Source: Anaerolineae bacterium
GTDB taxonomy: Bacteria; Chloroflexota; Anaerolineae; 4572-78; J111
Length of the DNA: 64,000 bases
Direction: 5' to 3'
Assembly: GCA_023382535.1 (NCBI GenBank)
Contig: JAHDWA010000040.1
Location: 34,053 to 98,052, forward strand
A program made the position numbers and the translations under genes. Every line of letters begins with the position of its first letter. Position 1 is the stretch's first letter. Shown here one piece after another: positions 1 to 64,000 of the stretch. The notes beneath the pieces are model-generated. The model made no database searches. It was not told the DNA's origin and was given only the letters and a program-made list of their open reading frames with translations.

Positions 1-311
1 CGTTCGGCTGCATCTATAATCTCAGTTACAACCGGTCCCTGAGCAACATGTGATTTAACCTCAATCCCTTTTCGACGTAATTCTCCCTGGAGCGCCAGCA
101 AATAACTCTCGGCAGTTTTGAAGTGCTGCTCGTGTTCCACCAGGTCCGGCACAGCATAGGTCCCGTCAATGAGGAGCGGTTTTGGCTCGATGACTTGCAG
201 CAGGACAACCTGGGCCTGATAACACTGGGCCAAATCCTCCACATGAGGCATAATTGCCTCGGCTCGCTTCGAGCCATCCAGGGGAACTAAAATCTTTTGA
301 TAGAGCGCCAT
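1..311 (-). CDS. Universal stress protein (UspA family), C-terminus beyond the window
   Basis: The first 103 residues are present and read into the left edge without a stop. The start MALYQKILVPLDGSKRAEAI is typical of the first strand and helix of a Usp domain, and is followed by a strand ending VVLLQVIEPKP. Usp proteins are cytoplasmic alpha/beta proteins, many binding ATP, induced under stress. The glycine-rich ATP-binding motif would lie outside the window, so ATP binding cannot be judged. The ATG at 311 is fixed by a strong ribosome site (aaaggagg, 320-327) eight bases upstream. A terminator at 349-390 separates it from the upstream MFS gene, so it is probably transcribed from its own promoter. 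Confidence 0.88.
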   Translation of the reverse strand, partial: MALYQKILVPLDGSKRAEAIMPHVEDLAQCYQAQVVLLQVIEPKPLLIDGTYAVPDLVEHEQHFKTAESYLLALQGELRRKGIEVKSHVAQGPVVTEIIDAAE

Positions 312-348
312 TGAATAAACCTCCTTTGAAAGGATATTGTTTCACGTC

Positions 349-390
349 AAAAATAAAATCTCCCCAAATGCGCTTGCATCAGAGGAGATT
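349..390 (-). terminator. Rho-independent terminator after the MFS gene
   Basis: On the minus strand a 7-bp stem (AATCTCC/GGAGATT, 384-390 with 357-363) encloses a second small stem (ATGC/GCAT, 376-379 with 368-371). It is followed directly by a T-rich run (TTTTATTTTT, 358-349). It lies between the MFS stop at 515 and the stress-protein start at 311, as expected for a terminator of the MFS transcript. Confidence 0.6.
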
Positions 391-514
391 GACAGCTGCC
401 CAAGTAATCAATCTTTGGCTTATCGAGTTGACCAGGGATAAGCTTGGCCTTGTGCATCAGCGCACGGTGATGACATTTGCAATCCTATTTACTTAATCCC
501 CTGCCATTATTATA

Positions 515-1822
515 CTACACCTGGCCGGGTAAATCAATCCGTTTTTGGCTGCGATTACCCAGCCAAAAGATAAAAGCGGCCAGGAAAAAGGTAGACGCTG
601 AAAAAAAGAAGATGATGTGCCCGTTGGTCTGATCCCACAAATAACCGGCCACAACTGAGCCAAGACTCCACCCCAGACCGCTTTGAGCCGCCCCCATCAG
701 CGCCTGGGCCGTGGCGCTCAGCCCCGGCGGAGCGGCTTCACTGGCATAGCCGACTGCCGCTACCCAAAAAAAGCCATAGCAAAGGCCCACCCCTGGGAGA
801 ACGGTAATGATGAGCCGGGGCGTGGAGGCCAGCGCAACCAGGGTCCAGACGAGGGCAAAACCCAGCAGGCCAATGACAATCAGCCGCTTATGGCTGTAGT
901 GAGCAAACCAGCTCGCTCCAAAGTACATTAAAACCACTTCGGGCAGGGAATTGGCCGTCCAGGCTAAGCCTACCTGGGCTTCGCTACCGCCGAGCGCCAA
1001 AATGTGCAGGCCCAAAAAGCCAATATATGCCGAAATCCCCATTCCAAGCAGGGTCATAGCAATCAAAAAGCTCAAATATCCCCCCTGGCCTATCAAGGTT
1101 CGCAGCCCTTCCAGCAGCCCGACTCTGTGCGGGGCGCTGCTAATCGGCAGTAAAAAACTCAAGCCGGCACAGGCGATCCCTAGCAATCCCCCATGCAGCC
1201 AAAAGATCAGGCTCAGGTTCGTGGGCGTCAACAATTGGCCCAGGACGAACGTGGCCAGGACAAAGCCAATTGTGCCCCACAACCGCTGCTGGCCGTAGCT
1301 GCTCCCGGTGCGTTTAGTCATATCCATCACCGCGCTGTCCACAATTGAACCGATGGGGGTGCGAAAAAATGACAGCGCCATGATCAGGGCCATGAGCGGC
1401 CAAAAGCTGCTCACGCCCAGGAAAAGAAGGGCAATCAACCCGGCCATAAAAGCGCACAGGGCCAGAACCGGGCGATGGATCTGCCAGCGGTCGGCCACGG
1501 CGCCCCAAAAAGGATTGGCGGCCAGGGCAACGAACGGGGCAATACTGCCCAGCCAGCCAATCTCGACGCCGCTCAGCCCCTTCCCTTGCAAGTAGATATT
1601 AAGAAATGGCACCAGCGAGCCGATTGCCCCAAAAAAGAGCAGATAATATATTTTGGCAACAAACAACCCCCATTTGAAGGAACCAGCGGCAATGTTGGGG
1701 GTCAGCACCGGCGCTGGACGTGGTTGGCGGTAAATAGACAGGTCCTCTTTTCCAGGTAAGTAGATTTTTGAGTCCAAGATATGCTTGAGACTCCCTTTCA
1801 ACAAAGACTGACAATAGCACAA
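515..1822 (-). CDS. MFS transporter (MFS_1-like / PPP-family type)
   Basis: A 435-residue protein with about twelve hydrophobic segments starting near residue 50. The loop after segment 2 carries GAVADRWQIHRP, matching the MFS signature GxxxDRxxxRP between helices 2 and 3. The second half begins after LLPISSAPHRVG. It resembles the 3-phenylpropionate/LacY-like group (PF12832 type), that is, a proton symporter for a small organic solute, but the substrate cannot be told. The start is uncertain: the longest reading begins at a TTG (1822) with no clear ribosome site and gives an unusual 45-residue polar N-terminus. The real start may be a later TTG. It is transcribed away from the CYTH gene. Confidence 0.82.
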   Translation of the reverse strand: MCYCQSLLKGSLKHILDSKIYLPGKEDLSIYRQPRPAPVLTPNIAAGSFKWGLFVAKIYYLLFFGAIGSLVPFLNIYLQGKGLSGVEIGWLGSIAPFVALAANPFWGAVADRWQIHRPVLALCAFMAGLIALLFLGVSSFWPLMALIMALSFFRTPIGSIVDSAVMDMTKRTGSSYGQQRLWGTIGFVLATFVLGQLLTPTNLSLIFWLHGGLLGIACAGLSFLLPISSAPHRVGLLEGLRTLIGQGGYLSFLIAMTLLGMGISAYIGFLGLHILALGGSEAQVGLAWTANSLPEVVLMYFGASWFAHYSHKRLIVIGLLGFALVWTLVALASTPRLIITVLPGVGLCYGFFWVAAVGYASEAAPPGLSATAQALMGAAQSGLGWSLGSVVAGYLWDQTNGHIIFFFSASTFFLAAFIFWLGNRSQKRIDLPGQV

Positions 1823-1844
1823 AAGGACAGAGGGAGCAATTTGA

Positions 1845-1872
1845 TTGACAATCCTCTGAATTCTCCTATACT
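1845..1872 (+). promoter_or_regulatory. Sigma70-type promoter for the CYTH gene
   Basis: TTGACA (1845-1850), a 16-base spacer, then TATACT (1867-1872). Transcription would begin near 1879, only about 14 bases before the ATG at 1893, with the ribosome site AGGAG at 1879-1883. Confidence 0.55.
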
Positions 1873-1892
1873 AACGGCAGGAGAAAAGGGTA

Positions 1893-2489
1893 ATGGTCTT
1901 TGAAGTCGAACTAAAAGCCTGGTTGCGCCAGCCTGAGGTGATCGAAGCAAAAGCGGCGCAGATAGGTGCTTTTAAGGGGGAAACCCGCAAGGAAGATATC
2001 TATTTTCGGCGGCGCGGTGAGAAGAGCGCCGCGCCCGCCGACCGTTTCCGGCTGCGGCGAGAGGAGGGCCGGGCTGTTGCCAATTTTAAGCAAGAGGCCG
2101 TCACCGCGGGTGTCGAGGTCAACGAAGAGGTCGAATTTGGAGTGGACGACGCCCACGCTTTTTTCCAATTTGCCGACCATTTTGGCTTTGAGCCGTTTGT
2201 CGTCAAGCGCAAAAAATCGCGGGTTTACCGCATCGAGCGGGCCAGTGTAGAATTGAATGAGGTGGAGTACCTCGGCCACTTTATTGAGATCGAGATTCTG
2301 TGCGACGATCCGGCCCTGGTCCCGGCGGCTCGCACCGAGATCGCCCGGTTGTATCACCACCTCGGCCTCCCCCCGGCCGAGCTGGAGCCGCGCCGTTATA
2401 TCGAGTTGATCCAGGCTGCCCACCCGGTGCAGTACCGCTTTGTCAACGACCGGACTCTCGATTGGCCGTTTACGGAATTTCCCTTGTGA
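1893..2489 (+). CDS. CYTH domain protein (class IV adenylate cyclase / triphosphatase family)
   Basis: A 198-residue soluble protein opening with EVELK (residues 4-8), the ExExK metal- and triphosphate-binding signature of CYTH proteins. It continues with alternating charged strands (DRFRLRREE, VEVNEEVEF, KKSRVYRIE, FIEIEIL) that build the eight-stranded tunnel of the family. Family members hydrolyse thiamine triphosphate or inorganic triphosphate, or in the CyaB group make cAMP; the sequence alone does not decide which. Length is normal. AGGAG sits ten bases before the ATG. It stands alone on the plus strand, convergent with the glycan region, two bases from the stop of the next gene, and is probably unrelated to it. 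Confidence 0.88.
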   Translation: MVFEVELKAWLRQPEVIEAKAAQIGAFKGETRKEDIYFRRRGEKSAAPADRFRLRREEGRAVANFKQEAVTAGVEVNEEVEFGVDDAHAFFQFADHFGFEPFVVKRKKSRVYRIERASVELNEVEYLGHFIEIEILCDDPALVPAARTEIARLYHHLGLPPAELEPRRYIELIQAAHPVQYRFVNDRTLDWPFTEFPL

Positions 2490-2491
2490 AT

Positions 2492-4570
2492 TTAGGGAAG
2501 CGTGGGCCAGTCAATGACTGCAGCGTTTTCCCCGCTGCTGTCGTTAACAAGGGGCACGCGCTCCAGCGTGCTGGGATCATAAAAGCCCACGTACAGCCGG
2601 TAGGGTTGGTCGGCAGCGGGCAAGGGGAGGGGCAACTGTAAATAGGCGGCGTCACGCAGCCATTCCCCTCTTTGCTGCAAGGCATGCCAAACCTCCAAAG
2701 TTAGTAACCCTTCCAACAAAAAGTGGTCGGATTGAGCGATGATTTGCCCTTGACCGTTGCGCATTTGCACAAACACTTTTAGCTGGCGAGCCGGCGTGCC
2801 AGCGGGCCGCCAGTAGAGGCCCAGGGCAAGCGTGCCATCGGGGGCAATCGTCGCAGGGTCAAGGCTGTAACCTCCCAGGTGAATCACGTTGCCAAAATTG
2901 GCGTCGAGGCTGGCGGCGGGTTCGGCGGGCAGCGGCCTGGGGTAAGGCCGGCTGAGGAAAACTTGAGTTGCGCCGGTTTGGTAGATTAAGTCCATCTGGG
3001 CCAGGATTTGCTGGGTAAAGAAAGGCTCAAAGCGCTCGAACAGGCGCGTTTGATCTACGACAAACCAAACCCGCTGGCCCTGCCCCAGGGCGACATTCAG
3101 TTCCTCGATCGAGTCAATCAGCGGGCTGCCGGTGTAGCGGTCAATGGGGGTGTCGCTCTCGTCCCCTTCAGGTAAAACCAGGGCGGTGACCTGGTTAGCG
3201 TAATAATCGCAGCGATCCAGGTAGAGATAGGCTGCCGCCGGGTGGACGGTCATCACCCGGTCGCCGGACTGCCAATTTTGGCGGACGTACGTAAAAGCGG
3301 TGTTGTAATCTCCCGTTCCCCGGGCCTGGGCCAATTCCCAGGCCGGCGGCCCCCATTGGACCACAATCAAGGCTACTCCGGCCAGGCCTGTCACCCCTCT
3401 TAACCCGGCTATAGACCAACGTGCCTGGCCCAACCGGGCCAAGAGTGCAGCCAGGCCGTCCAGCAGGCGAGCCAGACTGCCCGCGCCCAGTAACAAAAAA
3501 GCCGGCAGAGCCAGGATAAAAACGTAGCGGCTCTTGCTCCAGGTATCCGTTAACAGCGCCCCCATCTCAAAGATGACCAGCAGCCCAAACAGGGTCAGGA
3601 AGAGAAAGGCAATATCGGCGAAGGTGAAGCGTCGCCACAGCAGCCGGTACAGGGTCATCAACAAAGACAGGCCAATCAGGGGTCGCAGCCAAGCGTAGGC
3701 CGAGGTTTCAAAGAAACCAAACAGGTTGTCAAAGCGGGACCACTCCAGGCCGGGGAGAAAAAAGCCGCGCAGGAACTCCAGCCCCAGCGGAGCGGGAGTT
3801 TGGGCCGACAGGTCTTGTAAAGTATTGGTGCTGCCCACCTGTCCCCTCGCCGCAACAGCCAGGACCAAGCCCAACAGCAGCGCCGCGACGAGACCTTCTT
3901 GCCATAAGCGGGGTTGGTTGAGCCAGTCGCGGCGGTAGATTAGAGTGAAGAGGAGGAGCAGCAGCGCCAGGGGCGGCACGATCAGGAAAGTGATGGTATG
4001 TGAAAATAGGGCCAGCGCCAAGAAAGCCAGGCCCAGGTAGCGTACTTGCCGGCTGGGACGCTTGACGGTGCCCAGCAGCAGCCAGGCCGTCCCCAGCAGC
4101 ACAAACAGGTGAGCCGGGGTGTACATGCGCGCCCGGCTGCCCCAAATGATAGACCACTCGTCCAGGGCTGCCAGCGTTGCCGCCAACAGACCGGCCAGGT
4201 GCGAGTCAAACAGCCGCCGGGCGGTCAGGTAATAGGCCGCCACAGTGACGATACTAATGAGCAGGACCGGCCAGCGGGCAATCTCTTCCTTAAAATCCAC
4301 CAGGGCCAGCAGTGTCCCGGAGAGAAAGGAGAGCAGCAGACCGTGGTCGTAAAACAGGCCGGAGGGCAGGACCGGCAGGCCGCGTTGGGCGACCATGCGG
4401 GCAGCCAGCATGCTGATATATTCGTCGAAGAAATACACGGACGCCAGAAGGTAAGAGAGGCGGAGCCAAAAAGCCATGAGCAAGAACAGCCAGAGGATGG
4501 AGCGCGTCCACCCAGGCGCGGATGAGTTTGGCAGTCTGCCAGGAATAAACCCTCGCCCCGGGAGGATCAT
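2492..4570 (-). CDS. GT39-type GT-C glycosyltransferase with one C-terminal beta-sandwich module
   Basis: A 692-residue membrane protein. GT-C enzymes of this type move a sugar from a polyprenyl-phosphate carrier to an acceptor outside the membrane. After the first hydrophobic segment comes YFFDE (Asp49-Glu50), the likely catalytic acidic pair of the first external loop. About ten hydrophobic segments follow, up to residue 430. The last 140 residues form a beta-sandwich module: NFGNVIHLGGYSL, LYWRP, VFVQM, and a final GFYDPSTLERVPLVNDSSGEN. ATG at 4570 is chosen because it overlaps the preceding stop as ATGA; an open frame extends to 4732 but would run 166 bases into the neighbour. It is a tandem paralogue of 4567-6669: both share DEYISMLAA and DRVMTVHPxAAYLYL. 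Confidence 0.87.
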   Translation of the reverse strand: MILPGRGFIPGRLPNSSAPGWTRSILWLFLLMAFWLRLSYLLASVYFFDEYISMLAARMVAQRGLPVLPSGLFYDHGLLLSFLSGTLLALVDFKEEIARWPVLLISIVTVAAYYLTARRLFDSHLAGLLAATLAALDEWSIIWGSRARMYTPAHLFVLLGTAWLLLGTVKRPSRQVRYLGLAFLALALFSHTITFLIVPPLALLLLLFTLIYRRDWLNQPRLWQEGLVAALLLGLVLAVAARGQVGSTNTLQDLSAQTPAPLGLEFLRGFFLPGLEWSRFDNLFGFFETSAYAWLRPLIGLSLLMTLYRLLWRRFTFADIAFLFLTLFGLLVIFEMGALLTDTWSKSRYVFILALPAFLLLGAGSLARLLDGLAALLARLGQARWSIAGLRGVTGLAGVALIVVQWGPPAWELAQARGTGDYNTAFTYVRQNWQSGDRVMTVHPAAAYLYLDRCDYYANQVTALVLPEGDESDTPIDRYTGSPLIDSIEELNVALGQGQRVWFVVDQTRLFERFEPFFTQQILAQMDLIYQTGATQVFLSRPYPRPLPAEPAASLDANFGNVIHLGGYSLDPATIAPDGTLALGLYWRPAGTPARQLKVFVQMRNGQGQIIAQSDHFLLEGLLTLEVWHALQQRGEWLRDAAYLQLPLPLPAADQPYRLYVGFYDPSTLERVPLVNDSSGENAAVIDWPTLP

Positions 4571-6669
4571 GGGCGGGAAATGGTCTCCAAGAGGACGGCG
4601 TTCTCGCCGCTGCTGTCGGCAACCAGGGGAACCCGTTCGAGCGTGGTGGGATCGTATAGGCCGACCCAGAGGCGATAAGTGCCCGGCGGCAAGCTTTCCG
4701 GCAGGATTAAATCGGCGGTGTCGCGCAGCCATTCGCCCTGATCTTTGAGCTGGCCCATAATCCCGCCGGTCAGCAGGCCCTCGTAGATAAAATGATCAGC
4801 CTGCGCTACGGTTTGATTTTGCCCGTCGCGCAGTTGAACAAAGACTTTATAGGGCTTTCGGATTTGAGCGGTTTTAGGCCGCCAGTACAAAACCAGTTGA
4901 ACGGTTCGATCCGGGGCCAGCGCGGCCAAGTCAAGGCTATAGCCGCCTAATTCTACTAAATCGCTAAAATTCGCGTGAAGTTCGGCCAGCGGCTCGGCTG
5001 GGATGGCACGCGGGTAGGGCTGGCTCAAAAAAACGAGGACGCTGCTGTCCTGGCGCTGTACATTCATTTGAGCAAAGACCTGCTGGATAAAGAGCGGTTC
5101 ATAGCGGCTAAACAAGCGGTTGTTATCCACCACAAACCAGAGCCGGGGCGACTCAGCCAGAACCTTACTCAACCCCTCCGTTGAGTCAACCAAGGTCGAG
5201 CCGACATACCGGTCCACCAACTCTTCCGACTCATCATCGGCGAACACTCGTGCTGTGCCCTGGGTAGCGTAATAATCGGAGCGGCCCAGGTACAAATAAG
5301 CAGCGGAAGGATGGACGGTCATCACCCGGTCGCCCTCTTGCCACTGCGACTCTACCCACTTGAAAATAGTATGGTAACCGCCTGTCCCTTTGGCCAGGGC
5401 TATGCTCAGGGCTGGGCCAGCCCAATAGGCGACAATCACTAAGACAGGGAGTAGGTAGTAGAGAGTAGAGAGTAGGGGGATTCCTTGCGGTGGTCCCAAA
5501 GGGAGGCTCACCTGCCCCACCGCAGGTGCGGGTCGCTCTCGGCGGTCGGTAGTCGGTGCTCGAGATGTTAAAAGACGAAGCGATTTTTCAAACACACGGG
5601 CCAGGCCATCGGCGGCGAGGAGGAGAAAGGGGGGGTGGCAAAGAATGAACAAGTAGCGGGTTTTGCGCCAGGTTGAAGTGAGCGCCAGGCCCAATTCGGC
5701 GATGGTCAGCAAAAAAACCAAACCCAGGCAGATAACAGCCAGATCACGCCGGGTCAGCCGCCCGCGCATGGCGGCCAGGAGCGCCAGGCCAAAAGACAGG
5801 GCCGCTAAAATCAATAGGGGCCAGTATTCAGCAGCGGTGTAAACATAGATAAAATCGTCAACGCGCTGCCAACTGAAGCCGGGGTCCAAGAATTTATTAA
5901 AGACTCCCTGTAGACCACCGCCACCCCCATTTCCACCACTATCGGCGGCTGTACCGGGAGACAAAAACGGGATCTGTCCTCCCACCGCAAAAGCTACCCC
6001 AACGGCCAGCAGCACCCCGGCAACGACCAGTTCCAGGATAACCGTTTTTTGGCGGTACCAGTCAAACTTGAACTTTCGCTGGCCCAGCCACAGGCCGATC
6101 AGCAAGGCCAAACTCCAGACCGGCAGCGCCACTACCGCCACCGAATGGGCCAGAATCGCCCCGAGATAAATGGCAACTCCCAGCAGGCGGTCAAAGCGGT
6201 TAGGGCGCAGAAGAACACCTTGCAGCAGAAAATAGAACCCCAGGAGCATGAGTAAGCTGGCCAGGGCATACATGCGCATCCGAGCCGACCAGAGAATCAT
6301 TTCGGGATCAAAGGTTGCCAGAGTTAAAGCCAGTATGCCTGCGAGCGAAGTTTGCAGGGTTCGCCGGCCTACCTGATAAAAAGCAGCCAGCGCCAGCACC
6401 CCAGCCAGCAAAGAGGGCCAGCGTGCAATTTCCTCCCGGAATCCGGCCCATTTGATCAAGGGCGCCGCCAGGTAGGATAAAAGCAGACCCTGGTGATACA
6501 ACAAGCCTGACGGCAAAAAGGGCGCGCCTTTCTGGGCCGTCATCTGCGCGGCTAACATGCTGATGTATTCGTCAATGTGAAAAATACCGGCCAGTAAGTG
6601 CCCGAGACGCAGGGCAAAAGCGGCCAGCAGGAGGATTAGGATGAGAAAATAACCAAGTTTGGTTGACAT
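4567..6669 (-). CDS. GT39-type GT-C glycosyltransferase with one C-terminal beta-sandwich module
   Basis: A 700-residue protein starting MSTKLGYFLILILLLAAFAL (first membrane segment), with the acidic pair in HIDEYISMLAA (Asp33-Glu34) and REEIARWPSL shortly after, as in its tandem paralogue downstream. Hydrophobic segments run to about residue 410. A Gly-rich stretch (SGGNGGGGG) lies in an external loop near residue 235. A low-complexity segment before the last membrane helix (SLPLGPPQGIPLLSTLYYLL) is encoded partly by a 7-base repeat array at 5442-5476. The C-terminal 140 residues are the beta-sandwich module ending GLYDPTTLERVPLVADSSGEN. The stop overlaps the next start by four bases, so the two are translationally coupled. 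Confidence 0.88.
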   Translation of the reverse strand: MSTKLGYFLILILLLAAFALRLGHLLAGIFHIDEYISMLAAQMTAQKGAPFLPSGLLYHQGLLLSYLAAPLIKWAGFREEIARWPSLLAGVLALAAFYQVGRRTLQTSLAGILALTLATFDPEMILWSARMRMYALASLLMLLGFYFLLQGVLLRPNRFDRLLGVAIYLGAILAHSVAVVALPVWSLALLIGLWLGQRKFKFDWYRQKTVILELVVAGVLLAVGVAFAVGGQIPFLSPGTAADSGGNGGGGGLQGVFNKFLDPGFSWQRVDDFIYVYTAAEYWPLLILAALSFGLALLAAMRGRLTRRDLAVICLGLVFLLTIAELGLALTSTWRKTRYLFILCHPPFLLLAADGLARVFEKSLRLLTSRAPTTDRRERPAPAVGQVSLPLGPPQGIPLLSTLYYLLPVLVIVAYWAGPALSIALAKGTGGYHTIFKWVESQWQEGDRVMTVHPSAAYLYLGRSDYYATQGTARVFADDESEELVDRYVGSTLVDSTEGLSKVLAESPRLWFVVDNNRLFSRYEPLFIQQVFAQMNVQRQDSSVLVFLSQPYPRAIPAEPLAELHANFSDLVELGGYSLDLAALAPDRTVQLVLYWRPKTAQIRKPYKVFVQLRDGQNQTVAQADHFIYEGLLTGGIMGQLKDQGEWLRDTADLILPESLPPGTYRLWVGLYDPTTLERVPLVADSSGENAVLLETISRP
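5442..5476. repeat. Heptamer tandem array inside a GT-C gene
   Basis: Five 7-base units (agacagg, gagtagg, tagtaga, gagtaga, gagtagg). It is in frame within the coding region, at the linker before a membrane helix. It belongs to the agtagg family seen also at 31044, 43435, 58321, 63264 and 63814. Confidence 0.75.
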
Positions 6670-6678
6670 AGGACAATA

Positions 6679-6720
6679 ATTGTGAATTGTGAATAGTCAA
6701 TTGTGAATTGTGAATCTTCA
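6679..6720. repeat. Heptamer tandem array, intergenic
   Basis: Six 7-base units: attgtga, attgtga, atagtca, attgtga, attgtga, atcttca. An inverted copy (ttcacaa) follows near 6728. It occupies most of the gap between the methyltransferase stop (6747) and the start of the next gene (6669). Confidence 0.8.
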
Positions 6721-6746
6721 TTAACCATTCACAATTCACTTTTTTC

Positions 6747-7346
6747 TCAGCCTCGTTTCCGGCCCAGGGCAATTTGCCAGGGGAAAGAGTAACCGTGCCA
6801 GACAACATCTACCACGCCGCTGACCATCCGTTTAAAACTGCGCCCGCTATAGTTGTGAAAATGTTCAGGATCGTTACCCAGGGCGGGGAGATGTTTGCCC
6901 CGCAAAAAATTGGCTCCCCGGAAAAACGGTTCATGGGGGACACTCAATAAGACGTATTCCGCCGAAACACGGGCCAGTTCGCGTAACCCAACGGTCGAAT
7001 CGGGCAGATGCTCCAACACCTCCAGGCAAATAACCAGAGGAAAGTGATTGTCGGGAAACGGCAGGTGGTGAACATCAAATTGGGTTAAGGGCGCATGATG
7101 CTCCAGATGGTCACGTCCCCAGATCAGGGCATCGGCGCTAAAATCCCCTCCTATGACCGGGTTGAGGGAGATATGCGCCTGCTGCAAATGTTTCAGCACA
7201 AAGCCTTCGCCGCAGCCGGCATCCAGCAAGCAGGCAACACTCGTCTGTCGAATGAGGGTTACGATGCGCTGATGAAATTTATCCAGCAAGACCCGCTGGA
7301 GTGGGTTTGGATTAAGATGTTTTTGACGATTGCCGTGTCGGTCCAT
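6747..7346 (-). CDS. Class I SAM-dependent methyltransferase (Methyltransf_11 type)
   Basis: A 199-residue cytoplasmic protein. SAM-binding motif I is LLDAGCGEGFVLKHL, followed by GGDFSADAL (acidic residue after strand 2), QFDVHHLPFPDNHFPLV and CLEVLEHLPD, the usual Methyltransf_11 order. It probably methylates a small molecule or a lipid-linked glycan; the substrate is unknown. ATG at 7346 is preferred: an upstream in-frame start at 7403 would overlap the GT2 gene by 35 bases and adds a Cys-rich tail unlike the family. It lies in the unit FAD enzyme, GT2, methyltransferase, GT-C, GT-C. Confidence 0.85.
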   Translation of the reverse strand: MDRHGNRQKHLNPNPLQRVLLDKFHQRIVTLIRQTSVACLLDAGCGEGFVLKHLQQAHISLNPVIGGDFSADALIWGRDHLEHHAPLTQFDVHHLPFPDNHFPLVICLEVLEHLPDSTVGLRELARVSAEYVLLSVPHEPFFRGANFLRGKHLPALGNDPEHFHNYSGRSFKRMVSGVVDVVWHGYSFPWQIALGRKRG

Positions 7347-7368
7347 AGTGAATGAGCAGTAACAAAAA

Positions 7369-8340
7369 TTAGGCCTCGTGTTGCAAAATCTGTTTGATAG
7401 CATACTCCTGCTCCGGGCGAAAGGTGAAATAACGGATCATTTCGCCCAGAAGGCCGGTAGAAAAAAGCTGAATTCCCAGGATCATGGCTAAGATGCCAAC
7501 GGTAAAGAGCGGTCGGGTGCCAATCGGCTCAACTTCGGCCAGGCCCAGGGTTCGCCGGAGCCACTCGACGGCCAGATACAATTCAATGAGGCTCCCTAAG
7601 CCAAACATAGCCAGGCCGGCCACTCCAAACAAGCGCAGGGGGTGCTTGAGATAGGTGGTGAGAAACAGGACTGTAATAAAATCTAACAAGCCGCGGATGG
7701 TCCGGCCCGCGCCGTATTTGGATACGCCGGCATGGCGGGGGTGATGCTGCACCGGCAGTTCGGCGGCGCGGAAGCCCTGGCCTACGGCTAACACCGGGAT
7801 AAAGCGGTGGAAATCACTGTATAAAGGAATTCGTTCGGTTACGGCGCGGCGATAAACTTTGAAGCCGCAGTTAAAATCGTGCAAGCGGACCCCGCTAAAG
7901 GTGGACACGCCCCAGTTAAAAATCCGCGACGGCCAGGTTTTATCAATCGGGTCCTGGCGATCATAACGCCAGGCCGCCACCAGATCAAAGCCCTCGTTCA
8001 GCCTGGCCAGCATGGCCGGAATTTCAGCCGGGTCATCTTGCAGATCGGCATCAAGGGTAATGATGATTTCGCCCCGGCTGTGGCGAAAGCCGGCCACCAG
8101 TCCTGCCGTTTTGCCAAAATTTTGCTGAAAGTGAATCACCCGGACAGCCGGGTCGGCCTGAAACAGCTCGTTTAAGATGTGCGCCGAGGCATCGGTGCTG
8201 CCATCATTAATAAAAATAATTTCATAAGGCAGACCCATGGCCGTCAAGACTTCGGTCAGTTTCTGGTGGAGCAGCTTTAAGTTACCTTCTTCATTTAACA
8301 GCGGGATAACCACAGAAATAACGGGGGAGGTGGCGGTCAC
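7369..8340 (-). CDS. GT2 polyprenyl-phosphate sugar synthase (GtrB/ArnC/DPM1-like, two C-terminal membrane helices)
   Basis: A 323-residue GT-A fold enzyme. VVIPLLNEE opens strand 1, NDGSTD (residues 45-50) binds the nucleotide, and DADLQDDP (97-104) is the metal-binding DxD region typical of the GtrB/ArnC branch. Two hydrophobic segments at about 232-255 and 275-300 anchor it in the membrane. Such enzymes transfer a sugar from a nucleotide to undecaprenyl (or dolichyl) phosphate on the cytoplasmic face, making the donor used by GT-C enzymes, which fits the surrounding genes. The start is GTG at 8340, overlapping the upstream stop as GTGA. The sugar cannot be predicted. Confidence 0.92.
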   Translation of the reverse strand: MTATSPVISVVIPLLNEEGNLKLLHQKLTEVLTAMGLPYEIIFINDGSTDASAHILNELFQADPAVRVIHFQQNFGKTAGLVAGFRHSRGEIIITLDADLQDDPAEIPAMLARLNEGFDLVAAWRYDRQDPIDKTWPSRIFNWGVSTFSGVRLHDFNCGFKVYRRAVTERIPLYSDFHRFIPVLAVGQGFRAAELPVQHHPRHAGVSKYGAGRTIRGLLDFITVLFLTTYLKHPLRLFGVAGLAMFGLGSLIELYLAVEWLRRTLGLAEVEPIGTRPLFTVGILAMILGIQLFSTGLLGEMIRYFTFRPEQEYAIKQILQHEA

Positions 8341-9827
8341 GCTCCCTCCTTCGCCTGCGGCGTTACCCCCGGAAAGGGAGACGAGGCAGGAACACGAATT
8401 TCCTCGTGATACGAGCGTTCGGTGTTGACCACCCAGAGGTCGTGTTTTTCGCCCAGGATATTTTTAACGGCCAGCATGGCGGTTAGCATGGAGTGATCTT
8501 GATTGTTATACATATGCAGGCCATTACGCCCGGTCGTTTGCAGATTTTCGATGGAGCTAAGATAGGTTTTGATCAACTCCAGATAAACTTTGTACTCGCC
8601 TGTATAAACGGGGTAGGCTTTGGGTTGGCGGAACACCACCCCATCCAGCACGTCGGCTTCCTCTACCAGGCCCAACCGGGCCAGTTCGCGCCGGCCCAGC
8701 GCAACTAAATCAGGGTCAGACATCTGCCACAGGGCATCGTCCTCATTGCAGAAATATTCGAGGCCGATGCAGGATGTGCCAGGGTCGGGCACCATGTCAG
8801 GACTCCAATTCTTGAAGTTCTGAATCCGGCCCACTTGAACTTCGGGGCTGTGAACATAAATCCAATTATCGGGAAAGAGATTATCCCGCCGCACAATCAA
8901 GGCCACCGTTAAAAAGTCACGGTAACTCAGCTTACGGGCTGCCTCGACAACCTCCGGAGCGGGCGCCGGCCTCATTTTCAAAATCAGCTCGCTCAAGGGC
9001 ATGCTGGAGATAAAGTGATCGCCGCTGGCAATCGTGGACCCGTTGGGGCCGGCTGAAACAACCTGCTTGACCCGCCGGCCGTTCATCTGCAACTCGACCA
9101 CCTCGTTCTCCAAAAAAACACGATGATTCTGAGCTTCGATCAACTCCTGGACGCGCTGCCAGAGCATGCCCGGCCCGCGCCGGGGATAGTCAAAGGCGTC
9201 AATCAACGTTTTGACCGCTTGGCTCTCGGAGTTGAAGAGGGCATTTTTGATCGCCGTCGTCAGCGAGAGGCCCCTAATGCGCTGGGCCGCCCACTCGGCC
9301 TTGATTTCGGTGCAGGGAATACCCCATACTTTTTCGGTATAGGTTTTGAAAAAAATCTGGTACAGCCGCTTGCCAAAACGATTAGAAACCCACTCTTCAA
9401 GGTTTTCCTCTTGAGGATAGGGGCGCAAACGCGCCGCAAGGTAACTCAAGCCGATGCGAATACTCTCGATCAAGCCGAGTTTTAGCAGCGCATCAAAAAA
9501 GCGAATCGGGTAGTAAAAAAACTTGTTTTTATAGTAGATGCGCGACAGCCGGGCGCGATGCAGAAAATCATCGCCCAGCACCTCGCGCCACATGGCCTCC
9601 ACTTCGGCCACCTTGGTAAAAAAGCGGTGCCCACCGATATCCACCCCGTACCCTTTGTAATTTTCGGTCCGGGCAATGCCTCCCACCAGCGGCCCCATTT
9701 CAAAGACAATCGTCTGTTTGCCCACCTTGCTCAACTGGTAGGCTGCGGTCAATCCTGCCGGTCCCGCGCCGATGATGACCACATCGGTTTTAAGTTCGAT
9801 TGGATCTTGCTTAAGTTGATCTGCCAT
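8337..9827 (-). CDS. FAD-dependent oxidoreductase (UDP-galactopyranose mutase / protoporphyrinogen oxidase-like superfamily)
   Basis: A 496-residue soluble protein. The Rossmann FAD motif VVIIGAGPAGLTAAY (Gly20, Gly22, Gly25) is followed by the acidic ribose binder in VFEMG and the GG motif GGIARTENYKGYGVDIGGHR. The length and the stretch YPIRFFDALLKLG resemble UGM-like flavoproteins found in polysaccharide loci. Those convert pyranose to furanose nucleotide sugars; related proteins desaturate or isomerise other substrates. A furanose-forming role would suit the AftB-like transferase at 25313-27373, but I did not identify the UGM catalytic residues, so this is inference. It starts the unit that continues with GT2. 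Confidence 0.8.
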   Translation of the reverse strand: MADQLKQDPIELKTDVVIIGAGPAGLTAAYQLSKVGKQTIVFEMGPLVGGIARTENYKGYGVDIGGHRFFTKVAEVEAMWREVLGDDFLHRARLSRIYYKNKFFYYPIRFFDALLKLGLIESIRIGLSYLAARLRPYPQEENLEEWVSNRFGKRLYQIFFKTYTEKVWGIPCTEIKAEWAAQRIRGLSLTTAIKNALFNSESQAVKTLIDAFDYPRRGPGMLWQRVQELIEAQNHRVFLENEVVELQMNGRRVKQVVSAGPNGSTIASGDHFISSMPLSELILKMRPAPAPEVVEAARKLSYRDFLTVALIVRRDNLFPDNWIYVHSPEVQVGRIQNFKNWSPDMVPDPGTSCIGLEYFCNEDDALWQMSDPDLVALGRRELARLGLVEEADVLDGVVFRQPKAYPVYTGEYKVYLELIKTYLSSIENLQTTGRNGLHMYNNQDHSMLTAMLAVKNILGEKHDLWVVNTERSYHEEIRVPASSPFPGVTPQAKEGA

Positions 9828-9887
9828 TAATCCATTTCAAGATCTCGTTAATAATTGCTGGATTCAGGAGTGAAGAAGTGCGCTTTT

Positions 9888-12698
9888 TCACTCTCGAGAG
9901 GAGTCAGGTTTAACGCTTAACGTCCCTATGGTTAAACTATTGCCCTGCTCATTGCCGGCAATATCCAAGTAATTCAAACGTAAATTCAAATCCGGCTCAT
10001 ACATGCCGGCCAGCAGCGTGTAGTCGCCGGGGGGTAAGTCGGGCGGCAGCTTGAGCAGGTGCCGATCCAAAACCGTTTCCCCAGGAGTCCAGGTATTGGC
10101 ATGAGAGAGTCCACAGACCGGGAAGTCATCAGCCTGGGCTACAACCTCTGCCTGACCTTCCTCTTGCGAGGAGAGCAAATGGATAAAGACCTTATAACGC
10201 AAACTCAGTAGGCTCTGCGCCTGCCAGTACAGGGTAATCGGGACAATCCCACCCGGCCGGGCATAATCCTGATTAATATCGTAACCTAGCAGGGCTACCC
10301 GGCCGGCCAACTGCCCGGCCCGCTCCAGGTACTCCGGTGGAGCATTATTCTTTAATTCCGACCCCTCCCCCAGAACCAACGGCGGCTCCAGGAGCGCTTG
10401 TGGAGCCGCGGGTTTAGCCATCAATGCTGGGGCAAAATCGGCGGCAGTGACAGGCGGCTCAAAATAGGCCGGCTCGACCAGGTCAATCACGTCGGCGGGG
10501 TGGAGCGGTTGAAACTCTGAAATCGTCAGCCGCAGCCGCCCGTTCCCCCATAGGCGATAACGCGGGCTGTAACCGAAGTTGGCCGGATCGAAAGGGACAT
10601 TAAAATCGCTGTCCCCTTTGTAAGTAATCTTTCCTTCCAGTACATAACGCGGGTAGCACGGCGTCGAGGGATCACCCAACATATACCAGAGGGGAGCATT
10701 GCCGTCGTCGTTGCCGGCCCAGCTTCCCTCTAACTGACCCGTTCGCCGCAATTGGCCGACAAGCTGCCAGCCCAGGCGAAAAGGATAACCAAACCCGATC
10801 CGGGTGCCGTAGGGATAGGCGGCATCGGTCGGATAAAAATTACTCTTGTGCTCAGGATAAGTCAGTACGTACTCCACGTTGCTGCGCAGAAAGAGCATCA
10901 GCGCATGCCCGGCAAAAATCGCCAGAAGGCCGGCGGCGGCCGCAGCGGCTAACCAGCGTCCTGCGGGCTGGCGCAGGCCCGGCCAGCGGGACACGCTCCA
11001 GTGCCAGAGCTGCACTACCATCCAGCCGACCCAGAGGGTCAACGCGCCCAAAAAGAGGTAGTGATGCTTGCCCGGCCGGTTGACCAGAAAAACATACACC
11101 CAAAATGGCGGTGCCAGCCATAGCCAGAGAATTCTCTGCGGCATGTCTGTTTGCGGCGAAGGAATGACCCATCCAAAAAATAAGGCCAGACCCACGGCCA
11201 ACAGCCCCGCCGCCAGTTGAACCCAGCCCAGCAGCCAGAGGACCGATCCACTCAGAAGCAACAGGGCGATTAGCAGGCGGGGGAGCAGGGGACTGCCAGC
11301 GCAGAGCGCCAGCCGAGGGGAGCGGAGGCGAGAGTTCTCCTCTCTACCCGCCTGCCCCCGGTAGTTCACGGGGGTGTTCCTCTGCATCTCGGCTAAAGCA
11401 ACGATCACCAGCAGCAGCAGCAATCCGTCAAACAGGGCCACATAATAGGCCGAGTTATACTTCAGCGCCTCGTAGTAGAAAAAGTGGGCCAGGTTGTTAA
11501 AGGGCGGGCTGCTGCCCCCGCCAATCCGGTTTTCCAGGTAAGTCCCCGTGCTTTTGAGATTGGGGTTGAGTGCGAAGGGTATGTAAAATAGGGCGACCGG
11601 TACAATGAAAAGGAGGAGGGAGGGCCAGAAACGTGATACGTGATACATGATACGTGATACATGATGTGTGAGGCGAAGAAGTTGCAAAACTGATCTTTCC
11701 TCGGCTCCTCGCTGCTTCGCTTCTTCGCGGCTCCCCGGCAAGGCAGAGGCAAAGGTCAGGTAGGCCGCAACGGGTAACAACAAAATCGTCTCGAAATGAA
11801 ACAGACAGGCAGCGGCCAGTAAAAATGTCGCCAGGCTGTGCCAGTGTCGAGATTGGCTGCCGGTTTGGTAAAAACGATAGTAGCCATAAATAGCGGTTAG
11901 GGTCAACAACAGCACCACGCTTTGATATTGGGCCGTGCGGGCGTAGGAGACAAAAACCCCATCCACAGCAGCCAGCAGGCCGGCAATCAGGCCCACCCAG
12001 GGATTGAATAAGCGCTGCCCCAAGAGAGCGATTAATCCAACAGCGATGGTTCCGGCAACGGCGAAGGGCAGCCGGGCGGTCTGCTCGTCAAAGCGGCCGG
12101 TCAAAGTGCCGATGGCGTTGAGTAATAAAATTTCGCCGGGACCTTTGGAATGGGTCAACAAGGCATCCCCTTGCCCATAAACCAGTGAGACGGCCCGCAG
12201 CAGGATATCGGCCTCGTCACCCTGGTAGTCAGAGTAGTGGATATTGATAACACGGAAGCAAGCAGCCAGAAGGAGAATCAGAATAACCGAGTAGGCGAAT
12301 CGGCGAGTGGGCAAGGAAGAAAACCTCTCTGGTTTTGGATCATTCGCCATTCGCTGATACGCTGCTTCGCGCCGCCAGGCAATCAGGGCAAAGAGCAGGG
12401 TTAATCCACCCAGGCCAAAGCCGACAGAAAGGGTGTTGAGAGGCAGCCGCGCCAAGGCCATTAACAGTAGTAATATAGTTGTTAAACTGTAACTTATCGG
12501 CACGGCGATAAGCCATTGTTCTGGCTGGGTCAGATGTTCGGATTGCGGCCGGAGCGCCAGCAGCAGTGCATAACCCGGCAAAAAGGCAATCAGCAGCAAC
12601 CCGGCGCTCAACTGCCAGGGATACCAGGACACCACCAGGACGAGCAGAGGCAGCAGGATGGCGCTCGCTCCCAGAATGATCAAATTGCTATTCTTCAT
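9888..12698 (-). CDS. Large GT-C glycosyltransferase with N-terminal four-helix extension
   Basis: A 936-residue protein. The first 110 residues hold about four hydrophobic segments not seen in the other GT-Cs here. The canonical GT-C core then begins near residue 137, with the acidic pair in YQGDEADILL (Asp161-Glu162). RTAQYQS in the third loop matches the Arg-containing position of ArnT/PMT enzymes. After the membrane core (to about residue 600) come an external region and one beta-sandwich module (ALLGYDINQ, ITLYWQAQ, YKVFIHLL, GDYTLLAGMYEPD) from about residue 790. Two repeat arrays (11631-11672 and 11701-11732) code for a polar loop containing THHVSRIMYHVSRF, and a third (12338-12369) codes for part of another loop. 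It may have its own promoter at 12834-12862. Confidence 0.86.
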   Translation of the reverse strand: MKNSNLIILGASAILLPLLVLVVSWYPWQLSAGLLLIAFLPGYALLLALRPQSEHLTQPEQWLIAVPISYSLTTILLLLMALARLPLNTLSVGFGLGGLTLLFALIAWRREAAYQRMANDPKPERFSSLPTRRFAYSVILILLLAACFRVINIHYSDYQGDEADILLRAVSLVYGQGDALLTHSKGPGEILLLNAIGTLTGRFDEQTARLPFAVAGTIAVGLIALLGQRLFNPWVGLIAGLLAAVDGVFVSYARTAQYQSVVLLLTLTAIYGYYRFYQTGSQSRHWHSLATFLLAAACLFHFETILLLPVAAYLTFASALPGSREEAKQRGAEERSVLQLLRLTHHVSRIMYHVSRFWPSLLLFIVPVALFYIPFALNPNLKSTGTYLENRIGGGSSPPFNNLAHFFYYEALKYNSAYYVALFDGLLLLLVIVALAEMQRNTPVNYRGQAGREENSRLRSPRLALCAGSPLLPRLLIALLLLSGSVLWLLGWVQLAAGLLAVGLALFFGWVIPSPQTDMPQRILWLWLAPPFWVYVFLVNRPGKHHYLFLGALTLWVGWMVVQLWHWSVSRWPGLRQPAGRWLAAAAAAGLLAIFAGHALMLFLRSNVEYVLTYPEHKSNFYPTDAAYPYGTRIGFGYPFRLGWQLVGQLRRTGQLEGSWAGNDDGNAPLWYMLGDPSTPCYPRYVLEGKITYKGDSDFNVPFDPANFGYSPRYRLWGNGRLRLTISEFQPLHPADVIDLVEPAYFEPPVTAADFAPALMAKPAAPQALLEPPLVLGEGSELKNNAPPEYLERAGQLAGRVALLGYDINQDYARPGGIVPITLYWQAQSLLSLRYKVFIHLLSSQEEGQAEVVAQADDFPVCGLSHANTWTPGETVLDRHLLKLPPDLPPGDYTLLAGMYEPDLNLRLNYLDIAGNEQGNSLTIGTLSVKPDSSRE
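11631..11672. repeat. Heptamer tandem array (acgtgat family) in a GT-C gene
   Basis: Six 7-base units: acgtgat, acgtgat, acatgat, acgtgat, acatgat, gtgtgag. Read on the minus strand it encodes the HHVSR/YHVSR repeats in a membrane loop. A related HVSR coding motif occurs in the gene at 18715. Confidence 0.85.
11701..11732. repeat. Octamer tandem array in a GT-C gene
   Basis: Four degenerate 8-base units (tcggctcc, tcgctgct, tcgcttct, tcgcggct) coding for the charged loop REEAKQRGAEE. Similar RGAEE-type loops occur in the genes at 47461, 56447 and 59743. Confidence 0.55.
12338..12369. repeat. Octamer tandem array in a GT-C gene
   Basis: Four degenerate 8-base units (gatcattc, gccattcg, ctgatacg, ctgcttcg). 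They encode part of the cytoplasmic linker between the N-terminal helices and the GT-C core. The last unit matches units near 61280. Confidence 0.45.
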
Positions 12699-12833
12699 AT
12701 CCGGCAGAGGGGGGTAGAGGTGAGGCCCGATGAATTACCCGATGATTTTCTGCCCTCCCAACTTGCGGCCTCCGGCGCTTCGATTACGACTACTTCTGGC
12801 CAGGGATGAGCAACACCCGGCCAAAACAGGGCC

Positions 12834-12862
12834 ATTTTACCATCAGACGGATGATAATTCAA
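12834..12862 (-). promoter_or_regulatory. Sigma70-type promoter upstream of the 936-residue GT-C
   Basis: On the minus strand: TTGAAT (12862-12857), a 17-base spacer, TAAAAT (12839-12834). The predicted transcript starts near 12827, leaving a leader of about 129 bases before the ATG at 12698. Confidence 0.45.
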
Positions 12863-12900
12863 ACCCCGTGATCAAACTCTATGCGCCCCAAATTTTGGAC

Positions 12901-12934
12901 AGACTTTAAAGGTCTTTAAAACCCTTGCAGGTCT
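12901..12934. repeat. Imperfect palindromic element in the 12.7-12.9 kb gap
   Basis: Contains agactttaaaggtct, a palindrome apart from one missing base, followed by a second aggtct at 12929-12934. It lies just after the stop of the 845-residue GT-C (12946, minus strand). It could be a terminator-like hairpin or a dispersed palindromic repeat. The rest of the 247-base gap shows only the promoter at 12834-12862. Confidence 0.4.
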
Positions 12935-12945
12935 AGTTTCTTCAC

Positions 12946-15483
12946 TCACTGAGCGATAACAGGGATTTGACTCAGACCCTGCCGGCTGACTTCCGCTTCG
13001 GTGGCGGCGTCGAACACGGCGACTTCCAGTTGGTAGATTCCTGGTTTTACTTCAGCGGGAAGGTTTAGCAACCAGGGGTCCTGAACAATTTGCCCCGACC
13101 GCCACTCGGTCGAAGGATACCCACTCCGCACCGGGCGGCCGAGCCAGTAGGCGGCTTCTTGCCCCTCTTGATCGAGCAGTCGCAGCAAAATGACGTAATC
13201 ATGGGTGACATTAGCCAAAGCTTGCCAATAGAGTGTAACCCAGACGTTAGTTCCGGGCGCTGTCTTTTCCGGCTCCAGATTATACCCGGCCAGGGCCAGA
13301 TCATCATTAACTGCCAGCCTGAAAGGATGCGGGGGTTGAAAGGTTTGGGGATAGGCGGCGGCGCGGGTGACATGGATGGGCTTGGTATCCTCGGGCAGTT
13401 CGAAGTGGCCGATAATTTCACCACTGTCGGTGCGAAAACCAGGTTTGAAGAAATAATCGCCCGGCGGCATGCCGACCGGCAGGGTTAATATCGCCTCGCT
13501 TTCGAGAATAGCCTCGCGCTGGCGGTTGGCTTCTTCAAAGCCGGGCCGCGGCTGGGCGATGGCTTCAGCCCAAACGTAGCCATCCAAATCCATCAAGCGC
13601 ACAAAAAAGCGATCCGTTTCAAGCTGGCCCTCGTTGCGCCAGAACAGGGTGACCGACAGGGTGTCGCCGGCAGCAAGTTCGACCTCACTGCCTGCCCCGC
13701 TTTTGCAAGGAGAAAGGAGAGGACAGAAATTATAGCCAAACAGCGTGCCGCGCCCTTCGAGTTTGAATCCGCCGCCGTAATAGTGGGCTGCCGGGCCGGG
13801 GTAAAGCCAGGCGTACTCCAGGCCGTGCAATGTCACCGTAAAAACCGGCGGCTGGCGCTCTAGGTAATTCAGAATATTAGGATCGTGTTTGCCGCGCTGT
13901 AACTGGGAAATGTAAATCAGGGTATAATCGCTTTGCACCCAGCGGCCATCCTGATTGTCCAGCGGGATGGTCTGGCCGCTGAAAACGGGATCAATTTTAG
14001 TAGAATTGGCCAGGGCGAGCTTTATGTTCTGGGCCTCTGGCTGGTGATTGAGATAAGCCGCTACCTGATCAAGGCCCTCCCCTGCACCCACCGGCAGAAT
14101 ATGAACGGCTTGCCGCAGGCCGCCCAGGATAGGATTCCAGTAGGTGTAGTAATAGGGATGGTGCGGAAGCGCCACAACCATTTGCAGTCCCAAAACGAGC
14201 AGGGCAGGGAGCCAGGCCATATTTAGGATTTTCGATTGTTGACTATCCCTTGCTGTCAGCCAGCGCCAGGCAGCAACCAGGCCCAGGGCGGTCAGGAGAT
14301 TCAATGGAGGCAGCATAGGAATGATGAAGCGGTCATACTTGAGGGTTGAGCGCGTGATTAGGGCCAGGTAGACGAGCAAGAAAAGCAGAATGGCGCTCAA
14401 CAATGCAGGAGAGACAGGCAATATCCTAGCTGTTTTCTTTTGAGTGAATGTTTCTGCCCGGCCTCTGGCAGACCAGATAACCCCCCCAATAAGTAGAATC
14501 AAACCCAGCCACAGGACCGGGCTGGTTCGATATAACAGCACGGTTGGGTAGAACAGCGGGCCAACCTCTTCATCGGTCAGCTCTTCGCCCAAGAGGAAGC
14601 TTTTGCCGCCCACGTTGCCTTCTTCAACCCGCACCCCGACGTATTCGGACATTTGTTGAACTACCTGGGTTGGACTAACCCACAGGGCCGGCCAGACCAC
14701 AAAGATAGTCAGCAGCAAGACGCTGCCAAAAACCAGCAGAGCAACAACCATCGCTTGCAGTCGTTTGGTCATCGGGTAGAGCCGGTTAAACAGCGCTACC
14801 CCGCCGATCATGATCCCGGCTACCGGCAGCAGAGCCGCGGCCGAAATCTTGCTCAGGATAGCCAGGGCGGTTAAGGCTCCGGCCAGGGCGCTGTAGCCGA
14901 GCTTGCGCCGCTGCAGATAGAGCAGCAAGGCCAGCAGGGCCAGCATCGTCAAGCCGGTCAGAATACCTTCACTGCGCAGCGCCCGCGACTCGGTCAACAA
15001 AAAAGGGTCGAAGGCTAACAAAAAGCCGAAGAGCCAGGCTGTGGCATGGCCAAACAGCCGGTAGACCAGCAAGACAGCCAAAACTAATAACAGGGCATTG
15101 CTGCCGGCCAGAATCTCTCGTTTGGCGCTCAAATTGGCCATCGAGTCTTCCGGGCCGATGAGTCTCTCCCACTCAACCGGATGGCCCACGAGACGCTGAT
15201 AGCCGTAACGTACTCCTGCGCCAATTGTCTCTAGCCACATCAAGGTCACGCCGGGGTGACCATCCTGATACGTCTCGGCCCAATTCCCACTCGTTACCGC
15301 ACGAGCGAAATTGGCGGAGCGCCGATCCCAGGTAAACTCATCCGGCCCGACAAAAACATCCAACGCCGGCAGGCGGGGGATCAGGGCCAGGACGAAGATA
15401 GCTAGCGCCAGAACCAGGGGTGAGCTTACCACGGGACGGGTGAGCGAATGAGCCAAAGAACGGACAGAGGCGAGGGTCGTCAT
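12946..15483 (-). CDS. GT-C glycosyltransferase, WPAxW subfamily, two C-terminal beta-sandwich modules
   Basis: An 845-residue protein. It has the acidic pair in VGPDEF (Asp48-Glu49), then GHPGVTLMW in the first external loop, LLAFDPFLLTESRALRSEG in the second, WPALWVSP near residue 270, and HHPYYYTYWNPILGG ahead of the soluble part. GAGEGLDQVAAYL and GLEYAWLYPGP mark the membrane-proximal external domain. Two beta-sandwich modules follow: the first ends in the FKPGFRTDSGE region and the second has LAGYNLEPEKTAPG and VTLYWQALA. It starts two bases after the stop of the upstream paralogue (15486-18467), so the pair is almost certainly co-transcribed. Confidence 0.9.
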   Translation of the reverse strand: MTTLASVRSLAHSLTRPVVSSPLVLALAIFVLALIPRLPALDVFVGPDEFTWDRRSANFARAVTSGNWAETYQDGHPGVTLMWLETIGAGVRYGYQRLVGHPVEWERLIGPEDSMANLSAKREILAGSNALLLVLAVLLVYRLFGHATAWLFGFLLAFDPFLLTESRALRSEGILTGLTMLALLALLLYLQRRKLGYSALAGALTALAILSKISAAALLPVAGIMIGGVALFNRLYPMTKRLQAMVVALLVFGSVLLLTIFVVWPALWVSPTQVVQQMSEYVGVRVEEGNVGGKSFLLGEELTDEEVGPLFYPTVLLYRTSPVLWLGLILLIGGVIWSARGRAETFTQKKTARILPVSPALLSAILLFLLVYLALITRSTLKYDRFIIPMLPPLNLLTALGLVAAWRWLTARDSQQSKILNMAWLPALLVLGLQMVVALPHHPYYYTYWNPILGGLRQAVHILPVGAGEGLDQVAAYLNHQPEAQNIKLALANSTKIDPVFSGQTIPLDNQDGRWVQSDYTLIYISQLQRGKHDPNILNYLERQPPVFTVTLHGLEYAWLYPGPAAHYYGGGFKLEGRGTLFGYNFCPLLSPCKSGAGSEVELAAGDTLSVTLFWRNEGQLETDRFFVRLMDLDGYVWAEAIAQPRPGFEEANRQREAILESEAILTLPVGMPPGDYFFKPGFRTDSGEIIGHFELPEDTKPIHVTRAAAYPQTFQPPHPFRLAVNDDLALAGYNLEPEKTAPGTNVWVTLYWQALANVTHDYVILLRLLDQEGQEAAYWLGRPVRSGYPSTEWRSGQIVQDPWLLNLPAEVKPGIYQLEVAVFDAATEAEVSRQGLSQIPVIAQ

Positions 15484-15485
15484 AC

Positions 15486-18467
15486 TCAGTCCAGGGGAAC
15501 AACCTGCAGCGAAATGGCGGTCTCGCCAGCGGAGGTCGGTAAGCGCTCGCCGGTGGTTGGATCGTACATACCCGCCACTAACCGGTAATCTCCCGCCGGC
15601 AGGTCTGGAAATTCAATCAGGTGCCGGTCGGCAATGATCTCATTGGCGGCCCAATCGGGGGTGGGGATTGTTCCTTCCGCCGGCAGGCCATCGTGCTGAG
15701 CAACCACCTGGCCGCTGGCGTTAAGCAGATGAACAAACACGGTATACGATGCGGCGACCGCCTCGTTGGCCTGCCAGTAAAGGATCAGCCGCAAGCGACC
15801 TCCCCCCATAATCGGTTCGGTCGTCAGATCGTAGCCCATCAAAGTTACTTGTGTGCCTAACCGGGCATTGACGGTGTGGGGCAAGGTGGGCAGGTCGAAT
15901 CGTTGCGGCCGTTTGCTTACTGCCAGCATACCCAGCTTTATCTGTCCCACCTGCGCCTGTGTCTCGGCATCAAATACCGCCGCCTGCAAAATGTAGTCGC
16001 CGGGAGTAAGGCTGGCCGGCAGTTCCAAGCGCCAGGGGTCGCCCACAATTTCCCCGGCGGCCCACTGGGTCGTCGGGTAGCCACTGAAGACGGGACGGCC
16101 CAACCAATAGGCAGCTTCCTGCTCCTGCTGATCAAGCAACTGCATCGCGATCACATAATCCCGCGTGGGAGCCTGGTCCGCCTGCCAATAGAGGGTCAGC
16201 CAATTGGGGCGGGTCAGGAAAAGGGTTTCATCCGGCAGATTGAACCCCAACAGCGTTAGCTGCGGTGCGATGGCCTGACCCACCTGATGCGTAAGGGTAA
16301 GATCGGCAGCAGTGGGAGCGCCAGCCGGCCGAACCACCGTTACTTTATCGCCGCCTGCTAAAGTAAAATAACCCAAATTCTCCTGCCGCGCCTTGTTGTA
16401 AACGCCGCTGCGCAGAAAATAAGTTCCCGGCGGCGTACCGACCGGGATCATCAGGTCAGCCTTGCTCTCGACCATCTGATACGGGACCAGCGCCGCCTCC
16501 TCAAAGCCGGGCAGAGGGGCAGCGCTAGTCTCAGCCCAAACATACTCGTTAGCGTCCACCAACTGCAAAAAGAAGTTATCGGCCGGGGTCATACCCTGAT
16601 TCTGCCAGTAAAACTTGACCGGCAGGGTGCCACCAATGACCATCTCCGGGCCGTTCACATCATAGCCCATCAGGATGGCCTTGCCGGCCAGGGCGCTTGG
16701 CCCGGCAAAGTACTGCGCCCGTGGTCCCTGGTAAATCCACAAGTAATCTACCCCATCCAGGTTGACCACATGCTCCAATTTTAAGTGGTTCAGATAATCT
16801 AGCTGGTAGGGTTCGAGTTTTTCGCGTTGAAGGTGATTGCGGCGCACCAGCAGGTAGTCGGCCTGAATCCAGGGCTGCTCCGGTACCCAGCGCAGGGTTT
16901 GGCCTTTGAAAATCTGAGTAAAGCCCCGGGTGCTGCGCGTGGCCGCCTTCAGCTTTTCGGCTTCAGGTTTACGGTTAAGATAGTCTGCGGCGGCGCTCAG
17001 GTCCAAATCCCAGCCAATTCGTACCGCGTCCGCCGCCCAGCGGTCGCCCAACACCAACGGATTCCAATAAGTATAATAGTAAGGGTAAGAGGGTAGAGTG
17101 GTCGCCATCTGCAAAACCAGGATGGCCGTGAGACCCAGCCAGGCGGCAGTCGCAGCGGAAATACGAGCCGCCGCCCGGCGCTGCCAGAGACGCTGCCCCA
17201 ACCAGACCAGGCCGGCAGCGGCAATAATATCGAGCGCCGGGAATATCGGCAAAATGTACCAGTCCCGCTTCAGCGTGCCGATCGTCATCAACGCTCCGTA
17301 AATCAGCACGAATAGCCATAACAGGCCAACCAGGAGGACTTGCAGCCGTTCCGCCTCGTTCAATGCTGAGTCGGCTCCGCGCCGGCGAGCAAGCGCCTGC
17401 CAAAGGTACACCCAATTGGCAATTAACCCCAGGCAGACCAGCGGCGTTACCCGCAAGATAAAGACAACAGGGTAAAACAAGAGCAGCCATTCATCGGTGT
17501 AGACCTGGTCGAAGAAGTAATTTTCGCGCCCGCTCACGCCAACTTCGGCCACAAAATTGCGCATGTAACCGAGGGCCTGCAGCGGCGAAACCCACATGGC
17601 CGGCCACAATACCCAAAATGTAGCGACAGCCAACAAGGCCCAGCCCAGCCACGTACCCCACATCCGGCCGAGTTGCTGCCGAGTAAAAGCAGCCGGGGAT
17701 GCCTCGGTGCTGGCTGTAGCTTCCTTGAGTTCCCTCCAATTTTGCCGAGCCAGCACCAGCAGCAGAAGCGCGAGGCCCGCCCAGATGAACAGGCTGACAG
17801 CCGAGATTTTGGTGAGCAAAGCCAGGCCGGCCATCACGCCCGAGAAAATCAAGTAGCGGCGGCGTTGGTAAACCCAGTAATTCAGATAGGACAGGACGGT
17901 CAACATGGTCAGGCTGGCCATTAAGCCCTCACCGCGCGAGGTGCGCGAGTCGGCCAGGTAGAACGGATCGAAAGCCAGCAGCACCGCCGCTGCCAGGGCC
18001 ACCCAGCGCCCAAACAGGCGCTCGAGCAGGCGATAGGCGAGCGCCACCGCCAGCGTATTGAAAAGAACAATCGGCCAGCGCCGCTGCATGAGCAGGTCAA
18101 GCGCCGGCTCAAGTTGGAAGTCGGGCCAGGTGGACAGCGCCACTGCCTGGAGGCCGTTGATCCAGGCCCAGCCATATTTCAGGCCCATGACCAGCGAGTG
18201 ACTGAGAAAAATGGTGATGCTGGGATTGCCCGGCCCAACAATGGTACCCGGCCAATTCCCCTGTAACAGGGCGAAGAAAAAGTCGTGCGACCAGGCCCAG
18301 TATTGGGTTTCGTCGTGGGCCAGAAAGGCGTTCAGCGAGATGAGCCGGGGTAGCGCGGCTAAAATGAACACGGCCCCGAGGAGCAACCACGCCCCCCAGC
18401 GCGTTGCTTCCTGTTTTATCGGGGAGGCTGTTTTGGCTTTATATCGTCCAAGCGGAATGATTCGCAT
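15486..18467 (-). CDS. GT-C glycosyltransferase, WPAxW subfamily, three C-terminal beta-sandwich modules
   Basis: A 993-residue protein with the acidic pair in LAHDETQYWAW (Asp52-Glu53), DPFYLADSRTSRGEG in the second external loop, WPAMWVSP, and YPYYYTYWNPLVLG. The usual GWGEGLDQ motif is altered here to GWDLDLSAAADYL, a departure from most of the other nine subfamily members. Three consecutive beta-sandwich modules follow the core, marked by LMGYDVNG/FYWQNQG, LLGFNLPD/LYWQADQ and LMGYDLTT/LYWQANE. The last ends AGMYDPTTGERLPT. No ribosome site is evident before the ATG at 18467. It diverges from the plus-strand GT-C at 18715 across a 247-base gap. Confidence 0.9.
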   Translation of the reverse strand: MRIIPLGRYKAKTASPIKQEATRWGAWLLLGAVFILAALPRLISLNAFLAHDETQYWAWSHDFFFALLQGNWPGTIVGPGNPSITIFLSHSLVMGLKYGWAWINGLQAVALSTWPDFQLEPALDLLMQRRWPIVLFNTLAVALAYRLLERLFGRWVALAAAVLLAFDPFYLADSRTSRGEGLMASLTMLTVLSYLNYWVYQRRRYLIFSGVMAGLALLTKISAVSLFIWAGLALLLLVLARQNWRELKEATASTEASPAAFTRQQLGRMWGTWLGWALLAVATFWVLWPAMWVSPLQALGYMRNFVAEVGVSGRENYFFDQVYTDEWLLLFYPVVFILRVTPLVCLGLIANWVYLWQALARRRGADSALNEAERLQVLLVGLLWLFVLIYGALMTIGTLKRDWYILPIFPALDIIAAAGLVWLGQRLWQRRAAARISAATAAWLGLTAILVLQMATTLPSYPYYYTYWNPLVLGDRWAADAVRIGWDLDLSAAADYLNRKPEAEKLKAATRSTRGFTQIFKGQTLRWVPEQPWIQADYLLVRRNHLQREKLEPYQLDYLNHLKLEHVVNLDGVDYLWIYQGPRAQYFAGPSALAGKAILMGYDVNGPEMVIGGTLPVKFYWQNQGMTPADNFFLQLVDANEYVWAETSAAPLPGFEEAALVPYQMVESKADLMIPVGTPPGTYFLRSGVYNKARQENLGYFTLAGGDKVTVVRPAGAPTAADLTLTHQVGQAIAPQLTLLGFNLPDETLFLTRPNWLTLYWQADQAPTRDYVIAMQLLDQQEQEAAYWLGRPVFSGYPTTQWAAGEIVGDPWRLELPASLTPGDYILQAAVFDAETQAQVGQIKLGMLAVSKRPQRFDLPTLPHTVNARLGTQVTLMGYDLTTEPIMGGGRLRLILYWQANEAVAASYTVFVHLLNASGQVVAQHDGLPAEGTIPTPDWAANEIIADRHLIEFPDLPAGDYRLVAGMYDPTTGERLPTSAGETAISLQVVPLD

Positions 18468-18546
18468 CTAACCCATTTCTGTGGCAAAATAGCTGCCGTC
18501 CTCAAGTGGGCCTGACTGAAACTATACTTTGCCATGTCTTAGATAA

Positions 18547-18576
18547 TTGCACAAGTTTTCTGAGGGATTCTATGTT
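18547..18576 (+). promoter_or_regulatory. Weak candidate promoter in the divergent gap 18468-18714
   Basis: TTGCAC (18547-18552), an 18-base spacer, TATGTT (18571-18576) would drive the plus-strand unit starting at 18715. No convincing minus-strand promoter for 15486-18467 was found in the gap. An apparent 66-codon frame here has no recognisable content. Confidence 0.25.
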
Positions 18577-18714
18577 AGTCAAAGCCTGGTCCGAAGTGAA
18601 CAGCGCCGCCCATCTGAATTTAACCCCAGCCTTTGCCGATGATGCCACCCCAACGATTCAGTGCTATCTGGCCGAAAATACTCCGTTTCTGGCTGCCTCT
18701 AAATAGTTATTCCC

Positions 18715-21690
18715 ATGGCCGTTTTCACTGTTCGCGGAAAAAAGGATGGCCGCCAGAGTGGGCTGTTTTTCAAGCGCGCTCTGCTCGGGGTCATTTTGAT
18801 CGCCCTGGTCATGCTGCCGCGCCTGCTCAACCTCGATATTTTTATTGGCCCCGACGAAATGGCCGAATTGGGCCGGGATAACAACTTTGCCCTGGCCCTG
18901 GCCAGGGGCGATTTGGCCGGAACGTTGGTCGGCGACGGCAAGCCGTCGGTGACGTTGATGTGGATCAATACCGTGGGCGTAACCGGCAAGTGGCTCTGGC
19001 TGCGCCTCAGCGGCGACCCGCGCCCATTCGAGCAGGTCGTTGCCCCGGAGCGCCCTTTTTCGGTCTGGCCGGAACGGCGGATGTTCCTGGCCCTGGTCAG
19101 CGGCCTGCAAATTCTGGCAGCGTGGCTCCTCCTGCGGCGTATCTGGAATGAGCAAATTGCCACCCTTGCCGTGGGGTTGATGGCCCTGGAGCCATTCCTG
19201 CTGGCGTTCACCCGCATCATTCGGGGCGATGCGCTGCTGGCCGGGTTCATGATCCTGTCCCTTCTTGGCGCTTTAGCCTTTTTGAAGACCGGCCAGCGCG
19301 GCTACAACTTTTTTTCGGGGGCCATGGCCGGGCTGGCCCTGCTGACCAAGCTCTCCGGCGGGGCGATGGTGATCACGATTGCGCTGCTGTACGGAATAGC
19401 TCTACTCAATCAGCAAAAGGTGTGTGGCCCAACTTCCTCGCCGGAGCAGATACGGAAAGAGGATGGTTTAAATTCATCCTTCCGCCCTCATCCTTCCGCC
19501 TTCTTCATCTGGGCGTTTGCTGCGGCCGTCATCTTTTTCGGCCTGTGGCCGGCCTGGTGGTTCCGGCCCGTGGAAACGTTCGATCTTCTCTGGAATAAGG
19601 GTCTGTTCCACGCCGTTGAGGCCGGTCAGGGAGGAGCGGAGCTTTACTTTTGGGGAGCGGTCCACCCTTCTGGCCCCGGCCTGTGGTTCTATCCGGTGCT
19701 GGCCGGGCTGCGTTTGACCCCGTGGCTGTTACTGGGCAGTTTTATCGCGGTTGGACGCTGGCTCTGGTCAAACCTCCGCCGGCGAGCCGGTCCTGAGCTA
19801 ACCCTGTTAGGCGTGCTGATCTATATCGGGGTTTACTGGCTGGTCATCACCCTCCCCGACCAGAAACTTGACCGCTTTTTTACGCCAATCGTGCCTGCCC
19901 TGGCTATTTTGACGGCTGTCGAGGTGGCTAACCTGGTTCAATGGCTTTCGGAACGGGCGAATCATCGCTTAAAACAAGTACCGATTATGTTCCACGTTTC
20001 ACGTCTCACCTATCCGGCCATCCTTCTCATCGGCCTGGCTCTCACCTGGCATGTTAGCCGCTACCATCCCCTGTATTCCACCTATTTCAATCCGCTGAGC
20101 GGCCCGCCGGAGTTTTGGGCTTGGGCCTTACCCATCGGTCACGGGGAGGGAGTCAATACTGCGCTGTCATACCTTTCAAATCAGGACGATATGGCCGCTA
20201 AGACCCTGGTTTGTGGCACCAATCTACCCCGCTGCGAACCCTTCTTTGGCGGAAAATTGCTACCTCAGGAAGATCTGCGCTCCGGGGCGTGGTTCAAAGC
20301 CGATTATGTTTTATGGCACGTTGACGAGGAACAAATGGATGTTTTTCCTGCCGAAGTGCTGGCTTATCTGCGCCGCCAGCCGCCGGTTTTTGTCGCTCGT
20401 TATGATGGCCTGGATTATACCTGGCTCTATCCCGTCCCCCGGCCCGCTTTTCTGGCTTCAGAGGCCCGGCTGGAAGGCGTGGCCCGGCTTTATGGTTACG
20501 ACGCCGGTCAGGATTTCGCCGGGCTGAAACCGGGAGATAGGATCAACCTGCGGATCTACTGGCAAAACGAGGGGCAGGCGCAGCAGCAGCAGTTTTGGTG
20601 GCGGGTAGTGGATGGATCGGGCTATGTTTGGAGTGAGGCGGCCGCCCGGCCTTTACCCGAATTCGAGGCGGCTGCCTCTCAAAAAGGGGCTGTTGTGGAA
20701 GGAGCAGTCAGCCTGACCCTGCCGGCTGATATGCCTCCTGGCCCTTATGTCTTGAAGGCAGGCTTTGCCAAGGCCCAAGAGGAAGTGGGGCAGTTTCCGC
20801 TGCCGGCGGACGGCAGCAGATTGGTTGTCTCCGGGGTTCCTGTTGGTCCCAGCCAGCCCATCCATGTTCTGGATCACCTGCTGGCTCCAGGGCTGCGCCT
20901 GCGTGGCTATGATCTTTCGAGCGATAAGGCAGTACCCGGCGAGACAATCTGGCTGGTCCTTTTCTGGCAGGCGGTCAGTTCAATTCAGCGGGATTATGCG
21001 CTCACCTTGCGCCTCGTTGACCCAACCGGGCAGCCGGTGCAGGAGTGGCCTAAGCTCCAGCCCGTGTCCAACACCTACCCCACCTCCGCCTGGCCGGCCA
21101 ACAGCAGCGTGCGCGGTCCCCAGCCAGTGTCGCTAGCAGAAGAACTGGCTCCGGGGCAGTACCGGTTTGAACTGGGCCTGGTTGATGGTACCGCTCCCTC
21201 TTCTGCAGCGGATAAGGTTGGAGTAGGAGTAATCAACGTAGTGTCCCGTAAAACTGTCTTCGACGCGCCGCCGATGCAGTTCCCGGCCAAGGCCGTTTTT
21301 GGCGACATAGCCACCCTTTTAGGCTACGATCTGGCCGGCGACCTGTCACCCGATGGTGTTCGCGTAACGGTGACGCTTTACTGGCAAGCTCAAAGGAGCA
21401 CTACCCAGCCTTATCAGGTTAGTCTACGTCTGGTAGATAGCAGCAGCAACACAACGCTGGCCGAGCAAACAGCCGAACCAGTGCAGGGGAGCGCGCCGAC
21501 AACCGGTTGGCAAGCCGGAGAAATCATCACCGACCGGCATGAGCTGGTGACTGCCAGCAGCCAGCCCGCTTCGGTTAATCTGGAAATCCGGTTTTTAGCC
21601 GATACTCACCAGCCGGCCCCGTTAGCCGACGGCCAACCGTTTTTTGTTGTGCCTGAAGTACAGCAAAAAGTATCCTGGCGCACCCCCTAA
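18715..21690 (+). CDS. GT-C glycosyltransferase, WPAxW subfamily, three C-terminal beta-sandwich modules
   Basis: A 991-residue protein. It has the acidic pair in IGPDEMAEL (Asp47-Glu48), then GDGKPSVTLMW, EPFLLAFTRIIRGDALL, WPAWWFRP (subfamily motif with Trp and Phe changes), YHPLYSTYFNPLSG and GHGEGVNTALSYL. GLDYTWLYPVP ends the membrane-proximal domain. Three beta-sandwich modules follow (LYGYDAGQ, LRGYDLSS, LLGYDLAG, each with a later F/YWQ). A polar loop near residue 250 is coded by a heptamer array (19473-19507). The domain layout equals that of the divergent neighbour 15486-18467, suggesting an old inverted duplication. First gene of a plus-strand unit of three. Confidence 0.88.
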   Translation: MAVFTVRGKKDGRQSGLFFKRALLGVILIALVMLPRLLNLDIFIGPDEMAELGRDNNFALALARGDLAGTLVGDGKPSVTLMWINTVGVTGKWLWLRLSGDPRPFEQVVAPERPFSVWPERRMFLALVSGLQILAAWLLLRRIWNEQIATLAVGLMALEPFLLAFTRIIRGDALLAGFMILSLLGALAFLKTGQRGYNFFSGAMAGLALLTKLSGGAMVITIALLYGIALLNQQKVCGPTSSPEQIRKEDGLNSSFRPHPSAFFIWAFAAAVIFFGLWPAWWFRPVETFDLLWNKGLFHAVEAGQGGAELYFWGAVHPSGPGLWFYPVLAGLRLTPWLLLGSFIAVGRWLWSNLRRRAGPELTLLGVLIYIGVYWLVITLPDQKLDRFFTPIVPALAILTAVEVANLVQWLSERANHRLKQVPIMFHVSRLTYPAILLIGLALTWHVSRYHPLYSTYFNPLSGPPEFWAWALPIGHGEGVNTALSYLSNQDDMAAKTLVCGTNLPRCEPFFGGKLLPQEDLRSGAWFKADYVLWHVDEEQMDVFPAEVLAYLRRQPPVFVARYDGLDYTWLYPVPRPAFLASEARLEGVARLYGYDAGQDFAGLKPGDRINLRIYWQNEGQAQQQQFWWRVVDGSGYVWSEAAARPLPEFEAAASQKGAVVEGAVSLTLPADMPPGPYVLKAGFAKAQEEVGQFPLPADGSRLVVSGVPVGPSQPIHVLDHLLAPGLRLRGYDLSSDKAVPGETIWLVLFWQAVSSIQRDYALTLRLVDPTGQPVQEWPKLQPVSNTYPTSAWPANSSVRGPQPVSLAEELAPGQYRFELGLVDGTAPSSAADKVGVGVINVVSRKTVFDAPPMQFPAKAVFGDIATLLGYDLAGDLSPDGVRVTVTLYWQAQRSTTQPYQVSLRLVDSSSNTTLAEQTAEPVQGSAPTTGWQAGEIITDRHELVTASSQPASVNLEIRFLADTHQPAPLADGQPFFVVPEVQQKVSWRTP
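19473..19507. repeat. Heptamer tandem array (ttcatcc/ttccgcc family) in a GT-C gene
   Basis: Units ttcatcc, ttccgcc, ctcatcc, ttccgcc, ttcttca at period 7. They code for SSFRPHPSAFF in the loop before a membrane helix. The same units recur at 55698-55761, 36 kb away in another paralogue. Confidence 0.75.
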
Positions 21691-21703
21691 AGTGAGATAA
21701 GAG

Positions 21704-23947
21704 ATGTCTGGTTTATCAGCAAAACTGTCCAGGAAACTGGCCCTGTTCGTCGTTTTATTCTCTTTATTCATTGGCCTCTATAACCTGGGCGATACCCGTA
21801 TTGCGGCGGATGAGCTGAAAACTTTCAGGACGATTGAGTTCCGCAGCCCCTTTGAAGTAGTCAGCTATTATCATACCAGCAGTCACCTGCTGCATTCCTT
21901 CCTGTTAACCATCATTTATCAGTTCACAACCCATATCTACTTTTTCCGGCTGGTTTCGGTGATATTTGCCGTACTGACAGTAGCCATGACCTATCGCTGG
22001 AGCAGGACTTTTTTGCGGGGGAGGCGGCAGCCTTTTAGCCATCCCGCTTTCGCGGACGGGTTAGCTTTAGGCGTATCTTTCCTCCTGGCTATCAGCCCGA
22101 TCTTCGTCCGCTACCAGCGTGAAATTCGGGGTTATTCGGCGACGGTTTTCTTTGGCCTGATCATTTTCTTCTGTTTGTGGCAAATCGTTGAACGGGTGAG
22201 AAAGGGTCAAGCTAGCTCAAAGTATTGGGGTCTCTTTATTGCCGCCTCGGTCCTCGGCCTCTATACTCACTTTTTCATGATCTTTGCCCTGCTGGCGGTA
22301 ACGGTAATTGTCGCTCTGGAGTGGTTGTCCGCTGGGGAGCGGACCCGCACGGCTCAAAGCCTGCTCAGACCCTATCTGCTCAGTCTCGTTGCTGTCGCTT
22401 TACTGCTCGGCCTGCTGCTGACACCGCTGGTCGGACAAATTGTGGCCGTGCCGGAAACCGAAGGCCGTTATGCCTCTGATTTTGTCTCGTTTTCGCTGAG
22501 CTGGGGGTTTGTGCAACAATATTTGGAGGCATTTCAACTTTTTAGCCCGCTGAGCGACTTCAAAGAGCTGCCCGATATTTTCCTTGTCCTGGCCCTGGTT
22601 GGGGCTGTGAACAATTGGCGGCTGCCCCAGCGACGACGCCTGACCACCTGGCTCGTCTTGTGGTGGCTGATTCCCTTTGCGGCGATCCCCTTTTTTCTGT
22701 TATTAGTCCCCTGGGGGATGGCCCAGGCCCGCTTTTACCTGTTTACCCTGCCGGCTTACCTGCTCCTTGGCCTGTATGGGCTGGAGGCTGTGGTTGAGGG
22801 AGCAGTGGCAATATCAGGCAAACGGTTCCGGCCAGCAATAGGGCTGGGTTTAGCCATCTTGCTGCTCGTCATCGCCGCGCCACGCCTGGTTCGCCTGTTC
22901 AGCGAGTTGAATCGGCTGGCAGTTGAGCAGGCCTGGACCTCGGTTGCCGCTTCTTTACAAAGCCAGGTTAGGCCCGATGATTTGATTCTGTGTGAAGCCT
23001 TTGAACTGCCGGGAGGGGATGAGGCTAAATGCCGCTGGCAGCTTAATCAGATCTCAGAGCTAACCACCGCCCGGCTGCCCATTCCCTACTTTAGCGCTAT
23101 TGCGGAGTTTCGGGGGGCGGAGAAGCGGCGGGACCTCCTGCAGCGGCAGGGGCAAGTCTGGTTTGTCCTGTATTTCAGGGATTCGACCCGCGCTCAAACC
23201 GTCAGTTTTGAAGATGCGCCCGGGGTAACAACAACCCGAGTGGGCACGACGTGGCTGGTTCGGGTGAATACGGGAGACAGTTTGCTGGAGAACCTGACGG
23301 CGCTGGGCGAGTGGCTGCTCAAGGCCCTGCCTGACGAAGATCACCAGTTTCGTTATCGGCTGGATGTAGCCCAACTGTACGCGTTGGCCGGGGAACAGGA
23401 AGCCGCTACCCGCCATCTGGAGCAGGCCGTTCAACTGCAGCAGCAGTCAAACGAGGCCAACCGTATCCCGGAATTGAGGACGGTGGCGGCGCTGGTTCGT
23501 TTCTATGCCCCGGCCAAGCCGACCCCTCAGCACGAGGTCAATGTAAATTTTAATAATCACCTCACTTTGTCCGGCTACTCGCTGGAACCGCAAGTGTTGA
23601 GTGCGGCTCAGTCCAGCCTGGTCAGCCTTTCCCTGTACTGGCAGGTTTTGGCCACCCCGGAAAAAGATTATTCTATTTTTGTTCACCTCAAGGATGCCGG
23701 CAATCAGATGGTCAGTTCTTTTGATTTTCAGCCTTTCGATGCCATCTATCCCATGTCCTACTGGTCCCCTGGAACCGCGCTGCGCGAAGCGCGTCAATTT
23801 ACCCTGCCGGCCAACCTGCCGCCCGGCGAATATACACTGACCGTGGGCATCTACTGGCCGGGTGATCTGAGCCGGCTAAAAATTATAGATGATCCTGGCG
23901 GCGAAAACGAGGTGACGTTGGGTAAGCTGGTGGTGAACAGATCGTGA
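21704..23947 (+). CDS. GT-C glycosyltransferase with TPR-like linker and one beta-sandwich module
   Basis: A 747-residue protein. The acidic pair is in IAADELKTF (Asp36-Glu37), and HTSSHLLHSF in the same loop resembles the acceptor-loop His motif of some ArnT-like proteins. RYQREIRGYSATVFF matches RIRGYSAMIFF in the gene at 39400, its closest relative here. After about ten membrane segments (to about residue 400) comes an external domain. A 60-residue helical stretch, RLDVAQLYALAGEQEAATRHLEQA, resembles a single TPR hairpin. The final beta-sandwich module has LSGYSLEPQ, LYWQVLATP and FVHLKDAGN. It starts 13 bases after the previous stop and is followed 13-16 bases later by an SGNH gene; co-transcription is likely. 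Confidence 0.87.
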   Translation: MSGLSAKLSRKLALFVVLFSLFIGLYNLGDTRIAADELKTFRTIEFRSPFEVVSYYHTSSHLLHSFLLTIIYQFTTHIYFFRLVSVIFAVLTVAMTYRWSRTFLRGRRQPFSHPAFADGLALGVSFLLAISPIFVRYQREIRGYSATVFFGLIIFFCLWQIVERVRKGQASSKYWGLFIAASVLGLYTHFFMIFALLAVTVIVALEWLSAGERTRTAQSLLRPYLLSLVAVALLLGLLLTPLVGQIVAVPETEGRYASDFVSFSLSWGFVQQYLEAFQLFSPLSDFKELPDIFLVLALVGAVNNWRLPQRRRLTTWLVLWWLIPFAAIPFFLLLVPWGMAQARFYLFTLPAYLLLGLYGLEAVVEGAVAISGKRFRPAIGLGLAILLLVIAAPRLVRLFSELNRLAVEQAWTSVAASLQSQVRPDDLILCEAFELPGGDEAKCRWQLNQISELTTARLPIPYFSAIAEFRGAEKRRDLLQRQGQVWFVLYFRDSTRAQTVSFEDAPGVTTTRVGTTWLVRVNTGDSLLENLTALGEWLLKALPDEDHQFRYRLDVAQLYALAGEQEAATRHLEQAVQLQQQSNEANRIPELRTVAALVRFYAPAKPTPQHEVNVNFNNHLTLSGYSLEPQVLSAAQSSLVSLSLYWQVLATPEKDYSIFVHLKDAGNQMVSSFDFQPFDAIYPMSYWSPGTALREARQFTLPANLPPGEYTLTVGIYWPGDLSRLKIIDDPGGENEVTLGKLVVNRS

Positions 23948-23963
23948 GACAGGCGAAGCTTTG

Positions 23964-25304
23964 GTGAGTTCCAGGATCAAAACGATTTTGAAATCCGGCG
24001 GCCTGATCTTGTTTGGGCTGATGGCCGGGTTGCTCTTCGGCGAGGGAGTGTTACGCCTGCTGCCGGAGCAAACGCTGAATGAGCTTGTTGCTCTGCATCC
24101 TATCCGCTATATCCTCTATCAAACCGATCCTGATATCGGCTGGCGGCTCAGGCCCGGGGCACAGTATCGCTACCAACGGGACGAGTATGATCTGCCCATC
24201 GAGATTAATTCCCAGGGGTTACACGACAGCGAACACACTTATGATAAGCCGGCCGGGGTTTATCGCATCCTCATCCTGGGTGACTCGTTCACGGAGGCGG
24301 TCCAGGTGCCCATTGCCGATAATTTCTCTCGCCGCCTGGGTGACTGCCTGAACCAGCAAAACCAGCAGCCGGTTGAAGTGATCAACAGCGGGGTCAGTTA
24401 CTACAGCAGCGCCGAGGAGCTGTTTTTTCTACAGCACGAGGGGTGGCGGTACCAGCCCGATCTCGTGCTGGTCGCCTTCTACGTAGGGAATGACATCGAG
24501 GCCTACGAGGCCAGAAAAAGGGAAGATGGCTGGGTGGCTTCCCTGGGCGGTTTTTTGACGGAACTGGACGGGGCCGGAAATCTCAAAAAGACCTGGGTGG
24601 ATTGGGCCAATCCCAGCCCTTACGAAGATATTTCGCCGCTGCAGCGCCTGTTGCAGCGCACGTCGCGGATTTATCGCCTTCTGGCGCATCCCGATTCAAA
24701 AGCGGCCGAGTGGCTTGATCAGCAGAAAGATGCCTTCAACGAGACGCCTATGAGCCGGTGGCTGGCTCCTGCCCAGGCTCCGGGTCGCCCCACGGCCTGG
24801 GCCGCTGGCGGGACTCTACCCAACAATTTCGACTTGGTCATTTACGCCCCCACCTTTCCCGGTGGCCCCAATATGCCGCCGGAAGTAGGCGAAACGTGGG
24901 CTATTCTTCAAAAAATCTTCGCCGAGTTCAAGCAGGCTTCGGCAGCGATGAAGGCTGGGTTGGGGGTGTTGATTATTCCGGCCAGGGAACAGGCCCACCA
25001 ACGTTACTATCAGGCTACCTACCAGCAATTTTCAAAACGCTACGGGACCTCATTGGCCCATATCGCCTGGAACTACGCCCAGCCCGATCAAGCCCTGGGC
25101 CAGTTATTTGCCCAACAAGACATCCCTTATCTGGATTTACTGCCGCCCCTACGCGCTTACGATGCTACCGGCGGCCCAAGTTTGTACTTTGAAGAGGATG
25201 GTCACTTTAACCAGGCCGGCCACCGCTTAACAGCCGAGTTGGCCTGCCAATGGATTCAGGAGCAGCAGTTTATTACTCCGCCCGCTTCCTCTTCCTCAAA
25301 GTGA
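23964..25304 (+). CDS. Membrane-anchored SGNH/GDSL hydrolase-fold protein
   Basis: About 446 residues with one N-terminal membrane helix (SGGLILFGLMAGLLFGEGV). The SGNH block I is ILGDSFTEAVQVP (Ser near 108), block II glycine lies in INSGVSYYSS, block III is FYVGNDIEAYE, and the catalytic Asp/His pair is in DGHFNQAGH near residue 413. The domain faces outward. Such proteins in polysaccharide loci often act as O-acyl esterases or acyltransferases; which one is unknown. Two adjacent starts exist: TTG at 23961 and GTG at 23964. I prefer GTG, with AGGCGA about seven bases upstream. Last gene of the plus-strand unit; its stop is eight bases from the convergent AftB-like gene. Confidence 0.87.
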   Translation: MSSRIKTILKSGGLILFGLMAGLLFGEGVLRLLPEQTLNELVALHPIRYILYQTDPDIGWRLRPGAQYRYQRDEYDLPIEINSQGLHDSEHTYDKPAGVYRILILGDSFTEAVQVPIADNFSRRLGDCLNQQNQQPVEVINSGVSYYSSAEELFFLQHEGWRYQPDLVLVAFYVGNDIEAYEARKREDGWVASLGGFLTELDGAGNLKKTWVDWANPSPYEDISPLQRLLQRTSRIYRLLAHPDSKAAEWLDQQKDAFNETPMSRWLAPAQAPGRPTAWAAGGTLPNNFDLVIYAPTFPGGPNMPPEVGETWAILQKIFAEFKQASAAMKAGLGVLIIPAREQAHQRYYQATYQQFSKRYGTSLAHIAWNYAQPDQALGQLFAQQDIPYLDLLPPLRAYDATGGPSLYFEEDGHFNQAGHRLTAELACQWIQEQQFITPPASSSSK

Positions 25305-25312
25305 GGTATTAG

Positions 25313-27373
25313 TTATTGAGAGAAGCTGATCTCGCCAATGACGTAGATGCTGGGATAAAGCCGTTCACTCGCCACGGGTAAAATTCGGATCCGGTCATAC
25401 CCCTGCAAGGCTGCTGCTTCTGGAATTTTAATCGGCGAGGTAACTCCTGCTGCGGGAATTTGAGCCGGTAGTTGGAGGGTTTGGTCTGCTACCGGCGCGT
25501 CGCCGTGGTAATAAACCAACTGGTAATCGTCCTGCTCCGCCGGAATTTCTGTCCCCCTGGAAATTAACCTGATTTGGGCTTGCTGCGCATAGTGCAGCGC
25601 ACCCAGATTTAGCTCGATGCCGGCGTAGTCGGTCAAGTGATTGGCTTCACTCCACAACCTTTTGGCCGGACCGAGCCGACTCACTTGAAAGAATGGGCGA
25701 TACGCGGCCAGCCAGGCGTTGTATTGGCCGGTATTCAGTTTCCAGATTTCGACCAGGCGGTTGCGGTCAAACAGGGGACCCCGAACGGCCCAGGCCAGTT
25801 TGTCGTAATAGGCAGCCAGTTCGGGCGGGGCCAACTGATTTTGGCCCGATTGCAGCGTTTCGAGGTAGCCCGGCGGGATGTGACGGGTAAAGTGACCGAT
25901 GCGCCAATCGGGACTGAGTTCAGCCGGAAGACGAGCCAGCAGCGGGTCGGCTAGGGCCATTTTATCCACGACGTACACCTGCGGGCCGGCAAAAAAGCCA
26001 AAATAACCAATCGCTCCCCGGATTTCGACCGCCGGGCCGGCCTGTCGAGCGGCCTGGCCCTTAACGACCCAATCATGATTGGGCCAGGTCAGACCAGGGT
26101 TTTGGAGCGCCCGGAGCAGGCCCGACGCCTGGTAGTAGTAAGCCCGTTCATCCTCGATGCCGTAGCGGTCGCGGATGCCCTCGCGATTCTGCCCATACGC
26201 GGCGTCGCTCAGCAGGGGCGAGCGGGGCGAAAGCAGGCCAACCAGCAGAATGATGCCCAGCAGCAGCCCCCACCCGGGCAGCCTGAGCCGTTGAACGTTA
26301 AACGTTGAACCTTGAACATTCAACACTAAAAGCGTGGCCGCTACAAAAAGAGGCGCTGCCAAAAAACGGCCGCTCATGAAATCGCCCCCAATTTTGACAA
26401 TGTAAATGAGATAAAGGATCACGCCCAGGGCCAGCGTTATTTTACGGGATTCTCTGGCTGTGAAAGCGGTAAGCAGGCCCAGGACAATTACGAGCAGGGT
26501 CAAAGGGTCTGAGCGAAGCGAGTTTGACAAGTAGTAGAAACCGACAGTCAGGAGAGTTGCCTGGCCGATGCCGGTGTTTAGTTTGGCGTAGGCGGTGTTG
26601 GGAAAAAGAAAACCATAATAAAACAGGGAGAAAAATTCCCACAGGATAAAAGGGATAAAACCGGCAATTATCACCATCAAACGCAAAGCGTAAAGCGTCA
26701 AGCGTGAAGGAGTCAGGTTGGCCGTCTGCTGCGGTATTAAAAATAACCAGGCGTAGCCGAGCGGCGGAAGAAAAAACAATAAGGTGTCCATCCGGTTGAG
26801 CGTGGCTAACGCAGCGATCAAGGCCAGCCAGAACAGGGTTTGAAGGTTAAAGCCCGGCTGCCGGTGCGACAAATAAAGCCAGAGAAAAAGTGCCAGCAAG
26901 AGATAGGTCAGCGGGTTCTCCAGGCCGGAGGTAGCGTAATCCACAAAGGCTTTGGAGCAAGCTAAGATCGTTACCCCCAGCGCCGCCGCTCCGGGCGAGC
27001 CAACAACTTTGAGGGCGAACACCAGGATGGCCGCCAGAGACACCAGCATAGACAAAAACAGGCTGGTGTAAAAAATCTCGCCGGTAAAGGCGTAAACGGC
27101 GGTCACTAAAAACAGCCACAGGGGGTGGGTGTAAGCCTGGACTCTCTCCGTGACATTCCAGGTGAGGCCATAACCATTGACCCAGTTATCGGCGGTTCTA
27201 AAGGTGATGTAGGCATCATCGCTGAGCCAGGCGCTGCGGAACATGACGACGGCAAAGACAAGTATGGCCAGCGCAGCAATTAATTTGTCGCGCCTCAGGG
27301 CCAGATGGGTCATCTGCCGCACAGCCAAGGGGCTTGCTTCAAGTTGCTCGGGGGCTGCCTGGGGTCTGTTCAC
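25313..27373 (-). CDS. AftB-like GT-C (terminal beta-(1->2)-arabinofuranosyltransferase family)
   Basis: A 686-residue protein whose first external loop reads SDDAYITFRTADN (Asp52-Asp53), then GYGLTWNVTERVQAYTHPLW. This matches the signature I recall for mycobacterial AftB, which adds arabinofuranose from decaprenyl-phosphoryl arabinose to arabinan ends. About ten membrane segments follow, then a C-terminal external domain of about 300 residues without the beta-sandwich module of its neighbours. Two heptamer arrays (26290-26324 and 26678-26705) code for loops. The start is GTG, overlapping the SGNH stop as GTGA. The true sugar could be another furanose. Last gene of the carbamoyltransferase unit. 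Confidence 0.82.
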   Translation of the reverse strand: MNRPQAAPEQLEASPLAVRQMTHLALRRDKLIAALAILVFAVVMFRSAWLSDDAYITFRTADNWVNGYGLTWNVTERVQAYTHPLWLFLVTAVYAFTGEIFYTSLFLSMLVSLAAILVFALKVVGSPGAAALGVTILACSKAFVDYATSGLENPLTYLLLALFLWLYLSHRQPGFNLQTLFWLALIAALATLNRMDTLLFFLPPLGYAWLFLIPQQTANLTPSRLTLYALRLMVIIAGFIPFILWEFFSLFYYGFLFPNTAYAKLNTGIGQATLLTVGFYYLSNSLRSDPLTLLVIVLGLLTAFTARESRKITLALGVILYLIYIVKIGGDFMSGRFLAAPLFVAATLLVLNVQGSTFNVQRLRLPGWGLLLGIILLVGLLSPRSPLLSDAAYGQNREGIRDRYGIEDERAYYYQASGLLRALQNPGLTWPNHDWVVKGQAARQAGPAVEIRGAIGYFGFFAGPQVYVVDKMALADPLLARLPAELSPDWRIGHFTRHIPPGYLETLQSGQNQLAPPELAAYYDKLAWAVRGPLFDRNRLVEIWKLNTGQYNAWLAAYRPFFQVSRLGPAKRLWSEANHLTDYAGIELNLGALHYAQQAQIRLISRGTEIPAEQDDYQLVYYHGDAPVADQTLQLPAQIPAAGVTSPIKIPEAAALQGYDRIRILPVASERLYPSIYVIGEISFSQ
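26290..26324. repeat. Heptamer tandem array (gttgaac family) in the AftB-like gene
   Basis: Five units: gttgaac, gttaaac, gttgaac, cttgaac, attcaac. They code for NVQGSTFNVQRL in a loop between membrane helices. Confidence 0.8.
26678..26705. repeat. Heptamer tandem array (aaagcgt family) in the AftB-like gene
   Basis: Four units: caaacgc, aaagcgt, aaagcgt, caagcgt. They code for LTLYALRL at a loop/helix border. Related units occur at 57722-57763. Confidence 0.7.
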
Positions 27374-29751
27374 GGTTGGTTCTGACTAAAAGGCGGATGG
27401 CTCAACAGATAATCGGTGACAACATCGGCGACCAATTGAGCGCCATGCTCATTGAAGTGGACTTCGTCGTAAAAAACGGTGGTATTTTTAGGCAAAGCCG
27501 AGGCCAGATCCAGACACTCGACCTGGCGCTGCCGGCACACTTCCAGCAAGCGTTGATTATACCGGGAGATACCCTCGCCCATCGCCTGGGAGGAGTAAAA
27601 GTATTCGCGCCCAGGCCCCGCCCCTAACCAGAACAACTTCTCCTCGGCCTCGGTTAAATCGGGGCGGTACATGGTGGGTTGAGTCATAAAAATGACGCGC
27701 ACCTGATAGATTTCGGCCAGATCAATAATCCGGTCGAGATTGTCCTCGTATTCGGCCAGCCCAGCCGACAAATCCGGCAATTCGTCAATTTTGGGAGCGA
27801 GCTGCCTTTTCTCGCGCCGCTGCACGTAGTTTTGGCCGGTCTCATCTTCAACATCAACGGCTTCTACCGCCGTGAGTTGGCTCTGCGAGCGCCGGCTTCT
27901 TTCGACAATACGCCAGATGGCCGTCTGTTGATAGTAAGGCGCAAAAGGGTCTTGTTCAACCAATACATCGAAGGCTCGCCTCAGTACTGCTTCTTTGGCC
28001 CCCACCGAGGCTGCCAGAAAAGGATTCTCCTCACCCCAGCGGAAGCCCGAGTTAAAATCGTTAAAGCCAACGAGCAGGATAACCGCATCAATTTTCGGAT
28101 ACTGCGGGATCAAATACTGCACGTGCAGCAAATGTTCGCGGGACGTGCGGGCGCTCTTGCCGGTATTGCCAACCCACACTTTCGAGCCGCCCGCCTGTTC
28201 ATTCAATCTATCCTGGATCAGATGAGGCCAGGCTTCGGCCTGGTCCAAATACAGGCACTCCGTCGTGCTGCCCCCAATGGCTAAAATACGATAATTATCA
28301 CCTGCCGAAAATTCATCGCCGCGAATCCCCTGAGAATTGACGATAAAATGAGACTCGCCCTGCACTCCGGGCATAATGGTGGGATCGGGCCTGAAAGCGC
28401 GCTGCAAATTAGGCAGCCAGGGATAGTACTTGGCCGCCGGTGGGAAAACCAGCCGCGGCCCCAGTTCGGCCATTGCCAGAATGATCAGCAGGCTGATGGC
28501 CAGCCGGTTAAAGACCGTGATGGTCTTGCCTGGCAGAACAGAGGCCAGGCCGCTGCCAGCGATGAACCCAAGCATCGCCAGGTATAAAATCAGCAGTCCG
28601 TTTTCCAGCCAGGGGATTATCCGGCTCCAGCTTGCCGCGTTCGGGGCAAATTCGGCCCACTTTGCAGCCGGTAAAAACAGTTGGGGCGGGTCGCGCGGGT
28701 CCTGGGGGATAACCTGCACCCCCGGAGAGACCACCCCCATGTGACCGTCTTTGACCTGCAAAAAGTTGAGGAAATCACTACCGGTAAATTCCAGAGTTTG
28801 AGATGACAGGCCCCTGACTCCGAGTTTTCGGAAGACGGGGGAGTAATTTCCGGCCGGGTCTGCGGCTATATTTAAACCAATTTCTTCAGCCTGCAAGGCA
28901 CTCAGGGGCAGTTTAGCCCGCCAGACAGCGGGCTGCTGCGCGGCCAGGGTGACAGCTTTAAACCCTACGGTCGGGGCCAACAGGTCGAGCCTCTGTTCAA
29001 CACCCTGCCAGCGCACCGTCACCTGGCCCGATTGAGGATTGCTGGCAAAGAGCAAGGTCAACGGGCCGGAGGCAACTCCTTGCCAGCGCAAGATCGCCGG
29101 CTGCTCAGTTTGAGCTACCCAGACCGGCTGATTTTGATAAGCTCCCCAACTGAACCGCTGCTGCTGCCAGCCCCGTTCAGTTTGAAACTGCTCAAAGGGA
29201 ATGTCGCGGCCGTCGGGCCAGGTGGCTCTGACAAACCAGACATGCGCCGCCTGTCCGGGGGTCAAGCTGACTTCCTGCCCCTGCTTCCCGCCGACAACAA
29301 TCTCTAACGAGACAGGCACGGACCCGTCTTCCGGCAGCGTAAAGGGTATATCCCATAAACCGTCCGTAACCCAGGCGGCGGAAAAAATTTGCGGTGACCA
29401 GACGTTTTCGACATCCAGCTCTAACGTGACCCTGGTTAATCCGGCCGGGGTGGTGAAAAGGAAAGCCAGGAGGCCGCAAATCACCCCGCCGAGGATAGCC
29501 AGGAGCAAACGCGGCGCCTGTTCAGCACCAGAACCAAATTTTTGGAAGAGGCGGCCGGCTCCCCAGACTATCGCTGCCCAGAAGAGAACAAAACCGACGG
29601 TAGTGACCAGCCAAGTCCCCAGCCAGGCAGCCTGGCTAACAGCTTCAAAGCCGAAAATAACCGGCGCCCGCCAGGCCGACAGCCCGGAGATGAGCAAAAT
29701 CATAACCAGAATGACGGAACCGATGCGTTTGTTTTTGCCTGAAAAGCTCAT
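27370..29751 (-). CDS. SGNH hydrolase-fold protein with membrane helices and an extracellular beta-rich domain
   Basis: A 793-residue protein. It has three hydrophobic segments in the first 115 residues, then a beta-rich region of about 300 residues (VTLELDVENVWSPQIFSA, VRATWPDGRDIPFEQF). Two further helices near 390-440 precede a C-terminal SGNH domain: IGGSTTECLYLDQAEAWP (nucleophile Ser), VGNTGKSARTS, LLVGFNDFN, and the Asp/His pair in DEVHFNEHG (Asp762, His765). The paralogue is 36278-38602, with the same order throughout. A cell-surface esterase or acyltransferase acting on the glycan made here is the likeliest role. It lies between a GT-C and the AftB-like gene and overlaps the latter by four bases. 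Confidence 0.85.
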   Translation of the reverse strand: MSFSGKNKRIGSVILVMILLISGLSAWRAPVIFGFEAVSQAAWLGTWLVTTVGFVLFWAAIVWGAGRLFQKFGSGAEQAPRLLLAILGGVICGLLAFLFTTPAGLTRVTLELDVENVWSPQIFSAAWVTDGLWDIPFTLPEDGSVPVSLEIVVGGKQGQEVSLTPGQAAHVWFVRATWPDGRDIPFEQFQTERGWQQQRFSWGAYQNQPVWVAQTEQPAILRWQGVASGPLTLLFASNPQSGQVTVRWQGVEQRLDLLAPTVGFKAVTLAAQQPAVWRAKLPLSALQAEEIGLNIAADPAGNYSPVFRKLGVRGLSSQTLEFTGSDFLNFLQVKDGHMGVVSPGVQVIPQDPRDPPQLFLPAAKWAEFAPNAASWSRIIPWLENGLLILYLAMLGFIAGSGLASVLPGKTITVFNRLAISLLIILAMAELGPRLVFPPAAKYYPWLPNLQRAFRPDPTIMPGVQGESHFIVNSQGIRGDEFSAGDNYRILAIGGSTTECLYLDQAEAWPHLIQDRLNEQAGGSKVWVGNTGKSARTSREHLLHVQYLIPQYPKIDAVILLVGFNDFNSGFRWGEENPFLAASVGAKEAVLRRAFDVLVEQDPFAPYYQQTAIWRIVERSRRSQSQLTAVEAVDVEDETGQNYVQRREKRQLAPKIDELPDLSAGLAEYEDNLDRIIDLAEIYQVRVIFMTQPTMYRPDLTEAEEKLFWLGAGPGREYFYSSQAMGEGISRYNQRLLEVCRQRQVECLDLASALPKNTTVFYDEVHFNEHGAQLVADVVTDYLLSHPPFSQNQP

Positions 29752-29774
29752 AAATTACTGCTTTGCAAAGATGA

Positions 29775-32378
29775 TTACCCGGCCACCGTGATCGAAAGAG
29801 GTAAACATTCCACCGTTTTGGCTGTGCCGGTGACAACGCCGGGCAAGGGTTGGTTCTGGCCGGCAATAGCCAGGCAGACATCCAGGGCATATTCGCCGGG
29901 CGCTGCCGCAGCCGGGAGTAGCACTGGATAAGGTACCGGGATAACCGCGCCGCGCGCCCATGCCTGGCCCGTCACTTCAGCAGGCAGCATGGGTTGAGTT
30001 ACGCTGAACGCCGGTTCAGCGCCGCCGGGCGAGGAGAGACGCAAGACCACCTGAATAGCGCCGGCCAGTCCAAAATCGGGCCGGCGCATGGGCTGCCAGT
30101 AAAGGATGACTTCACTCGTGTGATCTGGCTGCCAGGCGTCCGGCTTCAGTTCATAGCCAACCAGGCGCATGCGGTCGCCGTAGGAAATATCAACCGGCGT
30201 CGCCTCAGGCGGCAGCCCTCGCCTGGCCAGTTCGTCCAGGCCGAGCTGCGCCTCTATCGGTTTGAACTGTCCGGTCGGCTCCAGGCTAACTAAAGCCAGG
30301 CTGGAGGAAGCAACCGGTTTCACTTCTCCTTCGTCGCTCAGCCCTAATTGTACGTCATACAAGTCGGCGGGGGCTTTGGCCAGGGCAAGGAGGCACAGGC
30401 TCTCTACAATTGCGCCCGGCAGCGCCACCTCCGTCTCGAAGCCGGGGGCGGGACTACAGTTCACCCACAGCGGGGTGGTCGTGGTCCCGGCCAGGCCAAC
30501 CAGAAGTTGCCGGTCTCCCAGCCCTGTATTACGCCAAAACAGCTTGAATACTCCGTCAGCCGCCAGGTTGTAGCCAAATACAGTCAAGGTATCAGGTACA
30601 TTATTATCGTCGGAATAGGCATTGTGTTCGATGGGGTTGCGAAAGAGCAGCGCGTAATCCAGACCGTTCAGAGTCACGCGAAACTCGGGTGCGTAGTGTT
30701 CTGAAAAGTACGGCCAGGTGTCTTCGTCTTTGCCCAATTGGAGTAAACGGTGATAAAAAACCACGTAGTCAGCGGCCAGGATTTCGCCTTCGCGGCAATC
30801 GCGGGCGCTGCCAATAAAGAAGGGGCTGAGCAGATCGGGCGTGCCGCACACAGCGACATTGAGTGAATCGGCCTGAGGCTGCCGGTTGAGGTAAGCCCCC
30901 ACCTGTTCCATCCCTTCGCCCCAACTGACGATCAACACCTGGGTGGCTGCCTTCGCGCCGCCCAGCAGCGGGTTGTAATACGTGGAGTAGTAGGGATAAT
31001 TCTGCCAGATGAGCCAGCCCTGCCCTAACAGGATGACTGAGAGGAGTAAGGAGTAGGGAGTAAGAAGTAGGAAGTAAGGAGTAGGGAGTAAAGTATTTGA
31101 AACTTTAAACGTTTGAGCCTTTGAATATTGGAAAACTTTGTCAGCTAGCCAGAGCAGGCCATAGGCGACAAAAATGTCTATGATCGGAAAGGCGGGTAGA
31201 AAGTAGCGCTCTAATTTTTTCCCGGCGGCGGTAACAAAGATGAGAAACAGCCCCACAAAGAGCAGCAGCGCGACCTCAACCGGATGATGATCAATAAAAT
31301 GTTTGAAGGTTTGCCGGTTTGAACGTTTGAAGGCAACAGCGGCCAGAGCAACCAGTCCCACCACCTCCAGCGGGGAAGCCCGCAGCAGCCAGCCCACCGG
31401 ATAATACCAGGGGCCAGGGTCGCCCGAATAGGATTGGCCGAAGAAATAATAGCCATGCTCGTCTTCGGCCAGGACCACGCTTTGCTGCAAGGCCACCCGG
31501 ATGACTTCGCCGGGGATAACCCAGACGGCCGGGAAGAAGACAGCGTAGGTCAGGGCGGTTACCGCACCCCAAATGATTCCTTCGACAATCACGCGGCGGA
31601 CCTCAACCCCGGCCCGCCACTGCCCGCTTTGTCGCCAGCGGTAATAGAACCCCAGCCAGCCAACGACCGCGGCAAAGGGAAGGGCAAACCAGCCCACCGT
31701 TTTGCTCAGGCAGGCCAGCCCGGCCAGCACCGCCGAGATGAGCAGCCAGTACCAGCGCCAGCCCCGCAGCCAGTAGCCGATCATCGCCAGGACGGAAAGA
31801 CCCATAAAGCTGGCAGTTAAAGCATCGTGGTGGAGGACCCGCGACAGAGCCAGGTGAAAGGGGCTGAGCGCGACCAGCAGGGCACTGACCAGGGCCACGC
31901 GCTCCCATACCAGGCGCCGCAGCAGGAGAAAGAACAGGGGCACAAACAGAGCGGCGACAACCGCCAGCGGTAGGCGCAGCGGGCCAATCAAGGCCGGGTC
32001 GAGCCGGCCAGGGTCAATCGAGGCCAGGAAGGTGGGCAAGTCAATCCCGCCAGGGCGCACCGACTGCCAGTAGTACAGCAGCAGGCCCAAACTGCCACCC
32101 CACATGGTTGTCACACCGGGGTGCTCGGAGTGCAAGGTGCAGCCCCAGCCGCTGGTGGGAAAATCGCGGCCTCGATCCGAGGGCGGGCACTCGTAGCCGG
32201 AAACCAACAGACCAGCGGCAAAGTGGCGCGACCGGCTGACCCAGAGCGGCTCGTCGGCGGTGAGAAAGCCGCCCAGCGCCGCGACCCGCAGGGTCAAGGC
32301 CAGGCCGAACAGGCCAAGCGGCAATGCCCAGCGCTTCAACCAGACCCACCTACGCTGCTGCCGGCTGTCCACCTGCAC
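29775..32378 (-). CDS. GT-C glycosyltransferase, WPAxW subfamily, two C-terminal beta-sandwich modules
   Basis: An 867-residue protein with the acidic pair in LTADEPLWV (Asp42-Glu43). The first external loop contains two cysteines (YECPPSD and WGCTLHS) followed by EHPGVTTMWGGSLG; the same arrangement occurs in 56447-59110 and suggests a disulfide. Then SPFHLALSRVLHHDALTASF, FFPAVWVIP, FFGQSYSGDPGPWYYPVGWL, YPYYSTYYNPLLGG and SWGEGMEQVGAYL. The two beta-sandwich modules are marked by VFGYNLAADG/LFWRNTG and LVGYELKPD/LYWQPMR. Heptamer and octamer arrays (31044-31092 and 31300-31331) code for loop segments, the first giving LLPTPYFLLLTPYSLLLS. The start is two bases after the carbamoyltransferase stop. 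Confidence 0.9.
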   Translation of the reverse strand: MQVDSRQQRRWVWLKRWALPLGLFGLALTLRVAALGGFLTADEPLWVSRSRHFAAGLLVSGYECPPSDRGRDFPTSGWGCTLHSEHPGVTTMWGGSLGLLLYYWQSVRPGGIDLPTFLASIDPGRLDPALIGPLRLPLAVVAALFVPLFFLLLRRLVWERVALVSALLVALSPFHLALSRVLHHDALTASFMGLSVLAMIGYWLRGWRWYWLLISAVLAGLACLSKTVGWFALPFAAVVGWLGFYYRWRQSGQWRAGVEVRRVIVEGIIWGAVTALTYAVFFPAVWVIPGEVIRVALQQSVVLAEDEHGYYFFGQSYSGDPGPWYYPVGWLLRASPLEVVGLVALAAVAFKRSNRQTFKHFIDHHPVEVALLLFVGLFLIFVTAAGKKLERYFLPAFPIIDIFVAYGLLWLADKVFQYSKAQTFKVSNTLLPTPYFLLLTPYSLLLSVILLGQGWLIWQNYPYYSTYYNPLLGGAKAATQVLIVSWGEGMEQVGAYLNRQPQADSLNVAVCGTPDLLSPFFIGSARDCREGEILAADYVVFYHRLLQLGKDEDTWPYFSEHYAPEFRVTLNGLDYALLFRNPIEHNAYSDDNNVPDTLTVFGYNLAADGVFKLFWRNTGLGDRQLLVGLAGTTTTPLWVNCSPAPGFETEVALPGAIVESLCLLALAKAPADLYDVQLGLSDEGEVKPVASSSLALVSLEPTGQFKPIEAQLGLDELARRGLPPEATPVDISYGDRMRLVGYELKPDAWQPDHTSEVILYWQPMRRPDFGLAGAIQVVLRLSSPGGAEPAFSVTQPMLPAEVTGQAWARGAVIPVPYPVLLPAAAAPGEYALDVCLAIAGQNQPLPGVVTGTAKTVECLPLSITVAG
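31044..31092. repeat. Heptamer tandem array (gagtagg/gagtaag), seven units
   Basis: Units gagtaag, gagtagg, gagtaag, aagtagg, aagtaag, gagtagg, gagtaaa in exact 7-base register, inside the coding region. The longest and cleanest array of this family in the window. Confidence 0.9.
31300..31331. repeat. Octamer tandem array (ggtttgaa family)
   Basis: Units tgtttgaa, ggtttgcc, ggtttgaa, cgtttgaa. A diverged relative lies at about 31095-31130. It codes for KRSNRQTFKHF in a membrane loop. Confidence 0.75.
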
Positions 32379-32380
32379 CC

Positions 32381-35242
32381 TCAGTTGGCCCGGCGCTGGC
32401 CAATAACCACAAAAAAGCCGCCCTCGGCGTCGCCGGCCAGGGCCAGACGAAGTTGGGTTAGAAGGTGTTCGAGGCGAGAGCCGCGCGGATGCGGCGCAAA
32501 AAGCGAGTCAAATTCGGAAAATTGGGCAAACGGGGTTGGCTTGGGGATGGCATTGACAAACTCAAAACCGGTCTGGTCAAACCAGCCCAGCACTTCATCC
32601 AGGGTGTGCTTCAACTCCTGGGGGTGTTTGTACTGGTCATTGAACCAGATGCGCTTTTTGTGCTCGTCAAGGTCAGGGCGGGCCAGGCGAGGGTCCAGGA
32701 ACTGGAAGCGGTCGCCCGACAGGTTAAAAATGGCGCGGCGCAGGTCTGTCCAGATCCGGCCGTAGCGGTTGTACAAGCCGATAACAATGTAGCCGCCGGG
32801 GCGAACCAGGCGAGCGATAGAACGAAAACCGTCAAAGGGGTCGCGGGTATGATGCAGTACGCCGTTGCACAGGACAACATCAAAATTGGCTTCGGGAAAA
32901 ATCGGCTTGAACAAATTCATCTGCACAAACCGGACCGTATCAAGCTGATTGGCCAGGCTGAAATTTCGCCCCAATTTGAGCGAGTTCAAACAGAGATCGG
33001 CCCCAAAAACAGCGCGACCTCCCAGGGAGAGGAAGTTGCTTAACTGGCCGGTCCCACAGCCCACTTCCAGGGTGCGGGCAGCCAGGGGTATTTGGTCGTC
33101 GAGTAACTTGGCAAAAATGGCCTGGCGCGCCTTTTCCGCGAGCCGTTGAGCGGTGTCGAGACCTTCATAGCCGGGGAAAGGATTTTCCTCATAAAAATCC
33201 TTAACGATGTCGGTCACGTTATCCAGCGCCGTATCTTCAGTCGGCCAGTACAGCAGCGGGATGCCATCCTCGGCAGGAAATTGCCGGCCACATTGGGTGC
33301 AGCTCAGGGCCGGACCCGCGCCGTTCAGAGAGACGAGCGAGCCTTGACAGACTGGGCAGACCAGATGGGCCAGAAATTCGGGGGACAAGTCCGGGGCAGG
33401 TTGCTGCTGTGATGAGGCCGGTGTCTGCGCTGGAGTGCTAATTCGGGTTTGACTCCGGGAATGCTGCGCTTTTGTGACGATATAGCGGCCCAAAACCAGC
33501 ATGTCAATATCGCTTTTGGCAAAGGTACGGAAGGCATCGGCGGGCGTGGAAGCGATGGGGTCGCTGCGCAGGTTAAAGCTGGTATTCAGCAGAACGGGCG
33601 TGCCCGTCGCCTGGCCAAAGCGATGGATAAGCTCGTAATAAAGCGAGTTCCATTCGCGGCGGACGGTTTGGAGGCGGCCTGTGCCCATGTGGCTGACTGC
33701 CGGAATTTCGGTTTCTCGGCCCGCGCAGACGGGAGAAACCATGAGCATGAAGCGCTGCGGGTACTGCCCTTCGGCCCCCTGCAAATCAAAGTAGCGCGGG
33801 GCGTCGGCCTCGGTGACGACCGGGGCAAAGGGACGGAACGGCTCGCGGAATTTGATTTTGGTGTTGACAATTTCTTTCATCTCGGCGCGGCGCGGGTCGG
33901 CCAGGATGGAGCGATTCCCCAGGGCACGCGGTCCCCACTCAAAGCGGCCCTGGGCCAGCCCAATCACCTGCCCGTCCAATATGGCCTCAACGATCCGATC
34001 GGCCAGGCGGCTGTCGTCTTCGATGGCGTCGTAGCTGATCCCTTGCTCGCGCAGAAAACGCTGCACCTGGGCTTCGGTAAAGCTTTCGCCGTAATAGGCA
34101 TGTTCCATGACAAAGCGGCGCGGCTGGCCCAGAAGCACGTGCCAGGCATACAGGGCCGCTCCCAGCGCGCCGCCGGCATCCCCGGCATTCGGCTGGATGT
34201 AGACCTGCTCAAAGGGCGTCTCGCGCATAATCCGCCCGTTGGCGACACTGTTCAAGGCCACCCCGCCGGCCATAACTAAATTTCGCAGTCCGGTTTGGCG
34301 CTGGACATGGCGCGCCATTTTGAGTATTGCTTCTTCGGTCAGGCGCTGGATGCTGGCAGCTACATCGGCGTAATATTGATTCCGGTCAGCTTCGGCGCCG
34401 TGGCCGTTGATTTCGTGACCGGTGCTCCGGGTGAAGAAGGGGACTTCGGGCTGGCGCGGCGGGCCAAACAGGTCAACAAATTTGCGGTTGTAGGTGTGGC
34501 GTAACGAGTGGTGGAAGCTAAAGTAATCCATATTCAGCCACAAACTGCCGTCGTCGTACACCCGCACAATTTTTTCCAGCTTGTCCATGTAACGAGGCTG
34601 GCCGTAAGGGGCCATGCCCATCACCTTGTACTCACCGCTGTTGACCCGGAAGCCCAGCCAGGCCGTAAAGGCCGAGTAGAGCAGCCCCAGGGAATGAGGA
34701 AAGCGCATCTCCTGGGTCAGTTCGATAAGGTTGGGCAGGCCGCTGCCCCAGTCAGCCGTGGCGTGACCGATCGTGGTGGTGGTCCACTCGCCAACGCCGT
34801 CAATGGTTAAAACAGCGGCCTCAGCAAAGGGAGAGCAGAACATGGCGCTGGCGGCATGGCTGAGGTGATGCTCGACAAACAAAATGCGGTCTGAAGGGAG
34901 CGACAGCTTATCCAGTTTGACCGACTTGACCCAGAGTTTCTCGCTGAACCAGGCGATCATCGCTTCGCGGAACACTTCCAAGGAGTGGGGGTAGGTGTTC
35001 AGATGCGACATCAAAATACGCTCGAACTTGGGCAGCGGTTTTTCATAAAAAACCACATAATCGAGGTCTTTGGCACTGATGCCCGCCTGGCGCAAGCAGA
35101 AATCTATCGCCTGGACGGGAAAACGGTGGTCGAATTTTATCCGGCTGAAGCGCTCTTCCTGGGCAGCGGCTACCAAATCGCCGTCACGTAGGAGCGCTGC
35201 CGCCGAGTCGTGATACAGGGCGGAGATGCCCAGAATGTACAT
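32381..35242 (-). CDS. Fusion: NodU/CmcH-type carbamoyltransferase + zinc ribbon + SAM methyltransferase
   Basis: A 953-residue cytoplasmic protein. Residues 1-590 are a full O-carbamoyltransferase: VEHHLSHAASA (His125, His126 and His130), GEYKVMGMAPYG (203-214), VMAGGVALNSVANG (323-336), GRFEWGPRALGNRSIL (432-447) and LLNTSFN (551-557). Family members move a carbamoyl group from carbamoyl phosphate via carbamoyl-AMP to a sugar or other hydroxyl. A Gln/Ser/Pro linker (about 594-620) leads to a zinc ribbon (CPVC 629-632, CTQC 648-651, Trm112-like). A class I methyltransferase follows (LEVGCGTGQLSNFL near 725, CNGVLHHTRDP). The fusion implies that one substrate is carbamoylated and methylated. 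The usual free carbamoyltransferase is about 580-610 residues. Confidence 0.92.
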   Translation of the reverse strand: MYILGISALYHDSAAALLRDGDLVAAAQEERFSRIKFDHRFPVQAIDFCLRQAGISAKDLDYVVFYEKPLPKFERILMSHLNTYPHSLEVFREAMIAWFSEKLWVKSVKLDKLSLPSDRILFVEHHLSHAASAMFCSPFAEAAVLTIDGVGEWTTTTIGHATADWGSGLPNLIELTQEMRFPHSLGLLYSAFTAWLGFRVNSGEYKVMGMAPYGQPRYMDKLEKIVRVYDDGSLWLNMDYFSFHHSLRHTYNRKFVDLFGPPRQPEVPFFTRSTGHEINGHGAEADRNQYYADVAASIQRLTEEAILKMARHVQRQTGLRNLVMAGGVALNSVANGRIMRETPFEQVYIQPNAGDAGGALGAALYAWHVLLGQPRRFVMEHAYYGESFTEAQVQRFLREQGISYDAIEDDSRLADRIVEAILDGQVIGLAQGRFEWGPRALGNRSILADPRRAEMKEIVNTKIKFREPFRPFAPVVTEADAPRYFDLQGAEGQYPQRFMLMVSPVCAGRETEIPAVSHMGTGRLQTVRREWNSLYYELIHRFGQATGTPVLLNTSFNLRSDPIASTPADAFRTFAKSDIDMLVLGRYIVTKAQHSRSQTRISTPAQTPASSQQQPAPDLSPEFLAHLVCPVCQGSLVSLNGAGPALSCTQCGRQFPAEDGIPLLYWPTEDTALDNVTDIVKDFYEENPFPGYEGLDTAQRLAEKARQAIFAKLLDDQIPLAARTLEVGCGTGQLSNFLSLGGRAVFGADLCLNSLKLGRNFSLANQLDTVRFVQMNLFKPIFPEANFDVVLCNGVLHHTRDPFDGFRSIARLVRPGGYIVIGLYNRYGRIWTDLRRAIFNLSGDRFQFLDPRLARPDLDEHKKRIWFNDQYKHPQELKHTLDEVLGWFDQTGFEFVNAIPKPTPFAQFSEFDSLFAPHPRGSRLEHLLTQLRLALAGDAEGGFFVVIGQRRAN

Positions 35243-35276
35243 ACTAGATCCTTATAAACGAAAAAATGCTCAGGTT

Positions 35277-35313
35277 ACAGGTGACTGGCACTTGGAAAGT
35301 GCCAGTCACCTGT
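35277..35313. repeat. Perfect 17-bp inverted repeat (hairpin) in the leader of the carbamoyltransferase gene
   Basis: The arms at 35277-35293 and 35297-35313 are exact reverse complements (acaggtgactggcactt on the left) with a 3-base loop, gga. It lies between the stop of the small membrane protein (35322) and the carbamoyltransferase start (35242). On the minus strand a T6 run (TTTTTT) follows the stem after about 12 bases. It could be a mobile REP-like element, an attenuator, or an mRNA processing site. Confidence 0.85.
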
Positions 35314-35321
35314 AGCGGCTC

Positions 35322-35543
35322 TTAAACCCAGGTTTGTCGCTGTGCAGCGGGGAGGTCGGTATCGTAAGTGTGGCGCGCTTGCCAGGCTGAAGCATCTGGC
35401 AGCGGGCGGCGCAGGCCAAGTGGATCAATCCCCCAGCGCGCCAGCAGGCCAAAAGGCAGCGCCAGGGTGAAGTAAAAGAGGGTCAGCAGCAGCCGCGCCT
35501 GGAAATCACCAATATATTTAAGAATTTCCTTAAAAGATTGCAT
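35322..35543 (-). CDS. Small membrane protein next to NodU-type carbamoyltransferase
   Basis: A 73-residue protein with a short amphipathic start (MQSFKEILKYIGDFQARLLL), one membrane helix (LLLTLFYFTLALPFGLLARW) and a polar tail rich in Arg, Asp and Gln. I recall similar short proteins with a GDFQARxLLTLFYF-like segment beside carbamoyltransferases and DUF5989 proteins in several phyla, but cannot name a family with certainty. Its ATG lies inside the last codons of the DUF5989 gene (14-base overlap), indicating translational coupling. A membrane-bound partner or scaffold for the carbamoyltransferase is a possible role. Confidence 0.75.
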   Translation of the reverse strand: MQSFKEILKYIGDFQARLLLTLFYFTLALPFGLLARWGIDPLGLRRPLPDASAWQARHTYDTDLPAAQRQTWV

Positions 35544-35700
35544 AGATGAACGGCCCGACGCCCGTCGTATTACCCAAAACGATCAGCATCACGCACAAGA
35601 ACAGGCCGAAAACCACGGGAATAAGCCACCAATAGCCCTGGCCCCACATCGAGCGAAACATTTCAGCTAACGTTGCAAAAACACCGCGCAAAATCGCCAT
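35530..35700 (-). CDS. DUF5989-type small membrane protein (56 residues)
   Basis: Starts MAILRGVFATLAEMFRSMWG and contains YWWLIPVVFGLFLCVMLIVL, a single membrane helix. It ends GVGPFIYAIF, the C-terminal signature (GPFIYxxF) that I associate with DUF5989 proteins adjacent to NodU-type carbamoyltransferases. A strong ribosome site (GAGGAGAAGG) lies just upstream of the ATG at 35700. The stop at 35530-35532 lies within the next gene. Function unknown; its regular pairing with the carbamoyltransferase suggests a membrane partner. It is easily missed because of its size and overlap. Confidence 0.85.
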   Translation of the reverse strand: MAILRGVFATLAEMFRSMWGQGYWWLIPVVFGLFLCVMLIVLGNTTGVGPFIYAIF

Positions 35701-35717
35701 ATAAACCTTCTCCTCGT

Positions 35718-36212
35718 TTAATCTTTCGGCACTATCGCTGCGGCCGGGCGTTGCCGTTCAACCCAGAGCGCGCTGGCAGCCAGGCAAAGGCCAAAGCATA
35801 AACAGGCCCAAAACCAGGGCCAGGAGCGGATCATCGCCCGCAGATTTTCGCTCAAGAACATGCCGATAATCAGGCTGCCTCCGACCCAGAGGAAAAAACC
35901 ATAAAATAGGCCAACGGCAATCAGGCCGCGCACCGGCGCGCGCTGCTGGCACAGGGCATACAACATCCCAAAAATTCCTCCTAAAAGTCCATGCACCAAC
36001 AGCCCTAGCAGGACCAATGAGTTTTCTGGGGCTGTGTCGAACCAGATGACTGCGCCTATCCGAGCCAGCAGGGCATTGAGCGAAAACCCGGTGAGGGGTT
36101 GAAGCGCCAAAACAACCCCTAACATGAGCGCCGCAGCGATCAGGCCGCTGACCAGGCCAAAGCGGGAGGGTAAAATTGTATCTTCAAAATCATAGGTTGA
36201 GTCAGAAATCAT
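35718..36212 (-). CDS. Four-helix membrane protein of unknown function
   Basis: A 164-residue protein with hydrophobic stretches near residues 19-42 (FGLVSGLIAAALMLGVVLAL), 64-86, 92-117 and 130-150, and a basic tail (VERQRPAAAIVPKD). I do not recognise the family. It is the first gene of the carbamoyltransferase unit, 17 bases before the DUF5989 gene, and has the clear promoter at 36242-36270. The context suggests a role in membrane recruitment or export of the carbamoylated product, but nothing in the sequence proves it. Confidence 0.78.
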   Translation of the reverse strand: MISDSTYDFEDTILPSRFGLVSGLIAAALMLGVVLALQPLTGFSLNALLARIGAVIWFDTAPENSLVLLGLLVHGLLGGIFGMLYALCQQRAPVRGLIAVGLFYGFFLWVGGSLIIGMFLSENLRAMIRSWPWFWACLCFGLCLAASALWVERQRPAAAIVPKD

Positions 36213-36241
36213 GTTTTACGAACCTAACAAAAGCGCCGCTT

Positions 36242-36270
36242 ATTTTAATCTAGCCTAACTTGTCTCGCAA
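36242..36270 (-). promoter_or_regulatory. Sigma70-type promoter of the carbamoyltransferase operon, duplicated
   Basis: On the minus strand TTGCGA (36270-36265), a 17-base spacer, TAAAAT (36247-36242). Including the spacer, it differs by only two bases from 41640-41668. The predicted start is near 36235, 23 bases before the ATG at 36212. Confidence 0.65.
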
Positions 36271-36277
36271 ATCCCCT

Positions 36278-38602
36278 CTAATTGGAAACCGTTGTCACAA
36301 AAGGAAGGCGGCCGAGCAGGTAATCAGCCACAATTTTGGCGACCTGGGCCGCCCCGTTTTCGTTAAAATGTAAGTCATCATAGAAAACAGTGGTGTCTTT
36401 AGGCAGCGCCGGGGCCAGGTCAAGACATTCAACCTGGCGCTGTCGGCAGATCTCCAGCAGTTTCTGATTATACTTAGCCATCCCCTCGGCCATCGCCTCA
36501 ACCGAGTAGTAAAATTTACGGCCTGAACTCCAGCCAAACCAGAGTAAATCTTTCTCCGCCGGGGTTAAGTCTGGGCGGTACATACTGGGCTGGGTGAGTA
36601 AAATCAGGCGAACCCGATGGGCCTGGGCCAAATCAATGATCGTGTTCAGGTTGCTGCTGTACTCACCCAGGCCCGAGGTCAAATCCGGCAATGCCTCTTG
36701 AAGCGGCGCATTCTTGCGCTCTTTGCGCCGATTGTTATAAATTTTGCCGACATCGTCCTCTACCTCGATGGCTGCGGTTGTGTTTAATTCGGTTTGTGAC
36801 TGCCGTAGGGTAGCTAGCAGACGCCCAATAGCGGTCCGTCTGTAATAGGGTATGTTCGGGTCGTACTGAGGCAGCACCCGAAAAGCATCCCGCATCACCT
36901 GGGAGAGGATGCCCGGCTGAGCTAAATAATCGGGGCTGTAGCCATCCCCGCGAGCCAGCCTTAAATTTAAATCGTTGCCGCCGACGAGCAGAACAGCCGT
37001 GTCAATATGGGGATACTGCGCCAGCAGGTGGCGGAACTGCAAAACGTGTTCGCGGCTGGTGTTGCCGCTTTTGCCGACATTGCCTACCCAGACCGAAAGG
37101 TGCTTATCGTTCCGGTTCAAGCGGTCTTGGATAAGCTGAGGCCAGGCTTCACTTTGGTCCAGGTAGAGACACTCGGCGGTGCTGCCGCCAAAAACCAGAA
37201 TGCGGTAATCGTCATCCGGCGAAAACTCGCTTGCTCTCATTCCTTCGGAATTGGTAATGAAATGAGACTCGCCGCTTATGCCGGGCATGGTTCCGGGATA
37301 GGGGTTGAAAACGGAGTGAATGTTTGGATGCCGGACATAGTACTTGTCAGCCGGAGGCAGGTAGAACCTCAAAGCACCTTCAGCCAATCCCAGGGTGAGA
37401 AGCAGACTACACGCCGCGAGATTAAGGTTAGCCAGGGGGCCGGGTTGAAGCCAGCGGGCCAGGCCGCCCAGGACTAGCCCACCCCCAATAGCGCCATATA
37501 AGACAATTAACCCATTTTCCAGCCAGGGCATGACGGTTACCCAAGCCAAAGGGATGGAAACCGGGTTAACCAAAGTAATTCGGGGCGACTTGTCGGAGCT
37601 GCTTGGCGTAAACTTAACCCCTTCCTCAACTAACGCCGCACTGCCGGTGTCTACCCGGAACAGGTTAAGCAGTTTCTCGCCGCTAAACTCCTCCCCTTGA
37701 TAGCCGGGTATTCCCCTCAGGTTGATTTTCTTAATAACCGCGGCAAAATTGCCCCCCGGGTCGGGCTGGATAGACAGACCTATTTCTTTAGCCAGGAAAG
37801 CCCGCAGCGGTAAGTCGGCCCGCCAGACCACCGGCGCGCCAGCCGGCAGGGTAATCCCCTTGAAGCCCAGGGCCGGCGTGTACAGGTCAAAAATCTGTTC
37901 AAAGCCATTCCAGCGGATCATGACCTGGCCGGCCTGATGGTGTTCGGCAAACGCCAGGGTGAGCGGACCGGCGGCTGGTCCTGTCCAGCGCAGCGTGGCG
38001 GGCTGGCTTTGCTGCGAGATCCAGACCGGCTGGTTTTGGTAAGCGCCCCAACTGATCTCCCGCTGATCCCAGCCCGCATCGGCCTGAAACTCGGCAGGAG
38101 AAATAGCCCTGCCGTCGGGCCAGGTGGCCTTGACTAACAAAACTTCATTGGCGGTTGGATCCTGACCCTGGGCCACAACTTCCAGCGAGGCCGGCATGGC
38201 CGTCCCTACCGGTAAATTAAAAGGGACGTGCCAATCCTGGTCGTTACTCGTCCAGGTTGCCGCAAAAATATCCGGCGACCAGGTATTTTCAGCGTAGAGT
38301 TCCAGCGTTACCCTGGACAGCCCCTCGGGCGTCGTCAGCAGCCAAGCGGTTAGACTGCCCAGGATAACGCCGAGGCCGGTAGTCAGCCAGTGCTGGCGCG
38401 AAAAGCGATTTTGAGCGTAGTGGAATATCCTGAGGATGGCTAACCAACACAGGGCGAGACCGGCCGATAAACTGAACCAGGCCACTAGCCAAACGGCTAA
38501 ACTCAACGACTGGGTGGAAACGAAAACAGCTAAAGCGCGCCAGGCCGACAGCGTTGAGACGAGCAAAATCGCCAGGATAACGACGAACTTTTTTGGGGTC
38601 AC
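36278..38602 (-). CDS. SGNH hydrolase-fold protein with membrane helices and an extracellular beta-rich domain (paralogue)
   Basis: A 774-residue protein with the same plan as 27370-29751: N-terminal helices, beta-rich region (VTLELYAENTWSPDIFAA, VKATWPDGRAISPAEF), two middle helices, then the SGNH domain. Catalytic blocks are FGGSTAECLYLDQSEAWP (Ser), VGNVGKSGNTS, LLVGGNDLN, and the Asp/His pair in DDLHFNENG (Asp742, His745). The SGNH part and the QNQPVW segment are strongly conserved between the two. It ends the three-gene unit GT-C, GT2, SGNH and starts six bases after the GT2 stop. Likely acts on the outer face of the membrane. Confidence 0.85.
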   Translation of the reverse strand: MTPKKFVVILAILLVSTLSAWRALAVFVSTQSLSLAVWLVAWFSLSAGLALCWLAILRIFHYAQNRFSRQHWLTTGLGVILGSLTAWLLTTPEGLSRVTLELYAENTWSPDIFAATWTSNDQDWHVPFNLPVGTAMPASLEVVAQGQDPTANEVLLVKATWPDGRAISPAEFQADAGWDQREISWGAYQNQPVWISQQSQPATLRWTGPAAGPLTLAFAEHHQAGQVMIRWNGFEQIFDLYTPALGFKGITLPAGAPVVWRADLPLRAFLAKEIGLSIQPDPGGNFAAVIKKINLRGIPGYQGEEFSGEKLLNLFRVDTGSAALVEEGVKFTPSSSDKSPRITLVNPVSIPLAWVTVMPWLENGLIVLYGAIGGGLVLGGLARWLQPGPLANLNLAACSLLLTLGLAEGALRFYLPPADKYYVRHPNIHSVFNPYPGTMPGISGESHFITNSEGMRASEFSPDDDYRILVFGGSTAECLYLDQSEAWPQLIQDRLNRNDKHLSVWVGNVGKSGNTSREHVLQFRHLLAQYPHIDTAVLLVGGNDLNLRLARGDGYSPDYLAQPGILSQVMRDAFRVLPQYDPNIPYYRRTAIGRLLATLRQSQTELNTTAAIEVEDDVGKIYNNRRKERKNAPLQEALPDLTSGLGEYSSNLNTIIDLAQAHRVRLILLTQPSMYRPDLTPAEKDLLWFGWSSGRKFYYSVEAMAEGMAKYNQKLLEICRQRQVECLDLAPALPKDTTVFYDDLHFNENGAAQVAKIVADYLLGRLPFVTTVSN

Positions 38603-38608
38603 GGCAGT

Positions 38609-39403
38609 TTAGGTAAACCTGTATTTCAACAGGGTGTAAATGGCCTCGATGCCATCACGCCAGGAGATTTTTTTGCCCTCCTGGGTGGTACGGGGATTAT
38701 AGGCAATCGGTACTTCGTGGATGGTATAGCCAGCCTTCAAAATCTGGGCGGTGATTTCCGGCTCAATATCAAAACCGACACAGCGCAGACGAAGATTCTT
38801 GATCACTTCGGCCTTGAAGACTTTATAGGCTGTTTCCATATCGGTCAGGTGCCCCCCGTAAAGGAAGTTGGTCAGGCTGGTGAGAAAACGATTCGCCAGT
38901 CGTGTCTTTACAGAAATGTTTTTATTCCGTCCCTTGAACCGCGATCCGTAAACCACGTCAGCCTGCCCGCTCAGGATGGGCTGGAGTAAGTGGGTGTACT
39001 CAGCCGGGTCAAGCTCCAGGTCGGCATCCTGGATAATGACCACATCGCCGCTGGCATATTTGAAGCCAAAGCGGATGGCCGCCCCTTTGCCCAGGTTGAT
39101 GGCCGAAGCGTGGACTTTGATCAACTCGCTGTGAGCCAGCCGCTCCCGCTCGATGATTTCGGCGCTGCCGTCCGTGGAGCCGTCATCGGAAATGATGATT
39201 TCTTTCTTAAGTGGGTCCAGGTCAACGGCCAGAACCCGCTCAATCACCTCTTTAATGGTGGACTGCTCGTTATAAACAGGAATTACCACCGAGAGCTTGC
39301 CATAAGAGGCGGCGGTTGAATTCACTGGATTTGGCAACACATTAATCCCCGGCGGAAGCAGGTCAACTTCATCTGGATTTAAATCTACTTGTTTAACAGT
39401 CAT
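38609..39403 (-). CDS. GT2 polyprenyl-phosphate sugar synthase (DPM1-like, without C-terminal helices)
   Basis: A 264-residue GT-A enzyme with a 36-residue N-terminal extension. VVIPVYNEQ begins the core, DDGSTDGS (73-80) binds the nucleotide and QDADLELDP (125-133) carries the DxD. YGSRFKGR and ETAYKVF are typical of dolichol-phosphate mannose synthase-like proteins. It lacks the two membrane helices of the GT2 at 7369-8340, so the two probably differ in sugar or in membrane attachment. Its ATG overlaps the stop of the upstream GT-C as ATGA, suggesting that this synthase supplies that enzyme's donor. Confidence 0.92.
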   Translation of the reverse strand: MTVKQVDLNPDEVDLLPPGINVLPNPVNSTAASYGKLSVVIPVYNEQSTIKEVIERVLAVDLDPLKKEIIISDDGSTDGSAEIIERERLAHSELIKVHASAINLGKGAAIRFGFKYASGDVVIIQDADLELDPAEYTHLLQPILSGQADVVYGSRFKGRNKNISVKTRLANRFLTSLTNFLYGGHLTDMETAYKVFKAEVIKNLRLRCVGFDIEPEITAQILKAGYTIHEVPIAYNPRTTQEGKKISWRDGIEAIYTLLKYRFT

Positions 39404-41610
39404 TGATTAGATTGGTTTGAGATGATAATTCGGGTCAATTCAACGGCATTCTCGCCGGTCGTATCATTCTTCACCGGCAGACGGGCCAGGGTTTGAGGGT
39501 CGTATAGGCCAGCTAACAAACGATACTGCCCGGCCGGTAACTGGGACGGCAGCAGCAGTTGGCGTTGGTCGTTCAGTGTATCGCCCACCCACCAATGCGA
39601 GGGGGGGGGAGATGGCGTAAAATCAACCTGAGCAACGGTTTGATTCGCCTCATTGCGCAGGTGGAGAAACGTGGCGTAGTTGGTAGAGATCGGCGCTAAC
39701 ACGTGCCAAAAGAGAGTGAGCTGCAACGGCTGGCCAGGGAAGGGTTGTTCCGGGGTAAGGGAGTATCCCTGTAAGAGCACCTGGTTCCCCAGCTCGACGC
39801 TGAGGGAATGGGCGGGGGTAAGGACGAGGGGCGGCTCAGCCAGATGCTGCCTGACCTGGGCTACCTGCTCTTTGGCCGTTGCCCGAGCCGGTATGACCTG
39901 TTCCGCTTGAGCCAAGCTGGTCGCCGCGGCGGAAGTCTGCCCGGAGAGGGCCTGGAGGTCGGCCAGGCGGATTAACAGTGCAAACCGAGTGTTGGGGTCC
40001 TGAACCATAGCCTGGGTTTTGTTCAGAGCCTGGCTTAGGGCAGCCGCCGCATTCTCAGCCGTGAAGGGGCCGAGGACCAACGTCCGACCCAGCCGCTCAA
40101 AAGCGGTAATTGAGTCGTCCCCCTCCACGCCAAGCGACCCCGGTACCCCCCACAGGACCACCCAAACCCTGGGATTACGGTCCAGCAGGATCGGGTTTTC
40201 AGTAAAAGCCCGGCGTGAGGCGATGGTGTAGAGGTTATAAATGGGGTAGATAAACTGCCTCTGCTGCTCCAGGCGATAGGTTAGATTGCGCGTGCAGGTA
40301 TCGGTGCCGGGCAGGTCATCGGCTTCCCACCCGTGCTGAAATGGCTCACACACAATCAGATCCCTGGCATCAGCCTGTCCGGCTAAAAAGTTTGACACAG
40401 CCTGCCAATTCCCGTAAGTGGCTCCATTCAGGTAAGTGGTGATGGAGATGAATGAAATAAGCAGAATCACGACCAGGCTGACGCCTAAAAAACTTTTTTC
40501 GATGGCCGGGTTGATCCGCCTGACTCCCTGCCGCAGCGCCTGCCAGCCCACCCCGGCCAGAATCATAAAAGCCGGCAGCATATAAACAATATAACGCTCG
40601 CGGACGTAGAACCAGGGAATCAGGATCTGGCTGATTGTGGCTAACAGAATGGGCAAGACGAGCCAACCGGCCAAAAGACCGGCCACCTCCGGCTTGACTC
40701 GGATCAGGTGAATGAGGCCCACGCCAATCAAAAGCAGGAACAACAACCAGCTCCAGGGCCAAACCGAGCCGCTGTATTCTTCAAATACGGCCAAATAAGG
40801 GGCGAGAGTCCCCCACAACGAAGCCTCTGAAACCACAAAATGGGAATCATCGGCCACAAAGTTATGAAAGAACTGCGGCAAAATCGGGGCGAAGAGCAAA
40901 ACGGCGACCAGCATGCTGCCCAATCCACCCAACAAAGGCGGCAAAAGCTGCTGCTGAAAAAACTCCCCGGTTGACCGGGGTCGCTGGCGCCAGGCCCTCA
41001 GTAGCAGCCAGACGGCCACCACAATTCCCTGAGTTGCCAGCAGGGTGGTGGTGAACAACTGATTGTAAATGGACAGACCCGAAATCAGGGCAAAAACCAG
41101 CCAGTCGCGCCAGCGAGCGCGGGGCGTAATCGGGTGGGCGCCCATCCCGCGCCACAGAAAATAGGTCGAGGCGACCGCAAAAAAAATCATCGCCGAGTAG
41201 CCCCGGATTCGATGCGAAAACAGCATATGATAGCCGGAGAAAGTAAACAGCAGCGTGGCCGCCAGAGCGTAATTCTGCCCCAGCATTTTCTGAACGGCCT
41301 TATAAGCGACCGCCAGCGTCAACACGGCAAAGACTACGGCCTGCCAGCGCAGGATGAATACCTGCCCGCCCACCTGATTTGACAACCAGATGAAAATATT
41401 GGCAAAAGCGTGTTCGGGAAAGCCGTGCATGGTGGTAATGGTCAGCAGTTCCCCGAAGCTGACCGGCAGAAATTTGTCAATCACATTGCGTTCGTCGGGG
41501 CTGACGCTAATATCATTGAGGAAACTGATCCGAATGGCAAAGCCAACCAGAATCAGGCCAAAGACGGCGTATTTTTTCAAGGAAGACATTTTGTTAATAC
41601 TCGAAGGCAT
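39400..41610 (-). CDS. GT-C glycosyltransferase with TPR-like linker and one beta-sandwich module
   Basis: A 736-residue protein. It has the acidic pair in VSPDERNVID (Asp39-Glu40), GFPEHAFANIF in the first external loop, and SHRIRGYSAMIFFAVASTYF after the third helix, the last matching the gene at 21704. The membrane core ends near residue 400. An external domain follows, with a helical TPR-like pair (LADLQALSGQTSAAATSLAQ). The final beta-sandwich module has LQGYSLTPEQPFPG, LFWHVLAPI and AGLYDPQTLARLPV. An alternative ATG lies seven codons later (41589). The promoter at 41640-41668 gives a leader of about 23 bases and no ribosome site is seen. Confidence 0.87.
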   Translation of the reverse strand: MPSSINKMSSLKKYAVFGLILVGFAIRISFLNDISVSPDERNVIDKFLPVSFGELLTITTMHGFPEHAFANIFIWLSNQVGGQVFILRWQAVVFAVLTLAVAYKAVQKMLGQNYALAATLLFTFSGYHMLFSHRIRGYSAMIFFAVASTYFLWRGMGAHPITPRARWRDWLVFALISGLSIYNQLFTTTLLATQGIVVAVWLLLRAWRQRPRSTGEFFQQQLLPPLLGGLGSMLVAVLLFAPILPQFFHNFVADDSHFVVSEASLWGTLAPYLAVFEEYSGSVWPWSWLLFLLLIGVGLIHLIRVKPEVAGLLAGWLVLPILLATISQILIPWFYVRERYIVYMLPAFMILAGVGWQALRQGVRRINPAIEKSFLGVSLVVILLISFISITTYLNGATYGNWQAVSNFLAGQADARDLIVCEPFQHGWEADDLPGTDTCTRNLTYRLEQQRQFIYPIYNLYTIASRRAFTENPILLDRNPRVWVVLWGVPGSLGVEGDDSITAFERLGRTLVLGPFTAENAAAALSQALNKTQAMVQDPNTRFALLIRLADLQALSGQTSAAATSLAQAEQVIPARATAKEQVAQVRQHLAEPPLVLTPAHSLSVELGNQVLLQGYSLTPEQPFPGQPLQLTLFWHVLAPISTNYATFLHLRNEANQTVAQVDFTPSPPPSHWWVGDTLNDQRQLLLPSQLPAGQYRLLAGLYDPQTLARLPVKNDTTGENAVELTRIIISNQSNQ

Positions 41611-41639
41611 ACTTTACCAAATTACCAAAACGGTGACTT

Positions 41640-41668
41640 ATTTTAATCTAGCCCAACTTGCCTCGCAA
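41640..41668 (-). promoter_or_regulatory. Sigma70-type promoter of the GT-C/GT2/SGNH operon, duplicated
   Basis: TTGCGA (41668-41663), a 17-base spacer, TAAAAT (41645-41640) on the minus strand. Spacer and flanks match 36242-36270 over about 37 bases with two differences. Confidence 0.65.
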
Positions 41669-41700
41669 ATCCCTTTACGGCTGCAAAACCGGCGGCCTGT

Positions 41701-44700
41701 TTAGCGAATTTCAACCTGGCCCAGCGTCATATAATCATCTCCGCTGGTCAGGAGCGGGCGCACGCCGGTTTCAGCCGAATAGAGACCCGCCAGCAGGCGA
41801 TAGCGTCCCTCCGGCGCGTCGCCGGGGATGGGCAGTGTATGGTTGTCTTCAATGATCACCCCCGGTCGCCACCAGGGAGTGGGATAGGCGCCGGCCCGCG
41901 GCAGGGCATCATGTTGGGCAATGATCTGGCCCGATTCGGTCAACAGGTGCACAAAAACCACAAAATTCTCGGCTATGGTCTGGTTGGCTTGCCAGAAAAG
42001 GTTGACCGTTAGATTTTCGCCGGGCCGCACCGGCTGCGGGGCAAGGGTATATCCTTTCAAGGCAACTCCATTCTGCCAGGCGCCGGTGATCGGAGTAGCT
42101 GCGGCCAGGGAGGGCCACTGTTCAGGCGGGAGGGTAAAGCGGGTCACCATCGGGCCAAGTTCCTCCCCGGCGGTATCGGTTGAACGCAGGCTGATGTCGC
42201 TGCTGTTTTTCAGGGTCACTTCAACCTGTGCCGCGAGGGGACGCTCCAATTCGGCGGTCAACTCGAATTGATGTTCGGTAGCGATTACTTCACCCGCCAG
42301 CCATTTGTCTGCGGGCAGCTCGGCATCAACCCGTCCCAAATTGAGGCTGCGGCTGTCGGCCAACTGCACGGTCAGCCGCAGCGGTTCCAAGCCTTTTTTG
42401 ACCGGCTGCCAATAGAGGGTCAGCGTGACCGGCTGGCCGGGTGCTGGTGCAGCCGGTTCAAGGCGGTAAGCTACGAGTTTAAGCTGATTATTGTAGAGGC
42501 GGTCCAGCCCTTGAGCCTCGCCGGGCACATTTTGCCGGGCGATGGCCACCAAACGTTCGGCTTCGGGTGTATCCTTGATTGTCCCGCCCGGCAAGATTTG
42601 GGCCGCATAGTGACCCTGGGGAAAACGAAAAGATTCCACCGGGGATGAAGAGTTAGAGGTGGTCAGCCCAAACTCAACGGTGTAGAAACCCGGCGCTAAG
42701 CCCTCTACTGCTGGGGAGCAGAGACTTTCGACATAGGCGCCGGTCGTTTGAGCCTGGGTCAGAAAAGCGGCATCAGGCCGGCATACCACCCAATCACCGC
42801 CAGCCGCCTGGCCCACCAGTCGGGCCGCTAGCTGCCGCCCGGCCGGGAGACCCAGATTTTCCCACAGCAAGCGGAGAGAGGGCTGGCTGGCCGGCTCACT
42901 CGTGTTACGATTAACTGGTTCGTCACTTTTTTCCGCCTCCCAGCTATATCCCAGCAAGGCTGCCTGGCCGGGAAAGACGCTTACCTGGGGGTCGGCGGGG
43001 GTGGTAAAAGGAATAGGGTAAATCCAGGCGTAATCAATGCCGGCGATGGTCACAATTTTTTCCGGGGTGCGGGCCTGGAAGTAATCAATAAAGCCGGGGC
43101 TGGGTTCCTGCCGGCGCTGCACCTGCTGGATGTAGAGCACCACATAATCGGCCTGGGTCCAGCGGCCATCCGGCAAAAGCGAGATTTGCTCTCCTTTGAA
43201 GCCCAGCATGTTATGGGTAAAACGTGAAGCGACCACCAGATCACGACTGCCGGGTTTAGCCGCCAGATAGGCCCCAACCTGGTCCATACCCTCTCCCCAG
43301 CCAATGCGCATCGTGCGCACAGCCGTCGCGCCGTCGCCCAACAGAGGGTTGAAATAAGAGTAGTAATAGGGGTGGTGTGGCAGAATAGTTGCCAGTTGGA
43401 CAATAAGCAGACCCCCCGACAAGACCCAGCCGAGGTAAGGAGTCAGGAGTAAGGACGCGAAGCGGGAAGTAGGGAGAGTGGGCCGGTTTTCAAACCGTTT
43501 TTTTAGCCATTCCCATAGAGAGACCAGCCCCATCCCGGCCAGAATGTCTATACTGAGAAAGATGGGCATTAAGTAGCGATCCTGCTTATGGCTGCCGGCG
43601 GTCATGGCTAACGAATAAACAAAAACGTAGATAATGAGGGTAAGGCCGGCTTTGCGGGTAAAAGCGCGAGAAGTTGGATAAAGGAACAGGCCGAGCAGCG
43701 CCAGGGGCGTGAGGCGCATCAGAAAAACAAAGGGATAAAATATAAAACCGGGGTCGGCGTCGGCGTAGGTTTGGCCCATAAAGAACAGGTTGACCCCTTC
43801 TGCGCCGACCTTGCGGGTGGTGTAATTGTACACCAGGGTCAGCGTTTCCAGGGGGATAACCCACATCGCCGGCCAGAGAAGAAACCAGGTCAGGCTGGCT
43901 GCTCCGGCCCAAAGCAGGCCAAACTTAAGCAGGGAGAAAAAAATAGAAAGTAAAGAGTACGCTTTTCCTTCTTCAGAGGCTCTGCTGGCATAAATAAAAA
44001 GGCCAATCAGCGCTACCGCCGGCAGAATGGTCAACGCCTGAATTTTGGTCAGAAAACTTAGCCCGCCCAGAATACCGGAGATAATAACATAGCGCCAGCG
44101 GGGTTGGCGATAATAGAAAATGAGAGCCAGGATGGAAAGGGTAATCAGGCCGGTGATGACCGCTTCGGCCCGGTTGACCCGCGAGTCGCTCAGGTAGAAA
44201 GGGTCAAGGGCAATCAGCAGCGCGCTAACCAGCCCAATCCGCCGGCCAAACAGCCGCCAGACTGCCCCAACAATCCCCAGAGCCAGCATAATATTCAACA
44301 GAACAAGCGGCAGGCGCTGCTGATACAAAAAAGCAGGGCGCTCCCATTCATGGAGAATCAGGTAAAGGCCGGGTTCACCGATCCACTGCCCGGCGGCCAC
44401 AGAGCGCCGGGCGGCTTCCAGCAAAATCCAAATAGTTTCGGCCCAAACCGGCACAATACCGGGATAACCATCGCCAATAAGCGTTCCCGCCAGGTCACCC
44501 CGGCTGAGAGCATAGACAAAATCTTCGGCCCAGCGCCAGCGGTCAGCTTCGTCTACAATCAGGTACTGGTTCAGCGCGGTCAGCCGGGGCAGAGCCACCA
44601 GGAGAAACAGGCCAATCAGGCTCAGTAGGTTTTGCCAGTTTTCCACCTGAAGAAACGATGAGAAAGTTTTGGGACGCCCATCGGAGGGGCGCGGATTTTT

Positions 44701-44718
44701 GATCGGCAGAGTCGTCAA
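41701..44718 (-). CDS. GT-C glycosyltransferase, WPAxW subfamily, three C-terminal beta-sandwich modules
   Basis: A 1005-residue protein, the longest complete gene product in the window. It has the acidic pair in LIVDEADRW (Asp56-Glu57), GDGYPGIVPVW, DPFYLSDSRVNRAEAV, WPAMWVIP, FFMGQTYADADPGFIFYPF, HPYYYSYFNPLLGD and GWGEGMDQVGAYLAAKP. GIDYAWIYPIP ends the proximal domain. The modules are marked by LLGYSWEAEK/LLWENLG, LVAYRLEPAAP/LYWQPVK and LKGYTLAPQPV/LFWQANQ. The middle one has a shortened end. A heptamer array (43435-43476) codes for the linker before YYYSYF. The start lies 18 bases after the upstream GT-C stop. Confidence 0.9.
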   Translation of the reverse strand: MTTLPIKNPRPSDGRPKTFSSFLQVENWQNLLSLIGLFLLVALPRLTALNQYLIVDEADRWRWAEDFVYALSRGDLAGTLIGDGYPGIVPVWAETIWILLEAARRSVAAGQWIGEPGLYLILHEWERPAFLYQQRLPLVLLNIMLALGIVGAVWRLFGRRIGLVSALLIALDPFYLSDSRVNRAEAVITGLITLSILALIFYYRQPRWRYVIISGILGGLSFLTKIQALTILPAVALIGLFIYASRASEEGKAYSLLSIFFSLLKFGLLWAGAASLTWFLLWPAMWVIPLETLTLVYNYTTRKVGAEGVNLFFMGQTYADADPGFIFYPFVFLMRLTPLALLGLFLYPTSRAFTRKAGLTLIIYVFVYSLAMTAGSHKQDRYLMPIFLSIDILAGMGLVSLWEWLKKRFENRPTLPTSRFASLLLTPYLGWVLSGGLLIVQLATILPHHPYYYSYFNPLLGDGATAVRTMRIGWGEGMDQVGAYLAAKPGSRDLVVASRFTHNMLGFKGEQISLLPDGRWTQADYVVLYIQQVQRRQEPSPGFIDYFQARTPEKIVTIAGIDYAWIYPIPFTTPADPQVSVFPGQAALLGYSWEAEKSDEPVNRNTSEPASQPSLRLLWENLGLPAGRQLAARLVGQAAGGDWVVCRPDAAFLTQAQTTGAYVESLCSPAVEGLAPGFYTVEFGLTTSNSSSPVESFRFPQGHYAAQILPGGTIKDTPEAERLVAIARQNVPGEAQGLDRLYNNQLKLVAYRLEPAAPAPGQPVTLTLYWQPVKKGLEPLRLTVQLADSRSLNLGRVDAELPADKWLAGEVIATEHQFELTAELERPLAAQVEVTLKNSSDISLRSTDTAGEELGPMVTRFTLPPEQWPSLAAATPITGAWQNGVALKGYTLAPQPVRPGENLTVNLFWQANQTIAENFVVFVHLLTESGQIIAQHDALPRAGAYPTPWWRPGVIIEDNHTLPIPGDAPEGRYRLLAGLYSAETGVRPLLTSGDDYMTLGQVEIR
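43435..43476. repeat. Heptamer tandem array (gtaagga family) in a GT-C gene
   Basis: Units gtaagga, gtcagga, gtaagga, cgcgaag, cgggaag, tagggag at period 7, degenerate in the middle. They code for LPTSRFASLLLTPY just before the last membrane helix of the core. Confidence 0.65.
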
Positions 44719-44736
44719 CTTAGAATCTCATATCGG

Positions 44737-47280
44737 TCACTTCAGCACAGTGGGGGAGGGCAGGGTAAGCGAAGTAATTTCCACGATAGTCTGCCCCTCA
44801 TCGCCGCCGACAAGGGGCAGCCGTTCCAGGGTTTGCGGGTTGTACAGGCCGGCCAGGAGCTTGTAGCGGCCGGGCGGCGTATCCGGGTGGAGCGAAATCT
44901 GGAAGGTATCCACAATCCACTCATCCTCGTCCCACTGATTGGTCGGTAATTCACTGCCGCCCAGGTGCGGGGTGCGGTCGGCCTGGCCCCAGATCTGCCC
45001 GGTCTCGTCCACCAGGTGGGCAAAGGTGGTGTACGGCTGAGGGATGAGCTGGCGGGCCTGCCATAAAAACTGGATCTCGAAAGTTTCAGCCGCACCGGCT
45101 GCTTTTGGAGCCAGCGCCACATTAGCCCCGCCAAAGTTGACCATATTACCAAAATTGGCCGAGGCGGCAAATTCAACCGGCGGTTTAGCCAACTGGCGGA
45201 CGGGAATTTTTCCGGCCAGATAAGCGGGACTTTCTGCGGGGACGTTTTCCAGTGAAACCCAGAGCTGATAGTCTCCGCGCGGCATATCAGCCGGTATCGG
45301 CAACAGATAATGACCCTCGACCGCCGAGGGGCCTTTTGAGTCCAGCACCGGTCCTCTCCCTTCAGCCCAGACGCGCCCCGCATCGTCGTTAAGCTTCACC
45401 TTGATAATCTGCCCGGCAGCGGTTGGCGTCGCTCCCCCCCAGACCAGGGTTAGGTTGGCCGTCTGTCCCGGTTCCGCCGCCCGCCGCTCCAGGCGATAGC
45501 CGCGCAAAATAAGCCCGTCGTCAAAATTAACATCACGCACTTCGCGCAGTTGGGGGCCAGGGTAGAGCCAGACATAATCCAAACCGGCCAGGGTAACGAC
45601 ATACTCCGGGGTGCGGGCGGCAAAATAGGGCCAGAACTCCGGGAAAGGGTTGCGATTCTGGATCTGGCGGAGGTAGATAATAATGTAATCCGCTTCTTCT
45701 TTGTAATGGGCTTTGGTATAACGCCCCTCGTAGAAGGGCACAAAGGTATCCCACAGGCTGGTGGCTACGGTTAAATCACGCACGTTTGGTTTTTGATTAA
45801 GATAAAAGGCCATGTGATCCAGCCCTTCACCCGAACCTACTTTTATCAGGTGCGGAGCGAGCCATCTGCCGCCCACGACCGGATTTAAGTAGTTGAAGTA
45901 GTAGGGAAAGTAGATTGCGGCCGAGATGAGCTGGATGGCCAACAGCAAGGCGCTTCCCAGGACGTACAGGCTGGTCGTTGAAAGCCGGGGGATGCCGGTC
46001 ATTTTGGCACCCAGTTTATCCATAAGAGCCAGCACACCGGCTGCCGCGAGCGCGTACAGCCCCGGAAATGTGGGTGAGGCGTAGCGCAGGTCGCGGGTAT
46101 CGGCGGGGACCAGCAGCAGGTAAAAGAGGACAACAAAAATCGCCAGCCATTTAACGGTCCACCACGTGGGTGGCGAAGCGAGGTCGGAAGCGGGTGTAGA
46201 CGAGCCAGCCGGTCCTCCCGGTTCGTCTGCTGGCGGCTGTTTGAACCAGCCTCGTTTTATCCCAACCAGCAGGCCCATCAGCCCGATGAGCAGTGGCAGT
46301 GTGCTCTTAAAAACCCAGTTGATTGGATAAAACAGAAAACCCAACTGTGGAACCGGATCGTCCAGGTACGGCAGCAGCGAGGGGTCCTCCTCGCTTTCCA
46401 GGCCGCTGCCGGAGAAGACCGGCTTAAGCGTTTCGCCTGGAGCAGCCCACAAGGCCGGCCAAATGGCGATGACCGTCACCAGGGCCACTCCCCCCCAGAC
46501 AATCCCTTCGGTTACTGCCCGCCGCCAATCGGCCCAATAGCGCGGCCAGCCATTTTCAAACAGGAGGAAGACAGCCGCAAAAACAAACAAGTAAAGCGCC
46601 GTCGGTTTGGTCGCCAAAGCCAGCCCGGCCAGCAGCCCCGACAGCAGCAGCCCCCCAAAAGACCGACTTCTCTTCACTGGACCGGGCCGGTGGTAGGAAA
46701 GCAGGGTCAATAGGGACAAATTTATGGCGATGCAAACCGTCATGTCATTATGGACCAACCGCGACAAACCGGTAAAAAAAGGATCGAAAGCGAGCAGCAG
46801 GGCGGCCAGCAGGGCGGCAGCCGGCCTGATCAGGCGGCTTAACAAAAGGTAAAAGCTAACCAAAAATAAACTGGCCAGCAAGATAAACGGGCGGCGGGTC
46901 CATGCATAAAAATCGAGCGAGATTTTTTCAGTTTTCTCTGGAACGAGGGCCAGATAATCACTCAAATTTTCCACTGGCCGGGCGGAGTCGGCCCAATATT
47001 TGGTGGTTAAGCCCAGGCCGCCCAGCCACATCACCGGGACGCCGGGGGCCAGCGTTTCGATCCCTGGTGTAGCCGCTTCGGCGCTGGCCTGGGCAAAGTT
47101 GCCCGCCAGGATGGCTCGCCAGAAGAAAGCCGAGCGGTAGACCCAGCGCGCTTCGTCTATGACTATAAAGGAATCCAGCCCCAGCGCCCGCGGCACAAAG
47201 GCGACAACAAAAATAGCCAGACAAATAAGCCAGGTTGATAGATTCTTTTGCCCCGGTAAGAGACGCAATCGTTTCTCCAT
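44737..47280 (-). CDS. GT-C glycosyltransferase, WPAxW subfamily, two C-terminal beta-sandwich modules
   Basis: An 847-residue protein. It has the acidic pair in IVIDEARWV (Asp42-Glu43), a long first external loop with TLAPGVPVMWLGGLG, DPFFTGLSRLVHNDMTV, WPALWAAP, FPYYFNYLNPVVGG, GSGEGLDHMAFYL and GLDYVWLYPGP. The first beta-sandwich module (LRGYRLERRAAEPG) is followed by a second (NFGNMVNFGGANVAL) ending AGLYNPQTLERLPLVGGDEG. The proximal membrane loop near residue 350 is Pro/Gly-rich (PPADEPGGPAGSSTPAS). A promoter with a 17-base spacer lies at 47386-47414. The gene downstream is another subfamily member. Confidence 0.9.
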   Translation of the reverse strand: MEKRLRLLPGQKNLSTWLICLAIFVVAFVPRALGLDSFIVIDEARWVYRSAFFWRAILAGNFAQASAEAATPGIETLAPGVPVMWLGGLGLTTKYWADSARPVENLSDYLALVPEKTEKISLDFYAWTRRPFILLASLFLVSFYLLLSRLIRPAAALLAALLLAFDPFFTGLSRLVHNDMTVCIAINLSLLTLLSYHRPGPVKRSRSFGGLLLSGLLAGLALATKPTALYLFVFAAVFLLFENGWPRYWADWRRAVTEGIVWGGVALVTVIAIWPALWAAPGETLKPVFSGSGLESEEDPSLLPYLDDPVPQLGFLFYPINWVFKSTLPLLIGLMGLLVGIKRGWFKQPPADEPGGPAGSSTPASDLASPPTWWTVKWLAIFVVLFYLLLVPADTRDLRYASPTFPGLYALAAAGVLALMDKLGAKMTGIPRLSTTSLYVLGSALLLAIQLISAAIYFPYYFNYLNPVVGGRWLAPHLIKVGSGEGLDHMAFYLNQKPNVRDLTVATSLWDTFVPFYEGRYTKAHYKEEADYIIIYLRQIQNRNPFPEFWPYFAARTPEYVVTLAGLDYVWLYPGPQLREVRDVNFDDGLILRGYRLERRAAEPGQTANLTLVWGGATPTAAGQIIKVKLNDDAGRVWAEGRGPVLDSKGPSAVEGHYLLPIPADMPRGDYQLWVSLENVPAESPAYLAGKIPVRQLAKPPVEFAASANFGNMVNFGGANVALAPKAAGAAETFEIQFLWQARQLIPQPYTTFAHLVDETGQIWGQADRTPHLGGSELPTNQWDEDEWIVDTFQISLHPDTPPGRYKLLAGLYNPQTLERLPLVGGDEGQTIVEITSLTLPSPTVLK

Positions 47281-47299
47281 GGTTGGATGAAAGTAAACC

Positions 47300-47331
47300 G
47301 GCTGGAAGGCTGGAGGGATGGAAGGTTGGCT
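47300..47331. repeat. Octamer tandem array (ggctggaa family), intergenic
   Basis: Units ggctggaa, ggctggag, ggatggaa, ggttggct. The same octamer recurs at about 63520-63535. It lies in the 180-base gap 47281-47460, between the promoter at 47386-47414 and the start at 47280. Confidence 0.7.
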
Positions 47332-47385
47332 ATTGCCTCTTTATCCAGTCTTCCAGACCCATTAGACTGGCCCAACTAGGATTGG

Positions 47386-47414
47386 ATTTTACGGCAAAGG
47401 CATGATTAAGGCAA
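47386..47414 (-). promoter_or_regulatory. Sigma70-type promoter for the 847-residue GT-C
   Basis: TTGCCT (47414-47409), a 17-base spacer, TAAAAT (47391-47386) on the minus strand. The leader would be about 100 bases and contain the octamer array at 47300-47331. Confidence 0.5.
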
Positions 47415-47460
47415 GCAGGTTGAAGGCTATGCCCGATCAGAGCTTAGCGGCTGAGATGGC

Positions 47461-49605
47461 CTATTTGAGGATAATGGCCGGATCTTTTGCGGAGATGGCG
47501 AAATCAGCGATGGCGGCGCGATTCTGGCCTTGTAAAGTTACGGCCAGCCGGTACTCGCCCGGCGGCGTAGCGGGGGAAAGCGTTAGCGTTCCCGGCCACT
47601 CGACCACCGCGCCTTCCCGCCACTCCCCTTTTAGGGAGGCCGGCTGCCAAACATCCGATTTTGGACTGCCTTTTTGGGCGGGGATATTCGGTGAGGGATT
47701 GTGAATTGGCGCAAGAGTCGCGGTAAAGCTGCTGCCCGCCGGCAGAGGGCCGAGCACTCGCAAGAAAAGGGTCACAGACACTTCATTATTGTTTGAACCG
47801 TTACCTGCATCATCGCTGACCGGATTAGGAGCGACTCTGCTGCCTGTTACCTTGTAAGCCAATAATTGCGCCACTCCTTCTATTTTTGGCGCGCCGCTGG
47901 CGCTCTGCGCCGCCGGGGCCTGGTAGACTTCCACCCAGCGGGCGCCGTGCTCCTCTGACGGACGGCCTGTTGGCCCGATATTCACTACAAAAACCGGCTC
48001 ATGAGTCCGAAAATAATTAATCAAGCCGGGATAGGGTTTCTCTCGCTGGAGCTGATTGATGTAAAAGACGACGTAATCGGCGGCAAGCTGGGCGCGGCCA
48101 TCATCGGCAAAGCTGGCCCGCTGACCTACAAAGTACGGCGCAAAAATGTCGCTGTACCAGGCTGAGACGGTCAGCGATCCGGCGTTGGGTAAATTGTTCA
48201 AGTAGCCGGCCGCCTGCTCCAGCCCCTCACCCCACCCGGCCGGCACCTGCGCTGCGGCTCGTTCCGGCCCGCCCAGCAGCGGGTTGTAATAGGTCAGATA
48301 ATAAGGCGCGGCCAGAATAGCCGAGATAAGCTGGAAGCCAACAAGTCCGGCTAGTAGAAAATTTGAACCAGTAGCAAAGAAATATCTCCCCTGGCCTCTC
48401 CGGGCCACTTCCTCTGCGCCTCTGCTCCGCCGACCTATCTTCCCCAGGCCAATTGCTGCCAGGAGAATCAGCGCGGGGATAACCGCCATCACGTAGCGGT
48501 CCAATTTTTTGGGGCTAATATTAGCAAAAACGATGATAAAAACGACAAAAGCGATGATGCTCCAGGTTACGGTAAGGTCCGGGTCAGGCCGGGAAAAAGG
48601 GGCGGGAGGCGAAGGTTCCTCGGAAGATTTTGTTTTGAAGCGTGAAATCAGCCAGGCCAGGGTCATAAATAATCCAAGCAGAACGACCGGGGTCAGCCGG
48701 AAAGCGAGGGCGTAGGGATAAAACCAGGGGCCGGGGTCGTCGAGAGTTTGTCCCAGGAAGAAAGCATCATGGCCTTCTCCCACTCCACCCACCTGAAATG
48801 AGTCAATATACATTTGCCGCAGCGTCGCCACCGGGGCGACCCATAAAGCCGGCCAGAGCAGCACAAAAACGGCCAGAGCAACGATTCCCCATCCGGCTAA
48901 CACCCCCACCCACTGCCGGACGGCTGCCCCGCCGCGCCTGGGCCAGTCAAAGGCCAGGGCGACCAGGCCCAAACAAGCGATGAATAGACCGATGAGCGGC
49001 GCGGGCAGTTTGGTCAGCAGGGCCAGGCCGGCCAGCACCGCAGAAAGGAGGAGGGAAGGATGAAGTTTGTTGCTTAGGGATACTCTTAGCCAATAGGACA
49101 GAAAAGCAAGCAGGGAGAGAAACATCAAAATGGCGACGACGGCATCGCCGTTGAGGATGCGCGAATGAGCGATGAAAAAGGGATCGAAGGCCAGGAGAAG
49201 GGCAGCCAGGACAGGGATTTTGCCGGGGAGCAGCTTCCGGCCTAACAGATAAATGCCGCTGACACCCAGGGAGGTAAGGATGACCGGGGTCAAACGGAGC
49301 CAGCCAATCATCTCGGGCAGGCGCTCGACGCTTCCCTGGACGCATTGGCTTAAATCGGGCGCTGCCAGGCACGGGGTCCAGAGGGTTAAGGTGCCACCCC
49401 AGGCAATCGTAATGCCTGGAAAAAAGTGCCAATAGGTTTGAGCCAGGTCGCCGGAGCGGAGGGCCAGCAGAAATTGGGCTGCGCCTTCGGCCCATTTGAC
49501 CTCGTCAATGGTGAGGAACGTGTCCAGCGCGTAGAGACGAGGCAGCAAAGCGGCCAGGAACAAAAGAAGCGGGAGGCGGGCGGCGCGAAATGTGGAACGT
49601 ATCAT
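47461..49605 (-). CDS. GT-C glycosyltransferase, WPAxW subfamily, one degenerate C-terminal module
   Basis: A 714-residue protein. It has the acidic pair in LTIDEVKWA (Asp34-Glu35), then FFPGITIAWGGTL and a pair of cysteines (TPCLAAPDLSQC) in the first external loop. DPFFIAHSRILNGDAVV, WPALWVAP, FFLGQTLDDPGPWFYPY, APYYLTYYNPLLGG and GWGEGLEQAAGYL follow. The end is a short beta-sandwich-like domain (LAYKVTGSRVAP, VTLFLRVLG, GEYRLAVTLQG) lacking the usual YWQ, so it may be a worn or diverged module. The cytoplasmic linker RRSRGAEEVARRG is low-complexity. The start overlaps the stop of 49602-51617 as ATGA. Confidence 0.9.
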   Translation of the reverse strand: MIRSTFRAARLPLLLFLAALLPRLYALDTFLTIDEVKWAEGAAQFLLALRSGDLAQTYWHFFPGITIAWGGTLTLWTPCLAAPDLSQCVQGSVERLPEMIGWLRLTPVILTSLGVSGIYLLGRKLLPGKIPVLAALLLAFDPFFIAHSRILNGDAVVAILMFLSLLAFLSYWLRVSLSNKLHPSLLLSAVLAGLALLTKLPAPLIGLFIACLGLVALAFDWPRRGGAAVRQWVGVLAGWGIVALAVFVLLWPALWVAPVATLRQMYIDSFQVGGVGEGHDAFFLGQTLDDPGPWFYPYALAFRLTPVVLLGLFMTLAWLISRFKTKSSEEPSPPAPFSRPDPDLTVTWSIIAFVVFIIVFANISPKKLDRYVMAVIPALILLAAIGLGKIGRRSRGAEEVARRGQGRYFFATGSNFLLAGLVGFQLISAILAAPYYLTYYNPLLGGPERAAAQVPAGWGEGLEQAAGYLNNLPNAGSLTVSAWYSDIFAPYFVGQRASFADDGRAQLAADYVVFYINQLQREKPYPGLINYFRTHEPVFVVNIGPTGRPSEEHGARWVEVYQAPAAQSASGAPKIEGVAQLLAYKVTGSRVAPNPVSDDAGNGSNNNEVSVTLFLRVLGPLPAGSSFTATLAPIHNPSPNIPAQKGSPKSDVWQPASLKGEWREGAVVEWPGTLTLSPATPPGEYRLAVTLQGQNRAAIADFAISAKDPAIILK

Positions 49606-51617
49606 TGAATTTCCAGCGGCCCCAGCACGAGCGCGTTTTCACCGGAAGTGTCGTGGCGGAGGGGCAGCCGCTCCAAATTATCGGGGCGATACAGGCCGAC
49701 ATAAATATTGTAGCGACCCGGCGGCAAGTCTGGCGGCAGAGACAGCCAGGTGACTTCCTGGATGACGCCGCCGGCGGGCCAGATCGAAGTGGGGACCAGG
49801 CCCTGGTAAGGCTGGTGGTCGGCGCTTGCGAGGATAGTATTCGTTGCGTCGCGAAGCTGCACAAAAACGGCGTAATCGGTATCGAGCTGAGTTTGAGCCT
49901 GCCAAACAAGCGTCAGCGCCATGCGCTCGCCGGGTGATACGGCTCCTCCCTTCTTTGCCGAGGCGGGAGACAGGGTGTAGCCATGAAAAGTGATCTGGCC
50001 GTCGAAATCGGCCCGGAGAGGGGTCGCCGGGCGTGGGTCTGTATTGACCTTGGCAAAGTATAAATCATCTTCGGCGTAGTGGAATCGCCCCAGGTAGGTC
50101 TGTTTGACCCAGTCCATGTAGTCGGGCAAATACTGGGGGATCCGGTTGGACACCGCCGCGACTAACTGGCAGTCGTCACGGTCGGTGAGGGCAACCAGTT
50201 CGGGCGTAGTCAGCGCGCTCGATTCCAGGCGGTTGGTCGAAACCTCGGCCAGTTCAGGCGGGGTCATGCGCCCGCTCCAGTAGAGCAGCGGCATGTCGTC
50301 AGAAATCAGGCAGTCGCCGGGGGCGGTGACGGACTCGATGAAAGCCAGAGCTTCTACCTCGTCGGTAGGAGGCTGGGGCACAGAGGCCCTGCTGCGCCAG
50401 AGGGCCAGCGCTGCCGGAACCTGCCAGGCAAAAAGCTCGATGAGCAGTATCAAGCCTATCAGAACAACAATTTTCGATTTTCGACTGCCCGTCTGGGTGA
50501 CATAGGTTTTCGATTGCAGCCCTTTAAAGGCCAAAGCCCACTGTGCCACAGCGATTCCGCCAAAGATAGCCAGGAGAGGAATCAGGATAAGATAGTGCTT
50601 GTAACGGATCGGATTATGAACCGCGAGCATCCCCAGGGCTAAAATTAACCAGGCCAGCAGCAGCCAGCGGCCCTGTTGGCGGCGAACCCAGGCGACGCCG
50701 ATCCCGATCACCCCCAGAAGCACCAGCGCAGCATCTTCTTGCACAAACATGACGGCCCGCTCGTAGCGCGGCGGCCAGAAAGGTTCAGCTTCAACAGAGG
50801 CCGCCCTGGCTTCCAGCCGCTGAGCGACAACCTGCCGCACCAGCGAATTGATATTGAAGGCAGAGATCAGCACGAGGGCCGGCAGCAGCACGGCGAGGCC
50901 CCAGATGAACAGGTCTGCCAGGAGGGGGGTGAGGCGTCTCACTGGGAGGCCTGGACTTGCGGCGAGGAGGCGGAGAGGCGAGGAGACGTAATCGGGATGA
51001 TGCCAAGGGGCAATCAGAATTAAAGGGATCAAGATGAGGACAAAGGGGGATAGAAGCTTGGTCAGCAGGCTGGCGGACAGGCACAGGCCGGACAGAATTA
51101 ATAAAATGCGCCCCCTCATTGGCTCGTTACCTCGCCGGGTCGCTGCTCCCTGCCAGGCCAGCCAAATTGCCCAGACCGACCAGGCGACCGAGGGGAACTC
51201 GGCCAGAATCGCCCGCGACGGCTCCAGCAGCACCGGCGAAAACAGGGTCAGCGCGGCGGCAACCAGGCCGGCGAGCGTTCCGGCTAGCTGGCGAGCCAGG
51301 AGAGCAATCCCGACAGCCCCAAAGAGGGTATAGAGAACACTAAACCAGCGCTGCGCGGCCTCGGTCGGCCAGAGCTGCCAGACGGCGTTAATCGCCAGGG
51401 GATAGAGGGGGGGGTAGGTAATGTAAACCTCGCTGTAGGGTTGGTACCCGGCTGACAGCAAGCGCAGCCACATCAGATGGATCCCTTCGTCGGGTGAAAG
51501 AGGGAAGCTGTTGAGCAGTCTTGCCCGTAAAGCTATCGCCGCCAGGGTGAGGATAAGCAACCCCAGCCAAAAAATGGGCGAATTTTGAGTTGTGAGGGGT
51601 CTGTTTTGCGTGCTCAA
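49602..51617 (-). CDS. GT-C glycosyltransferase (ArnT-like) with one beta-sandwich module
   Basis: About 671 residues from the TTG at 51617 (MSTQNRPLTTQNSPIFWLG). A GTG at 51755 would give 717 residues but lies upstream of the predicted promoter and overlaps the divergent gene. The acidic pair is in LSPDEGIHLMW (Asp43-Glu44), with YITYPPLYPLAINAVW in the same loop. The membrane core runs to about residue 420. The external part has GDCLISDDMPLLYWSGRMTP, and the beta-sandwich module has FHGYTLSPAS, LVWQAQ, FVQLRDATN and GLYRPDNLERLPL. It is not a WPAxW member. Its first codons may come from a heptamer array (51583-51617), so the start is uncertain. Confidence 0.83.
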   Translation of the reverse strand: MSTQNRPLTTQNSPIFWLGLLILTLAAIALRARLLNSFPLSPDEGIHLMWLRLLSAGYQPYSEVYITYPPLYPLAINAVWQLWPTEAAQRWFSVLYTLFGAVGIALLARQLAGTLAGLVAAALTLFSPVLLEPSRAILAEFPSVAWSVWAIWLAWQGAATRRGNEPMRGRILLILSGLCLSASLLTKLLSPFVLILIPLILIAPWHHPDYVSSPLRLLAASPGLPVRRLTPLLADLFIWGLAVLLPALVLISAFNINSLVRQVVAQRLEARAASVEAEPFWPPRYERAVMFVQEDAALVLLGVIGIGVAWVRRQQGRWLLLAWLILALGMLAVHNPIRYKHYLILIPLLAIFGGIAVAQWALAFKGLQSKTYVTQTGSRKSKIVVLIGLILLIELFAWQVPAALALWRSRASVPQPPTDEVEALAFIESVTAPGDCLISDDMPLLYWSGRMTPPELAEVSTNRLESSALTTPELVALTDRDDCQLVAAVSNRIPQYLPDYMDWVKQTYLGRFHYAEDDLYFAKVNTDPRPATPLRADFDGQITFHGYTLSPASAKKGGAVSPGERMALTLVWQAQTQLDTDYAVFVQLRDATNTILASADHQPYQGLVPTSIWPAGGVIQEVTWLSLPPDLPPGRYNIYVGLYRPDNLERLPLRHDTSGENALVLGPLEIQ

Positions 51618-51670
51618 AAGTTTTGCTTTAGCGACAGAAGCCGGATCAGCTCCGGGCTGAGCGGCTTCGC

Positions 51671-51698
51671 TTGATTGCCGAACCCACTGATTTATAGT
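51671..51698 (+). promoter_or_regulatory. Promoter for the plus-strand GT-C at 51713
   Basis: TTGATT (51671-51676), a 16-base spacer, TATAGT (51693-51698). Its -10 box overlaps that of the opposite promoter. The predicted start near 51705 leaves at most about 16 bases of leader. Confidence 0.45.
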
Positions 51699-51719
51699 AG
51701 GATAAGCCCGGTTTGGCAA
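51691..51719 (-). promoter_or_regulatory. Promoter for the minus-strand GT-C starting near 51617
   Basis: TTGCCA (51719-51714), a 17-base spacer, TATAAA (51696-51691) on the minus strand. The -10 box shares four bases with the plus-strand -10 box, so only one polymerase could bind at a time. Confidence 0.5.
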
Positions 51720-54094
51720 AAGTGAACGAGCAGAATGTTTTAGAATCCCCCCCACAGCGTCTAACCCCGGTTGATAAAAGCCTGGCCGTCTTTTTGGCCT
51801 TGCTTTTATTTGGCATTTATATGCTCACTTTTGATGGGACCTTACACAGCACCGATGGGTTATCTATGCTGGCCGTGGCCGAAAATATAGCCAAACACGG
51901 GCGTTTCGATACCCGCCAGTTGGAAGATTGGGAAAACATTTATTTAGGGGTGGATGGCCAGCCTTATACCAAATATCCTCTCGGTCCGACGCTGTTGATA
52001 CTCCCTTTTGTCCTCCTGGCTTTGGCCGTACCCCAGTTAGGCTTAATCCAAACCACCCTGGTTTTGATGCCGCTCATCACCGCGCTGGCCATACCCTATT
52101 TCTACTTAAGCGCCCGGCGTTTGGGATATGCTCCCAAAATTGCAGTTACCCTGACCTTGCTGGTCGGGCTGGCAACTATGGCCTGGCCCCGCACCCGCGA
52201 CCTCGTCGCCGACCCTCTCATCTTGTGGTGTTTTATCGCCGCGTTTTATTACGCCTTAGCTTACCGGCAAGATCGCCGTTTAAAAGATGCGGCGCTACTG
52301 GGCGCGATCTTGGGCCTGGCTGTGCTGCATAAAGCAGTTAACGTAGTGGTGATTCCGTTTTTCTGCTGGTATATGATCACGCCGGCCGCCAACAGGTTTG
52401 ATTTGAGGTGGCTCAAAAAAATTCCCTGGCCTGCTTTGCTGGCTGCCGGGGCTGGTTGGACAGCCAGCCTGCTCATTATTGGTGTCTACAATTTCATGCG
52501 CTTCGGCAGCCTGTTTGAGACCGGTTACGAGTCAGGGTTCACTACACCAATCTGGCTGGGCGTTACCGGCTTCATCATCAGCCCTTACAAGAGTATCTTT
52601 CTCTATACACCGCTGCTGGCTTTGATTCCTTTTGTCATTAAGCAGAGTTGGCGCCGGCATCCGCTTGAGGTGTATCTTATTGTGGCCGTGTTTATCAGCC
52701 AGCTACTGGTCTTTGGGGCCTGGCACGATTGGGGCGGCGGCCGCAGTTGGGGGCCTCGCTTCCTGATGCCGGGCAGCGGTCTGCTCCTGTTCCTCCTGTT
52801 GCCGTTCATTCAGCAAGCGTTTGAACCTAATGGCTGGCGGTGGCGAGTCAGCCTGATCCTGTTTACTTTGCTCAGCCTTCTGGCGCAGCTTCTGGCTATT
52901 TCTGCCCACGATTATGTTTACCTGGATGCCGACAGTTATTGGACGCCGCCTCCTGCTCCCTCCCTCTGGGGGGAGCTTCGCTGGGACAGGCCCGATCAGT
53001 GGCCCATCTGGGGCCATTGGCTGCGCTTTGATCCGGCCAATATCCCGCTTGTCTGGCGCTGGCAGTGGGGCGAGTTCAGTCATTTTGACCTATTGACCCT
53101 GTTGGCCGCACTGCTCGTTGTGTCCCTGGGAGGGATCGGAGTGATGCTGGCCCAGAACCCCCGTTTCAGGGAATTGCTTTTCTCCCGCAAACTGCTGGGT
53201 GGCGGCGCGTGGCTGGTTGCCCTCGGCTGCGTGGCCGTGATGTTGATTCGCAGTTACAATGACCCGCGCTCGATTCAGGAACCTGAGGAAACGGACGAAT
53301 TGTGGCCGGCTTACACCACGCTGGTATCCCGTCTGCCCAAGCTGGTCACGCCTGGCGACGCACTTATCTTTACAGACGACCGCTTTGGCTTTTATCTTCT
53401 TGATATGGATAAATCGCCGGCGCAGCGTTATCTCATTGCCGACGCTGCTCAATCTCAAATCTTGAAAACCGTACCCCAACTACTGCAGACTCCGGTCGGG
53501 CGAGGACGTATCTGGTTAGTTGCCAACTCTCCTGACAGCCAGCAGCTTTCCTACGCCACCCAGTTGTGGCTGCAAGCGCATGCTGCCCTGACCGACAGCT
53601 ACATTTTTGGCAATAACGTCCGCTTGAGCGCCTTTGAACCACTGCCGTCGCCCGGCCCCTGGGAACCGATCCCCCCGGAGCCGCAATTGACTGTGCTGGT
53701 AGACCCCGACGATTACAGGTTTCACCACATCGCCGCCCTCTTAGGCTGGAATTGGCCTGACCTCAACCCGGACGCGCCGGCATCCTTTCAAACCGGACAA
53801 ATTTATCGTTTTGAGCTTTTTTGGATTTATCACGGCAAAGCGCTCGAGGATAGATTTTTTGTCCGCTTGCTGGACTCGACCCGCCAGCCCGTCAGCGAAG
53901 TCCCGCTTTCTCCTCAGCCAGAGAACGGCATCATTGACGGACAATTGATGATGGAAGAAGGCGTTGTTCCTATCCCGGCTGAACTGGCCCCCGGTCTTTA
54001 TCATCTCCAACTGGGCTTCTCGACTTCGGCTGTAGAAGCAGGCGAGTTAATCTTTGACCTTCCTGCCGAGCTAACCGAGGTTGTTATCTACTGA
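51713..54094 (+). CDS. GT-C-like membrane glycosyltransferase with atypical first-loop motif
   Basis: A 793-residue protein. The first external loop reads HSTDGLSML (Asp48 without the usual Glu), followed by YLGVDGQPYTKYPLGPTLL, a pattern seen in RgtA/B/C/D-like GT39 relatives. RTRDLVADPLI lies in the second external loop and AWHDWGGGRSWGPRFLMPG in a later one. The membrane core ends near residue 500. A beta-sandwich module lies at the C-terminus (LLGWNWPDLNPDAP, LFWIYHGKA, LQLGFSTSA). TTG at 51713 and GTG at 51722 are both possible starts. It ends seven bases inside the convergent gene 54088-56340. The missing Glu may mean a different donor geometry. Confidence 0.83.
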   Translation: MAKVNEQNVLESPPQRLTPVDKSLAVFLALLLFGIYMLTFDGTLHSTDGLSMLAVAENIAKHGRFDTRQLEDWENIYLGVDGQPYTKYPLGPTLLILPFVLLALAVPQLGLIQTTLVLMPLITALAIPYFYLSARRLGYAPKIAVTLTLLVGLATMAWPRTRDLVADPLILWCFIAAFYYALAYRQDRRLKDAALLGAILGLAVLHKAVNVVVIPFFCWYMITPAANRFDLRWLKKIPWPALLAAGAGWTASLLIIGVYNFMRFGSLFETGYESGFTTPIWLGVTGFIISPYKSIFLYTPLLALIPFVIKQSWRRHPLEVYLIVAVFISQLLVFGAWHDWGGGRSWGPRFLMPGSGLLLFLLLPFIQQAFEPNGWRWRVSLILFTLLSLLAQLLAISAHDYVYLDADSYWTPPPAPSLWGELRWDRPDQWPIWGHWLRFDPANIPLVWRWQWGEFSHFDLLTLLAALLVVSLGGIGVMLAQNPRFRELLFSRKLLGGGAWLVALGCVAVMLIRSYNDPRSIQEPEETDELWPAYTTLVSRLPKLVTPGDALIFTDDRFGFYLLDMDKSPAQRYLIADAAQSQILKTVPQLLQTPVGRGRIWLVANSPDSQQLSYATQLWLQAHAALTDSYIFGNNVRLSAFEPLPSPGPWEPIPPEPQLTVLVDPDDYRFHHIAALLGWNWPDLNPDAPASFQTGQIYRFELFWIYHGKALEDRFFVRLLDSTRQPVSEVPLSPQPENGIIDGQLMMEEGVVPIPAELAPGLYHLQLGFSTSAVEAGELIFDLPAELTEVVIY

Positions 54095-56340
54095 TTTACG
54101 CCACTCGCTACGGTTTCACGAGATACAACTTGCAGTTTTTCATTTAAGTTGAACACTCCCACCGTTTCGCCGGTCGCCGGCCGCTCGATCCAGGCCGCCA
54201 GGCGATATTCACCCGGCGGCGTGTCGGGAAAAATAACCAGGGCAAAGTCGTCGCGGACGACCATGCCATCCTGCCACTCTGCTCGCGGGACAGGAGCGAC
54301 GGTTTCGATGGGATTGCCGTAGCCGCGTGTCTTCTGGCTATCGTCTACCAGGCTGATGCGCAGCTTATCGTCGGCGGCCTGTCCCTGCCACTCCCAGAAA
54401 AGCGAGAGCAGGACTACACTTTCGGGATAAGCGGTTGTCACCGGTTGATGGGCTTCATCGGTCAGGTTGTAGCCCAGCAGGTCGGCTTGACCCACCAGGC
54501 GGACCTCGCCGGCAAAGACGTGTCGCAGGCCGAGCGAAGGATAGATCCAGGCGTAATCCAGGCCGTTCAACGTGACCGTATAGACCGGCGAGGCGGAAGC
54601 CTTGAAAAATTGCAGCGCCCCCTCCGAAGGTAACAGGCGCTGGGTCTGGTTGATGTAAAAGACCACGTAATCGGCGGCCAGGCCCGGCTTTGGACTGCGC
54701 GAGATTTTGTCGTCGTCAATTTTGTAGATGGAATGTCCCTTGAAATAAGGCTCAAAGGTGGTGCTGTACCAGGAAACCACCTTGAGGGCCTGGGCGTTGG
54801 GCAGGGTGTTGAGATAAGCGGCCGCTTCATTCAAGCCCTCACCCCAGCCCACCTGCATCAACCGGCTGGCCGCCTGGCCTCCACCGGCCAGCGGATTATA
54901 AAAAGAAAAATAGTAAGGGTAGGTGGGGAAGACCAAAGCTGCCTGAATAATCAACAGGAGCAGGAGTAAAAGCCGGGTGATGCGTATTGCGTATTGCGTA
55001 TTGCGTAATACGTAGAGATACCCAATGGCTGCCAATGTAGTTAGGGCTGGAAAGATGGGGAGTAAATAGCGATCTTGCTTTTTGCCGCCGTAGGTGACCA
55101 GCAGAGTGTAGAACAGCACAAAAGCCAGGAGAACGATAAGAGTGAAGTATTGCGTGTTGCGTATCACAGGTTGCGTATTAGGGCTTGCCCAGGCATCCGT
55201 GGATAACTCATTTGGTGTTCGTTTCTTTGCCTCACCTGCTCCCGGATGGCCTGCCACCAGTGGCGGCGGCCACAGGGGGGGGTCGCCTCTCCACTCTCTG
55301 ACTGCGCTCCAGACCGCCAGCAGTACCCCCACCAGCACCACCGGCGTCGTGCGAAAGAGGGCGACCAGGGGATAAAACAGCCAGCCAGGATCAGGCACCG
55401 GCTGGCCCAGAAAAAAACTCCCCTTGGGGTGTGCGCCGCCAGCCGCGCGCAGCGCATCGCTCAGGATGGTCGCGACCGGGCCAAGCGGGTCAACCCACAT
55501 GGCCGGCCAGAGTAAAATAAATACCAGCGCGGCGGCTATAGACCACCAGGCCATATCTTTAAGCCAGTATCCAAAAACTTTTGTAGTCCCCTGTTGCCGC
55601 AGGTAAATCAGGAGCATACCGGCGGCGGTAAAAAGGCCAACAGAAAGGGCAGGGTACTTGGAGAGACAGGCCAGTCCGGCAAAAGCGCCCGAATAAAGGA
55701 TAAAGGATGAAGGATGAAGGATGAAATCTTTGTTTCCGCCTTCATCCCTCATCCTTCCGCCTTCCACGACTGCCCGAATGAAGGCCAGCAGGGACAGCCA
55801 CATAAAACTGCTGGCCAGCGCATCGTGGCCCAGAACGCGGGAGAGGGCGAGGGAGAAGGGGTCGAGGGCCAGCAGGCCAGCCGCCAGGAGCGCGCCCCAG
55901 CGCCCCAACAGGGGGCGGCTCCACCAGTAGGTCAGCCCAACCGCGGCGGCCGCCACCAGAACGCCGGGCAGGCGCAGGGAAAAGAGCATCGCCGGATCAA
56001 GGGGGTCAAAGGGCATCTGCCGCAGAAATTCGCTTAAGGAACCGGGCGCGCCCTGGCGCAGATATTCAAGTATTATGCCCAGCGCTCCCGTCCAGGCGGT
56101 GGTTACGCCGGGAGCCGGGCTGAGGGAAACATTTTCGATAAAGGGAACTTCGCCGCCGGGGGCGGTGTTGGCCCAGCGGCCTTGCAGCAGCGAGTCCAAA
56201 AAAATGATCGAGCGGCCAAACCAGGAGCGGGCCTCATCGGCCGTCAAAAAGACGGTCAGGCCGGGCAGACGAAAGGCCAAAGCCAGCCCTAGACAGCCCA
56301 GCAAAGCCCATAGGTCAAACTTTTTTGCCGGAGTCATCAT
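54088..56340 (-). CDS. GT-C glycosyltransferase, WPAxW subfamily, one C-terminal beta-sandwich module
   Basis: A 750-residue protein starting MMTPAKKFDLWALLG. An upstream in-frame ATG (56382) is disfavoured because the promoter at 56347-56375 would place transcription start at about 56340. The acidic pair is in LTADEARSW (Asp35-Glu36), then SPAPGVTTAWTGALG, DPFSLALSRVLGHDALASS, WPAMWVDP, FFLGQPVPDPGWLFYPL, YPYYFSFYNPLAGG, GWGEGLNEAAAYL and GLDYAWIYPSLG. The single module has LLGYNLTDEA, LFWEWQG and LAAWIERPATGE. Three heptamer arrays (54982-55016, 55152-55179 and 55698-55761) code for loops such as RNTQYAIRI and HPSSFILYS. The protein is closest to 56447-59110. Confidence 0.89.
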   Translation of the reverse strand: MMTPAKKFDLWALLGCLGLALAFRLPGLTVFLTADEARSWFGRSIIFLDSLLQGRWANTAPGGEVPFIENVSLSPAPGVTTAWTGALGIILEYLRQGAPGSLSEFLRQMPFDPLDPAMLFSLRLPGVLVAAAAVGLTYWWSRPLLGRWGALLAAGLLALDPFSLALSRVLGHDALASSFMWLSLLAFIRAVVEGGRMRDEGGNKDFILHPSSFILYSGAFAGLACLSKYPALSVGLFTAAGMLLIYLRQQGTTKVFGYWLKDMAWWSIAAALVFILLWPAMWVDPLGPVATILSDALRAAGGAHPKGSFFLGQPVPDPGWLFYPLVALFRTTPVVLVGVLLAVWSAVREWRGDPPLWPPPLVAGHPGAGEAKKRTPNELSTDAWASPNTQPVIRNTQYFTLIVLLAFVLFYTLLVTYGGKKQDRYLLPIFPALTTLAAIGYLYVLRNTQYAIRITRLLLLLLLIIQAALVFPTYPYYFSFYNPLAGGGQAASRLMQVGWGEGLNEAAAYLNTLPNAQALKVVSWYSTTFEPYFKGHSIYKIDDDKISRSPKPGLAADYVVFYINQTQRLLPSEGALQFFKASASPVYTVTLNGLDYAWIYPSLGLRHVFAGEVRLVGQADLLGYNLTDEAHQPVTTAYPESVVLLSLFWEWQGQAADDKLRISLVDDSQKTRGYGNPIETVAPVPRAEWQDGMVVRDDFALVIFPDTPPGEYRLAAWIERPATGETVGVFNLNEKLQVVSRETVASGVNQ
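54982..55016. repeat. Heptamer tandem array (gcgtatt family)
   Basis: Units gcgtatt (three identical copies), gcgtaat, acgtaga. They code for VLRNTQYAIRITR just before the helix leading to YPYYFSFYN. Confidence 0.85.
55152..55179. repeat. Heptamer tandem array (gcgtatt family), second copy in the same gene
   Basis: Units gcgtgtt, gcgtatc, acaggtt, gcgtatt. They code for NTQPVIRNTQY in the preceding loop, 140 bases from the first array. Confidence 0.75.
55698..55761. repeat. Heptamer array with inverted second half (ggatgaa ... ttcatcc)
   Basis: ggataaa and three ggatgaa units (55698-55725), a 15-base gap, then ttcatcc, ctcatcc, ttccgcc (55741-55761). The second block is the same heptamer in the opposite orientation, so the RNA could fold on itself. 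Confidence 0.8.
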
Positions 56341-56346
56341 TGGCTG

Positions 56347-56375
56347 ATTGTACCATCGGCGTAGGGAAGGAGCAA
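56347..56375 (-). promoter_or_regulatory. Promoter predicting a leaderless GT-C transcript
   Basis: TTGCTC (56375-56370), a 17-base spacer, TACAAT (56352-56347) on the minus strand. Transcription would start at about 56340, at the ATGATG of the gene. No ribosome site is present. Confidence 0.5.
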
Positions 56376-56446
56376 GCGTCATTAAAAGGTAAGACTACCA
56401 ATTTTGAAGATCAAAACGTACTAAGTTGGCAGGCCTCCTGCTTGGT

Positions 56447-59110
56447 TCAGTTCCCATCAATTATCAATCTACCAAACGACAAATTCTGCGCTTGTCCCGC
56501 CGCCAGAGAGTCAGGGAGAACCAAATCGAAGTGATAGGTGCCGGGGGGGACCTCTGGCAGCAGGTCGAGCCGCCAGGAGGTATGGATAATATCGCCGGGC
56601 TGCCATTGTGTTTCAGCCGGGTTCAGGGTTTCGGCCAGGCTTAAATCAAACCAGGCCTGGCGAGCATCCTGGCCTGCATCCATCAGGCCGACGTGCAGGC
56701 TGAAATCGGCCGGAATCGCCCGTTCGACGCGCCAGTAAAGGTCAAGGGGAATGACAGGCGAGGCGGCGACATCGCTACTTGAGCTTGTCAAAGCAAGGCG
56801 AGGCGGCGCAACGGCTCCTAAAAGCGTGAGGACATCGCCTAGAGACCGGTCAACCGGCGTGGCTGTAACCGGCAGTTGGTAAGCTGTCGCGGCTGCGGCG
56901 TGTCCCACCGTAATGATAGCCTCAGCTTCGGGCAGGGTGAAGAGGAGTTCACCGCTGGTGACGGCAGGCGCCTGGGTGTAAAAGCCAATTTGCAGCCGGT
57001 AGAGGCCGGGGGGTATATCGGGCGGCAGCATCAAAGTACCCCGCTCGGCGATAATTTCACCCTGGCGCCATTTTTCCGGCGGCGGATTTTCGGCGGTGAG
57101 GGATCGGCTCTGACCCTCGGCCCAGCGGCTGCCCTGCTTGTCCACCAGCCGAAAGAAAAAAGGCTCGTCCGGCTGTTTGCCCAGATATTCCCAGTACAGG
57201 TCAAAATCGGCGGCCTGACCGGGGATCAGCGGCCGGTCGCCGTTAACCCACTGCCAGGCCAGCAGCGAGGCGATGCCGGTATAACGCTGGTCCTGGATGT
57301 AGTGATCAATCCCCAGGCTGGGGTAAATCCAGGCGTAGTCGAGACCTTGCAGGGTAATGACCTTCTCCGGCTTAAAGCGGCTTTCAAAATAATCAAAGAT
57401 AATTTCATCCGGGAAGCGGCGCTGGGTCTGGTTGATGTAAAAGATGACATAATCCCCAGCCAGCGCTTTGCCTTTTTCTTCGGAGTAACTGATGGCCTGG
57501 CCGCGGTAGAACGGGGCAAAGGTTGACTGGTACCAACTGGCGACGCGGGTGCGAGCCGGGTCGGTGTGGTGGTTGAGATAATCAGCGGCAAGGTCCAGCC
57601 CTTCGCCCCAGCCGATCGTCACTGCCCTGGCCGCGCCTTGAATTCCGCCCAGGAGCGGGTTGAAGTAGGTGAAGTAGTAGGGGAAGTGAGGATAGACAAG
57701 AAGGGTCTGGAAGAGGATGATGAAAACGTAAAACGGAAAACGCAAAGCGTAGGGCGTGATGCGTCTTCTATTAAAGTTATATCCATGCCCAAAGAGGCAG
57801 TCGAAAATCCACACGATCCCGGCGGCGGCGATAAGATCGAACCAGGGGTACATCGGTAGAAAATAACGTTCTTGCTTTTTCTCGCCAATCGTCAGCATCA
57901 GGCCGTACCCCAGAATGAGGATGAGCATAAGCGGAAGATAGGGCAGGAGAGGACGAATGGCGGCGGCCCTGGCAGGCAGGGGTGAGGAGGAGATTTTGTT
58001 GGAAGAAGCAGGATGGGTTGGCTCATGGGCAGTACTGCCCTTTGTTCGATAGGCCAGCCAACTTATGCAGATCGCCAGCAAGCCCACCCACACCAGAGGC
58101 GAGGTGCGATAGAGCCAGGTTACGGGGTAAAAAAGCACCCCGGGATCCTGTGAAACTTGACCGAGCAAAAAGTTACCCTTGGCGTGTCCGCCGGTGGAGT
58201 ACTTGAAGCCCAACGAAAGCACAGTTTCAACAGCCTCGAGAGGGGCAACCCACATCGCCGGCCAAACGACAAAAATGCTGATTACGGCAACGACGAACCA
58301 GAGTAAACCGTCAAGGATGGTAGGGAGTAGGAAGTAGGGAATAGGGAATAGAGATTCTCCTTTCACTCCAGATTCTGCGCCTCTATTTCTTGCTTCCTTG
58401 GTGGTAAACCACAGGCCCGTCAGGGCGATAAAAGGCATCAGGTACAATGACGCACTCTTGCTGATGAAGGCCAGGCCAGCGCAGATGCCAGAAAATAACA
58501 ACCACCTGCGTCCGGCTTTCTGACCCCAATAAACGAAAGCGCCTAAAACGGAGAGAGTCATAAAGGTCGTGCTCAAAGCATCGTGATGGATAACGCGAGA
58601 GTAAGCAATGTGGAACGGATTAAGCGCAATCAGGATGGCGCCAACTATAGCTGTAGATCTTCCAAACAGGCGGCGGGCCAGCCAGTAAACGGCCACAACC
58701 CAGAGCGAAGTAATCAACACCGTCCCCAGGCGCTCCGGGGCGATGAAAGAGGCATCTACGGGATTGGTGGCGACGGCTACCACGTAATCGTGCAGCGAGC
58801 CGGGGCGGCCCGCCCCCAGCCAGCTTACCAGAAAGCCAAAGCTGCCGGTCCACATGGTGGTCACGCCGGGGTGGCCGGTGCGCAGGGTACAGGCCAAGCC
58901 CTGGGCCACAAACTGCCACTGCTCCACCACCGAGTCACATTGGTAAGCCGGGTCGGTCAAGCCGGCCAAAAAGTTGCGGGACCGGTCAATCCACAGAAAC
59001 TCGTCGGCGGTCAGAAAGCGTCCCAGGTCGGGCAGGCGGGGGATGAGGGCGAGCAGGAAGAGGGCGAGGGAAATGATGAAGTTTGAATGCAAGAGCTTTG
59101 AGCGTGTCAT
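56447..59110 (-). CDS. GT-C glycosyltransferase, WPAxW subfamily, two C-terminal beta-sandwich modules
   Basis: An 887-residue protein with the acidic pair in LTADEFLWI (Asp36-Glu37). The first external loop holds two cysteines (AYQCDSV and LACTLRT) then GHPGVTTMWTGSFG, as in 29775-32378. NPFHIAYSRVIHHDALSTT, WPAMWVAP, FLLGQVSQDPGVLFYPV, FPYYFTYFNPLLGG, GWGEGLDLAADYL and GLDYAWIYPSLG follow. The first module lies around LLAWQWVNGD/LYWEYLG and the second around LLGAVAPPRL/LYWRVER. Loops near residues 245 and 440 are coded in part by repeat arrays (58321-58355 and 57722-57763). No clear ribosome site or promoter was found before the ATG at 59110. Confidence 0.9.
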   Translation of the reverse strand: MTRSKLLHSNFIISLALFLLALIPRLPDLGRFLTADEFLWIDRSRNFLAGLTDPAYQCDSVVEQWQFVAQGLACTLRTGHPGVTTMWTGSFGFLVSWLGAGRPGSLHDYVVAVATNPVDASFIAPERLGTVLITSLWVVAVYWLARRLFGRSTAIVGAILIALNPFHIAYSRVIHHDALSTTFMTLSVLGAFVYWGQKAGRRWLLFSGICAGLAFISKSASLYLMPFIALTGLWFTTKEARNRGAESGVKGESLFPIPYFLLPTILDGLLWFVVAVISIFVVWPAMWVAPLEAVETVLSLGFKYSTGGHAKGNFLLGQVSQDPGVLFYPVTWLYRTSPLVWVGLLAICISWLAYRTKGSTAHEPTHPASSNKISSSPLPARAAAIRPLLPYLPLMLILILGYGLMLTIGEKKQERYFLPMYPWFDLIAAAGIVWIFDCLFGHGYNFNRRRITPYALRFPFYVFIILFQTLLVYPHFPYYFTYFNPLLGGIQGAARAVTIGWGEGLDLAADYLNHHTDPARTRVASWYQSTFAPFYRGQAISYSEEKGKALAGDYVIFYINQTQRRFPDEIIFDYFESRFKPEKVITLQGLDYAWIYPSLGIDHYIQDQRYTGIASLLAWQWVNGDRPLIPGQAADFDLYWEYLGKQPDEPFFFRLVDKQGSRWAEGQSRSLTAENPPPEKWRQGEIIAERGTLMLPPDIPPGLYRLQIGFYTQAPAVTSGELLFTLPEAEAIITVGHAAAATAYQLPVTATPVDRSLGDVLTLLGAVAPPRLALTSSSSDVAASPVIPLDLYWRVERAIPADFSLHVGLMDAGQDARQAWFDLSLAETLNPAETQWQPGDIIHTSWRLDLLPEVPPGTYHFDLVLPDSLAAGQAQNLSFGRLIIDGN
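57722..57763. repeat. Heptamer tandem array (gaaaacg/aaagcg family)
   Basis: Units gaaaacg, taaaacg, gaaaacg, caaagcg, tagggcg, tgatgcg. They code for RRRITPYALRFPFYVFI before the helix leading to FPYYFTYFN. Confidence 0.8.
58321..58355. repeat. Heptamer tandem array (tagggaa family)
   Basis: Units tagggag, taggaag, tagggaa, tagggaa, tagagat. They code for SLFPIPYFLLPTIL at a loop/helix border. Confidence 0.8.
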
Positions 59111-59213
59111 GAGAAATAAGAGATTAAGCGGTAAGCTTTGAAGATCGTTGAAACACGAAAACCTCGAAACATAAGAATCTCACGAGAGGCTTGCGAGATA
59201 CATGGTTAACACC

Positions 59214-59615
59214 TCAATTGACAAACCGTTTAATTTGCAGGCGAGATGCACCAAAGTTAAGCAGCAAGCCCAGCTTAAAGTTTGAGGCTTTGACATAGTT
59301 GAGGGCTTGAACGTAATCTTGAGGATCAAGTTCACTTTTGGCTTTGATTTCAACCATCACCTGACCCGCTACAAAATCAACGCGGCGGGTATCAATTTGT
59401 TTACCTTTGTAATAAATCGGCATTTTAACTTCGCGGTCGTAACTGACTCTGCTTCTATCAAATTCCAAAGCCAAGGCACGCTGGTAAACAATTTCCCGGA
59501 ATCCAGCCCCTAATGTTTTATGTACCTCGATAGCGCAGCGGATAATCTCATTTGTTCCATCGTTGAAATCATAATTTTGGGTTGAATAAACCGCATCGGG
59601 TTCATTGAGTTCCAT
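59214..59615 (-). CDS. GxxExxY protein (PDDEXK_3-like)
   Basis: A 133-residue soluble protein. The name-giving motif appears as GAGFREIVYQRAL near residue 36. VDFVAGQVMVEIKAKSEL supplies the Asp ... Glu-x-Lys pattern of a PDDEXK-type nuclease core, and the C-terminus KLGLLLNFGASRLQIKRFVN is characteristic. The biological role of these proteins is not established. AGGA lies seven bases before the ATG. It is the only gene from 2.5 kb onward with no plausible glycan role. Both flanks carry gaaacac/cacga-rich short repeats, suggesting it arrived as a separate unit between two GT-C genes. Confidence 0.9.
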   Translation of the reverse strand: MELNEPDAVYSTQNYDFNDGTNEIIRCAIEVHKTLGAGFREIVYQRALALEFDRSRVSYDREVKMPIYYKGKQIDTRRVDFVAGQVMVEIKAKSELDPQDYVQALNYVKASNFKLGLLLNFGASRLQIKRFVN

Positions 59616-59742
59616 TTTCTGTTCCTAACTTGATTGCGACCTTAAAAAGAAACACAAAAATCACGAAGCGGGAGAAAGGCTCGAAACGTCTTTGCCATCC
59701 TTTCTTTTTTCGTGACCTTCATATTTTCGTGCCTCTCGTGTT
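59616..59742. repeat. CACGA/TTTCGTG-rich short repeats flanking the GxxExxY gene
   Basis: gaaacac (59649-59655) and cacgaag lie on one side of this gap, and tttcgtg (59708-59714, 59725-59731) with tcgtgtttc on the other, as inverted partners. Across the gene, 59150-59170 repeats gaaacac, gaaaacc, tcgaaac. The arms are degenerate and no exact boundary or target duplication is visible. Confidence 0.45.
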
Positions 59743-62343
59743 TCACTTCCGAATAAACGTCCAGGGCAATGTCCAGTGGTCCTGGCCGTCGGCAAGAGTC
59801 AGGCGCTGGCCGGTTTCAGGACGGTAAAGCCCGACGATAACTTTGTAATACCCCGGCGGGAAGTCGGGCGGAATGGCAACCAGGTATTCGTCCACCACCA
59901 CTTCCCCTTTGACCCAGCGGCTGGTCGGCCAATCGCCCTTGAGCGGCGGCGTGTCTACACCGGCCAGGCGTTCATCCGTCTCGGCAGTGAGGATTTGAAC
60001 AAACACGGTGTAATCAGGCAGTTGGGCGCTTTGGGCTTCCCAGGCGAGGGTCACGCCGAGATAATCGGTGGTGGGTTCAAATTGATAGCCGGCCAGCGCA
60101 ATTTGTCCGTCAAAAACAACATCTTTGACGCGGTTTACATCCGCCGGGATCTGGAAGTTGCGCAGTTCGATATTGCCCAATAGTTGACCATCAACCCAAA
60201 GAGCATACGGTCCGCGGGCCAGGCTGGCCGGCAAGAGCAGGCGATGGTGGCTGATAATGACATCGGGGGCCAACACCATCCGGTTGCCTTCAGCCTGGGC
60301 CACAGCGGGGATTTGGCTCATTTGACTCTGGCTTGCCTCTTCTTCCGTCAATGGAGCTGTCAAACTAACCATAGCCGGGCCGGAGGGGAGAGGTCTGTCA
60401 GCCTGCCAGAGCACATCCACGTCCAGGGTCTGGCCGATGTGGCCGTACAGGGTGAGGGGGCGGAAGGCAATGGGTGGGGGGTTGGAGGTTAGGCTGCCGT
60501 TTTCGGCGTGGGGGCCAGGAGGGACAGTTTGAAGGGGAGGACCGCCATAGACGTCGGCGTAATGGATGCCGTTCAGTTTAACGGAGAAGAGGGACCCTGT
60601 CTGCTCAAAGTAGCGAATAAACGCCGGGGACGGTTCACCGGACTGGACTTGCTTCAGGTAAAGGACAAGGTAGTCCCGATCAGTTTTCGTAACGGCGGAG
60701 AGATTCCCCTCGAAGAAGGGAGCCACGGTTGAAGCGTAGGCTGTCCCCACCCGGCTGCCCCGGAAAGTACTTTCACGCTGCAAAAAGCGGCCCACCTGAT
60801 CCAACCCTTCGCCCCAGCCGATTTTGACCAGGTGAGGGGCGGAAAAGGACCCTCCGAGGAGTGGGTTAAAATAAGTAAAGTAGTAAGGGGCATAAGGCAG
60901 GAGGATGATAAACGCGGCCATGAGAAGCAAAACGGCGAACATGAGAGGTGTGGAGCGTGGAGTCCGAAGTGGGGAAGGCGATATTTTGTTCTCTGCTTCT
61001 CTGCTCCCCCCGCCTGACGCTTCGCGCCGTCCCCTGCGGTCTACAACTCGATATAGTTCAAGCCACCCATAGGCAGCGATAATCGCCAGGGGAGGAAAAA
61101 CAGGCAGAATGTAGCGCGGGCTGCGTTTGTCGCTGGCGGTCATAAAGAGGGTGAAAAGGAGGGCAAAAGCGATGAGCCAAAAGAAGGGTGAAACGACGAT
61201 GCGCTGAAGCGAGGACGCGATGAAGCTTGCTTCTTTGTGCCATCCGGCCGATTTATTGGTTCGTGGATACATTGGTTCGCCGCTTCGCTGCTTGACCGCA
61301 AAAGTTACGGCCAGGCCGGCCCCCACCATAACCAGCGGGCTGAGTTTAAAACCGCCATTGACTAAATAGTAAAGCGGGCCAAGGTCGGGCGTACGCCAAT
61401 AACCTTCTTCGCTGGCTTCTTCTTCATCGGTGGCGGAGAGGAAGGCATTCTGGAACACGGCTACCGGACGGCCCACCGGCTCTACCCATGCCGCCGGCCA
61501 GAAGGCGACAAAGGTGAGATAAGCTACAACCAACCAGACCAGGAAACGAGAAAGTTGGTGAGAAAAGCGCGGCTCTGAGAGAACAAAAACCAGACCGGCA
61601 AAAGGGATGAGAAAAAGCGCCGGCGCTTTGGATAGAAAGGCCAGCCCGGCAGCTATCCCTGACAGAACAGTTAGCACGAAGGGGGAGGAAGGGCGACCTA
61701 ACGCTGAGGCGGACACCTCCTCTGCTCCCCTGCTCCTCTGCTCCTCTGCTGCTTTTACGGCCAACAACAACAGCAGAAGCGAGAGGCTCATAAAAACCAT
61801 CACCGGGGCATCGTGGCCGAGGATGCGCGCGAGAGCAACCGGGTGCGGGTCGAGGGCGATAAAGGCCGCGGCCAGAAAAGCCAGGGTGGGATTGAACAGG
61901 CGGCTTAGTAAAAGAAAAAAGGCGACGACGCTGAGAGAGGTTAAAAGGACCATCGGCCAGCGGGCTGCCGCCAGAATATCTAACTCGGTCCGAAATTCGG
62001 GCAGTGAGGTCAGCCAGGCGGTGAAAGGCTGCTGGAGAGCTGTCTGGTGCAATTGATAATAGACGGCCAGGCCCAGGCTGCCTAACCAGGTGGTGGTCAC
62101 AGCCGGGGTCAGGTTGACGCTGGTAGCCGGAAAATCGCCGCGCAGCAGGGCCACCAGAAATTGGGCCGAACGGTAAACCCATTTGGCTTCATCGGCGGTA
62201 ACAAAGCGCTGCAGTTCGTAAGCGCGAGGGAGGAGGGCCAAAAGAAAAAGGCTGAGGCTAAGGCTGAGTCGAGAGGTGAGTAGAGTAGAAAGTGAAAGGG
62301 TAAACGATTTTTCGACTTGATTGATACTTTTACGGGCTGTCAT
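59743..62343 (-). CDS. GT-C glycosyltransferase, WPAxW subfamily, two C-terminal beta-sandwich modules
   Basis: An 866-residue protein with the acidic pair in VTADEAKWV (Asp51-Glu52). NLTPAVTTTWLGSLG, DPHPVALARILGHDAPVM, WPAAWVEP, APYYFTYFNPLLGG, GWGEGLDQVGRFL and GIHYADVYGGP show subfamily membership. The first module is around LYGHIGQ/VLWQADR and the second around LAGYQFEPTTD/LAWEAQSA, ending GLYRPETGQRLTL. Three loops are coded by repeat arrays (60948-60975, 61256-61295 and 61717-61748), including EEQRSRGAEEV. The promoter at 62356-62384 predicts a leader of only about six bases. Confidence 0.9.
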   Translation of the reverse strand: MTARKSINQVEKSFTLSLSTLLTSRLSLSLSLFLLALLPRAYELQRFVTADEAKWVYRSAQFLVALLRGDFPATSVNLTPAVTTTWLGSLGLAVYYQLHQTALQQPFTAWLTSLPEFRTELDILAAARWPMVLLTSLSVVAFFLLLSRLFNPTLAFLAAAFIALDPHPVALARILGHDAPVMVFMSLSLLLLLLAVKAAEEQRSRGAEEVSASALGRPSSPFVLTVLSGIAAGLAFLSKAPALFLIPFAGLVFVLSEPRFSHQLSRFLVWLVVAYLTFVAFWPAAWVEPVGRPVAVFQNAFLSATDEEEASEEGYWRTPDLGPLYYLVNGGFKLSPLVMVGAGLAVTFAVKQRSGEPMYPRTNKSAGWHKEASFIASSLQRIVVSPFFWLIAFALLFTLFMTASDKRSPRYILPVFPPLAIIAAYGWLELYRVVDRRGRREASGGGSREAENKISPSPLRTPRSTPLMFAVLLLMAAFIILLPYAPYYFTYFNPLLGGSFSAPHLVKIGWGEGLDQVGRFLQRESTFRGSRVGTAYASTVAPFFEGNLSAVTKTDRDYLVLYLKQVQSGEPSPAFIRYFEQTGSLFSVKLNGIHYADVYGGPPLQTVPPGPHAENGSLTSNPPPIAFRPLTLYGHIGQTLDVDVLWQADRPLPSGPAMVSLTAPLTEEEASQSQMSQIPAVAQAEGNRMVLAPDVIISHHRLLLPASLARGPYALWVDGQLLGNIELRNFQIPADVNRVKDVVFDGQIALAGYQFEPTTDYLGVTLAWEAQSAQLPDYTVFVQILTAETDERLAGVDTPPLKGDWPTSRWVKGEVVVDEYLVAIPPDFPPGYYKVIVGLYRPETGQRLTLADGQDHWTLPWTFIRK
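60948..60975. repeat. Heptamer tandem array (gcgtgga family)
   Basis: Units gtgtgga, gcgtgga, gtccgaa, gtgggga. They code for PLRTPRSTPLMF just before the helix leading to APYYFTYFN. A related gtgtggagcgtggaa occurs near 63305. Confidence 0.65.
61256..61295. repeat. Octamer tandem array (ttggttcg/cgcttcg family)
   Basis: Units ttggttcg, tggataca, ttggttcg, ccgcttcg, ctgcttga. They code for part of a cytoplasmic loop containing VKQRSGEPMYPRTNKSA. Confidence 0.55.
61717..61748. repeat. Octamer tandem array (ctcctctg), four units
   Basis: Units ctcctctg, ctcccctg, ctcctctg, ctcctctg in exact register. They code for the charged loop EEQRSRGAEEV on the minus strand. Confidence 0.85.
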
Positions 62344-62355
62344 GAGCGTATTCGT

Positions 62356-62384
62356 ATCATACCACGCTGCTGGGGGGCTGGCAA
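62356..62384 (-). promoter_or_regulatory. Sigma70-type promoter, near-leaderless GT-C transcript
   Basis: TTGCCA (62384-62379), a 17-base spacer, TATGAT (62361-62356) on the minus strand. The predicted start near 62349 is six bases before the ATG at 62343. Confidence 0.6.
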
Positions 62385-62408
62385 AAGGTTATCTGGGGCA
62401 CGGCTGGT

Positions 62409-64000
62409 TCATTTGATGCTGACTTGAGCCAACGGTACTTCGGCTGAGCCAGCCGCTACCAGCGGGGCGAGTGTGTCCGGGTGATAGATAACTACTGTAA
62501 GGGTGTAATTGCCAGGGGTCGCGTTGGCGGGGACAGGCAGCAGATAGTACTCATTGACTGGCTCGGGCGGCCATAGGGATGTACCCTGATGGTAGTTGTG
62601 CAGGAGAATTCGATCTTTTTGGGCCAGACGTTCGCCCGCGGGGCCGGTCAAGCGGAGCGAGACTTTGTAATCCACCTCCATTTTGGCCAGCGGGCTTAGA
62701 GTGAGGGCCAGCGGCAGCCAGCCCCCGCGAGCCGCCGATGCCGGCACAAACGCTGCGTCAAGCCGGAGCAGGTTGTCAAAATTAGCACCAACCGGCTGGT
62801 TGATCGCCGGCAGGGTAAAGATGGTCTGCGGGCCAGGCAAGGCGTATGTTTCCACATCGTAAACCGGGAAAGACTCACGCCCTTGAAAATGGGCGCCTGT
62901 TTCGAGCAAGTAACTAAGGATTTCCCTGGCGTCGGCCTCGCGATGTTTGTCGCCGGTCCAGCGCACCACCCGCACCTGCTCTTTGCCGTCAGCCGCCTGG
63001 GCCAGTAAATGGGCGGCGTTCTGCTCGTCAACGAGGAGATAAGGGGCGGGCCGGCCCAGCAGGTAATCAAGCGTGTAATGGCGCGCTTCTTCCCCGGCCC
63101 GAATATCCATCGGCAGGATAAAGGCCACACCAGGCGGTGCGTGGGCGATGTCGCCGGCTAAGCGCACAGCATAGAGGTCAAACGGCAGGGTAAAATCAAC
63201 CGAGCCAGGCCAGCGGACGAAGTAGTTGGTGTAGGTTTGGAGGCCCAGGAGCAGGTAGAAGATAGTGGGTAGTAGGTAGTAGGTAGTAGGTAGTAAGGGA
63301 ATAAAGTGTGGAGCGTGGAAGCGAAGACGCAAGACGTTGACCAGAGTCGAGGTAATCGTTGTAAGGCCGATAGCAACAAAAGCGTAGGTGGGTACAATCG
63401 TTCCAATGAGGCGAAGATGGTGGGGTGCGCCTTCGGGGGCGAGAATAGCCGGAAGGAGCATAACCACCCACCAGCAGAGGAGGAAAAGGTGAGGAGAGGG
63501 GGAAGATGGAGGATTGGAAGGCTGGAAGGCTGGGAAGAGGGAGCGATAGAGGCTGGTGAGCAATCCCAGACAGAAGAAGGGAACGAGGAGTGGCGGTAGG
63601 GCCGGTTGCCCGGGAAGGTTGACCAGCGGGTTGGGGTCGCCGTGCAGGCCAAAGAAGGTGCCCAGAGTGGTGATGAGGGTGCGCCAGGCCGTGCCCAGTA
63701 AGTCTCCCTGATTCCAGGCAGGGTTAAAGATAGATACGCTGGTCGAACGGGCAATGAAATCGGCGGGGTTGAAGCTGAAATAAAGGACGAGGGGGAGGAG
63801 GAAAAGAGCAAGGAGTAGGTAGTAGGTAGTAAGTAGTCGGGGGAAGAGAGGTGGGTTCGTTTTTGGCCGAAACTTCTCCAGCGAGGCAAATTGTTGCCTT
63901 ATTTTTGCGATAAGCCAGTGGAGTAGCCAGTAGAGCAGAGGAACAAAGGGCAGCAGGCGGGCGGCCAGGTAGCTGTAAATCGCCAGAGCGGTGAAGAGGG
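62409..64000 (-). CDS. GT-C glycosyltransferase with one beta-sandwich module, N-terminus beyond the window
   Basis: About 530 C-terminal residues are present. The frame is open to the right edge, so the real start lies outside; an internal TTG at 63563 is not a credible start because conserved sequence continues upstream of it. The visible core contains YSYLAARLLPFVPLLYWLL, FNPADFIARSTSVSIFNP and LHGDPNPLVNLPGQPALPPL, a set I recognise from Chloroflexota GT39-type proteins, then APHHLRLIG and the final helix. The external part leads to a module starting NFDNLLRLDAAF, with VSLRLTGPAGERLAQKD and VVIYHPDTLAPL. Two heptamer arrays lie in it. The catalytic loop is not visible. Confidence 0.82.
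   Translation of the reverse strand, partial: LFTALAIYSYLAARLLPFVPLLYWLLHWLIAKIRQQFASLEKFRPKTNPPLFPRLLTTYYLLLALFLLPLVLYFSFNPADFIARSTSVSIFNPAWNQGDLLGTAWRTLITTLGTFFGLHGDPNPLVNLPGQPALPPLLVPFFCLGLLTSLYRSLFPAFQPSNPPSSPSPHLFLLCWWVVMLLPAILAPEGAPHHLRLIGTIVPTYAFVAIGLTTITSTLVNVLRLRFHAPHFIPLLPTTYYLLPTIFYLLLGLQTYTNYFVRWPGSVDFTLPFDLYAVRLAGDIAHAPPGVAFILPMDIRAGEEARHYTLDYLLGRPAPYLLVDEQNAAHLLAQAADGKEQVRVVRWTGDKHREADAREILSYLLETGAHFQGRESFPVYDVETYALPGPQTIFTLPAINQPVGANFDNLLRLDAAFVPASAARGGWLPLALTLSPLAKMEVDYKVSLRLTGPAGERLAQKDRILLHNYHQGTSLWPPEPVNEYYLLPVPANATPGNYTLTVVIYHPDTLAPLVAAGSAEVPLAQVSIK
63264..63298. repeat. Heptamer tandem array (agtaggt), five units
   Basis: Units agtgggt, agtaggt (three copies), agtaagg. 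They code for LLPTTYYLLPTIFYLLL, merging into a membrane helix. Confidence 0.9.
63814..63841. repeat. Heptamer tandem array (agtaggt), four units
   Basis: Units agtaggt, agtaggt, agtaagt, agtcggg. They code for RLLTTYYLL at the start of a helix. Same family as 63264-63298 in the same gene. Confidence 0.8.

Follow-up and report, generated by a model that had tools for sequence, protein, structure and literature searches.

A dense GT-C glycosyltransferase locus in a Chloroflexota genome, the probable maker of a complex sugar coat on the cell surface

In mycobacteria, EmbA/B/C and AftA-D are GT-C glycosyltransferases that use polyprenyl-phosphate sugars outside the membrane, and some of them carry C-terminal CBMs (PMC3044687; PMC11127046). 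The three-component GtrABS type (GT136) is described as a polyprenyl-phosphate-sugar synthase together with a GT-C that bears an Ig-like CBM (PMC11127046). Chloroflexota are considered monoderm, without genes for LPS synthesis and BAM; in some members the envelope is nevertheless multilayered, with polysaccharide or protein suggested as the material of its layers, and two members have a diderm-like appearance in recent tomograms (PMC13319060). Within the literature searches made, no paper on GT-C clusters in Chloroflexota was found by title or start of abstract; single PMT_2 genes are named in the appendix of one study (PMC8756737).

The stretch of DNA analyzed here (the window) is 64,000 nt long, and all coordinates refer to it. 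Between 2492 and 64000 it harbors 19 GT-C genes totaling 46,164 nt, or about 75% of this interval, which confirms the original prediction of 19 such genes in about 61 kb and the open reading frames given for them. The isolate H5_CFX7 (G001), a close relative in which gene density was measured, carries the same locus extending about 5 kb further, with 21 GT-Cs in 71 kb. There, 18 of the genome's 77 PMT_2 loci fall into 67 kb, compared with 5 in the second-largest clump. Among 5000 uniform placements of the 77 loci the maximum was 7 per 67 kb; since sugar genes tend to occur in clumps, this null is a weak one, and the next-largest clump is the better comparison. The unusual density that had been predicted holds for the cluster, the largest clump in H5_CFX7, with the qualification that richness in GT-Cs as such is ordinary in this group: each of H5_CFX7 and 60 relatives has at least 10 and up to 78 PMT_2 matches. 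Smaller GT-C clusters occur in three other fully searched genomes, with longest runs of 9 PMT_2 loci (G002 and G010).

The PMT_2 profile (PF13231) matches 16 of the 19 GT-Cs at E<=0.01 and exceeds its curated Pfam cut-off in 14, the two matches below it being 4567-6669 and 49602-51755 (the latter just below). PF02366 (PMT) is above cut-off in 8 of the 19. Three have no Pfam match: the AftB-like 25313-27373; 21704-23947, which the tree groups with 39400-41610 (SH-aLRT 94); and 62409-63998, which is cut by the window edge and whose H5_CFX7 orthologue has 752 aa. Judged by the Pfam matches, the label "GT39-type" that the original prediction gave to most of the proteins is correct at the superfamily level, which is not proof of protein mannosyltransferase activity. 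In PMT and ArnT, the first external loop supplies the catalytic site through its Asp(-Glu). Aligned across the 18 complete proteins, this loop retains its Asp in every one, and the Asp-Glu pair is present in 16 of the 19 GT-Cs, with the three exceptions that had been noticed before: 25313-27373 has Asp-Asp, 51713-54094 has Asp-Gly, as do its orthologues in H5_CFX7 and G002, and the third is the cut gene 62409-63998, whose orthologues in H5_CFX7 and G007 have Asp-Glu. The predicted structure of one member, 15486-18467, shows a GT-C fold. Its top fold match is yeast Pmt2 in a complex with bound peptide acceptor, and AftA, EmbB/C and AftD are also among the matches. No MIR domain was matched by Pfam among the 30 ORFs of the window.

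A C-terminal Ig-like beta-sandwich domain (CTD), belonging to no Pfam family, occurs in one to three copies in 18 of the 19 GT-Cs; it was not found in 25313-27373. The CTD of 39400-41610, folded alone, is predicted to be a beta-sandwich. The Wzt_C profile matches 3 of the 22 CTDs scanned (best E 1.9e-4), and in both full-length proteins that show a match it lies below the Pfam cut-off. None of the 22 could be placed by sequence in a known CBM family or in Wzt_C, and sequence comparison with the PDB gave nothing significant (best E 0.043). The fold match to Wzt is equaled in Z by GH2 sandwiches, NPC2 and arrestins, and the top Foldseek match is yeast NPC2, a sterol carrier. The modeled beta-sandwich is a common fold, shared with proteins that are not CBMs, and proves no glycan binding; the CBMs of EmbC and AftD are absent from its best 50 fold matches, which excludes nothing. 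By analogy, the CTD may be able to hold sugar chains. The earlier reading of the sequence had overlooked both this shared domain and the other enzymes encoded between the GT-Cs.

The genes are arranged as follows, on the minus strand unless marked (+). Two GT-Cs at the left, 2492-4732 (PMT_2; start probably over-called, with a 166-bp overlap with the next gene) and 4567-6669, are tree sisters with one CTD each. Module B comprises a SAM-dependent methyltransferase (6747-7403), an ArnC/PgfS-like GT2 with two C-terminal TM helices (7369-8340), an FAD oxidoreductase of the PRK07208 family (8337-9827) and a PMT_2 GT-C with one CTD (9888-12698), and, in a right block, the GT-Cs 56447-59110 (PMT_2 and PMT, two CTDs), 59743-62343 (PMT_2, two CTDs) and the cut 62409-63998 (one CTD). 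Module A contains 12946-15483 (two CTDs), 15486-18467 (three) and 18715-21690 (+, three), all PMT_2 GT-Cs, and further along 41701-44718 (PMT_2, two), 44737-47280 (PMT_2 and PMT, two), 47461-49605 (PMT_2, one weak), 49602-51755 (one) and 51713-54094 (+, one weak). Next to it lies 54088-56382 (PMT_2, one CTD), with an orthologue in the G010 cluster. Module C (21704-41610) starts with the GT-C 21704-23947 (+, Asp-Glu, one CTD) and an SGNH/GDSL-family protein with Ser and His motifs (23961-25304, +) that is missing from the H5_CFX7 locus. It continues with the AftB-like gene 25313-27373, a membrane-anchored SGNH protein with Ser, Asn and Asp/His motifs (27370-29751), a GT-C with PMT_2, PMT and one CTD (29775-32378) and a NodU-type O-carbamoyltransferase fused to Trm112-like and methyltransferase domains (32381-35242). 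A small four-TM membrane protein (35718-36212; DUF6789 match below cut-off), a second membrane-anchored SGNH protein (36278-38602, 50% identical to the first), an AglJ-like GT2 with no TM helix (38609-39403) and a PMT_2 GT-C with one CTD (39400-41610) complete the module.

The product of 25313-27373 matches mycobacterial AftB (PDB 9dlf, E 1.3e-19), and its Asp-Asp aligns in register with AftB's own. Because it scores only 76 bits against the NCBIfam AftB equivalog model, far under the cut-off of 1050, it is, as judged by profile, AftB-like (GT89-like) rather than AftB. Homologues at E<=1e-20 occur in 9 of 61 genomes, and those in H5_CFX7 (91% identity), G059 (49%) and G036 (40%) are the only close ones; with close matches in 3 of 61 genomes, the gene was rejected as a general feature of the group. 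A DprE1-type donor route was likewise rejected as evidence: PF04030 found no convincing gene in the four genomes searched, giving a borderline match in H5_CFX7 (25.9 bits, cut-off 23.1) and, in G002, a single match that falls short of the cut-off.

The two GT2s resemble polyprenyl-phosphate-sugar synthases and are candidates for this role, 7369-8340 scoring 177 bits against the ArnC model (cut-off 529) and 38609-39403 scoring 122 bits against the AglJ model (cut-off 325). Flippase, polymerase, ligase and polysaccharide exporter families were absent from the 30 ORFs scanned, with no Pfam match to GtrA, MATE, SMR or Wzx, and a complement of two GT2s looks small beside 19 GT-Cs, so the locus is not self-contained. 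Another cluster of CTD-bearing GT-Cs, G007 C213, also encodes an epimerase of the GDP-mannose-dehydratase type and a pair of sugar aminotransferases; it is not orthologous to the window locus (best GT-C matches 28-32% identical). No RNA family scored above the gathering score in the window.

Reciprocal best hits connect the window GT-Cs with 19 genes in H5_CFX7, 9 in G002:C4, 7 in G007:C296 and 6 in G010:C7. Three of these pairs are doubtful: the G007 partners of 4567 and 47461 truly pair with H5_CFX7 genes beyond the window edge, and the pair of 39400 with G002 is just 31% identical. Of the 17 window GT-Cs placed in the tree, 12 share clades with G002, G007 or G010 orthologues (SH-aLRT 94-100), and gene order is partly kept, as core order in G002 and as a six-gene block in G007. 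Because of this grouping and partial colinearity, the GT-C genes are, on tree evidence, not recent copies. Conservation is modular. Module C was sought as a block at 75 of 76 carbamoyltransferase loci (L002-L076; as much as 10 kb on either side, E<=1e-25, 40% identity) and was found at none of the 75; individual stretches resemble GT2 7369-8340 (L038, 41% identical) or GT2 38609-39403 (L052 and L063, 42% and 49%).

A complex sugar coat on the cell surface is the probable product of the locus, which we lean toward viewing as a modular extracytoplasmic assembly line that makes one surface glycan or a small number of them. Cytoplasmic GT2s (7369-8340, 38609-39403 and probably others elsewhere) would charge polyprenyl phosphate with single sugars, and a transporter that the window does not show would flip the charged lipid to the outside. 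There, each GT-C would use its first-loop Asp(-Glu) as catalytic site and transfer one particular sugar from this donor to the growing surface glycan, one enzyme per linkage, and its CTDs would grip the acceptor chain, like the CBMs of EmbC, AftD and GT136. Decoration with acyl, carbamoyl and methyl groups, or the preparation of sugars so modified, may be the task of the SGNH proteins and of the fused carbamoyltransferase/methyltransferase. The product would be a surface polysaccharide or a glycoprotein glycan.

An acceptor of another kind is conceivable, with PMT-like GT-Cs adding or extending sugars on secreted surface proteins. Such protein O-glycosylation would suit the fold match to Pmt2 with its peptide acceptor and the presence of three large LTD/Fn3-associated/CotH surface-protein genes among the GT-Cs of G007:C296, and we regard it as unlikely. 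A lineage-specific amplification of little functional meaning, with redundant or decaying GT-C copies in a large genome, is disfavored and appears very improbable. The abundance of PMT_2 in all the relatives would agree with amplification, as would the H5_CFX7 orthologue of 41701-44718, which is split over two frames, and the differing gene content of the two closest genomes. However, dN/dS is 0.10-0.28 in all 17 GT-Cs measured, indicating purifying selection, window paralogues are about 23-47% identical compared with mostly 39-72% for the partly colinear orthologues in more distant genomes, and no complete GT-C has lost its loop Asp.

Quite unlikely, in turn, is a locus for antigenic diversity, where swapping or switching of GT-C genes would make the coat variable, perhaps as a defense against phages. 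An exchange of alleles may have taken place, because 51713-54094 diverges from H5_CFX7 far more than its neighbors do (dS 1.78; most neighbors 0.2-0.4) and groups with G002 instead, and because 15486-18467 has a dS of 0.089; accessory genes also come and go, and degenerate 7-bp arrays lie within GT-C genes. Against such switching stands the kept gene order in G002 and G007. Leaving aside one that was not spanned, the arrays that can be aligned differ from H5_CFX7 by 0, 3, 6 or 18 nt and always preserve the reading frame, so that phase variation through them is not supported. The 30 ORFs include no recombinase match, and the sole long inverted pair (33 nt, 79% complementary) lies within two paralogous GT-C genes. 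The extracellular glycosylation role put forward in the original prediction is partly supported, in the form of glycan assembly, and its "combinatorial" part is not: a fixed assembly line fits better because of the old orthologues, kept order, purifying selection in 17 of 17, lack of a recombinase among the 30 ORFs and in-frame arrays.

A bolder version of the assembly-line reading, possible but rather doubtful, is that the locus represents a distinct Chloroflexota envelope-glycan machinery. Ancient gene modules, their GT-Cs fused to tandem members of a novel family of glycan-reading domains, would build one large branched heteroglycan, residue by residue outside the membrane, and this would be the chemically undefined outer layer of a multilayered, LPS-free envelope. 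If the assembly-line reading is true, the locus and its relatives would be named, testable candidates for making a layer of the multilayered envelopes described in some Chloroflexota, the CTD could serve as a probe for that layer's sugars, and the set would, to our knowledge and not by census, be among the largest extracytoplasmic glycosyltransferase sets in one bacterial locus. Such a set would be useful for learning how GT-Cs choose their acceptors.

Compared with mycobacterial arabinan/LAM assembly, the window likewise has several GT-Cs, among them an AftB-like one, and fold matches to AftA, EmbB/C and AftD. In contrast to that system, it has 19-21 GT-Cs per locus, most of them PMT_2 (16 of 19), CTDs that are in tandem in some enzymes, and no convincing DprE1 homologue (PF04030, four genomes). 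The combination of GT-Cs bearing an Ig-like domain with candidate synthases would resemble GtrABS/GT136; whereas the latter has one GT-C per system and a dedicated flippase, the window has many GT-Cs, two GT2s and no recognized flippase among its 30 ORFs. The catalytic-domain fold of the modeled member and the first-loop Asp-Glu are like those of Pmt1/2/4 (GT39) and ArnT (GT83), but CTDs take the place of MIR domains, which Pfam does not detect. The Wzt C-terminal domain of O-antigen ABC transporters sits on an ABC ATPase, whereas the CTDs of the window, whose sequence match to it is under the Pfam cut-off and whose fold is equally close to GH2 sandwiches and by Foldseek closer to NPC2, are fused to GT-Cs.

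The stretch from 2492 to the right edge of the window holds 28 main genes, of which 19 encode GT-C-type membrane proteins: together these 19 span 46,164 nt, or 75% of 2492-64000. Adjacent genes overlap or lie less than 25 bp apart at 16 of 27 junctions. The longest gaps, 35243-35717 (475 bp) and 59111-59742 (632 bp), have no Rfam match above the gathering score. PMT_2 (PF13231) matches 16 of the 19 proteins at E<=0.01 (14 above its cut-off), and PMT (PF02366) exceeds its cut-off in 8. Of the three without a PMT_2 match, 25313-27373 instead hits mycobacterial AftB (E 1.3e-19). The second, 21704-23947, is placed next to 39400-41610 by the tree (support 94) and carries the Ig-like C-terminal domain (CTD) common to most of the 19. 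The third, 62409-63998, is cut at the window edge; its orthologue in a relative has 752 aa. An Asp-Glu pair is found in 16 of the 19, and both complete exceptions retain the Asp: the AftB-like protein has Asp-Asp, in register with AftB, and 51713-54094 has Asp-Gly, conserved in the orthologues of G001 and G002 (the G010 orthologue, with a mis-called start, was left out). Open reading frames, profiles, tree, CTD, orthologue length and motif therefore confirm the original prediction of 19 densely packed GT-C genes with the Asp-Glu pair in all but three.

The non-GT-C genes include two GT2s, one ArnC-like with two C-terminal transmembrane helices and one AglJ-like, both scoring below the cut-offs of those models. 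Profile matches of genes lying between the GT-Cs identify a PRK07208-family FAD enzyme, a methyltransferase and three SGNH proteins; there is also a small membrane protein. The gene at 32381-35242 joins a NodU-type carbamoyltransferase to a Trm112-like and a methyltransferase domain. Of the 76 loci found, most match it across residues ~1-620 only; besides L001, L062 and L067 match along almost the whole protein.

Density was measured in a relative rather than in the window's own genome: H5_CFX7 (G001, Anaerolineales bacterium), found by the carbamoyltransferase scan at 96% protein identity, whose DNA is ~84-93% identical to that of the window and arranged in the same order. It has 78 PMT_2 matches (77 loci), with 18 loci in C5:481034-547873 and five in the next largest clump. 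Uniform placement gave at most 7 loci per 67 kb in 5000 draws, a weak null because sugar genes clump; the next clump is the better comparison. Beyond the window's right edge the G001 locus continues with two further GT-Cs and one GT4, giving 21 GT-Cs in ~71 kb (C5:479651-550410). PMT_2 matches occur in G001 and in every one of its 60 relatives, 10 to 51 per genome when at most 50 candidates were scored in each; full searches gave 77, 75 and 70 matches in the more distant G002, G007 and G010, with longest runs of 9 in G002 and 9 in G010 (counted by hand). Counts in 19 genomes not named Chloroflexota were 1-23. A high number of GT-Cs per genome is normal for this lineage. Two G001 blocks, C5:469849-479569 and C5:533065-537946, are missing from the window and encode LuxR/MalT-type and AAA-LuxR regulators, a DUF4331 protein and an NmrA-like protein. 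At C5:518125-521132 the orthologue of 41701-44718 is broken into two overlapping frames, by either a frameshift or an assembly error.

Window GT-Cs have reciprocal best hits in G001 (19/19), G002:C4 (9), G007:C296 (7) and G010:C7 (6). The G007 pairs of 4567 and 47461 are window-edge products, the true partners being two G001 GT-Cs just past the edge (58% and 66%), and the 39400 pair with G002 has 31% identity and joins at support 88 only. Remaining pairs are 39-72% identical, versus ~23-47% among window paralogues. Module A (12946, 15486, 18715, 41701, 44737, 47461, 49602, 51713) retains order and strand in G002:C4. Module B is kept in G007:C296: one GT4 plus five GT-Cs there follow the arrangement at the right end of the G001 locus, and the methyltransferase/GT2/FAD trio and 9888 also retain their order, interrupted by other genes. 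In G010:C7 several orthologues share one cluster in a different transcription order. Modules A and B, both older, are thus interleaved in the window with an accessory block (21704-41610).

The tree of 95 GT-C domains included 17 window GT-Cs (the AftB-like protein and 62409 were excluded), 12 of which fall in clades with G002, G007 or G010 orthologues (support 94-100). Ten of the 17 belong to a group (support 99) whose 39 rows come exclusively from clusters or clumps, a pattern pointing to local duplication long ago and later divergence; the tree included just 24 of the G001 paralogues that lie elsewhere in that genome, and some of its deep joins depend on long branches. The 17 GT-Cs measured against G001 (all but 41701, which is split there, and the cut 62409) have dN/dS values of 0.10-0.28, and dS is 0.2-0.4 for most neighbours (0.63 for 56447). 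51713-54094 has a dS of 1.78, far above its neighbours, and groups with G002, suggesting gene replacement within the locus; 15486 lies below most neighbours at 0.089. Allele exchange would produce both departures.

Degenerate 7-bp tandem arrays occur at 6678-6715, 11631-11665, 31042-31091, 54981-55014, 55696-55725 and 63253-63295; five of these lie within the coding sequence of GT-Cs. Compared with G001, 31042-31091 is identical, and 63253-63295 and 11631-11665 differ by a net 3 and 6 nt; the alignment did not span 54981-55014. The inverted pair 13840-13872/20359-20391 (33 nt, 79% complementary) lies within a pair of GT-C paralogues encoded on opposite strands and is probably no more than conserved coding sequence.

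Most likely, the GT2 enzymes would charge polyprenyl phosphate with sugar, a putative flippase would turn the lipid outward, each GT-C would transfer its own sugar while the CTDs grip the acceptor, and the SGNH, carbamoyltransferase and methyltransferase enzymes would decorate the product; a Pfam scan of 30 ORFs in the window revealed no flippase, polymerase, ligase or exporter family. As precedents, EmbC and AftD carry CBMs that bind the acceptor polysaccharide (PMC3044687; PMC11127046), and GT136 has one that binds its own O-antigen yet was dispensable under the conditions tested (PMC11127046), which calls for caution over an acceptor-binding role of the CTDs. A glycan role for such CTD-bearing GT-C clusters is supported by G007 cluster C213, not orthologous to that of the window, where two sugar aminotransferases and an epimerase adjoin CTD-bearing GT-Cs. 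Protein O-glycosylation is a serious rival. The G007:C296 cluster also contains three large LTD/Fn3-associated/CotH-kinase surface-protein genes (L121:8972-11983, L122:1802-4717, L122:4858-7827), whose products are possible glycosylation targets.

Among the papers listed by the literature searches, none deals with such GT-C clusters in Chloroflexota. The fold and chemistry of the enzymes are of known kinds; the scale, modular conservation and tandem CTDs are, to our knowledge, new.
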